Assembly: GCA_019118425.1 (NCBI GenBank)
Contig: DWYZ01000072.1
Span: 1-39,981 of the forward strand
Source: Candidatus Blautia faecavium
GTDB taxonomy: Bacteria > Bacillota > Clostridia > Lachnospirales > Lachnospiraceae
Reading direction: 5' to 3'
DNA length: 39,981 nucleotides
Within the stretch, counting starts at the first letter, position 1, and each line of letters starts with the position of its first letter. Made by a program: the position numbers and the translations under genes. Positions 1 to 39,981 of the stretch are shown here, piece after piece. The notes beneath the pieces are model-generated. The model was not told the DNA's origin and made no database searches. It saw nothing but the letters and a program-made list of their open reading frames with translations.

Positions 1-882
1 CTCGTGTTTTTATTGATGCAGCTTGTACCTGGAGATCCGATCGTTAATTTCCTGGGAGCCAATGCAACGGAAGAACAGATCGCACATTATACGGAGCTGT
101 TCGGATATGACCAGCCAGTTCTGGTACAGTATGGAAAATGGATCATTGGTCTGTTCCATGGAGAGATGGGACGGTCCGTTTCTCTCCAAAGAGAGATATC
201 AGAAGTAATCTTCCAGAGACTGGGAGTTACCCTTACCATTGTAATTCCTGCGTTCCTTCTGGCAGTGATCCTTGGGGTAGTGCTTGGGATCATCGCAGCA
301 AAGAAAAGGGGAAGCAAGATCGATACAGTGATTTCTTTTTTCGCAAATATCGGTATGTCCATGCCTATGTTTTGGTTTGGTATGCTTTTGATCATGTTGT
401 TCGCATTAAAGCTGGGAATTCTTCCTACCTCTGGTCTGGCAGATGCATCGGATGGAACCTGGGCTTATGTATCTCATTTTATCCTTCCGGTGATCGTGCT
501 GGCGATGGGGCCTTTAGCCCAGTTTACCAGACAGACCCGTTCTTCGATGCTGGAAGTGATACGGCAGGATTATGTTACTACTGCGAGAGCCAAAGGCGTT
601 ACCAAAAGGGACCTTACTTTTAAGCATCAGCTGAGAAATGCCTTGATCCCCATCATCACAGTTATGGGCGTACAGCTGGGAGGAATGATCGGCGGTACGG
701 TATTAGTGGAAAGCATCTTTGTTATTCCAGGGCTGGGAAATTTGATGATCACTGCCATTAAGGGACGTGATTTCATGGTAGTGGAAAATGGAGTCCTTAT
801 CATAGCCATCGCGGTAGCGATCTGTAATCTGGTAGTAGATATTCTTTACGGAATCATCGATCCCAGAATCCGAAACGATTAG
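1..882 (+). CDS. Oligo/dipeptide ABC transporter permease, DppB/OppB type (5' truncated by window edge)
   Basis: Multi-TM protein with a BPD_transp_1-like region (TRQTRSSMLEVIRQDYVTTARAKG...LRNALIPIITVMG); reading frame is open to the window start. Confidence 0.93.
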   Translation, partial: LVFLLMQLVPGDPIVNFLGANATEEQIAHYTELFGYDQPVLVQYGKWIIGLFHGEMGRSVSLQREISEVIFQRLGVTLTIVIPAFLLAVILGVVLGIIAAKKRGSKIDTVISFFANIGMSMPMFWFGMLLIMLFALKLGILPTSGLADASDGTWAYVSHFILPVIVLAMGPLAQFTRQTRSSMLEVIRQDYVTTARAKGVTKRDLTFKHQLRNALIPIITVMGVQLGGMIGGTVLVESIFVIPGLGNLMITAIKGRDFMVVENGVLIIAIAVAICNLVVDILYGIIDPRIRND

Positions 883-911
883 TTGGGACAACGAAAAAGG
901 AGATACATAGA

Positions 912-1814
912 ATGAAGAAAATTTGGAAAAAAATCAAAAACTCCCGGATCGTAAAGGTATTGTTTGCCAGGAAAGCGGTTGTAGTGTGTATCGTTATTTT
1001 GCTTATTATGGTCCTGGCGGCAATTTTCGCTCCGTTAGTTGCGCCTTACGATCCCTACCAGCAGGATCTGCGGAATATGCTGATGGGAATATCACCGGAA
1101 CATCTTTTAGGTACAGATTCTATGGGACGTGACCTTTTATCCCGTATCATCTACGGGGGAAGAGTATCCTTTACCGTAGGCTTGGTATCTGTGCTTGTAG
1201 CAGGCGGTCTGGGCATGATCCTTGGGCTTATTGCCGGAATGGCGGGAGGCATCATTGACTCCATCATTATGAGGATCATGGACGCCATGATGTCTGTTCC
1301 TATGATCATTATGGCTTTGTTTCTCGGAAGCATTCTGGGAAAAGGACTTGGAAACATCTGTCTTGCGATCGGAATCAGTATGATTCCCAGCTATGCCCGT
1401 GTTACAAGAGGTCAGGTGCTCACTGTCCGTGAAATGGATTATATCACAGCGGGAACCCTATGCGGAGCATCGAAACTGAAAAATACCTTGCTGCATATTC
1501 TGCCGAACTGTATTTCATCCAACATCGTATTAATGACCATGAACCTTGGCAATGCCATTTTAAATGAGGCTGCGTTAAGCTTCCTGGGAATGGGAATCAA
1601 TCCTCCCACAGCCAGCTGGGGAAGCATGGTAAACGACGGCTACACCTATATGAGCTCCAACCCGGTTATCGCCATTGCGCCGGGTGTGTTTATCATGATC
1701 ACGGTTCTTTGCTTTAATATGGTAGGCGATGCCCTCAGGGACGCTATGGATCCCAAGCTTAGAGGAACATTGGGCAAAAAGAGAAAAATAAGAAGGAAAA
1801 AGGCAACAGCATAG
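912..1814 (+). CDS. Oligo/dipeptide ABC transporter permease, DppC/OppC type
   Basis: LLGTDSMGRDLLSRIIYGGRVSFTVG and AALSFLGMGINPPTASWGSMV motifs; follows the DppB-like gene. Confidence 0.94.
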   Translation: MKKIWKKIKNSRIVKVLFARKAVVVCIVILLIMVLAAIFAPLVAPYDPYQQDLRNMLMGISPEHLLGTDSMGRDLLSRIIYGGRVSFTVGLVSVLVAGGLGMILGLIAGMAGGIIDSIIMRIMDAMMSVPMIIMALFLGSILGKGLGNICLAIGISMIPSYARVTRGQVLTVREMDYITAGTLCGASKLKNTLLHILPNCISSNIVLMTMNLGNAILNEAALSFLGMGINPPTASWGSMVNDGYTYMSSNPVIAIAPGVFIMITVLCFNMVGDALRDAMDPKLRGTLGKKRKIRRKKATA

Positions 1815-1828
1815 AAAGGATAAGCATT

Positions 1829-2806
1829 ATGGCAGAAAAATTATTGGAAATTGAAAATCTCTGCGTAGAATACAATACGGAAATCGCCACGGTGTATGCA
1901 GTGAACGGGCTCAGCTTATCATTAAATTACGGCGAGACACTGGGACTGGTGGGAGAGACCGGAGCCGGGAAGACCACGACCTGTCTGAGCGTGATGCGGC
2001 TGCTGCCGGAGGGGATTGGAGAAGTGACAGACGGAAGGATCATTCTGGACGGACATGATATGATGGCTCTTCCGGAAGAAAAAGTAAGAGATCTCAGAGG
2101 AAATACGGTATCCATGATCTTTCAGGATCCCATGTCCAGCCTGAATCCGGTTATGACAGTAGGGGATCAGATCAAGGAAGTTTTAAAGATCCACAACAAA
2201 GACATGCATAAGAATGAACTGGACAAGGCAGTGGACAATATGATGGAAATGGTAGGCATACCTGCCAACAGAAAAAATGAGTATCCTCATGAATTTTCGG
2301 GAGGAATGAAGCAGAGGATTGTGATCGCCATTGCTTTGGTGTGTGAGCCTAAGCTGATTCTGGCAGATGAGCCTACTACAGCTTTGGATGTGACTATCCA
2401 GGCACAGATGCTGGGACTGATCAATGACCTTCAAAAACGTCTGAACACAGCCATGATCCTGGTAACCCACGATCTGGGCGTTGTGGCGCAGACCTGTGAA
2501 AAGGTGGCGGTCATGTATTCAGGAGAGACAGTGGAGATCGGTCTGGCAGAGCATATTTTCGGAGGAAAATATCTTCATCCATATACAAGAGGACTGTTTA
2601 ATGCCATTCCCAAGCTGGATTCGGATACGCACCGTCTGGAAACGATCGAGGGAATGATCCCTGATCCTACGGTGAAGATCGAAGGCTGCCGCTTCGCAGA
2701 CAGATGCAGGCATGCGACAGCTGCGTGTAAGCAGGCCCCGCCTATGGTGGAGGTAGAAAAAGGTCACTTTATAAAATGTCATTTGTTTAAAAATAACAAA
2801 GGCTGA
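1829..2806 (+). CDS. Peptide ABC transporter ATP-binding protein, DppD/OppD type
   Basis: Walker A GETGAGKTT, signature FSGGMKQR, Walker B LILADEPTTALD, C-terminal CRFADRC oligopeptide-family motif. Confidence 0.95.
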   Translation: MAEKLLEIENLCVEYNTEIATVYAVNGLSLSLNYGETLGLVGETGAGKTTTCLSVMRLLPEGIGEVTDGRIILDGHDMMALPEEKVRDLRGNTVSMIFQDPMSSLNPVMTVGDQIKEVLKIHNKDMHKNELDKAVDNMMEMVGIPANRKNEYPHEFSGGMKQRIVIAIALVCEPKLILADEPTTALDVTIQAQMLGLINDLQKRLNTAMILVTHDLGVVAQTCEKVAVMYSGETVEIGLAEHIFGGKYLHPYTRGLFNAIPKLDSDTHRLETIEGMIPDPTVKIEGCRFADRCRHATAACKQAPPMVEVEKGHFIKCHLFKNNKG

Positions 2807-2825
2807 CTGCATGGGAGGAACATAG

Positions 2826-3785
2826 ATGGAAGATAAAGTATTAATAGAAGTCAAAGATCTGAAGAAATATTTTAAGACCTCTAAGGGAATGCTCCATGCA
2901 GTGGACGGACTGAATTTTAAAATAAAGAAAGGAACCACACTGGGAGTGGTAGGAGAGTCCGGATGCGGAAAATCCACTCTTGGGCGAGTACTCCTCCATC
3001 TGCATGAGCCTACATCCGGGCAGATCATCTACGATGGAGAGGACATTACGCATTATACGTCCAAGCAGCTTGTGGAAATCCGAAAGAAAATGCAGATGAT
3101 TTTTCAGGACCCCTCTGCGTCCCTGGACCCCAGAAAAAATGTAAGGGATCTCATTGGAGAGCCGCTTAAAAACTTTAAAGCATGTAAAAACAAAGAGGAA
3201 TATGAAGCCCGTGTCCGCGAGATCATGAAAACAGTAGGACTGGCGGAGCGCTACGAGGAAAGCTATTCTCACGAATTGGACGGCGGACGAAGGCAAAGGA
3301 TCGGTATTGGACGAGCACTGGCTATGAACCCGGAATTTATCGTCTGCGATGAACCGGTGTCAGCTTTGGACGTGTCCATTCAGGCCCAGGTTTTGAATCT
3401 TTTAATGGATCTTCAGGAAGAAAAGGGACTTACCTATATTTTTATTACCCATGATCTCAGTGTAGTAAAGCATATCAGCCATGAGATTATTGTTATGTAT
3501 TTGGGCCAATGTGTGGAGTATGCGAAGACGGAAGATTTGTTTAAAAAGCCTCTTCATCCCTATACCCAGGGACTTCTCGATGCGGTTCCTGTCCCGAGTC
3601 TCACAGGAAAGAAGCTTTCCACAGAAGTAATGAAAGGAGAGCTTACCAGCCCGATCGAGCCGAAGCCAGGCTGCCGTTTCGCAAACAGATGTCCTCATGT
3701 ATCGGATAAATGCAGAGGAAGGGATATTCCCCTGCAGGAAGTGGAGCCAGGACATTACGCGGCATGTACACTGTTTGAAAAATAG
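2826..3785 (+). CDS. Peptide ABC transporter ATP-binding protein, DppF/OppF type
   Basis: Walker A GESGCGKST, Walker B FIVCDEPVSALD, C-terminal CRFANRCPH. The signature motif reads LDGGRRQR. Confidence 0.95.
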   Translation: MEDKVLIEVKDLKKYFKTSKGMLHAVDGLNFKIKKGTTLGVVGESGCGKSTLGRVLLHLHEPTSGQIIYDGEDITHYTSKQLVEIRKKMQMIFQDPSASLDPRKNVRDLIGEPLKNFKACKNKEEYEARVREIMKTVGLAERYEESYSHELDGGRRQRIGIGRALAMNPEFIVCDEPVSALDVSIQAQVLNLLMDLQEEKGLTYIFITHDLSVVKHISHEIIVMYLGQCVEYAKTEDLFKKPLHPYTQGLLDAVPVPSLTGKKLSTEVMKGELTSPIEPKPGCRFANRCPHVSDKCRGRDIPLQEVEPGHYAACTLFEK

Positions 3786-3861
3786 CCGCATGCCAGACCC
3801 GGACCACGCATCAGCTGCGTGGCCGCGGGCAGTATAAAACCACAAATTATAGGATGGCGTC

Positions 3862-3890
3862 TTGACAGCAAGGGATAAGAATGATAACAT
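3862..3890 (+). promoter_or_regulatory. Putative sigma-70-type promoter (TTGACA - 17 nt - TAACAT)
   Basis: TTGACA at 3862-3867 and TAACAT at 3885-3890 in the gap upstream of the first CocE/NonD hydrolase. Confidence 0.6.
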
Positions 3891-3922
3891 TAGTACAACG
3901 TTATACTAAAACGTTGCACTAA
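3890..3922. promoter_or_regulatory. Putative operator: near-perfect palindrome TTAGTACAACGTTATACTAA followed by direct repeat AACGTTGCACTAA
   Basis: 20-bp palindrome centred on AACGTT, with adjacent 13-bp direct repeats AACGTTATACTAA and AACGTTGCACTAA overlapping the -10/start region. Confidence 0.6.
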
Positions 3923-3974
3923 GACGTAGAAAACAATAATACGGCAGAAAGCCATTATGCGGGAGGTGAGAGTA

Positions 3975-5657
3975 ATGACACCAGAAATGGAATTAGAATT
4001 ACGAAGGATTCGGGAAGAATTCGGGAAATGCAGGGTAAAACCCACATATGAAATAAAAACCTGCGGAGAAGAGATGCTGGAGATGGAAGACGGGGTTAAG
4101 CTTCGTACCATTATCTACAGGCCGGACAGAGAAGGCCCGGCACCTACGATCGCAGTGAGGACCTGTTATCCGGATAATGATCAGGTGTACCGGGCTACAG
4201 CAGAGGAATACTGTAAAAGAGGATACAACTATATTTATCAGTACTGCCGGGGAACCGGCGGATCCCAGGGAGAGTGGGAGCCGAACGTAAACGAGAGGGC
4301 GGACGGAAAGACGACTATAGATTGGATCGCCGCCCAGGACTGGGTGGGAAATATAGGATACTGGGGCTGTTCTTATTTATCCCTTACCGGGTGGCTGATC
4401 GCCGATATCCTTCCGGATAAAGTAAAGACCATGTATCTTACACATTACGGCGCCCAGCGGTTTGTGTCTGCTTACCAGGACGGTATGTTCCGTCACGATG
4501 TGCTTACTTCCTGGACTATGGAAAACGCAGGCTTTCCTGTTGACGCGGATTATCTAAGCTCATGCATGTACCGTCCTCAGGTGGAAGTGGACGAGGCTCT
4601 GTGGGGAAAAAAGATTCCCTGGTACCGTGACTGGATCACAAGCACAGACCGGGAAGATACTTACTGGAATACAGGATTTTGGCAGCTCTTAAAGGAGATT
4701 CCTAAAAGGGTTAAAGTGCCTCTTTATGTAGGAGAAGGCTGGTATGACCATCATCTTGCTTCTGCCATTGAGACCTATCTGTCTTTATCTGAGGAATGCA
4801 GAGAAAAAAGCCGCTTCCGCATCGGAGCCTGGGATCATGGTTTCCAGATCAAGCTTGCGGACAGGCAGGGAGAGCATTTTGATAATGACGATACATTAAA
4901 TTCTTTTTATTGGTTCCAGGAGCTTCTGGAAGAAGAAAAAACGCCGGAGGCATCTATCGATTACTATATCATCGGAGCGGACCAATGGCATCACAGAAAA
5001 AAATTCCAGCTGGAAAACAGGAAGGAACTGCGGCTGTATATCGGGAACGGAGAGGAAGGAACCTATAAGTTAAAGGCTTCCAATGACGGACAGGGAAGCC
5101 TGCTGTCATGGAAATTCGATCCGGAACATCCGGTAATGACACATGGGGCAGAATCTCTCTTGGCAACCAAGGAAGAGCAGGGAAGTCTCCTTCAGCCGGA
5201 ACCTGGATACAGGGAGGATGTGATCTCCTGCATATCTGAACCTTTTGCCAGAGATGTGACCATAATGGGGAAAATGCAGGCAGTGCTTACTGTCTCGGCT
5301 AATGTGGAGGACACGGCCTTTGTGGCAAAGATCATGGAGGTCAGGGAAGACGGAAAAGCCTATAATATGCGCACCGGGATCACGACTTTGGCTTATCGGG
5401 GACACAGCGGAAAAAGGCAGACCTACGAGCCGGGAGAAAAGGTGAGGATCGCCATTGACACCTGGGAGCTTGCCTGGATGATTAAGAAGGGCTCCAGGAT
5501 CAGGATCGACCTTACCTCCTCCGATTTTCCACAGTACAGTGTCCATAGCAATTATCCGGGATGCTGGGCGGAACAGAAAAATGTCCGGGAGGCGGTACTG
5601 CAGGTTTACTTCGGAGGGTATGAGGAATCTTATTTAAAGCTTCCTATCCTGGAATGA
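3975..5657 (+). CDS. CocE/NonD family hydrolase (X-Pro dipeptidyl-peptidase S15-like alpha/beta hydrolase)
   Basis: Nucleophile region GYWGCSYLSLTGW, GEGWYDHH, C-terminal RIRIDLTSSDFPQYSVHSN typical of the CocE family. GGGAGGTGAG precedes the ATG at 3975, so the ORF-track start at 3957 is likely too early. Confidence 0.88.
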   Translation: MTPEMELELRRIREEFGKCRVKPTYEIKTCGEEMLEMEDGVKLRTIIYRPDREGPAPTIAVRTCYPDNDQVYRATAEEYCKRGYNYIYQYCRGTGGSQGEWEPNVNERADGKTTIDWIAAQDWVGNIGYWGCSYLSLTGWLIADILPDKVKTMYLTHYGAQRFVSAYQDGMFRHDVLTSWTMENAGFPVDADYLSSCMYRPQVEVDEALWGKKIPWYRDWITSTDREDTYWNTGFWQLLKEIPKRVKVPLYVGEGWYDHHLASAIETYLSLSEECREKSRFRIGAWDHGFQIKLADRQGEHFDNDDTLNSFYWFQELLEEEKTPEASIDYYIIGADQWHHRKKFQLENRKELRLYIGNGEEGTYKLKASNDGQGSLLSWKFDPEHPVMTHGAESLLATKEEQGSLLQPEPGYREDVISCISEPFARDVTIMGKMQAVLTVSANVEDTAFVAKIMEVREDGKAYNMRTGITTLAYRGHSGKRQTYEPGEKVRIAIDTWELAWMIKKGSRIRIDLTSSDFPQYSVHSNYPGCWAEQKNVREAVLQVYFGGYEESYLKLPILE

Positions 5658-5678
5658 AAGAAAGCCAAGAGGTGTCTT

Positions 5679-7385
5679 ATGAATAAGAAAGAAGAGCAGA
5701 CCGCCAGGTTAAGAGCCTTGTACGCAGAGCTGCCTAGTACATATAAAAAGGAAGAGATTATAAAAGAAGAGATCATGCTTCCCATGGAGGATGGCGTAAG
5801 GCTTCGCACAGTCTTTTGGAAACCGAAAGGGGTAAAGGCTCTTTCCGTGATCGTCACCAGGAGCTGTTATCCTTCCCAGGAAGCAGAGATGGAAGTCCAT
5901 GGAGAAGAGTGCGCGTTAAGAGGCTTTGGCTTTGTCGTCCAATGGTGCAGGGGGACGAACGGCTCAGAGGGTCAGTGGGAACCGAATACCTATGAGCGCC
6001 AGGATGGCCTGTGTACCATGGAGTATCTGTCAAAAAAGAAGGAGATAAAAAATATCGGTTACTGGGGAAACTCTTATCTGGCCTCCACCGGCTGGTGCAT
6101 GGCGGATAAGGTTCCGGAAAAGGTAAAAAGCATGTATCTGGGCGTATATGGAACGGACCGGTATGTGTCGGTTTACCAGGACGGTTTATTCCGCCAGGAT
6201 ATTTTTACCTGGTGGAGTATGGAAAACGCGGGAGTGCCTATAACGGCAGACTACCTGCAATCCTGCAGATACCGCCCTCAGACAGAGGTGGACGAAGCGC
6301 TTTGGGGGACCCGCCTTCCCTGGTACAGAGATTGGATCACCAATACAGATGAGGACTCAGATTACTGGTCCCGTAAAGGATTCTGGAGAATGATGCGTGA
6401 CATTCCCCAAAAGACAAAGATCCCGGTTTTTATCCGGGAAGGGTGGTACGATCATCATCTGGGAAGCGCTGCGGTGACCTGGGAGAGACTGGGGAAAGAG
6501 AGCAAAGAACACAGTACCTTGCAGATCGGTCCATGGAGGCACTTTTATGATTACGTGCTGGAAGGGCAAAAAACAGAGAATATAAAAGATGACAGTGTTT
6601 CTTCTGTCCTTTCCTGGTTTGAGGAGACATTAAAAAAAGAGAGAAAGCCGGAAAAGAAATGTGAGCTTTATGTGATCGGCGCGGACAGGTGGATAACCGT
6701 CAGAGATCCAAAGGAGCTTGACACAAAAGAAATTATCCTGCATTTAGACGCGGCAGAAGGGAAAAAGGAAGCAGGCAGACTTAAAAGCAGTCCGGGAAAA
6801 ACAGGAAAAGTTTCCTATATATATGACCCGGAGGATCCGGTGCCTTCTCATGGAACGGAATCCTGCTTTAAATCCCGAAAGGAAATAGGAAGCCTTTTCC
6901 AGCCCAAAGAGGGATATCGGGAGGATGTGGCAAGCTTTGTGTCAGAACTTTTAGAAGAGCCGGTCACGATCCTTGGAAAGATGGAGGTTTGTCTGTGGGT
7001 TAGCTCTGATGCGGAGGATACGGCTTTTACGGCAAAGATAATGGAAGTTTTTGCAGATGGAAGCTGCGTCAATATAAGAGGAAGCATCACGACTCTGGCG
7101 TATCGGAACGGATCAGTAAAAAGGCAGGCCTATCGTCCCAATGACAAAGTCATGGTCCGCATAGAAATGTGGCCCGTGGGCTGGCGGACTAAGAAAGGAT
7201 CCAGACTGAGAGTGGATATCTCTTCTTCTGATTTTCCTCAGTACGCCGTCCATACCAATTACCCGGGAATTTGGTCCCGGCAGGAGAAAAGCAAACGCGC
7301 CGGACAGACGATTTATACCGGAGAAGGACAGGATTCCTGTCTTAAGATTCCGGCGGCAGATATAGATCATTTAAGCAACAAGTAA
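5679..7385 (+). CDS. CocE/NonD family hydrolase, tandem paralogue
   Basis: GYWGNSYLASTGW, REGWYDHH, RLRVDISSSDFPQYAVHTN; clearly homologous to the upstream gene along its length. Confidence 0.88.
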   Translation: MNKKEEQTARLRALYAELPSTYKKEEIIKEEIMLPMEDGVRLRTVFWKPKGVKALSVIVTRSCYPSQEAEMEVHGEECALRGFGFVVQWCRGTNGSEGQWEPNTYERQDGLCTMEYLSKKKEIKNIGYWGNSYLASTGWCMADKVPEKVKSMYLGVYGTDRYVSVYQDGLFRQDIFTWWSMENAGVPITADYLQSCRYRPQTEVDEALWGTRLPWYRDWITNTDEDSDYWSRKGFWRMMRDIPQKTKIPVFIREGWYDHHLGSAAVTWERLGKESKEHSTLQIGPWRHFYDYVLEGQKTENIKDDSVSSVLSWFEETLKKERKPEKKCELYVIGADRWITVRDPKELDTKEIILHLDAAEGKKEAGRLKSSPGKTGKVSYIYDPEDPVPSHGTESCFKSRKEIGSLFQPKEGYREDVASFVSELLEEPVTILGKMEVCLWVSSDAEDTAFTAKIMEVFADGSCVNIRGSITTLAYRNGSVKRQAYRPNDKVMVRIEMWPVGWRTKKGSRLRVDISSSDFPQYAVHTNYPGIWSRQEKSKRAGQTIYTGEGQDSCLKIPAADIDHLSNK

Positions 7386-7435
7386 ACTGTAAAAACCGGC
7401 AGGATATGCCGTTGAAAAGATAAGGAGAAAACAGG

Positions 7436-8803
7436 ATGAAAAAAATTGCGATCGGCGGAGGCCAGGGCTTTTGGGGAGATTCCCCGGACGCTGCGATTCA
7501 GATGATCCGGGATGGAAGCATCCAGTATATGGCCTGCGATTATTTAGCGGAGCTGACCCTTTCCATTATGGCAAAGCAGCAGCTAAAAAATCCGGAAAAA
7601 GGCTTTGCCCCGGATTTTGTAACCCGGATCTTAAAGGAAGCGGGAAAGGAAGCCTGGGAAAAGAAGATCCGCCTGTGTACAAACGCTGGAGGAATGAATA
7701 TTTCCGGCTGCGTGGACGCGATCAAAAGCTGGGCGGAAAGTGAAAGCATGAAGGGATACAAGATTGGCTATGTGACAGGGGACTCCATAAAAGAAAAAAT
7801 CCCCCAGCTTTTAAAAGACGGCTGGACTTTCCCTAATTTTGATTACGATGGAAATTTTAACGACATTGTAGACAAAATCTATAACTGCAATGCTTACATC
7901 GGTCATGAAGGAATCGAACAGTGTATCGCGGACGGAGCCGATGTGGTAGTCACCGGCCGCGCGGCGGACAGCGCTTTATTCCTGGCGCCTCTTTCCTATG
8001 AATTTGGATGGGCAGATGACGACTGGGATAATCTTGCCAGAGGGATCATGGCAGGTCACCTCCTGGAATGCGGAGGCCAGGGCTCCGGCGGAAATTATAT
8101 GTACGACTGGAGAAGCGTGCCTCATATGGAGGATCTGGGCTTCCCTATCGCGGAGCTGACAGAGGATACCTTTGAGATCACAAAGACGCCTGGTTCCGGC
8201 GGCATCATCTGCGAACAGAGCTGCAAAGAGCAGTTTCTTTATGAAGTTTTAGACCCGGCAAATTACATCACACCGGATGTAAATGTGGATATCAGCAAGG
8301 CAACCATCACCCAGGCAGGGCCGGACAGAGTGCGGATCGGAAATATCCACGGAAAGAAAAAACCGGATACCCTGAAGCTCTGCGTAGGCTATCATAAGGG
8401 CTGGAAAACGGTATCCATGTTAAGCTTCGCATGGCCGGACGCATATGAAAAGGCCAAATACTGCGGAGAGATCATTATGAAAAAGATGAAAAAACGAGGC
8501 ATGAAAGCGGATGACGTCCATATCAGCTACATCGGCCTGAACAGCCTGCACCTGGGAGTGGCGGATATGAGTGAGGAGGCCCTGAAAAATCTCAATGAAT
8601 GTGTTCTGCGTATTGCGGTATTCAGCGAAGATAAAAATGAATGCGCGAAGATCATACCGGAGATCAGCCCGATGCAGCTTAACGGACCTCCCGGAGCCTC
8701 CTTCTTTGGAGGAAGGGCGCATGTACAGGAGGTAATGGCCCTTTGGCCCACTACAGTACCCAGAGATGCGCTGGATATACAGTCTCATATTCTGGAAGTG
8801 TAA
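7436..8803 (+). CDS. Acyclic terpene utilisation AtuA family (DUF1446) protein
   Basis: IGGGQGFWGDSPDAAIQM start, VVVTGRAADSALFLAPL, HLLECGGQGSGGNY: AtuA/DUF1446-like. Confidence 0.85.
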   Translation: MKKIAIGGGQGFWGDSPDAAIQMIRDGSIQYMACDYLAELTLSIMAKQQLKNPEKGFAPDFVTRILKEAGKEAWEKKIRLCTNAGGMNISGCVDAIKSWAESESMKGYKIGYVTGDSIKEKIPQLLKDGWTFPNFDYDGNFNDIVDKIYNCNAYIGHEGIEQCIADGADVVVTGRAADSALFLAPLSYEFGWADDDWDNLARGIMAGHLLECGGQGSGGNYMYDWRSVPHMEDLGFPIAELTEDTFEITKTPGSGGIICEQSCKEQFLYEVLDPANYITPDVNVDISKATITQAGPDRVRIGNIHGKKKPDTLKLCVGYHKGWKTVSMLSFAWPDAYEKAKYCGEIIMKKMKKRGMKADDVHISYIGLNSLHLGVADMSEEALKNLNECVLRIAVFSEDKNECAKIIPEISPMQLNGPPGASFFGGRAHVQEVMALWPTTVPRDALDIQSHILEV

Positions 8804-8806
8804 ACT

Positions 8807-8863
8807 GTGAAAGTTCACTTTCACATCTGCCATGATTGACGCGGCAAGTGTGCCAGAAGGAGG
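8807..8863 (+). repeat. Start-codon-proximal repeat element, copy A
   Basis: GTGAAAGT-TC-ACTTTCAC hairpin (8807-8824), then ATCTGCCATGATTGACGCGGCAAGTGTGCCAGAAGGAGGA; shares sequence and layout with 8870-8931, 22313-22375 and 37097-37176. Confidence 0.8.
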
Positions 8864-8869
8864 AATGTT

Positions 8870-8931
8870 TGGAAGCAAACTTCCATATCTACCATGATTG
8901 ACGCAGTAAAGTGCGTCGGAAAGGGGAAAAA
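8870..8931 (+). repeat. Start-codon-proximal repeat element, copy B
   Basis: TGGAAG-CAAA-CTTCCA hairpin (8870-8885), ATCTACCATGATTGACGCAGTAAAGTGCGTC with GACGCA/TGCGTC stem (8900-8917), then GGAAAGGGGAAAAA up to the ATG at 8932. Confidence 0.85.
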
Positions 8932-9261
8932 ATGCCAGAGATTTATTTAAATGATATCGCCCACGGACGCAGCGGGGATAAGGGAGATACCAGCAATGTT
9001 TGCGTATATGCGAGAAAGCCGGAGTATTACGAGATTATAAAAAGAGAGGTAACCCCGGAAAAGCTCCATGAATATTTTGGAGATATGGTCAAAGGAGAGA
9101 TCACCCGGTACGAGGTGCCAAGCCTTGGAGGCTTTAATTTCGTTATGAAGCACGCTCTCGGAGGCGGGGCGACCATGAGCCTTCGTCTGGATTCTCTTGG
9201 AAAGTCTATGGGAAGCGCGGTGATGCGCATGAAGATCCATGTGGAGGATGGAGAGATATAG
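8932..9261 (+). CDS. Small AtuA-associated protein (AtuA-like ferredoxin-fold / AtuA C-terminal-domain type)
   Basis: YLNDIAHGRSGDKGDTSNVCVYAR, GGGATMSLRLDSLGKSMG; directly follows AtuA. Start set to ATG 8932 because the track's GTG at 8911 lies inside the repeat hairpin. Confidence 0.8.
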   Translation: MPEIYLNDIAHGRSGDKGDTSNVCVYARKPEYYEIIKREVTPEKLHEYFGDMVKGEITRYEVPSLGGFNFVMKHALGGGATMSLRLDSLGKSMGSAVMRMKIHVEDGEI

Positions 9262-9283
9262 GACATAAAGAAGGAGGACGAGA

Positions 9284-10501
9284 ATGAAAGTACAGAATAA
9301 AAAATCAGATGTTCAGGCTCTGCAGAATTTAACAGTTCTCGATCTGACCAGAGTAGTTGCCGGTCCTTATGCAGGGGCGCTGCTGGGGGATCTGGGAGCC
9401 CATGTGATAAAGATCGAGATTCCAGGCAATGGAGATGATGCAAGAGGGTATGGCCCGTACGAACATGGGGAAAGCATGTATTATGCCAATCTGAATAGAA
9501 ATAAAAAAGGAATTACATTAAATTTAAAGACAGAGAAGGGAAAAGAAGTCTTTAAAAAGCTGGCTGCCAAGGCAGACATTATCATCGAAAATTACAGGCC
9601 GGGAGTTATGGATAAGCTTGGCTTAGGATATGATGTGCTGAAAGAGCTGAATCCGAAACTGATCTATGCGGCTGTGTCAGGCTTTGGATCCTATGGCCCT
9701 TATTCGAATCGGCCGGGCTATGATATTCTTTCCCAGGCAATGGGAGGACTGATGAGTGTCACCGGCTGCAAAGGCGGAGAACCCACCCGTTCCGGAAACG
9801 CCATGGGAGACATCCTTGGGGGAATGAACATGGTGATTGGCGTACTTGCGGCTGTGAATGCCAGAAACATCACAGGACATGGACAGAGAGTGGATGTTTC
9901 CCTTGTGGATTCTGTGGTGGCCAGTCTGGAAAATGCTTATGTACGTTATTTTAAATCTCATGAGATTCCGGTAAGAAACGGAAATGCCTATGCATCCATC
10001 GCGCCTTATGATACCTACCATGCAAAAGACGGCTATGTGGTGATCGCCTGCGGCAATCAGAAGCTGTATGAAAAGTTCTGCAACGAGGTAGTGGATATGC
10101 CATGGATGATCACGGATGAAAGATTTTTAACCGTTCCCCTGCGTGTGGAGAACAACGAGATCCAGAAGAAATACATAGAAGAGTGGACCATGAAATATAC
10201 CGTGGATGAAGTTGTGGACAAAGTGCTTTCCAAGGGAATCCCGGCAGGGCCTATCTTTAATGTAAAGCAGATCACAGAGGACGAGCATATCGCCAACGTA
10301 AGGGAAATGTTTATTGAAGTGGATCACCCTGTGATCGGGAAAATGAAGGTGAACGGGTGCCCCATCAAGCTGATGGAGACCATGCCGCGTATTAATTATC
10401 CGGGTCCGACTCTGGGACAGCACAATGAAGAGATCCTGGAGGGAATGCTGGGATATACGCCGCAAGAAGTACAGGAACTGAGAGAAGAAAAAGTGATCTA
10501 A
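9284..10501 (+). CDS. CaiB/BaiF family (class III) CoA-transferase
   Basis: LDLTRVVAGPYAGALLGDLGAHVIKIE, YANLNRNKKGITLNLK, IIENYRPGVMDKLGLGYDVLKELNPKLIYAAVSGFG. Confidence 0.95.
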   Translation: MKVQNKKSDVQALQNLTVLDLTRVVAGPYAGALLGDLGAHVIKIEIPGNGDDARGYGPYEHGESMYYANLNRNKKGITLNLKTEKGKEVFKKLAAKADIIIENYRPGVMDKLGLGYDVLKELNPKLIYAAVSGFGSYGPYSNRPGYDILSQAMGGLMSVTGCKGGEPTRSGNAMGDILGGMNMVIGVLAAVNARNITGHGQRVDVSLVDSVVASLENAYVRYFKSHEIPVRNGNAYASIAPYDTYHAKDGYVVIACGNQKLYEKFCNEVVDMPWMITDERFLTVPLRVENNEIQKKYIEEWTMKYTVDEVVDKVLSKGIPAGPIFNVKQITEDEHIANVREMFIEVDHPVIGKMKVNGCPIKLMETMPRINYPGPTLGQHNEEILEGMLGYTPQEVQELREEKVI

Positions 10502-10511
10502 GCAATAGCAG

Positions 10512-10550
10512 CAGGTACAGTTTTTGAATGCTTATCAAAGGCTGTACCTG
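10512..10550 (+). other. Intercistronic hairpin between CoA-transferase and thiolase
   Basis: CAGGTACAG (10512-10520) and CTGTACCTG (10542-10550) are perfect inverted repeats; no U-tract. Confidence 0.6.
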
Positions 10551-10570
10551 AGTTTGTAAAGGAGGACTGA

Positions 10571-11752
10571 ATGGAAAAAAAGATCGTATTAGCAGGAGCC
10601 TGCCGTACGCCCATAGGGAAAATGGGCGGAGCGTTAAAGGATGTTCCGGCGGTAACCCTTGGTTCTATTGTTATAAAAGAAGCAGTGAAAAGAGCCGGAA
10701 TCCTTCCGGCGATGGTGGAGCATGTCTATATGGGCTGTGTTATCCAGGCAGGCCTGGGGCAGAATGTGGCAAGACAGGCCGCGATAAAAGCCGGACTTCC
10801 AAAGGAGACCACAGCGGTGACTATAAATGCAGTCTGCGGCTCAGGACTGGACTGTGTGAATATGGCGGCGCAGATGATCCAGACAGGAGAGGCGGATATT
10901 GTAGTGGCAGGCGGAATGGAAAACATGTCCCAGGCTCCTTATGCCTTGATGAACGGCCGGTTCGGATACCGGATGAATGACGGCGCCCTTGTGGATACCA
11001 TGATCCATGATGCTCTCTGGGACGCATTTAACCAATACCATATGATGATCACGGCGGAAAACGTGGCAGAGAAGTGGAAACTTACCCGGGAAGAACTGGA
11101 CGCTTTTGCGGCTGTAAGCCAGCAAAAATGTGAAAAAGCCATGGAGGAAGGCAGATTCAATAAAGAGATCGTTCCCGTCAAAGTGAAAGTGAAAAAAGAA
11201 GAACGCCTCATTGATAAGGACGAAGCGCCAAGACCGGGAACCACCAAAGAAAAGCTCGCCGCCTTAAGATGCGCTTCCGGAAAAGAGGAAGGGGTAGTGA
11301 CTGCGGGGAATGCCTCCGGCATTAATGATGGAGCCGCTGCGGTAGTGGTGATGAGTGAGGAAAAGGCAAGGGAGCTAAAGGTGACTCCTATGGCTTATTT
11401 TTCAGCCGGAGCCCTGGGAGGGGTGGATCCGGCCATTATGGGGGTAGGGCCTGTGGCCTCTACCCGAAAAGTTCTGGATAAAACCGGGCTTACCATAGAA
11501 GACATGGACCTGATCGAAGCCAACGAGGCCTTCGCGGCCCAATCCCTGGCAGTAGCCAGAGAGCTTAAGTTTCCTTCAGACAAGTTAAACGTAAACGGCG
11601 GGGCGATCGCACTGGGCCACCCTGTAGGGGCCTCTGGCTGCCGGATCCTGGTCACTCTCCTTCATGAAATGGAGAGAAGAGACGCAAAGCGAGGCCTTGC
11701 TACCCTTTGTATAGGAGGCGGGATGGGATGCTCCACGATCGTGGAGCGGTAA
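10571..11752 (+). CDS. Acetyl-CoA acetyltransferase family thiolase
   Basis: AVCGSGLD nucleophile region, [36 protein letters not shown]. Confidence 0.96.
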
Positions 11753-11765
11753 ATAGATTGGAAAA

Positions 11766-11809
11766 TAAGCGCCTGACATCGGTTTAGCCGGTGTCAGGCG
11801 CTTTATTTT
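11766..11809. terminator. Bidirectional intrinsic terminator
   Basis: AGCGCCTGACATCGG-TTTAG-CCGGTGTCAGGCGCT with one G.T wobble, flanked by AAAATA and TTTATTTT, between convergent genes. Confidence 0.9.
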
Positions 11810-11821
11810 AGGACGGCATCC

Positions 11822-12376
11822 TTATTTTTGCAAAAGTCCACAGACTAGAACGAAATGATGAGGCAGCCGTCCTTCCTCCATCCATTCCAGCTTTAAGCCC
11901 ATAAGCTTTTCAATGGTAAGTCCCACATTTCCTCCCAGAGATTCGATAGAATACCGCATAGTTTCCGGATAACGGCAGGGAAGACCGTCCTTTTTTGCGC
12001 ATCCATTGCTGCATAGGGCACAGCTCCCCGCAGATAGACTGACGCTCCCCGGATATTTATTTTCCAGGAGAAACAGTTCATCGCTGAGCTTTTTCTTTTC
12101 CGGGGATAGAACCTTGTTTATGACGGCGTCCGCTTCCTCCTTCGTGTATTCTTTTGTCAGGACTTCTTCATCGAAAGTGATCTTAGAAGCCAAAAGCCGA
12201 AGGGTTTTATACTGTCTCCAGTATGAAAGCACATCGAAATCATAGGGCGGACAGGACCATACCTTATTGTAATTAGGACAGGCCTGACAGGCTTTTAAAA
12301 AGACTGGGACATCCACATACCCTTCTATATAGTCTGTTACAGAAACAGATGCTTCATGGCGGGTGACTGTATACAT
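11822..12376 (-). CDS. DUF2284 family putative metal-binding protein
   Basis: Cysteine-rich: CQACPNYNKVWSCPPYDFD, SAGSCALCSNGCAKKDGLPCRYPE. Start chosen as MYTVTRHEAS, preceded by AGGAGG on the minus strand. Confidence 0.8.
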   Translation of the reverse strand: MYTVTRHEASVSVTDYIEGYVDVPVFLKACQACPNYNKVWSCPPYDFDVLSYWRQYKTLRLLASKITFDEEVLTKEYTKEEADAVINKVLSPEKKKLSDELFLLENKYPGSVSLSAGSCALCSNGCAKKDGLPCRYPETMRYSIESLGGNVGLTIEKLMGLKLEWMEEGRLPHHFVLVCGLLQK

Positions 12377-12684
12377 AAAATACCTCCTGACAGAAAAGTG
12401 ATCGTGCAGTTTTATATATGCACATACAATGGGCTCCATTTTTATATGGGAGCCATAAAATTTTCTCAGGTCTATTATAACACGCGGAAAGGAAAAAGGG
12501 ACAGGTGTTTTTGGCTGGCCATATTTTTCAGCGGCAAAATAAGGAACGATCCCAGTGCGCACACAAAAAAGGAATTGGCTGCTCTTAAAGAAATCTGCTT
12601 GTGCGTGAAATCTGTGTATGATAGGATAAAAGCAGAGAATGGTATGGTTAAATTACATGGAGCGTATAAAAGAGGAGGCTTATT

Positions 12685-13509
12685 ATGCCAATCAAATTGA
12701 TTGTCAGTGATCTGGACGGAACCCTTCTGACAGAGAAAAAAGTAATATCTGATTATACGAAAGAAGCGCTTATGTACGCAATAGAAAAAGGCTGTCATTT
12801 CATACCTGCAACAGGAAGAGCGCTTGGCGCTGTCCCCAAGGAGGTGCTTCATTTTCCAGGAGTGGAATATGTGATCACTTCCAATGGAGCGGCAGTCTAT
12901 TCTGTATCTGAAGGGAAGCGCGTGTATCAATGCCGCATGTGCCCCGGCGCCATAGAGACAGTGGCTGGTCTGCCCAGATATCCGGAAGCGGCTTTAGAAA
13001 TTTTTATAGAAGGGATTCCCTATGGGCAGGAGGATTACATACAGGAACCGGAGCGGTTCGGCGCTACGTCCTTTGGAGCTGCATATGTGAAAAAAACGAG
13101 GATCAGCGTAAAGGACATCTATGCCTTTGCTCTGGAAAACAGAGAAAAAATAGACAGCATTGCCTTTGCTACTGCAGATCCGGCTGTAAAAGAAAAAATC
13201 AGGTCTATGCTCCTAAAGGAAGTAAAAGATATTTATGTAACCTCGTCTGTCTCCCATATGCTGGAGGCAGGCCATATAAATGCCGGGAAGGGAAATACTC
13301 TTTCTGTGATGCTGAAAAGACTTGGGATTACAGAAGAGGAGGCCATGGCCTTCGGAGACGGGGACAATGACATGGAAATGCTTTCTCTGGTAAAATATGG
13401 AATTGCCATGAAAAACGGATCAGAAAACTGTAAAAAATCCGCTTCCTATATCACTGAGACAAACGAGCAGAACGGGGTAGGAAAAGCCATTTATAAATTT
13501 GTCCTATAA
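12685..13509 (+). CDS. HAD-superfamily hydrolase, Cof-type
   Basis: VSDLDGTLLT motif I and AFGDGDNDMEML motif IV. Confidence 0.92.
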   Translation: MPIKLIVSDLDGTLLTEKKVISDYTKEALMYAIEKGCHFIPATGRALGAVPKEVLHFPGVEYVITSNGAAVYSVSEGKRVYQCRMCPGAIETVAGLPRYPEAALEIFIEGIPYGQEDYIQEPERFGATSFGAAYVKKTRISVKDIYAFALENREKIDSIAFATADPAVKEKIRSMLLKEVKDIYVTSSVSHMLEAGHINAGKGNTLSVMLKRLGITEEEAMAFGDGDNDMEMLSLVKYGIAMKNGSENCKKSASYITETNEQNGVGKAIYKFVL

Positions 13510-13542
13510 AAACAGAAACGATCAGAAAGGAGTGACCGATCT

Positions 13543-14394
13543 ATGGAATTTCAGCATGAACTGATCATTCCTGATGAGGGAATGCCATTTAAGCTCTTCC
13601 TTTTCGAAGGGGCAGGAGGAAATTATGTAAGAGAAAAGCACTGGCATACATCAGTGGAAATATTTGCGGTTTTAGAAGGCTCCCTTTTGTTCTTTTTAAA
13701 CGAAGTAAAGTATCCTCTTGCGGCAGGAGAATTGATCATCATCAATTCTAATGAGATTCATTCCATCCACGCGCCTGAAAAGAACAAGACGGTAGTGCTG
13801 CAGATTCCTTTAAGGCAGTTTGAAGATTATTATACAGCGCAGCGCTTTATCCGTTTTTCTACGGCGGGGAAAGGACAGAGTGCAACTCTGTGGAAACTTT
13901 TGAAAAAAATGTATGAGACGTATCTGGAAAAAGGAAGCGGATATGAGTTCCGCGTACGATCTTTTTTCTATGAAATTTTATATCAGCTTGTAAACATTTA
14001 CAGAGTGGACGAAGCCAAAGAAAAGGAAATCCGCCACAGCAGACATTTGGACACCCTGTCAAAGATTACCACCTATATGAGGGAGCATTATCAGGAAGAC
14101 ATAAAGCTTTCCGGGGTGGCGTCTGTTTTCGGATACTCCACGGAATATCTGTCAAGAATGTTCCATAAATATGCGAAAGTCAATTTTAAGACATATCTCC
14201 AGGACATCCGCATGGCATACGCCTACCGGGAGCTTATGAATACGGATGCGACCATCAGCGAAATCGCTATAAAACACGGGTTTTGCACAAGCAGGTCTTT
14301 TTCAAAAGAGTTTCAGAAACGGTATAAAACCCCACCCAGCCAAGCAAGGAAAAAAAGGGCTGCAGAGAATAAAAATGTCAAAAAAGTGCCGTAG
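13543..14394 (+). CDS. AraC-family transcriptional regulator with N-terminal cupin
   Basis: Cupin-like N-terminus (HWHTSVEIFAVLEGSLLFFLN) and C-terminal AraC HTH (IKLSGVASVFGYSTEYLSRMFHKY...ISEIAIKHGFCTSRSFSKEFQKRYKTPPSQAR). Confidence 0.93.
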   Translation: MEFQHELIIPDEGMPFKLFLFEGAGGNYVREKHWHTSVEIFAVLEGSLLFFLNEVKYPLAAGELIIINSNEIHSIHAPEKNKTVVLQIPLRQFEDYYTAQRFIRFSTAGKGQSATLWKLLKKMYETYLEKGSGYEFRVRSFFYEILYQLVNIYRVDEAKEKEIRHSRHLDTLSKITTYMREHYQEDIKLSGVASVFGYSTEYLSRMFHKYAKVNFKTYLQDIRMAYAYRELMNTDATISEIAIKHGFCTSRSFSKEFQKRYKTPPSQARKKRAAENKNVKKVP

Positions 14395-14431
14395 ATACGA
14401 CAAGAAAAACGGCGAAGCCTTCCCTGTTTTG

Positions 14432-14440
14432 TGGTATGAT
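14432..14440 (+). promoter_or_regulatory. Putative extended -10 promoter (TGG-TATGAT)
   Basis: TGGTATGAT upstream of DUF4867 gene; no clear -35. Confidence 0.4.
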
Positions 14441-14464
14441 CTTTTCAAAATAAAGAAGGATTAA

Positions 14465-14502
14465 AAAGCAGATCTTGTTCATCCTAAAAGGATCTCTGCT
14501 TT
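14465..14502 (+). promoter_or_regulatory. Leader hairpin upstream of DUF4867 gene
   Basis: AAAGCAGA (14465-14472) pairs with TCTGCTTT (14495-14502), nested inner ATCCT/AGGAT. Confidence 0.45.
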
Positions 14503-14536
14503 AAAAATCCGGAAAAAGAAAAGGAGGAGGTATATT

Positions 14537-15154
14537 TTGAAGATTCAGAATGTGACGGATGCTTCATTTGGGAAATACGGAAAAGTACTGACTGGCTATG
14601 ATCTGGGCGCTCTTTTGCGTGAAATGAAGCACACACCAGTGCCGGAGGATACGGTTTATGTTCCGTCAGTGGAGGAGCTGGAGGCTCTGGATATCGCCGG
14701 AGAATTCCAGAATCGGGGATACGGGGGACTCCCCATTCAGATCGGATACTGCAACGGACATAATAAAAAATTGAACGCAGTAGAGTATCACCGCTGTTCT
14801 GAGATTAATGTAGCAGTTACGGATCTGGTGCTGCTCATTGGATGCCAGCAGGATATCACAGAAGATTTCACCTATGATACCTCAAAGATCGAGGCATTCC
14901 TGGTACCGGCAGGGACAGCCATTGAGGTTTATGCCACTACTCTTCACTATGCGCCCTGCCATGTAGCAGAGGGCGGCTTCCAGTGTGTGGTAGTCCTTCC
15001 GAGAGGAACGAACACAGATATCACTTTCCCAGTTGCTAAGACCGGAGAGGACGCTCTTATGACCGCGAAGAACAAATGGCTGATCGGCCATGAGGAAGCG
15101 GCTATTGAAGGGGCTTTTAACGGCCTTAAGGGAGAAAACATCACTATTGACTGA
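14537..15154 (+). CDS. DUF4867 family protein
   Basis: MKIQNVTDASFGKYGKVLTGYD..., FLVPAGTAIEVYATTLHYAPC; TTG start preceded by AAGGAGGAGG; next to isomerase/kinase genes. Confidence 0.7.
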   Translation: MKIQNVTDASFGKYGKVLTGYDLGALLREMKHTPVPEDTVYVPSVEELEALDIAGEFQNRGYGGLPIQIGYCNGHNKKLNAVEYHRCSEINVAVTDLVLLIGCQQDITEDFTYDTSKIEAFLVPAGTAIEVYATTLHYAPCHVAEGGFQCVVVLPRGTNTDITFPVAKTGEDALMTAKNKWLIGHEEAAIEGAFNGLKGENITID

Positions 15155-15224
15155 TGAAAAATAGGAAGGGATGCCCCGAGGCAGGAAAGAAGCTGATCCG
15201 GGGATAAAGAAAGGAGATAAAATC

Positions 15225-16712
15225 ATGATAGATAACATGCCGAAAGTAAAAATAGGAATCGTTGCAGTAAGCCGTGACTGTTTTCCGGAAAGTCTTTCCG
15301 TAAACAGAAGAAAAGCTCTGATTGAGGCTTATGCGAAGAAATATGACGCAAGCGAAATCTACGAATGTCCAGTATGCATCGTAGAAAGCGAAATACATAT
15401 GGTTCAGGCTCTGGAAGATATCAAGAAAGCCGGCTGCAACGCTCTTTGCGTATACCTTGGAAACTTTGGACCGGAAATTTCCGAGACTCTTCTTGCAAAG
15501 CACTTTGAAGGACCAAAGATGTTCATCGCTGCCGCTGAGGAGACTGGAAACGACCTGGTACAGGGCAGAGGCGACGCTTACTGCGGTATGCTGAACGCAA
15601 GCTATAACCTGCAGCTTCGCAATGTAAAAGCATATATTCCGGAATATCCGGTAGGAAATGCAGAGGAATGCGCAGATATGATCCATGAGTTCGTTCCGAT
15701 CGCAAAGGCAATTGAGGGACTGAATAACCTGAAGATCATAAGCTTTGGACCGCGCCCATTAAACTTCCTTGCATGCAACGCACCGATCAAGCAGCTTTAC
15801 AATATCGGCGTTGAGATCGAAGAAAATTCAGAGCTGGATCTTTTCGAAGCCTTTAATAAGCATGCAGGAGACGAGAGAATACCTGCGATCGTAAAAGAAA
15901 TGGAAGAAGAACTGGGAGCAGGAAATAAAAAACCTGAAATCCTTTCCAAACTTGCACAGTATGAACTTACCTTAAAAGACTGGGTAGAAGAGCACAGAGG
16001 CTATCGTAAATATGTAACCATCGCAGGAAAATGCTGGCCGGCATTCCAGACACAGTTCGGCTTTGTTCCCTGCTATGTAAACAGCCGCCTTGCAGCACAG
16101 GGGATCCCTGTATCCTGTGAAGTAGATATTTACGGCGCTTTAAGCGAGTTTATCGGAACTGTGGTAAGCAGCGATACCGTTACTCTTCTTGATATTAACA
16201 ATACGGTTCCTAACGATATGTACGCTAGCGATATTAAGGGCAAATACAATTACACCCAGAAAGATACCTTCATGGGCTTCCATTGCGGAAATACAGCTTC
16301 CGGCAAGCTTACATCCTGTGAGATGAAGTACCAGATGATTATGGCAAGAACACTTCCGGAAGAAGTGACTCAGGGTACACTGGAAGGAGACATCGTTCCT
16401 GGAGAGATCACCTTCTACCGCCTGCAGAGCACTGCAGACAATAAACTGCGCGCATATATCGCACAGGGCGAAGTACTTCCGGTGGCTACACGTTCCTTTG
16501 GTTCTATCGGTATCTTCGCGATTCCGGAAATGGGACGTTTCTACCGTCATGTACTGATCGAGGGCGGTTATCCTCATCACGGAGCCGTTGCTTTCGGACA
16601 TTTCGGCAAAGAGCTGTTTGAAGTATTTAAATATATTGGCGTGCCTGTGGACGAGATCGGTTACAATCAGCCCGCAGGAGTCAGATATCCTACAGAAAAT
16701 CCATGGAAATAA
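15225..16712 (+). CDS. L-fucose/L-arabinose isomerase-like sugar isomerase family protein
   Basis: Fucose-isomerase-like features (MGFHCGNTASGKL, EGDIVPGEITFYRLQS, HHGAVAFGHFGKELFEVFKYIGVP). ATG at 15225 after AAAGGAGATAAAATC. Confidence 0.82.
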   Translation: MIDNMPKVKIGIVAVSRDCFPESLSVNRRKALIEAYAKKYDASEIYECPVCIVESEIHMVQALEDIKKAGCNALCVYLGNFGPEISETLLAKHFEGPKMFIAAAEETGNDLVQGRGDAYCGMLNASYNLQLRNVKAYIPEYPVGNAEECADMIHEFVPIAKAIEGLNNLKIISFGPRPLNFLACNAPIKQLYNIGVEIEENSELDLFEAFNKHAGDERIPAIVKEMEEELGAGNKKPEILSKLAQYELTLKDWVEEHRGYRKYVTIAGKCWPAFQTQFGFVPCYVNSRLAAQGIPVSCEVDIYGALSEFIGTVVSSDTVTLLDINNTVPNDMYASDIKGKYNYTQKDTFMGFHCGNTASGKLTSCEMKYQMIMARTLPEEVTQGTLEGDIVPGEITFYRLQSTADNKLRAYIAQGEVLPVATRSFGSIGIFAIPEMGRFYRHVLIEGGYPHHGAVAFGHFGKELFEVFKYIGVPVDEIGYNQPAGVRYPTENPWK

Positions 16713-16724
16713 AAAGAGCAGGAT

Positions 16725-16750
16725 GCATCCCGGGGGATTTCCCTGGGATG
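16725..16750 (+). other. Intercistronic hairpin between isomerase and xylulokinase
   Basis: CATCCCGGGGGATTTCCCTGGGATG imperfect palindrome; no U-tract. Confidence 0.6.
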
Positions 16751-16772
16751 TACCTATAATAAGGAGGAAAAC

Positions 16773-18233
16773 ATGTATTATATAGGTGTTGATTTAGGAA
16801 CTTCCGCAGTTAAACTCCTTTTGATGGATGGAGAAGGAAAAATCTGCAAGATCATCTCAAAGGAATATCCTTTATACTTTCCTCACCCGGGATGGTCAGA
16901 GCAGAATCCCACTGACTGGTTTACCCAGAGTATGGAAGGGATCAAGGAACTGACAGCGGATATTGATAAAAGCCAGGTGGACGGGATTGGCTGCGGCGGA
17001 CAGATGCACGGACTGGTTACCCTGGATGAAAAGGATGAGGTGATCCGCCCGGCGATCCTTTGGAACGATGGACGTACAGGAGAGGAGACAGACTATCTGA
17101 ATAATGTGATCGGAAAAGACAAGCTGTCACAGTATACTGCCAATATCGCCTTCGCAGGCTTTACCGCGCCGAAGATCCTGTGGATGCAGAAAAATGAGCC
17201 GGAGAATTTTAAAAAGGTAGAAAAGATCATGCTGCCCAAGGATTATCTGGCCTATCGCCTGACCGGTTCTTTCTGTACAGATGTATCCGATGCTTCTGGA
17301 ATGCTCCTTCTGGATGTGGAGCATCGCTGCTGGTCTAAAGAAATGCTTGAAATATGTGGGATCAAAGAGGAACAGCTGCCCAAGCTTTATGAAAGCTGGC
17401 AGGTAGTAGGTACCTTAAAGCCGGAGATCGCAAAGGAATTGGGACTTGCCGATACAGTAAAGGTAGTAGCGGGAGCCGGGGACAATGCGGCCGCAGCAGT
17501 CGGCACAGGAACAGTAGGGGACGGACAATGCAATATCTCTCTGGGAACCTCCGGAACGATCTTTATTTCCAGCAAGAAGTTCGGAGTAGATGAGAACAAT
17601 GCGCTCCATTCTTTCGACCATGCGGATGGAAGCTACCATCTGATGGGGTGTATGTTAAGCGCTGCCTCCTGTAATAAGTGGTGGGTAGAGGATATCTTGG
17701 GCACCAGCGATTTTGCGAAAGAGCAGGAAGACATCACTAAGCTTGGAGAGAACAATGTGTTTTATCTGCCTTATCTTATGGGTGAGCGTTCTCCTCATAA
17801 CAATCCGGATGCCAGAGCTGTATTTTTTGGAATGAGCATGGATACCACAAGAGCAGATATGACCCAGGCTGTGCTGGAAGGTGTGGCCTTTGGCCTTCGT
17901 GATTCTCTGGAAGTAGCCAGGAGCCTTGGCATCCACATCGAAAGGACGAAGATCTGCGGCGGCGGAGCTAAGAGTCCTCTCTGGAAAAAGATCATTGCCA
18001 ATGTGATGAATTTGAAAGTAGACGTGCTGGAAAATGAAGAAGGACCGGCCATGGGCGGGGCTATGCTGGCAGCAGTAGGCTGCGGCGCTTATCCGGATGT
18101 AGAAAGCATTACGAAAAAAATCGTAAAGATTGTGGATACTGTGGAACCACAGCCGGAGCTGGTTGCAAAATACGAAGAGAAATATCAGAAATTCCGCACG
18201 CTTTATCCCACAATGAAGCCTTTATTCCCGTGA
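16773..18233 (+). CDS. xylB: Xylulokinase (FGGY family)
   Basis: YIGVDLGTSAVKLLLMD, GCGGQMHGLVTLD, PAILWNDGRTGEE, LMGERSPHNNPDARAVFFG, ICGGGAKSPLW. Confidence 0.88.
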   Translation: MYYIGVDLGTSAVKLLLMDGEGKICKIISKEYPLYFPHPGWSEQNPTDWFTQSMEGIKELTADIDKSQVDGIGCGGQMHGLVTLDEKDEVIRPAILWNDGRTGEETDYLNNVIGKDKLSQYTANIAFAGFTAPKILWMQKNEPENFKKVEKIMLPKDYLAYRLTGSFCTDVSDASGMLLLDVEHRCWSKEMLEICGIKEEQLPKLYESWQVVGTLKPEIAKELGLADTVKVVAGAGDNAAAAVGTGTVGDGQCNISLGTSGTIFISSKKFGVDENNALHSFDHADGSYHLMGCMLSAASCNKWWVEDILGTSDFAKEQEDITKLGENNVFYLPYLMGERSPHNNPDARAVFFGMSMDTTRADMTQAVLEGVAFGLRDSLEVARSLGIHIERTKICGGGAKSPLWKKIIANVMNLKVDVLENEEGPAMGGAMLAAVGCGAYPDVESITKKIVKIVDTVEPQPELVAKYEEKYQKFRTLYPTMKPLFP

Positions 18234-18349
18234 GCAACGAGACAAGCGGACATGCAAGCATGTCCATTTGGTGACTGCCGCGAGAATTTTGATTTAATCG
18301 AAGACGAAAAGTGGACGCGTGCCGGCAGGCATTGCAGACATCCCTTTAA

Positions 18350-18418
18350 ATTAAGAAGAAACAGGGAGAACCTGCAGGTGTTTTTATACCTGCAGGTTCT
18401 CCCTCAATTTTTCTTAAA
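18350..18418. terminator. Strong (potentially bidirectional) intrinsic terminator
   Basis: AGGGAGAACCTGCAGGT (18363-18379) pairs perfectly with ACCTGCAGGTTCTCCCT (18388-18404); outer TTAAGAA/TTCTTAA and T-rich 3' side. Confidence 0.85.
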
Positions 18419-18567
18419 ACTCTTCCCAATCTTTATAAAAATGATATAATAAAGATATTGCCTGTACTATGTGACAGGGTAAAAAGAGACATTTGCTCAG
18501 GAGAAAATCTGGAAAATAAGGGAATGGATTTTAACAGGAGACCATTCAACGACAGGGAGGGTTTGTT

Positions 18568-19710
18568 ATGCGATACAGAGAATTAGGGAAAACCGGTCTG
18601 ATGGTCAGTGAAATCGGGCTGGGAGCGGAATGGCTGGAACGTCATAATACCAGTGAAGTAAAGGCGGTCATTGACTGCTGTGAAAGCTTTGGGATCAATA
18701 TTTTAGACTGCTGGATGTCAGAGCCTAATGTCCGCTCTAATATCGGAAAGGCCCTGGAAGGAAAAAGGGATAAGTGGATCATCCAGGGGCATTTCGGATC
18801 TACCTGGCAGGACGGACAGTATGTGCGTACAAGAGAGATGGATAAAGTAAAGGAAGCATTTGCGGATCTTCTTACGCGCCTTCAGACAGACTATATCGAT
18901 CTGGGTATGATCCATTTCGTAGATGAGGAGGCTGAGTTCCAGCGTATTATGGAGGGCGAGTTCCTGGACTATGTAAAAGAACAGAAAGAAAACGGAGTGA
19001 TCCGCCACATAGGGATGAGCACTCACAATCCCAGAGTGGCTAAGCTGGCTGCTTTAAGCGGAGAAATAGAAATGATCCTTTTCAGCATCAATCCAGCTTT
19101 TGACCTTCTTCCGGCAACTGAAGATCTGAACACTTACTTTGCAGAGACATATGAAGAAAATCTGGGCGGAATTGATCCGGAACGGGCGGAACTTTATCGG
19201 ATCTGTGAGCAGCGGGGAGTAGGTATCACCGTTATGAAAGGTTACGCGGGAGGCCGCTTATTTTCACCGAAGACTTCACCCTTTGGGGTAGCGCTGACGC
19301 CTGTCCAATGTATCCACTATGCGCTTACCAGGCCGGGAGTGGCAAGTGTGCTGGCTGGCTATGACACAGTGGAACATGTAAAGGAGGCTGTGGCATACGA
19401 GAACGCTTCGGAGGAAGAAAAAGATTACGCAAGTGTTCTTGCCAATGCACCGCATCATGCATATGCAGGACAGTGCACCTACTGCGGGCACTGCGCTCCA
19501 TGTCCGGCAGGGATTGACATAGCCATGGTCAATAAGCTTTATGATCTTGCCGTGATGCAGAAGGAAGTACCGGCAGCCGTAAGAGAACACTACAGAGCGC
19601 TTTCTGCAAACGCTGCAGACTGCATTGCCTGTGGAGGCTGTGAAGAACGTTGTCCATTCGGTGTTCCTGTAGTGGAAAGAATGGAAAAAGCAAAAAAATT
19701 ATTCGATTAG
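18568..19710 (+). CDS. Aldo/keto reductase with C-terminal 4Fe-4S ferredoxin domain
   Basis: MRYRELGKTGLMVSEIGLGAEW; CTYCGHCAPCPAGID and CIACGGCEERCPFGV cluster motifs. Confidence 0.93.
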   Translation: MRYRELGKTGLMVSEIGLGAEWLERHNTSEVKAVIDCCESFGINILDCWMSEPNVRSNIGKALEGKRDKWIIQGHFGSTWQDGQYVRTREMDKVKEAFADLLTRLQTDYIDLGMIHFVDEEAEFQRIMEGEFLDYVKEQKENGVIRHIGMSTHNPRVAKLAALSGEIEMILFSINPAFDLLPATEDLNTYFAETYEENLGGIDPERAELYRICEQRGVGITVMKGYAGGRLFSPKTSPFGVALTPVQCIHYALTRPGVASVLAGYDTVEHVKEAVAYENASEEEKDYASVLANAPHHAYAGQCTYCGHCAPCPAGIDIAMVNKLYDLAVMQKEVPAAVREHYRALSANAADCIACGGCEERCPFGVPVVERMEKAKKLFD

Positions 19711-19728
19711 CTGGCAATAGATCACATA

Positions 19729-19757
19729 TTGACAAAAGGAAATTATAGTGCTATTTT
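19729..19757 (+). promoter_or_regulatory. Putative promoter TTGACA - 17 nt - TATTTT
   Basis: TTGACA at 19729-19734, TATTTT at 19752-19757. Confidence 0.5.
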
Positions 19758-19788
19758 TAAATGGATTTTGAGAAAGGAGAAAGAAGCA

Positions 19789-20247
19789 GTGAAAAGTAAA
19801 TATTCGTTTTTCAGAATTGCGATAGGATTTCTTTTTGTGTTTTTTTTCCTTTTTTTTTCCGATTCTATTCTAATGAATGAGGAATCGGAAGAGGATTTCC
19901 ATATTATCTGTTCAAATGACGAAGAGACGGTTTTAAAGACAGCGGAAGCTCCGGAACATAGTTTCGCGTATGTTATGGGCGGAATGAAGTTGGGAAGTTC
20001 GAAGCTGCCTGTCCGGCTGCGCGCGTCAGGCCTTTTAAAAACATTCCTTTTTTTTACTGTATTATTTAGACTTTTTGGAAAATCGATCTTATTTATTCCT
20101 AAGATGGAATGTTTTTATGCATATGTGCAGGTATGCCTATTTCAGCGCGCGCGATTTTTGCGTGAATTGTTTATTCTTTTGAAAGAAGATGGAAAAAAAA
20201 AACCTGTATTTCATTACATATTGCTTAATATGTCTGCTTATAGTTGA
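19789..20247 (+). CDS. Hypothetical small membrane protein (uncertain)
   Basis: GTG at 19789 shortly after AAGGAGAAAG; N-terminal hydrophobic segment FFRIAIGFLFVFFFLFFSDSIL and a second FLFFTVLFRLF. The track's TTG start at 19729 coincides with the likely -35 box. Confidence 0.45.
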   Translation: MKSKYSFFRIAIGFLFVFFFLFFSDSILMNEESEEDFHIICSNDEETVLKTAEAPEHSFAYVMGGMKLGSSKLPVRLRASGLLKTFLFFTVLFRLFGKSILFIPKMECFYAYVQVCLFQRARFLRELFILLKEDGKKKPVFHYILLNMSAYS

Positions 20248-20281
20248 AATCTGTGAAATGCAGGAGGAAAAGTAAATAATC

Positions 20282-21577
20282 ATGATAAAAAGAATAAAAA
20301 AGCAGCCTCCGGGACGACTGATTACAATGGGCTTCGCGCTGGTTATTTTGTTCGGAGCATTGCTGCTTTTACTTCCGGTATCAGTAAGGGAAGATGCTGT
20401 AGTAACCCCTATAGATGCTCTTTTTACGTCCACCAGCGCAGTATGTGTGACAGGTCTGATTGCCATTGATACGGCGGATCATTTTACGGCCTTTGGCCAA
20501 GGCGTGGTGGCTGCTTTGATCCAGGTGGGCGGTCTGGGTGTTACCTCAGTAGGAGTCGGGCTTATTATAGCCATGGGAAAAAGAGTTGGCTTTAAAAGCC
20601 GTGTGCTGATAAGAGAGGCGCTGAATACAGACAGCTACAAAGGAATCGTAAAGATCGTAAAGGCTGTGCTCTTAATGACCCTGTGCTTTGAAGGGGCGGG
20701 AGCACTTTTAAGTTTTCTGGTTTTTGTACAGGATTATCCCCCGGTTCATGCTCTGGGGATCAGTGTTTTTCATTCTATTGCTGCATTTAATAACTCAGGA
20801 TTTGATGTGCTTGGCAATTTACAGAATTTGATTCCTTATCAAAACGATATTTTGTTAAACCTGATCACCTGTGTGCTGATTATTTTCGGAGGATTAGGCT
20901 TTTTAGTAATACTGGATATAATAAAGAAACGGAGCTTTAAAAAGCTGAGCATGCATTCTAAAGTAGTAATTACCACTACAGTTACTCTTTTAGCAGTAGG
21001 AACGCTTTTGCTTAAAGCCACAGAGGATATTACCTGGTTAGGAGCTTTTTTCCATAGCGTGTCGGCAAGGACGGCGGGATTTTCCACCTATCCGATTGGT
21101 TCTTTCAGCAATGCAGGATTGTTTGTGCTGTGTATACTGATGTTTATAGGCGCTTCGCCGGGATCTACCGGAGGCGGTATCAAAACAAGCACATTTTTCG
21201 TACTTTTTCAGTCTGCACGAAGTATGTTTTCGAAAAAGCAGATTGCTGCCTTTAAAAGAGGCATCTCAGGAAAAACAGTTGCCACAGCTTCCAGCATTAC
21301 CATTCTTTCTCTGGGAGTCGTGTGCGTGGGTACGTTTTTAATGTGTGTGCTGGAACCGGAGTATGAGCTGATACAGCTCCTTTTTGAAGTGATTTCCGCT
21401 TTTGGAACAGTCGGTTTATCTACTGGCATCACTCCGGATCTCAGTGTGGGCGGCAAGCTGGTGATCATCCTTATTATGTTTATCGGAAGGCTTGGAGCGA
21501 TGACTCTGATCTCCATGTGGATTGATCATCCAGAGCCTAATGTGCATTATACAGAGGAGACGATCACCATAGGATAA
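20282..21577 (+). CDS. TrkH/KtrB family potassium uptake protein
   Basis: FTSTSAVCVTGLIAID, IAAFNNSGFD, SVSARTAGFST, GASPGSTGGGIKTST selectivity-filter regions. Confidence 0.95.
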   Translation: MIKRIKKQPPGRLITMGFALVILFGALLLLLPVSVREDAVVTPIDALFTSTSAVCVTGLIAIDTADHFTAFGQGVVAALIQVGGLGVTSVGVGLIIAMGKRVGFKSRVLIREALNTDSYKGIVKIVKAVLLMTLCFEGAGALLSFLVFVQDYPPVHALGISVFHSIAAFNNSGFDVLGNLQNLIPYQNDILLNLITCVLIIFGGLGFLVILDIIKKRSFKKLSMHSKVVITTTVTLLAVGTLLLKATEDITWLGAFFHSVSARTAGFSTYPIGSFSNAGLFVLCILMFIGASPGSTGGGIKTSTFFVLFQSARSMFSKKQIAAFKRGISGKTVATASSITILSLGVVCVGTFLMCVLEPEYELIQLLFEVISAFGTVGLSTGITPDLSVGGKLVIILIMFIGRLGAMTLISMWIDHPEPNVHYTEETITIG

Positions 21578-21628
21578 GAAAGAAGCCAGATCGTAAGAAA
21601 GATAGAATTATTTACAGGGAGAATAGAA

Positions 21629-22294
21629 ATGAAAAAAAAGAAAAGCGCGCAGTCATTTGGAATTATCGGACTTGGCCGTTTTGGTATGGCACTTGCGATT
21701 TCATTGACACAGGCAGGTAAAGAAGTTATCGTTATTGACAGGAATGAAAGCAAGCTGCGGGAGATCCGTCAGTACACAGACTATGCTTTCGTTGCTCCGG
21801 ATTTGAGTACGGAAACTTTACAGGAGACGGGAATTCAGAATTGCGAAGTGGTGGTTGTCTGCATCGGCGAGAAGATAGATATTTGTATTCTTACTACCAT
21901 GCGCATTGTGGAAATGGGTGTGCCAAGAGTAATCGCAAAGGCGATCAGCCCGGAAGTGGGCGCGGTGCTGGAGAAACTGGGAGCTGAGGTAGTGTATCCG
22001 GAAAGGGATATGGCATTGTTTTTAGGTAGAAAACTAGTTTCCAGCAATTTCCTGGATTATATTTCTCTGGACAACAGTGTGGAAATCCGGCAGATAAAAG
22101 TATCGGACGGACTGGTAGGACAGACAGTGGAAGATCTGGATATCAGAAAAGAGTACGGGTTGAACATCATTGCTATTGAAAATGAAAAGTATACAAATAT
22201 AGAAATATCTCCTCAATACCGTCTGAACGAAGAAGATGTAATCGTTGTCATCGGAAAAGTGAACAATATAGATCGTTTTGAAGAAAATATATAA
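21629..22294 (+). CDS. TrkA/KtrA family potassium channel regulatory protein (RCK_N/RCK_C)
   Basis: FGIIGLGRFGMALAISLTQAGKEVIVIDRN Rossmann start; C-terminal RCK_C-like region; downstream of TrkH-like gene. Confidence 0.94.
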   Translation: MKKKKSAQSFGIIGLGRFGMALAISLTQAGKEVIVIDRNESKLREIRQYTDYAFVAPDLSTETLQETGIQNCEVVVVCIGEKIDICILTTMRIVEMGVPRVIAKAISPEVGAVLEKLGAEVVYPERDMALFLGRKLVSSNFLDYISLDNSVEIRQIKVSDGLVGQTVEDLDIRKEYGLNIIAIENEKYTNIEISPQYRLNEEDVIVVIGKVNNIDRFEENI

Positions 22295-22312
22295 AATACC
22301 GGAAGAAAAAAT

Positions 22313-22375
22313 GTGGAAGTATACTTCTAAATCTACCATTATTGACGCAGTAAGTGCGTCAGAAAAGAGGAAAAG
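22313..22375 (+). repeat. Start-codon-proximal repeat element, copy C
   Basis: GTGGAAGTATACTTCTAAATCTACCATTATTGACGCAGTAAGTGCGTCAGAAAAGAGGAAAAG ending immediately at the Pit ATG (22376). Confidence 0.85.
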
Positions 22376-23428
22376 ATGGACATATCAATTATTAGTTTTG
22401 CCCAGCAGCTAACATCTAATCCAGCACTGCTTGTCACTACATTGCTGACTTTAGGGGTTATTTTTGTAAATGGATGGACAGACGCGCCGAATGCGATCGC
22501 TACTTGTGTGACTACCAGATGCTTAAGGGCACGGACAGCTATATGGATGAGTGCGGCATTTAACTTCTTAGGCGTGTTTGTTATGACACAGATAAACAGC
22601 TCGGTTGCCGCTACAATCAGTAACATGGCGGATTTTGGAGAGGATACGCAGGGAGCGATGATTGCTCTGTGCGCAGCCTTATTCTCCATCGTGGTATATA
22701 GTGTGGGCGCTTCTTTTTTAGGAATCCCCACCAGTGAAAGCCATAGCTTGATCGCCGGTGTCACGGGAGCGGCTATTGCGATTCAACAGGGAGTCGGCGG
22801 GATTAATATGTCAGAGTGGGTAAAGGTTTTATACGGACTTGTTTTAAGCCTTGCCCTTGGGTTCCTTTCGGGATGGCTCATTTGTAAGCTGCTTACGATC
22901 CTGTGTCAGAATCTGGAGCGGAGGAAAGCGAATGATTTTTTCAGAATTGCTCAGATTGTAGGCGCCGCGGCGATGAGCTTTATGCATGGGGCGCAGGACG
23001 GACAGAAATTTATCGGCGTTCTTTTCCTGGGACTTGCCTTTTCCAATGGACAGAGTCAGGTATCCGGGATGGCGATCCCGATATGGCTGATGCTTTTGTG
23101 CAGTGTTGTGATGGGACTGGGAACCAGTGTGGGAGGAGAGAAGATCATCAAGTCCGTAGGGATGGACATGGTAAAGCTGGAAAAATACCAGGGCTTTTCT
23201 GCGGATCTGGCGGGAGCTTTTTGTCTGCTTCTTTCCAGCTTGTTTGGAATCCCTGTCTCCACTACCCATACGAAGACCAGCGCTATTATGGGCGTGGGAG
23301 CGGTAAGACGTATTTCCGCAATTAATTTTTCGGTTGTGAAGGATATGATGCTGACCTGGATTTTTACTTTCCCAGGGTGCGGCCTGATCAGCTTTGTGAT
23401 GGCAAAACTATTTATGTTCATCTTTTAA
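22376..23428 (+). CDS. Inorganic phosphate transporter, PiT family
   Basis: FVNGWTDAPNAIATCVTTR, GIPTSESHSLIAGVTGAAI, MSFMHGAQDGQKFIGV, GIPVSTTHTKTSAIMGVG. Confidence 0.95.
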   Translation: MDISIISFAQQLTSNPALLVTTLLTLGVIFVNGWTDAPNAIATCVTTRCLRARTAIWMSAAFNFLGVFVMTQINSSVAATISNMADFGEDTQGAMIALCAALFSIVVYSVGASFLGIPTSESHSLIAGVTGAAIAIQQGVGGINMSEWVKVLYGLVLSLALGFLSGWLICKLLTILCQNLERRKANDFFRIAQIVGAAAMSFMHGAQDGQKFIGVLFLGLAFSNGQSQVSGMAIPIWLMLLCSVVMGLGTSVGGEKIIKSVGMDMVKLEKYQGFSADLAGAFCLLLSSLFGIPVSTTHTKTSAIMGVGAVRRISAINFSVVKDMMLTWIFTFPGCGLISFVMAKLFMFIF

Positions 23429-23443
23429 GAGGAGGAAGAGTTA

Positions 23444-24067
23444 ATGTCAAAGAAACAGGATGAATTTTATTTTCAGAGCTTTATTGAATGTGCGGAGGCG
23501 TCTTGTAAAGCGGCTAAGCTTCTGAAGGATACGCTGACGAACTTCAGCCAGGAAACCATCAGTGACAGGATGGAAGAAATGCACAAAGTAGAGCATGCGG
23601 CAGATGAAAAAAAGCATGCGGTGATAGATAAGCTTTCAAAGGCGTTTATCGTTCCCATAGAACGTGAAGATATCGTGCTTTTAAGCGATAATATTGACGA
23701 GGTCACTGACCGGCTGGAAGACGTTTTGATCCGTTTGTATATGAATTATGTGGTGAGTATCAGGCAGGAAGCCATCCCTCTCATGGAGGTAGTGATTAAG
23801 TGCTGTGAAGAGATGAAAGAACTGCTGAAGGATTTCGCTGATTTCAGACATTCGAAAACATTGAAAAAACATATTATACAGATCAATGAAATGGAGGAAG
23901 AGGCAGACCGTCTGTTTATGTCTATTATGCGGGAGCTTCACGAAAAAGAGCAGAATCCTCTGGCCATTATTGCCTGGAGAGAAATTTACCATTATATGGA
24001 AAAATGCGCGGACGCCTGTGAGCATGTGGCGGATACGGTTGAGAGCGTTGTCATGAAAAATTCATAA
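23444..24067 (+). CDS. DUF47 family (PhoU-like / Pit accessory) protein
   Basis: HKVEHAADEKKHAVIDKLSKAFIVPIEREDIVLLSDNIDEVTDRLEDV; directly follows Pit. Confidence 0.92.
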   Translation: MSKKQDEFYFQSFIECAEASCKAAKLLKDTLTNFSQETISDRMEEMHKVEHAADEKKHAVIDKLSKAFIVPIEREDIVLLSDNIDEVTDRLEDVLIRLYMNYVVSIRQEAIPLMEVVIKCCEEMKELLKDFADFRHSKTLKKHIIQINEMEEEADRLFMSIMRELHEKEQNPLAIIAWREIYHYMEKCADACEHVADTVESVVMKNS

Positions 24068-24128
24068 GTCTATATCTGGTGATTCACATTAGATGCTTCA
24101 TTGCTTCAATGAAAATGCTTTTCCGAAT

Positions 24129-24289
24129 CTAGTATAAGCCACTTTAAATATCCTCACGTTTCGCTGGTCTGTTTTCCGATAGCACAGGTGTAAAATGCTC
24201 AGCGTAGCCCATTACGTCTCTGCTTTTACACCGGCACTCTCGAAAAAACATTCTCAGCGAAACAGTAAGGCATTTAAGGCTTATACTAG
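24129..24289. repeat. 161-bp imperfect inverted repeat (MITE-like or structured RNA)
   Basis: Perfect 12-bp ends CTAGTATAAGCC/GGCTTATACTAG, internal TTTCGCTG/CAGCGAAA and GTGTAAAA/TTTTACAC in register. Confidence 0.75.
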
Positions 24290-24294
24290 GAGAA

Positions 24295-24330
24295 AAAGAG
24301 GGCTGTACTTTTTGGTACAGCCCTCTTTTT
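24295..24330. terminator. Bidirectional intrinsic terminator between DUF47 gene and fhs
   Basis: AAAGAGGGCTGTAC-TTTTTG-GTACAGCCCTCTTT followed by TT. Confidence 0.88.
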
Positions 24331-24394
24331 GGGTTATTTATAAGAGTGTCTATGAGTGAACGTGATAAATTATAGTAAAAAACAAATAAAGTTG

Positions 24395-26083
24395 TTAGAA
24401 TAAACCAGTGATCTTGCCGTTTTCATCTACATCGATCTTTTCGGCTGCCGGAACTTTTGGAAGGCCTGGCATGGTCATGATCTCGCCGGTCAGGGCTACG
24501 ATGAAGCCGGCTCCTGCGGAGATCTTTAAGTTACGTACAGTAACTTCGAAATCTGTCGGCGCTCCGAGTTTGGTCTGGTCGTCGGTCAGGCTGTACTGGG
24601 TCTTAGCTACACAGATCGGGCAGTTGCCGAAACCGAGGGCTTCCAGTTCTTTGGCCTGTTTCTGTGCGTTAGCTGTAAGGACTACCCGCTTGCCGCCGTA
24701 GATTTTCTGTACGATCTGGTTCAGCTTGTCTTCGATAGAGCCGTCCAGTTCGTAGGAGTAGCTGAAAGCATCGTTTGGCTCTTCGCAGAGACGGATCACT
24801 TCTTCTGCAAGTTTGATTCCGCCTTCTCCGCCTTTTGCCCATACTTCTGAAAGGGCTACGTTTACGCCCAGCTCCTTGCATTTCGCTTCTACCAGGTCAA
24901 GCTCTGCCTTGGTATCGGTGGGGAATGCGTTGATAGCTACTACGCAGGGCAGTTTGTATACGTTTGTGATGTTGCTTACATGCTTTAACAGGTTTGGAAG
25001 GCCTTTCTCCAGTGCTTCCAGGTTTTCGTTGTTAAGGTCTGCCTTGGCAACGCCGCCATTGTATTTCAGGGCACGTACGGTAGCAACGATGACTACTGCG
25101 TTTGGCTTTAAGCCTGCCATACGGCACTTGATGTCCAGGAATTTCTCTGCGCCAAGGTCCGCACCGAATCCAGCCTCTGTGATGGTGTAGTCAGCAAGCT
25201 TTAAGGACATCCTGGTGGCTGTCACAGAATTGCAGCCGTGAGCGATGTTTGCAAACGGGCCGCCGTGTACGATGGCCGGTACATGCTCCAGGGTCTGTAC
25301 CAGGTTCGGCTTTAAGGCGTCTTTCAAAAGAGCGGTCATTGCGCCTTCTGCGTGCAGGTCTCCTGCGGTAACCGGTTTCTGCTCGGAAACTTTTCCGTAT
25401 GTATAGCCAATGATGATCCTGGAAAGTCTTTCTTTCAGGTCCTTGATGTCGCTTGCCAGACAAAGGACTGCCATGATCTCGGAAGCTACGGTGATGTCAT
25501 AGCCGTCCTCACGGGGCATGCCGTTTGTCCTTCCGCCAAGGCCGTCTACCACGTTTCTAAGCTGGCGGTCGTTCATATCCACGCATCTTCTCCAGGTGAT
25601 CTTTCTTGGGTCGATGTTCAGCGCATTGCCCTGGAAAATGTGGTTGTCGATCATGGCTGCCAGAAGGTTATTGGCTGCGCCGATGGCATGGAAGTCGCCG
25701 GTAAAGTGCAGGTTGATATCCTCCATGGGGACTACCTGCGCATAGCCGCCTCCTGCAGCACCGCCCTTTACTCCGAATACTGGTCCAAGGGATGGCTCAC
25801 GAAGGGCAACCATTACGTTCTTGCCGAGTTTCTGCATTCCGTCTGCCAGACCTACTGTTGTGGTGGTCTTTCCTTCTCCTGCAGGAGTAGGATTGATAGC
25901 CGTTACCAGGATCAGCTTGCCGTCCTCTTTATCTGTTTCTTTTAAAAGATTATAATCAATTTTTGCTTTGTACTTTCCGTACTGCTCCAGGTATTTGTCA
26001 TCAATACCTGCTTTTGCTGCGATCTCGGTGATTGGCAGCATTTCGCACTCTTGTGCAATCTCAATGTCTGTTTTGAATCCCAT
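24395..26083 (-). CDS. fhs: Formate--tetrahydrofolate ligase
   Basis: [87 protein letters not shown]. Confidence 0.98.
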
Positions 26084-26142
26084 AAAAAATTACCTCCTTG
26101 GATTTGAGACCGGCCGTATATTTATATTTTTCGGAAAAGAAC

Positions 26143-26178
26143 AAAAAAGGACAGTATTTGATCAATTCAAATACTGCC
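26143..26178 (-). terminator. Intrinsic terminator/attenuator in fhs leader
   Basis: Minus strand GGGCAGTATTTG-AATTGAT-CAAATACTGTCC followed by TTTTTT. Confidence 0.85.
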
Positions 26179-26246
26179 CAGACGGTCGGCTATTCACAAG
26201 TCTCTGATTCCCTTGTGGTTCTCTCCACTATTTCCGTCAGTAACCA
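26172..26246 (-). promoter_or_regulatory. Probable ZTP riboswitch (pfl motif) upstream of fhs
   Basis: Minus strand GTTACTGACGGAAATAGTGGAGAGAACCACAAGGGAATCAGAGACTTGTGAATAGCCGACCGTCTGGGCA resembles the pfl motif as recalled, with the CCGNCTGGGCA 3' segment merging into the terminator; fhs is an expected target. Confidence 0.8.
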
Positions 26247-26483
26247 AAGACTTTTTTCATTTAACGAATTTATCCTAACATTTTTTGAAAAAATTGTCAA
26301 GCTTTTATCAATATTTATTCTATTTATTCTTTTCATAAAAATTTTATAATTGGAAAGGTTGCTATCTCCTGAGAGTATGCTAGAATAGAGAGCAAAGCTG
26401 TATCCTGTAAGGAGGCCTTTCGGCAACGTATGTAAGCGGGATGTAGTATGTATGAAAGAGAAATATTGTGGAGACCGCAGATT

Positions 26484-26918
26484 ATGAATAAAAAAGAATT
26501 CCTGGATACCCTGAGAGAAGCCCTTTCCGGCAGCATGCAGGAGGGAAAGACAGCCGCTCATATACGATATTATCAGGACTATATTGACCGGCAGATCAGA
26601 AATGGCAGAAGTGAGAAAGAAGTTCTTGATGAGCTGGGAGATCCCAGATTGATCGCGAAAACCCTGCTGGACACAGACGGAGACACCAAGGCTTACGGAG
26701 AGTATGAGGAGTACAGCCAGCCTCAGAAAAATAAGGTACGTGCCAGTAAAGAGCATGTACGTAAAGTGGATCTGTCCACCTGGTATGGAAAAGCGCTGGT
26801 CATTTTTTTGGCGGCTCTAGTTATCCTTGCCCTGTTGGTGATTGCCGGCGTGCTTATTCCTATCTTTCTAGTAGTGGCAGCTGTTGCATTTATCTTATCT
26901 ATTTTACGAAAATCTTAA
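26484..26918 (+). CDS. DUF1700-like (HAAS-type) membrane protein
   Basis: MNKKEFLDTLREALSG...YYQDYIDRQIRNGRSEKEVLDELGDPRLIAKTLLD, C-terminal TM; ATG 26484 preferred over track start 26448. Confidence 0.7.
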   Translation: MNKKEFLDTLREALSGSMQEGKTAAHIRYYQDYIDRQIRNGRSEKEVLDELGDPRLIAKTLLDTDGDTKAYGEYEEYSQPQKNKVRASKEHVRKVDLSTWYGKALVIFLAALVILALLVIAGVLIPIFLVVAAVAFILSILRKS

Positions 26919-26925
26919 AAATTTT

Positions 26926-26958
26926 ATTCCGGTGCCTTTCGAAAAATGGCGCCGGAAA
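26926..26958 (+). terminator. Intrinsic terminator-like hairpin after DUF1700-like gene
   Basis: TTCCGGTGCC...GGCGCCGGAA; A/T-rich flanks but weak T-tract. Confidence 0.6.
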
Positions 26959-27052
26959 TATAAAAATCTTATTTTATTCCCCTTAGAATTCACGTTTTAA
27001 ATCTTAATCTAATCTGAAAAATCTGAATCAAAGAAGGTCTGAAATTCAGTTA

Positions 27053-27100
27053 CATGTCATACCGTACTACGCACCTGCTGCGTGATTACGGGTCAGCATG
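27053..27100 (+). promoter_or_regulatory. Leader hairpin upstream of surface protein
   Basis: CCGTActACGCA-CCTGC-TGCGTgatTACGG with outer CATG pairing. Confidence 0.5.
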
Positions 27101-27186
27101 ATTCAAACGAAATTCAATTCATTTAATTACCCCATTCGCTAATGCCTGCCTATGGCAGAGAATAAATTTTTTGAAAGGAGAAATAC

Positions 27187-30100
27187 ATGAAGAGAAAAAA
27201 GAAAATGTTAAAAAGTCTGGGAGCAGGTATGCTTGCGGCATTGTTTCTGGTACAGGCAGTTTTTGGAATTTTGCCGCCCATTGAGGCCAGAGCGGCCATT
27301 TCAGCCATTGAAGAGTGGGATGAAAATCACATTATGGATTATAAATACCGCTTCAATGTAAAATTTCAAAAAGGCGTTACCACAGTGGAGCCCTTTGGCT
27401 GTGACAACCAGGATGTGGAGGCACTGACGAATCATGGAAGGAATACTCTCCGGGTATATACGAAGAGGATGACCGGGGATTATGTGCCGGGAAGCGCGGG
27501 GGTACGGTATAATAATGTAGGAAAAGACGGTGAAGGGAATATCGTAGACCTTAAGCTGAGCGTAATGGGAGTCACAGGAGCAGAACCACGGTACGATATG
27601 TTTACCCCATATTACAAATTCCATCTGTGGAAAGATCCTCAGGAAGATACGGGAGATGGCTATGACTGGGAAAATGGAATGGGGCAGCCTGTGGTGGGCT
27701 TTGGAAAAGAGGCGATTGCCATTGCTACCTATTGCATCGGCTCTGTAAAGGTGCGCTACCAGTTTTATAAGCATGGCACGGACGAGCCTCTTTCCATCAG
27801 CGGCCACGGCACTGCCAGGGACCTGGACGCGGGCCAGGGGATATCCATACCGGAGGACAGCAATCTGGAAAATGTATATATCCTGAAGGGAAACCGTTTT
27901 TTGGAGGTAGACGGCACCTATGTACAGGCCGGGGACGGTTCTTTGGAGACTTCAGATAAGTCAGGCTGGGTAAATATGCTCTACGATACAGACACCATCC
28001 ATTTTAACTTCCATCACCAGAGCCGACTGGACCGGTGGGATAAGGAACGGGAAGACGGAATCGCTAAAAGAGGATCCGAAGAAAACTGGGCGAGGCTTCT
28101 GCGCAATACATATGTAGATGAGGATGGGAACAGTTATTGTGGGAATTACTATGGCGGAAAGATCGTAAGAGGACATGCTTATTTTGATTTTACCTCCTAC
28201 TGCTTTGGCGGGATCGCCATGGAAAAGGAACCGGAAAAAAGGGTAGGAGCTTCCGGCTGTGCCTGGGAGGACGGTATTGTTACAAGCAAGGAAAACGCTT
28301 TTCCTATCTATGAATTTGAAGAATTTCAATATATGATCCAGGCAGAGGTTACCCCTAATCATTTAAGCTCCTTTGTAGTGCAGGATACACTGAAAGATTG
28401 TCTGGCTATCGATGGAACCTCTAAAGTGATCATAAAAAATGACCTGGGGGAAGAGGTGACCGGTCAGTTCCATATCACCATTGACGGGCAGACAGTCACC
28501 TGTGCGGCAAAAGAAGAATTTTTAAAGGAAGAAAGTTTTACGGACAATCAGGTATATACCTTTTATCTTAGGGTGCATCGTAAAGAGGGAGCCGATGTGT
28601 CGGACTTCCTGGATCCTGACGGCTATACCTTCCGGATTCCCAATTCTGCGGATCTGACCTACGTCCGGGCAAATGGAAAGGGAGGAACCATGACCACGGA
28701 TACCGTCTGGGTGACAGGAAAGATCATTCCGGATCTGATAGTGGAAAAGAAGGCCTCCAAATATGAGTGGAATGTAGGGGACCAGGTGGACTATACGGTT
28801 AAGGTCACGCAGAAAAAGCCAAACGCGTGGGCAGTAAATACAGTGGTGGAGGACTTGTCTCTTCCTTCCTGCCTGTCCTTGATGGACGGACAGTATTTTG
28901 TAGAAAGTACACCGGGAGTTGAGCATTGTGTGATAGCGAAAGAAGGGGAAAACGGCTGGCGTGTAACCTGTCCTCTCCTTCAGTATGATGAAAGCATCCA
29001 GATAACCTTCCGCTGTATAGCCGAGGCAGAAGGAAACGGGCAGGAATGGATCAATACAGCTGCGGCAAGAGCGGAAAACTATATGGACGAGCGTACCGGA
29101 GCGCCTAAAGAGGCAAAGGATATGGCGGAGGTATGGCCCAATACCCCGGATCTGCAGATTGATAAGACTGCGGATAAATATGAATGGAGAGTTGGAGATC
29201 AGGTCAGTTACCGGGTTGTAGTTACCAACACGGCTCCGGGCACGATCGCCAGAGAGGTTTATATATCAGATATCGGACTCCCGGAGGGGCTGGTGCTTTC
29301 CGGAGGAACTGCCTCAGTAGAAGTATTAAACGCGCCTGTTCAGGTGGATTATCCCATTCCGGACAGGAAAACAGGGCAGGCGGCAGAAGTACGGCAGGTG
29401 GCCACCGCGCTGGATGCGGATGAGAGAGGATGGAACTTTTACTGTTCCTATCTGCCGTATAGCCATCCTGTTACGATCCTGTTTCACTGCACGGCCACAG
29501 AGACCTGCAATGGGCGGGAAAATATAAACGCAGCCACTGTCCAGGCGGAAAACGCGGCAGAAAAATCAGACGATGCAAAAGCGTATGTAAATACAGGCGC
29601 TTTTTGGATAGAAAAGACTGCAGATCATTATGAATGGCAGGTAGGAGAAGCAGTGGAGTATCAGGTAGTGGTGACAAACCAGTTCCCGGGAACCATTGCA
29701 AGAAATGTGACGATCTGGGACACCTCCATGCCTGCAGGACTAGCTTTGACTTCGCCGGAGGGAGTGTCTATTGAAGGGATTCCGGAGACGATAGCGGATC
29801 CTGTGGAAGGCACGAAAGATCCGGAAAGTCAGTTAAATCCCGAGCTGTATCAGGAAACTGCCGCCAAACAGGTGGCCTGGGAATTTCTTCCTGAGGGAAA
29901 TGGATGGCGTTTGAATCTTTCTGATCTTCCGGCAGGCACTCCGGTAACCATTCGTTTTTCCTGTACAGCGACAGAAGCTGTAAATGGAATGGAAAGCATC
30001 AACGCGGCCTCTGTCCAGGCAGAAAATGCCCCGGAGGAAACAGACGACGCAGAAGTATACGTAAATACAGCGGTTCTTTCTATTGAGAAGAATGTAAGAA

Positions 30101-32823
30101 ATCCTTATCTGGAACTGGGAGACGGAAGAAACGCAAATGAATTCCGGGTAGGGGAGAAGGTGGAGTATGAGGTTATTGTAAATAATCTGCAAAAAGGTTC
30201 CATTGCCAGAAATCTGGTGGTGAGCGATGTGTCCCTTCCGGAAGGCCTTGCGCTGGATCAGGACGAGGGCGCGCTTACCGTATCCGGAATCCCCCAGACA
30301 ATTTTAAACCCGGTGGCTGGAACGGATGACATGGGAAACCAGCTGGATCCGGAAAATTATAATCAGGTGGAGGAAAAGCCTGTGGAATATCAGCTGGTCC
30401 GTCAGGGAACCGGATGGGTGCTCCAGGTGTCAGACCTTCCCTATCAGACGCCGGTTTCTATCGTGTTTCGATGTACCGTGACAGAAGAGTTGAATGGCTG
30501 GGAAGTGATAAACACAGCGAAGGCCTGGGCTTCAAACGGAGCAGAAGTAAGGGGTACCTCTAAGATCTGGGTAAATACGCCTGTATTAAAAATGGAAAAG
30601 ACAGCGGATAAACCTACCTATAAGTATGGGGATATTGCCACTTATCGGATCCGGGTATGGCAGGAGCAGCCGGGCTGTGTGGCAAGAAATGTGACCATAA
30701 GCGATGTGATCGATACTCCTGGCGTCCGCCTTTTAAAGGATTCGATCGTTCTGCTGAATGAAAATGGAGATCTCGTTGAGGCGGGAGTAGAGGCAAATGA
30801 CGACAATACCTTCCGTGTACTCACCGGACGGCCATTGCTGAGCGAAGGAATGTACTCTGTTTATGACGGAGAAGGAGGAGGCGCCTTTGAACAGGTTCTC
30901 CAAAATCCGCTGGAGCTGACCAGTGAAAAAGAGATGATCGTAGAGTATCAGATGGCTGTCATTGACGAAAATCTTGCGGGACAGACCGTACATAATATAG
31001 CCGAAGTGACCAGCGAGGAAGGCTATCCTGCCCAGGATGAGGAGACGGTGGAAATCCACAGTCCGATCCTGGATATCGTAAAGGAATCCGACCAAAAAGA
31101 ATACCACGTGGGAGAAACCGGATACTATAAGCTTACAGTTCGCCAGCTGAGAGAAGATGTAACCGCGGAGAATGTGGTGATCGAAGACGCGCTGGATCAT
31201 CCTGGAGCAGTTCTTTTAACAGAGAGTATCCTGGTAAAGAAAAATACAGAAGTTTTAAAAGAGGCGGCAGTAGAAGCTTCTGCCAGCGGTTTTCGTATTG
31301 CTACCGGAACCAATCTGACGGATGGAGACAAGCTGGAAATTTTTTATAATGTTCTTTTTGAAAGTCCGCAGCTTGATCAAGTGTCAGTCGTAAACCGGGC
31401 TTGGGCCAAGGGGGACAATACACCGGAAGAAATCGCAGAAAATGAGGTATTTATAGGAGATATCCGTCCGGTATTTTCTATTGAAAAGAAATCTGACAAG
31501 GACGGATATCTTCCCGGCGAAACAGGAACCTATCAGGTAAAGGTGACCCAGACAGAGAAAGACGCGGTTGCAAGGAATGTGGTGCTGAGAGACATCCTGA
31601 AAAACGAAGGAGCTCAGATCATAAAGGATAGTGTGAAGCTATATGACGAAAATGGCGTAGAGTTAGATAAACCGGAAATAGAAGCTACAGAAAAGGGATA
31701 TACCATACATACAGGAATGGAGCTGGCGTATCAGCAGTTTCTCCTGGCAGAGTATCAGGTCAGGTTTTTGGAAGAGGCAGACGGAGGAAAACTTTTGAAT
31801 GTAGCTATGGTTACTGGGGATAACTTAAGGCCGCAGGAAGAAAAACCGTCAGATCCGGTGTCAGTGGGAGACGGCCTGACTGCATTAAAGACTTCCGACC
31901 CGCCTTCCGGGAGTATTGTAGCAGAAGGAGACCCTATTCTCTATTCCATTACAGTAAAGAATAACTCCAAGGAGGAGAGGAAAAATATTATGATCAAAGA
32001 TGCTCTGCCGGAGCATGTACAATTTGATTCTTTTGGAGAAGAAGAGGGCGAGCTCCTTACTTTGGATGAAAAAACCTATGCCGCCTTTTTTATAGACGAG
32101 CTTAAACCGGGAGAAGAGAGGACCGTCACATTTAAAGTCCTGCGCGCAGAGGCGCAAAGGGAGGACTGTATCGTAAATCTGGCTCAGGTGCGTTCGGCAA
32201 TAGCCTCGCGGGAGGATGTGACCGAAGAAACCTGGAAATCTCCGAGATTTTTTAATACAAATGCGACCGTGCATTATGCAGATACCATCTGGACGCGCAC
32301 AGAGCATGAGGTGGAAATTGGAGAGATGGAGCCTACAGGAACGCCTGCGCCTACAGGAACGCCTGCTCCTACAGAAACGCCTGCTCCTACAGAAACGCCT
32401 GCTCCTACAGAAACGCCTGCGCCTACGGAAACACCAGTTCCAACAAAGACGCCGGTTCCCACCCCTACAAAGGCGCCTACGGGAACGCCTGTGCCTCCTA
32501 CAGGAACGCCTGTGCCTACGAGAGTTCCCTCACCTTCGCCTACCTTACGTCCTACTGCCGCGGAATGTCCCAGGATCACCCCGGTTCCCACGAGGACGGC
32601 GACCGGCCTTTACGGAGGAAATACCAATTATCCGTCTTCCGGAAGCGGATTTTCTTCTTATGGCAGCAGTTATCAGGGAACTTCCTATGGAGGAGGAACG
32701 AAGACTGGTGAGGAAAGACCTTTTAAAGATATGGCAAAAATTGCAGGGGCAGGAGCCTTGCTCTTAGGTCTTGGGATTTTCGTTTACCGGAGAAATAAAA
32801 AGCAGGAGGAGAATAAAAAGTGA
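27187..32823 (+). CDS. Large cell-wall-anchored surface protein with about 8 DUF11-like Ig repeats, Pro/Thr stalk and C-terminal sorting signal
   Basis: Signal peptide (MKRKKKMLKSLGAGMLAALFLVQAVFGILPPIEARA), repeated 'xIxKxADxYEWxVGDxVxYxVxVTN' units, PTETPA stalk, and KTGEERP + AGAGALLLGLGIFVY + RRNKK tail. Confidence 0.88.
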   Translation: MKRKKKMLKSLGAGMLAALFLVQAVFGILPPIEARAAISAIEEWDENHIMDYKYRFNVKFQKGVTTVEPFGCDNQDVEALTNHGRNTLRVYTKRMTGDYVPGSAGVRYNNVGKDGEGNIVDLKLSVMGVTGAEPRYDMFTPYYKFHLWKDPQEDTGDGYDWENGMGQPVVGFGKEAIAIATYCIGSVKVRYQFYKHGTDEPLSISGHGTARDLDAGQGISIPEDSNLENVYILKGNRFLEVDGTYVQAGDGSLETSDKSGWVNMLYDTDTIHFNFHHQSRLDRWDKEREDGIAKRGSEENWARLLRNTYVDEDGNSYCGNYYGGKIVRGHAYFDFTSYCFGGIAMEKEPEKRVGASGCAWEDGIVTSKENAFPIYEFEEFQYMIQAEVTPNHLSSFVVQDTLKDCLAIDGTSKVIIKNDLGEEVTGQFHITIDGQTVTCAAKEEFLKEESFTDNQVYTFYLRVHRKEGADVSDFLDPDGYTFRIPNSADLTYVRANGKGGTMTTDTVWVTGKIIPDLIVEKKASKYEWNVGDQVDYTVKVTQKKPNAWAVNTVVEDLSLPSCLSLMDGQYFVESTPGVEHCVIAKEGENGWRVTCPLLQYDESIQITFRCIAEAEGNGQEWINTAAARAENYMDERTGAPKEAKDMAEVWPNTPDLQIDKTADKYEWRVGDQVSYRVVVTNTAPGTIAREVYISDIGLPEGLVLSGGTASVEVLNAPVQVDYPIPDRKTGQAAEVRQVATALDADERGWNFYCSYLPYSHPVTILFHCTATETCNGRENINAATVQAENAAEKSDDAKAYVNTGAFWIEKTADHYEWQVGEAVEYQVVVTNQFPGTIARNVTIWDTSMPAGLALTSPEGVSIEGIPETIADPVEGTKDPESQLNPELYQETAAKQVAWEFLPEGNGWRLNLSDLPAGTPVTIRFSCTATEAVNGMESINAASVQAENAPEETDDAEVYVNTAVLSIEKNVRNPYLELGDGRNANEFRVGEKVEYEVIVNNLQKGSIARNLVVSDVSLPEGLALDQDEGALTVSGIPQTILNPVAGTDDMGNQLDPENYNQVEEKPVEYQLVRQGTGWVLQVSDLPYQTPVSIVFRCTVTEELNGWEVINTAKAWASNGAEVRGTSKIWVNTPVLKMEKTADKPTYKYGDIATYRIRVWQEQPGCVARNVTISDVIDTPGVRLLKDSIVLLNENGDLVEAGVEANDDNTFRVLTGRPLLSEGMYSVYDGEGGGAFEQVLQNPLELTSEKEMIVEYQMAVIDENLAGQTVHNIAEVTSEEGYPAQDEETVEIHSPILDIVKESDQKEYHVGETGYYKLTVRQLREDVTAENVVIEDALDHPGAVLLTESILVKKNTEVLKEAAVEASASGFRIATGTNLTDGDKLEIFYNVLFESPQLDQVSVVNRAWAKGDNTPEEIAENEVFIGDIRPVFSIEKKSDKDGYLPGETGTYQVKVTQTEKDAVARNVVLRDILKNEGAQIIKDSVKLYDENGVELDKPEIEATEKGYTIHTGMELAYQQFLLAEYQVRFLEEADGGKLLNVAMVTGDNLRPQEEKPSDPVSVGDGLTALKTSDPPSGSIVAEGDPILYSITVKNNSKEERKNIMIKDALPEHVQFDSFGEEEGELLTLDEKTYAAFFIDELKPGEERTVTFKVLRAEAQREDCIVNLAQVRSAIASREDVTEETWKSPRFFNTNATVHYADTIWTRTEHEVEIGEMEPTGTPAPTGTPAPTETPAPTETPAPTETPAPTETPVPTKTPVPTPTKAPTGTPVPPTGTPVPTRVPSPSPTLRPTAAECPRITPVPTRTATGLYGGNTNYPSSGSGFSSYGSSYQGTSYGGGTKTGEERPFKDMAKIAGAGALLLGLGIFVYRRNKKQEENKK
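32332..32457 (+). repeat. 18-bp tandem repeat encoding PT(E/G)TPA stalk
   Basis: Units CCTACAG(G/A)AACGCCTGC(T/G) repeated about 5 times, followed by two diverged units. Confidence 0.9.
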
Positions 32824-33659
32824 AATGGCTCCGTTCCATTGGACTGGCAATGACAGGGGCGGCGGCAGGACTGCTCTTTTATTCCGGAAGCTTTTTTGTG
32901 AAAAGTTATCTGGAAAACCAGCAGGCCCGGGATAAGTATGAAGAAATCCAGGAAACATACACTGCTTTTGAGGAAGAGGAAAAGGATCCTGTTCCTCAAA
33001 AGAAAAAAACAGAACCTGTTTTATCCGTCCTGCCTGTGTCGCCGGCTCCGAAAAAGGAGATCGAGGAATCCTTTGGAATCCATTGGAAAGAACTTCGTCA
33101 GGTTAATCCACAGATTGCCGGTTGGGTACAGATTCCTGGCGGCGATATTTCCTATCCGGTGGTACAGGGGGAGGACAATAGTTTTTACCTTTCCCATTCT
33201 TTTGAAAGAAAAGAGGACCTTTTCGGAACCATCTTTCTGGATTGGCGGAATGGAAAGCGTTTCCAGGATTCCCACAGCTTTCTTTACGGCCATAATATGG
33301 AAGGAAATATGATGTTTGCTAACCTGAACCGATATGAAAGCCAGGAATACCTGGAACAATGCCCGGAGATTTATCTGTACACACCCTGGAAGAAATACCG
33401 CTATCTTATTTTTTCCGTGGAGCAGGCAGAAGAGGGCAGTACAAGCTTTTCTTACGGACAGAAGCTGAAAAGCACGGAGTTTAAGGACTTGCTGCAATAT
33501 ATGAAGAACCGCTCTTTTTATGACACAGGGGTGGAGCCGGAGGCGTTTGCTCCTATTCTGACCCTTGTGACCTGCAATTCCCGCCTGGACGAGAATATCC
33601 GGATGCTCGTCCATGGCACGCGGGTGGAAACGTGGAGCTGGAATGAAGAGGGAGAGTAG
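32820..33659 (+). CDS. Class B sortase
   Basis: WVQIPGGDISYPVVQGEDNSFYLSH, SFLYGHNM (His), LTLVTCN (Cys), RMLVHGTR (Arg); N-terminal TM. GTG start overlaps the upstream TGA (GTGA). Confidence 0.93.
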   Translation: MKWLRSIGLAMTGAAAGLLFYSGSFFVKSYLENQQARDKYEEIQETYTAFEEEEKDPVPQKKKTEPVLSVLPVSPAPKKEIEESFGIHWKELRQVNPQIAGWVQIPGGDISYPVVQGEDNSFYLSHSFERKEDLFGTIFLDWRNGKRFQDSHSFLYGHNMEGNMMFANLNRYESQEYLEQCPEIYLYTPWKKYRYLIFSVEQAEEGSTSFSYGQKLKSTEFKDLLQYMKNRSFYDTGVEPEAFAPILTLVTCNSRLDENIRMLVHGTRVETWSWNEEGE

Positions 33660-33684
33660 ATGCGCGTCCCTTTGGCTGTACAAA

Positions 33685-33825
33685 GCGTTTCAGAAGATAA
33701 ACGGCTACAGCATTATCCTAAAAAATATAGGAAACAGCCGGCAAAAAGAGGCGAAATGTCAGGAAGAGCTTTTGCAGAAGGAAATTGACGGGCTGATCAT
33801 AAGAGATTCCTGCAGGAAGAGATAA
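33685..33825 (+). pseudogene. araR: Fragment of AraR-like (LacI-type effector domain) transcriptional repressor
   Basis: NGYSIILKNIGNSRQKEAKCQEELLQKEIDGLII resembles the start of the effector domain of GntR/LacI-hybrid AraR proteins; no HTH and no C-terminal remainder. Confidence 0.6.
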
Positions 33826-33835
33826 AAAATTTAAA

Positions 33836-34778
33836 GGAGGATTTACAGACGGAAGGAGACAAGGTAGAGACTCAGATCAAGTTTGGCTGGGAGATTAATG
33901 CCTATCCGGTGAATGAGATCGCAGAATATGTGCAGGATGTAAAAAAGGCGATATTGATGTTTTGGTGGAAGAATATTATAATAAGTATGAAATCCTTCTG
34001 GAAGGACGCGACCCGGAGGAGTTCAAACGTCATGTAGAAGTACAGGAAGGAATTGAGATTGGATTTGAAAGATTCCTGGAGGAAAAAAATTACCAGGCAA
34101 TTGTTGTTCATTTTGGTGATCTTGGCTCTTTGAAACAGCTCCCAGGTCTTGCCATCCAAAGGCTGATGGAGAAAGGATATGGTTTCGGAGGGGAAGGAGA
34201 CTGGAAAACAGCCGCTATGGTGCGTCTCATGAAAATCATGACTGCTAAAGTCAAGGACGCGAAAGGTACATCCTTTATGGAAGACTATACTTACAATCTT
34301 GTTCCTGGCAAGGAGGGAATCCTGCAGGCCCACATTCTTGAAGTGTGCCCCTCTGTCGTGGAAGGGAAAATTGCCATTAAGGTGTGCACTCTTTCCATGG
34401 GTGACAGAGAAGACCCCGCAAGGCTGGTATTTACTTCAAAGGAAGGCCCTGGGATCGCCGCCTCCCTCATAGATCTTGGTGACCGTTTCCGTCTGATTAT
34501 CAATGATGTAGAGTGAAAAAAGGTAGAAAAAACCATGCCCAAGCTGCTGGTAGGCACTGTGTTCAGGACCCCCCAAGCCGGATTTTGCCACAGGAGCGGA
34601 GGCATGGATCTTAACCGGAGGAGCCCATCATACGGCATTTTCTTATGATCTTAGCGCAGAGCAGATGGGAGACTGGGCAGCCGCTATGGGAATCGAAGCT
34701 GTCTGCATTGACAAAGATACAACGATCCGCAATTTCAAAAATGAACTGAGATGGAATGAAAGCGCGTTCAGGAAATAG
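33836..34778 (+). pseudogene. araA: L-arabinose isomerase pseudogene (5'-truncated, two frameshifts, one in-frame TGA)
   Basis: Pieces in three frames reconstruct AraA: TEGDKVETQIKFGWEINAYPVNEIAEYV..., YYNKYEILLEGRDPEEF...LGSLKQLPGLAIQRLMEKGYGFGGEGDWKTAAMVRLMKIMT...RFRLIINDVE(TGA)KKVEKTMPKL, ATGAEAWILTGGAHHTAFSYDL...TTIRNFKNELRWN. Confidence 0.9.
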
Positions 34779-34819
34779 GGCGGACGTAAATTACGATTGG
34801 ATTATTGGAGGATTTTACA

Positions 34820-36424
34820 ATGGGTGTTATGGAAGCAAAAGCAGCAATTCTGAACAACAAAACTGCATTGGGCATTGAATTCGGATCCACCAGGATCAAG
34901 GCGGTCCTGGTAGACGATAAGAATGAGCCGATTGCCTCTGGAAGCTATGATTGGGAAAATAAGTACGTGAACGGAATCTGGACTTATGACCTGGACGAAA
35001 TCTGGAAAGGCCTGCAGGGCAGTTATCAGGATATGGCCAATGATGTAAAAGAAAAATATGAGGTAGAGCTTACCAGTGTAGGCGCTTTAGGCATCAGCGC
35101 CATGATGCATGGCTATATGCCTTTTAATAAAGAAGGAGAGCTTCTCGTACCTTTCCGTACCTGGAGAAATAATATCACAGGGGAAGCTTCTGAAAAACTG
35201 ATGGAATTGTTTAATTACAACATTCCCCAGAGATGGAGCGTGGCTCACCTCTATCAGGCGATCCTGAACAAGGAAGAGCATGTAAAAGATATCGACTATA
35301 TCACCACCCTGGAAGCTTATGTTCACTGGAAACTGACAGGAAGAAGAGTAGAAGGCATCGGAGATGCGGCGGGGATGTTCCCCATCGATACAGAGACGAA
35401 GGACTATAATGAAACTATGGTCCAGAAGTTTGACGAGCTGGTGGCTCCTTATGGCTTCCCGTGGAAATTCAGGGATATCATGCCTAAGGTGCTGGTAGCT
35501 GGAGAGGATGCCGGATATCTGACGGAAGAAGGCGCGAAGCTTTTGGATGTTACCGGTAAGCTGAAAGCCGGCATTCCTATGTGTCCTCCGGAAGGAGACG
35601 CAGGAACCGGAATGGTAGCTACAAACAGCGTAAAGGTGCGCACAGGAAATGTATCTGCGGGAACTTCTGTTTTTGCCAATATTGTTTTGGAAAAAGAACT
35701 TTCCAGACCATATAAGGAGATCGACATGGTGACTACACCGGCGGGAGATCTGGTGGCTATGGCTCATTCCAATAACTGTACTTCTGATCTGAATGCCTGG
35801 GTAAATGTTTTTAAAGAGTTTGCAGAGTCCATGGGAATGGAAGTGGATATGAATAAATTGTTCAGCACTCTTTATAATAAAGCCATGGAAGGAGATGTGG
35901 ACGGCGGCGGACTGTTGTCCTACTGTTATTTCTCCGGAGAGCATATGACCGGGTTTGAGGAAGGACGTCCTTTGTTTGTGCGTTCACCGGAAAGTAAATT
36001 TACTCTTGCCAACTTTATGCGTACCAATCTTTATACCTGCCTGGGAGCTATGAGAGTAGGGTTAAACCTGTTATTCGAAAAAGAGGATGTAAAAGTTGAC
36101 CGGCTCTTAGGCCACGGCGGTTTGTTCAAGACAAAGGGCGTAGGCCAGCAGATCCTCGCAGACGCAGTAAACGCTCCGGTTTCCGTAATGGAAACTGCCG
36201 GAGAAGGCGGCGCATGGGGAATCGCTCTTCTGGCTTCTTACCTTGTAAACAAGGAAGAAGGAGAGACTCTGGATCATTTCCTGGATGAAAAGGTATTTGC
36301 AGGAAACGAAGGAAGCACCTTAAATCCGGATCCTAAAGGCGTGGAAGGCTTTAACGTATTTATGGAGCGGTATCAGAAAGGACTTGGAATCGAAAGAGCG
36401 GCGGTAGAGTCGGAAGTTTGGTAA
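34820..36424 (+). CDS. FGGY-family carbohydrate kinase, probable ribulokinase-type
   Basis: [80 protein letters not shown] 34820 after TTGGAGG; adjacent to araA remnant. Confidence 0.85.
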
Positions 36425-36430
36425 AAATGT

Positions 36431-36486
36431 GAGGGGGAATCCGTTTAAAGCCGGAGGAGGCTTGAGGGGGTTCCCCTTTTGCTTTT
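36431..36486 (+). terminator. Intrinsic terminator after FGGY kinase
   Basis: AGGGGGAA...TTCCCCTT outer stem with inner AAGCC/GGCTT, followed by TTGCTTTTT. Confidence 0.7.
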
Positions 36487-36589
36487 TATATGCAGCTAAA
36501 AATAAAGAAGAGCATTGACTATATTGCTGCTAAATGATAGTGTTTAAACAATAAACTGTGTATGAAAATTTAAAAATGGAGGGGTGGAA

Positions 36590-37042
36590 ATGTTGCTCTA
36601 TCATGGAAGCAAAGAACAGGTGAGATTTCCTAAAATCAGAAAAGCTGTATTTAATAAAGATTTTTATTTTGGATTTTACTGTACTTTACAGGAAGAACAG
36701 GCGGTACGCCAGGCTGCGCGTTTTTATAATAAGTGGTATTTGAATATTTATGAATATACACCGAACCGAGATTTAAAATATCTGCGGTTCCATAAAATAA
36801 CAGACGAATGGCTGGATTTTGTAGCGTCCTGCCGTTTGGGAAATGGACATTCCTATGACATCGTAGAAGGTCCCAGGGCAGATGAGACAATTTTTAATTA
36901 TGTCCAGAACTTTGTAGATGGAAAAATATCCCGAAGTGCATTTTGGAAATTAGCAAAATATAATCATCCAACATACCAGATTAGTTTTCATACGATTTCT
37001 GCATTGGACACACTTGAATTTATAGAAAGCAGGGAAGGATAG
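36590..37042 (+). CDS. DUF3990-like protein (possible ADP-ribosyltransferase-fold)
   Basis: LLYHGSKEQVRFPKI...DFYFGFYCTLQEEQAVRQAARFYNK resembles DUF3990; RBS GGAGGGGTGG before ATG 36590. Confidence 0.7.
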   Translation: MLLYHGSKEQVRFPKIRKAVFNKDFYFGFYCTLQEEQAVRQAARFYNKWYLNIYEYTPNRDLKYLRFHKITDEWLDFVASCRLGNGHSYDIVEGPRADETIFNYVQNFVDGKISRSAFWKLAKYNHPTYQISFHTISALDTLEFIESREG

Positions 37043-37096
37043 ATAAAGGTGTACTCTCTTATACCTGCGGTCTAACAGAATATACAGGAGAAATGT

Positions 37097-37176
37097 GTGA
37101 AAGTAAACTTTCACATCTACTATTATTGACGCAGCCAATGTACTCCGTGAGTAAAGTGCGTCAGAAAGAGGAAAAA
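37097..37176 (+). repeat. Start-codon-proximal repeat element, copy D (with internal insertion)
   Basis: GTGAAAGTAAACTTTCACATCTACTATTATTGACGCAG[CCAATGTACTCCGTGA]GTAAAGTGCGTCAGAAAGAGGAAAAA ending at the BrnQ ATG. Confidence 0.85.
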
Positions 37177-38493
37177 ATGGACACTTTTCGTTTTAAAGAT
37201 AAAATACTTGTAGGAATTACATTATTTTCTATGTTTTTCGGAGCCGGGAATCTGATCTTTCCTCCCTTTCTGGGAGCACAGGCGGGAGAGCACACCTGGA
37301 TTGCTTTTATAGGATTTGCGGTTAGTGCGGTCTGTCTGCCTATCCTGGGTGTGCTGGCTGTTACGAAATCCGGTGGGCTGGAAAAACTCACATCCAGAGT
37401 CCATCCTAAATTTTCATTTATTTACATTTTGATTTTGTACCTTGCAATCGGTCCCTGTCTGGCGATTCCCAGGACGTCCAGCACGTCTTTTTCTATTGCG
37501 GTACAGCCTTTTTGGGGCGGAGAGGGAAGTCTGTGGGCTGCACGGCTGGTGTATTCCGTTGTATTTTTTGTGCTGGCGGCGGGAATTGCCATGCATCCGG
37601 AAAAACTTACAGAGTATTTAGGAAAAAGACTGACTCCTATTTTACTGATCCTGATCGGAGTAGTTTTTATTGCCTGTCTGTTAAAACCCACGGGAGATCC
37701 TGGAAAACCGGCGAGTCTGTACGAAAATATGGCGGCAGCACAGGGCTTTTTAGACGGGTATCAGACCATGGATACTCTTGCTGCATTAAATTTTGGAATG
37801 ATCGTGGCAATGAATATTCGGGAAAAGGGGATTACCCGGGAAAAACAGGTGGTAAAGGAAACAATTTCTGCCGGGTGGATCGCCGGAGTGGTCCTTCTTG
37901 TTATATACAGTCTGCTTGCTTTTATTGGGATGCGCTCCAGCGGCAGATTTCCAGGGGCCTCTAATGGAACAGAAACTTTGACAGATATGGTGCAGTTTTT
38001 GTTTGGAAAGGGAGGAATGGTCCTTCTGGGGATTATTTTCGTTATAGCTTGTTTCAATACCTGTGTGGGATTGCTGTGCTGCTGCGGAAAATATTTTAAT
38101 TCTGTATTTCCTAAGATAAGTTATCGAGGCTGGGTGTATATTTTTGCAGTGATTTCTATGGTGATCTCCAATATTGGACTGGACGGCATTTTAAAATTTT
38201 CTGTTCCGGCTTTAAATGCGATTTATCCTTTGGCGATTCTTTTGATCTTATTGTCCTGCGTACACAGATATATTGAGAGATATCCAGAAATCTACCCTTG
38301 GGCGGCCTTGCTTTGCGGAATCAGCAGTATAGTTTTGGTTTTGGAAGAACAGGGGATCTCTATTCCTGTAGTTACCTCTCTAATGAGAAATATGCCGGGC
38401 TTTGGGGCTGGTTTCGGCTGGCTTTTGCCCACAGTGATCGGGGCGGGAATCGGTGTGCTGGCCGATTTGGGAAAGAAGAAAAGAAAGGCATAG
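37177..38493 (+). CDS. brnQ: Branched-chain amino acid transport system II carrier protein (BrnQ/LIVCS family)
   Basis: LVGITLFSMFFGAGNLIFPPFLGAQAGEHTW, YLAIGPCLAIPRTSSTSFSIAVQPF. Track start at 37093 runs through the repeat element, so ATG 37177 is preferred. Confidence 0.95.
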   Translation: MDTFRFKDKILVGITLFSMFFGAGNLIFPPFLGAQAGEHTWIAFIGFAVSAVCLPILGVLAVTKSGGLEKLTSRVHPKFSFIYILILYLAIGPCLAIPRTSSTSFSIAVQPFWGGEGSLWAARLVYSVVFFVLAAGIAMHPEKLTEYLGKRLTPILLILIGVVFIACLLKPTGDPGKPASLYENMAAAQGFLDGYQTMDTLAALNFGMIVAMNIREKGITREKQVVKETISAGWIAGVVLLVIYSLLAFIGMRSSGRFPGASNGTETLTDMVQFLFGKGGMVLLGIIFVIACFNTCVGLLCCCGKYFNSVFPKISYRGWVYIFAVISMVISNIGLDGILKFSVPALNAIYPLAILLILLSCVHRYIERYPEIYPWAALLCGISSIVLVLEEQGISIPVVTSLMRNMPGFGAGFGWLLPTVIGAGIGVLADLGKKKRKA

Positions 38494-38581
38494 GTTTTAG
38501 TTTGATCAAAAAGATGGAAAGCACTTATCGGAGGCAAGATAGATTGACTATAAATACATTGCGGCAGGGAGGTATTTGTTT

Positions 38582-39646
38582 ATGAGAAGACGCCCGAGAG
38601 TAAATTATGAATTGGATTCGGGAAATATACAAGAGCTCTCAGATCAGGAGATTAAAATGATCCTTCGGGGAGCTGACGAATTGATCGATAGGGGAGGAAG
38701 AACTCTGCTGACTAAATTATTAAAGGGCTCCAGGGATAAAAAAGTGCTGGAATATAAGCTGGACCTTTGTCCTGCGTATGGATTTTATAAAAAACTTACA
38801 CTGAAGGAGATTTCCTACCGTGTGGACTGGATGATAAAAGAGGATTATCTGCGCATCAGCTATAATGGAAGACTGCCTATGCTCATTTTTTCTGAGAAGG
38901 GCTGGCAGATTGAGGAGGACTTTTTTGCCCAGGAGATTTATCAGGCACTCTATGAAAACGTGATAGAAAATAAAAGGGAGATTCTTTCAGAGATGTCCAG
39001 TATAAACCGACAGGTAGTCATGGATGTTCTGGAAATGATCCGAAAAAGTAAAAATAAGGAGTTCCTTCCTATTCTGGAGGACTGGAAAAACCAGGAAGTC
39101 CGAAAAGTGAGAGAGCGGATCACAAGTGTGCAGAGAAGCCTGGAAAATCCCAAGGAGAAGCCCCAGGTACGATTAAAAAAAGCAAAGAAGGAAAACTGGC
39201 GTGAGGTGATGAAACTGATCCATAAAGCCGTCCAGCGGGATTATCCTGAATATTATCCGGACGGAGTAATACAGTTTATCTGTATGTATTATGAAAGACA
39301 GAGAATCCAGGCAATGATCCAGGCAAAGCAGATTTGGATTTATCAGCTTGATGGAGCGATAATAGGAACCGCTGTTTTAGATAAGAATCAGATAGCCGAT
39401 ATTTATATGCTTTCAGAAAACAGGGAAAAGGGCTGCGAAAGACATATGATACAGGAGTTGGAAAAGAATATTGATAAAATATATGAAACCATTCATGCAG
39501 AAGCTTCCCTTTTAGATTGGAAAAGTTATGAAGAAAATGGTTTTCACAAGGTAAGGGAAGAAAAGATGGAACTGTTGAATGACTGTAAAATGTCCATTGT
39601 GATTCTGGAGAAAAAGAACGGGGAGGAAAGTCATGTTTCAGAATAA
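38582..39646 (+). CDS. RQC-like winged-helix DNA-binding domain fused to C-terminal GNAT-like acetyltransferase domain
   Basis: N-terminus IKMILRGADELIDRGGRTLLTKLLKGSRDKKVLEYKL...LTLKEISYRVDWMIKEDYLRI (RQC-like); C-terminus VMKLIHKAVQRDYPEYYPDGVIQF...GAIIGTAVLDKNQIADIYMLSENREKGCERHMIQELE...SLLDWKSYEENGF (GNAT-like). Confidence 0.7.
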   Translation: MRRRPRVNYELDSGNIQELSDQEIKMILRGADELIDRGGRTLLTKLLKGSRDKKVLEYKLDLCPAYGFYKKLTLKEISYRVDWMIKEDYLRISYNGRLPMLIFSEKGWQIEEDFFAQEIYQALYENVIENKREILSEMSSINRQVVMDVLEMIRKSKNKEFLPILEDWKNQEVRKVRERITSVQRSLENPKEKPQVRLKKAKKENWREVMKLIHKAVQRDYPEYYPDGVIQFICMYYERQRIQAMIQAKQIWIYQLDGAIIGTAVLDKNQIADIYMLSENREKGCERHMIQELEKNIDKIYETIHAEASLLDWKSYEENGFHKVREEKMELLNDCKMSIVILEKKNGEESHVSE

Positions 39647-39981
39647 AATCGCTGTAGTTACAGGAGGCGCACAGGGGATAGGAAAATGTATAGCCCAGGA
39701 ATTTGAGAAGGACGGCGCGTCAGTCTGCATTATAGATAAGCAGCCGAATCCTTATTTTACAGGAGATTTGGCTGACCAGGAGATTTTGCATCGTTTTGTG
39801 GAAAAGGTAATCGCAGAATATGGAAAGGTGGATTATTTGATCCACAATGCCCTTCCTTTGATGAAAGGAATCAATGAGTGCTCTTATGAGGAATTTGAGT
39901 ATGCATTAAGGGTGGGAGTAACGGCTCCTTTTTATCTTACAAAGCTCTTTCTGCCTTATTTTAATAAAGGGGCTGCTATTG
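39633..39981 (+). CDS. Short-chain dehydrogenase/reductase (3' truncated by window edge)
   Basis: ATG at 39633 after GGGAGGAAAG: MFQNKIAVVTGGAQGIGKCIAQEFEKDGASVCIIDKQ (TGxxxGIG); overlaps upstream ORF end by 14 nt. Confidence 0.92.
   Translation, partial: MFQNKIAVVTGGAQGIGKCIAQEFEKDGASVCIIDKQPNPYFTGDLADQEILHRFVEKVIAEYGKVDYLIHNALPLMKGINECSYEEFEYALRVGVTAPFYLTKLFLPYFNKGAAI

Follow-up and report, generated by a model that had tools for sequence, protein, structure and literature searches.

Short two-hairpin repeats with their own Shine-Dalgarno sequence, placed before start codons in Candidatus Blautia faecavium: an apparent small mobile element

Introduction

Small dispersed repeats usually persist in non-coding gaps or in the tails of genes. 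The palindromic elements of Rickettsia insert inside reading frames and are tolerated there, their structure keeping expression possible; the family reported here is likewise palindromic and tolerated, but it lies just before reading frames rather than within them. Closer in several respects are the REP and REPIN sequences with RAYT (TnpA-REP), which are, like our element, short, palindromic, present in many copies per genome and divided into genome-specific variants; a GTAG-like motif on the bottom strand of most copies, beside the foot of hairpin 1, may be a further likeness. REPs, however, are found mainly 3' of genes (PMC3733652), whereas the element precedes start codons, keeps one orientation and carries a Shine-Dalgarno (SD) sequence. 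Non-autonomous derivatives of IS200/IS605 (PATE-like) resemble it in their subterminal hairpins, an orientation fixed relative to the target and little or no target duplication; they differ from it in that the element targets an SD/start-codon context and that the search turned up neither an autonomous relative nor a Y1 gene sharing its ends.

Other comparisons are with further repeat families. The BOX, RUP and SPRITE sequences of Streptococcus pneumoniae are small, structured, interspersed repeats of about 30-125 copies with a patchy occurrence among species (PMC3049150), a description that in its general terms also fits the element. BOX and RUP, however, end in inverted repeats and duplicate their targets, whereas the element lacks such repeats and shows no duplication beyond 2 nt; nor are they known to lie between an SD and an ATG with an SD of their own. 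The TAACTGA direct repeats of Beggiatoaceae are intergenic, lie for the most part no more than several nucleotides from a start codon and precede genes without a functional pattern, by a mechanism described as unknown (PMC4679880). The element shares this placement near start codons and the lack of a downstream theme, but it is a two-hairpin unit rather than an array of heptamers, and it supplies a canonical ribosome-binding site where such sites are rare at TAACTGA loci (PMC4679880).

The family came to light in a 39,981-nt stretch of the gut bacterium Candidatus Blautia faecavium (GCA_019118425.1, contig DWYZ01000072.1, positions 1-39,981, forward strand), hereafter the window. In the host genome it occupies, in about 140 copies, the gap between SD and start codon, where a gene is at its most sensitive, and it apparently persists there thanks to a substitute SD.

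Architecture of the copies in the window

The element is non-coding and about 52-90 nt long. Read 5' to 3', hairpin 1 is joined by a linker to hairpin 2, after which the element closes with the purine-rich AGAAAGAGGWAA, forming an SD some 5 nt 5' of the ATG. The original prediction had placed four copies in the window, and all four were found there, although the true start, at about GTTTGG or GTGTGA, lies a few nucleotides earlier than had been given. Their placement directly on start codons holds for copies B, C and D but not for copy A, which stands in tandem with B. The features are as follows.

8805-8865, plus strand: copy A, decayed upstream partner of the tandem pair with copy B, starting 1 nt past the AtuA stop codon (AtuA 7436-8803)
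8806-8813/8818-8825: copy A, hairpin 1, intact
8838-8843/8849-8854: copy A, hairpin 2, degenerate
8856-8864: copy A, SD-like GAAGGAGGA, directly adjoining copy B
8867-8931, plus strand: copy B
8868-8875/8880-8887: copy B, hairpin 1, one mismatch
8888-8899: copy B, linker
8900-8905/8912-8917: copy B, hairpin 2
8920-8926: copy B, SD AAAGGGG
8932-9261, plus strand: AtuA ferredoxin-like partner (PF23544, 8.5e-29), SD from copy B
22311-22375, plus strand: copy C
22312-22319/22324-22331: copy C, hairpin 1
22332-22343: copy C, linker
22344-22349/22355-22360: copy C, hairpin 2
22363-22370: copy C, SD AAAAGAGG
22376-23428, plus strand: Pit/PHO4 phosphate transporter (PF01384, 2.2e-81), SD from copy C
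37095-37176, plus strand: copy D
37096-37103/37108-37115: copy D, hairpin 1
37116-37127: copy D, linker
37128-37133/37157-37162: copy D, hairpin 2, its loop carrying an insert
37141-37145/37149-37153: copy D, mini-hairpin in the loop insert
37165-37171: copy D, SD AAAGAGG
37177-38493, plus strand: BrnQ branched-chain amino-acid transporter (PF05525, 4.5e-142), SD from copy D

Copies B, C and D score 81.2, 85.7 and 83.8 bits with our covariance model R1, and their folds stand well apart from shuffles (z -3.92, -4.15 and -4.24, respectively); copy A scores 62.9 bits and folds no better than its shuffles (z -0.76). The SDs of the AtuA partner, Pit and BrnQ had been ascribed to the element's end, and each was located within its copy. 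The 18 extra nucleotides in the hairpin 2 loop of copy D form a small third hairpin; this insert is common to many other copies in the host genome.

Hairpin 1 varies in sequence whilst keeping its pairing, and the conserved, single-stranded linker reads AUCUACC-AUUAUU, with UACC as its core. Both hairpins covary, with 99 double-changed cells against 23 +/- 3 when shuffled and 95.7% paired; the compensatory changes first noticed in hairpin 1 were confirmed, and with the inclusion of other genomes they are seen in hairpin 2 as well. Alignments and pair counts give subterminal hairpins at both element ends without inverted terminal repeats, the ends GTTTGG and GAGGWAA bearing no inverted-repeat relation to each other. 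A short reading frame leading from TTGACG into the gene was rejected on its frame, which differs between copies, as was an integron attC-like site, whose boundaries, judged by eye, fail to fit.

At the gathering threshold, the sole Rfam 15 match was a ZTP riboswitch in another part of the window; at a permissive E-value the best overlap with the element was the ylbH leader (24 bits against the 50 required, E 0.05), and such sub-threshold overlaps were judged to be chance. A literature search, beyond whose reach lay most subscription journals and preprints, returned no description of the family. Covariation was detected, further copies were found (below) and no Rfam family scored above threshold; none of the outcomes named in advance as refuting the original observation was therefore seen.

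Copy number and placement in the host genome

The 3.5 Mb host genome, a fragmented metagenome-assembled genome (MAG) about 92% complete, holds 141 matches to R1, a model that excludes the ATG. The linker ATCTACCATKATTGACGCA, at up to three mismatches, occurs four times in the window and in none of 100 shuffles, and genome-wide 115 times against once for a reversed control. It could be argued that SD regions are all purine-rich, and that a fragmented assembly invites artefacts; chance likeness or misassembly is nonetheless refuted by the shuffles, the reversed control, the covariation and the presence of the exact linker in records without a MAG label (Eubacterium sp. An11 and Hominisplanchenecus faecis CLA-AA-H246 among them), and its probability is negligible.

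Every one of the 93 copies inspected lies in sense orientation, 87 are followed by an ATG at the expected place (against 7% of random 6-nt stretches), and in 81 an ORF 60 or more codons long begins there. A promoter role was rejected, because 63 of 84 copies are found no more than 200 nt 3' of an ORF read in the same direction, at a median distance of 25 nt. In tandem arrays the upstream copy has the lower score in nine of ten cases, and similar purine/AA sequence is found at both element boundaries. Genes 3' of copies in the host include those for ClpP, DHFR, RecD2, XylB, TrpF, Maf, PtsI, IolD, fumarase, Pit and BrnQ, among others, with no common theme among 20 examined; in other genomes they include dnaE, adk, pth and tsaB. 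As such genes, essential ones among them, stand 3' of copies (dnaE, adk, pth and tsaB elsewhere, clpP and DHFR here), the SD of the element very probably works.

Empty sites, distribution and interpretation

In relatives, the orthologous loci compared are empty. Among the matches listed, the ClpP locus lacks the element in 29 of 29 relatives and the DHFR locus in 13 of 13, and the Pit and BrnQ sites (copies C and D) lack it in 7/7 relatives each, inspected in the case of BrnQ. Genomes with empty sites include relatives that bear the element elsewhere (G009, G026, G028 and G055), and element positions therefore differ between carriers. Comparison of filled and empty ClpP sites (gcgaatggagacgta[element]aaATG against gcgaatggaggcatgtatATG) places the element 2-3 nt before the ATG with the native SD still upstream, and limits any target duplication to about 2 nt.

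Across Lachnospiraceae the element was found in at least 12 of 299 sampled genomes, some congeners carrying at least 27, 18, 10, 9, 6 and 2 copies and several completely sequenced congeners showing none, where zeros and low counts are lower bounds from searches that were capped and stricter. The nearest copy lies within the same genome in 72% of cases against 23% when shuffled, so copies cluster by genome, and in other genera too the element stands before start codons. Phage or plasmid carriage was rejected, viral contigs lacking the exact 19-mer and phage and plasmid records lacking the element by blastn.

Of the three roles originally suggested, the strongest support goes to the mobile 5'-UTR cassette, given the 141 matches, patchy occurrence, empty sites, genome-specific clusters and like placement in other genera; translational control or protein binding may be functions in addition to it. 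We consider it probable that the family consists of short, non-coding, non-autonomous dispersed elements inserted in sense between native SD and start codon and bringing an SD of their own. More specifically, a trans-acting enzyme may insert the element at purine-rich, SD-like sites; the element's SD would keep the downstream gene translated, making insertion nearly neutral, and would recreate the landing site, giving tandem copies of which the ATG-proximal one is usually the best preserved, whilst insertions elsewhere would be purged by selection. Whether the family is thus a mobile class that recognises the SD/start-codon context, always in sense, with an SD that both replaces the displaced ribosome-binding site and recreates the landing site, we hold to be evenly balanced. 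If it is, it has spread to roughly 4% of the genome's genes, essential ones included. Overall, the family has the appearance of a hitherto undescribed small mobile element that is adapted to landing at translation start sites while leaving genes unharmed. If true, some lineages, unlike their sisters, have had a few per cent of their genes given rewritten 5' leaders, which offers a natural experiment on the effect of leader structure on translation; a site-specific insertion activity directed at ribosome-binding sites may also exist.

Against mobility, no transposition event, strain polymorphism or mobilising enzyme was found, and the element may keep so strictly to start codons because a beneficial leader was selected there, not because insertion is targeted; the linker, strongly conserved across genera, could be a regulatory RNA-binding site. 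One might propose cis-acting translational control, in which the SD is made more or less accessible by a protein or small ligand bound to linker and hairpins, the approximately 141 genes forming a post-transcriptional regulon grown through leader recruitment. Sense orientation, a constant distance to the ATG, covarying structure with an unpaired linker of conserved sequence, an SD beside hairpin 2 and weak pairing of linker CC with SD GG in predicted folds are all consistent with this. It is, however, unlikely: the 20 host downstream genes are unrelated and define no single pathway, contrary to what a metabolite riboswitch or regulon leader would lead one to expect; orthologues lack the element even in other carriers; presence is patchy within one genus; copies cluster by genome; and decayed tandem and 5'-truncated copies occur.

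Candidate mobilising enzymes

Several 5'-truncated copies retain intact 3' ends (L085, L099, L104, L227 and L228), and with the strict sense orientation they would suit a retro-copied RNA, the element's transcript being reverse-transcribed into start sites and truncation marking incomplete products. Deletion of a hairpin accounts for truncation equally well, and the genome with most copies has no RVT_1 match in its MAG (about 92% complete), on which a reverse transcriptase was rejected as mobiliser; we regard this route as very improbable. A long autonomous copy was also sought, and the linker matches without an R1 match that were examined (C309, C36) proved to be short 5'-truncated copies.

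A narrower form of the insertion reading, with which its confidence overlaps, names the enzyme: the element would be an IS200/IS605- or REP-type palindrome processed as single-stranded DNA in trans by a Y1 (HUH) transposase. Two hairpins without terminal inverted repeats, a fixed orientation, target duplication of 2 nt or less and similar boundary sequences point this way; the host genome has Y1 genes, and in most copies a bottom-strand GGTAGA adjoins the foot of hairpin 1, resembling the GTAG guide of REPs. The motif is not invariant, however (GCAG and GTAT variants are common, and CTGCC and ATACC variants occur), and REPs lie mostly 3' of genes (PMC3733652), opposite to the element. Moreover, some element-free genomes are richer in Y1 genes (14, 13 and 6 against 1-4), and none of 27 Y1_Tnp loci from carriers and non-carriers, searched with R1, has element ends around its gene; no RAYT gene flanked by the element was found among them. 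The proposal is accordingly doubtful, if somewhat less so than translational control, and mobilisation by the genome's own IS200/IS605 transposases, whose ends are not in common with the element, was rejected. In one genome (G221), a Y1 fragment has a single, unrelated copy of the element some 1 kb away.

Structure and abundance of the element

The element is laid out, behind a flanking AA, as GTTTGGAAG-TAAA-CTTCCAAA-TCTACCATTATT-GACGCA-gcaag-TGCGTC-AGAAAGAGGWAA, followed by two variable bases and the ATG. In hairpin 1 eight pairs enclose a four-base loop; hairpin 2 is six pairs long, frequently with an 18–19 nt loop insert among host-genome copies, and the 3' end forms a Shine-Dalgarno sequence (SD) some 5 nt from the ATG. 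The four copies of the original prediction are present as described; their proposed placement on start codons holds for B, C and D, while A is a decayed upstream unit in a tandem pair:

8805–8865, forward: copy A
8867–8931, forward: copy B, before the AtuA partner
22311–22375, forward: copy C, before Pit
37095–37176, forward: copy D, before BrnQ

The 19-nt linker matches four times in the window and never in 100 shuffles; allowing up to three mismatches, the host genome holds 115 matches, against one for the reversed control. The genome scan originally proposed, run with a covariance model (R1) built on 69 copies from this and several other Lachnospiraceae, recovered at least 141 copies in 3.5 Mb, a lower bound from 150 scored candidates in a fragmented, 92% complete assembly. 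In 5'-truncated copies (L227 on G000:C309, L228 on G000:C36, L085, L099, L104), hairpin 1 is mostly or wholly gone and the linker, hairpin 2 and SD at the start codon are retained.

The covariation predicted for hairpin 1 was borne out in the first alignment, where four pairs had changed on both sides. Enlarged with subfamilies from other genomes, the alignment gave double changes at 6/8 hairpin 1 and 4/6 hairpin 2 pairs, with 99 double-changed cells against 23 ± 3 in shuffles, a figure inflated by fitting that alignment to the structure; 95.7% of its cells pair, dropping to 18–53% in slid controls. Exchanges are visible by eye (GACGCA/TGCGTC, GCCGCA/TGCGGC, GGCGCA/TGCGCC, GGCAGGT/ACCTGCC), and nearly all subfamilies showing them retain TACC in the linker.

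Genomic position

All 93 inspected host-genome copies lie in sense orientation; in 81 the model end coincides, to within one base, with the start of an ORF 60 or more codons long, and in 87 an ATG stands at the expected place, against 7% of random 6-nt stretches, although the model, which stops short of the ATG, was seeded with copies picked beside a start codon. Several exceptions precede an ATG with an early stop, or ATA (L014, L129, L265, L268, L275), where either the start codon may have decayed or the element may have inserted ahead of AT. The 5' flank is purine-rich, with a final AA in over 80% of copies. As 63 of 84 copies follow a co-directional ORF ending within 200 nt (median gap 25 nt), the majority probably lie inside operons.

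Distribution and the regulatory alternative

The main competing explanation is a regulatory RNA, for which the conserved linker could serve as a protein-binding site. A shared regulon is opposed, however, by unrelated genes, patchiness and genome-wise clustering. Downstream genes follow no theme in the host (ClpP, DHFR, RecD2, xylulokinase, TrpF, Maf, PtsI, IolD, fumarase, Pit, BrnQ, AtuA partner) and elsewhere include DnaE, adenylate kinase, peptidyl-tRNA hydrolase and TsaB. Within the genus, copy numbers fall from at least 141 in the host to at least 27, 18, 10, 9, 6, 2 and, in complete genomes, 0; at least 12 of 299 Lachnospiraceae genomes were positive at E ≤ 1e-6 (model E-values being rough), some with at least 17 copies, the genus and family scans giving lower bounds under stricter filters and capped scoring. 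Carriers include MAGs named Scybalocola, Fusicatenibacter, Anaerobutyricum and Mediterraneibacter, and records of Eubacterium sp. An11 and Hominisplanchenecus faecis. No match was found in 38 genomes from other families of the order, nor in the viral contigs, phages and plasmids searched. For 72% of copies the closest relative in sequence comes from their own genome, compared with 23% after shuffling, a pattern that amplification within genomes would be expected to give.

In host tandem arrays the ATG-proximal copy outscores the upstream one in 9/10, being either the youngest or the sole copy still under selection. A cousin family in G028 (L169–L176; 52–58 nt) has a shorter first hairpin (GCCC-AA-GGGC) and a GC-rich hairpin 2, with three tandem units at L172; in G030, L181–L184 form a second, divergent subfamily, ATCTACCTTTATGGCAG..CTGCC..AGAGGAAAGTATG, beside the main type. 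Sub-threshold Rfam matches (threshold 50 bits) overlie the element at two loci:

L177, 422–530, reverse: ylbH leader, 24 bits
L114, 428–523, reverse: ylbH leader, 20 bits

Empty sites and proposed mobility

The clearest empty site is at ClpP, where the host reads gccagcgaatggagacgta[element]aaATGAGTTTAGTA and all 29 relatives listed lack the element, mostly in forms such as gccagcgaatggaggcatgtatATGAGTTTGGTA. It was inserted 2–3 nt before the ATG, the native SD remaining upstream, with a duplication of at most about 2 host bases. The site is also empty in 13 listed relatives for DHFR, in seven for Pit and in seven inspected for BrnQ; among the relatives with empty sites, G009, G026, G028 and G055 have copies at other genes. 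Since the native SD is displaced by 60–90 nt, translation very probably relies on the SD that the element supplies.

On the most likely account, a trans-acting enzyme would insert a non-autonomous element at SD-like purine tracts, and insertions would persist only where the SD of the element keeps translation going. A Y1 transposase as mobiliser would fit the hairpins, absent duplication and orientation, but no Y1 locus searched has element ends, and Y1 gene numbers do not track element copy number. A search of the main carrier, G000, whose assembly is 92% complete, gave no RVT_1 reverse transcriptase.

Other features of the window

26169–26254, reverse: ZMP/ZTP riboswitch (RF01750, 63 bits), upstream of a formate-tetrahydrofolate ligase-like ORF (24395–26083)
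27187–33659: by eye, a repeat-rich, surface-protein-like ORF of 1878 aa with a proline/threonine-rich tail; the next ORF appears sortase-like, also by eye
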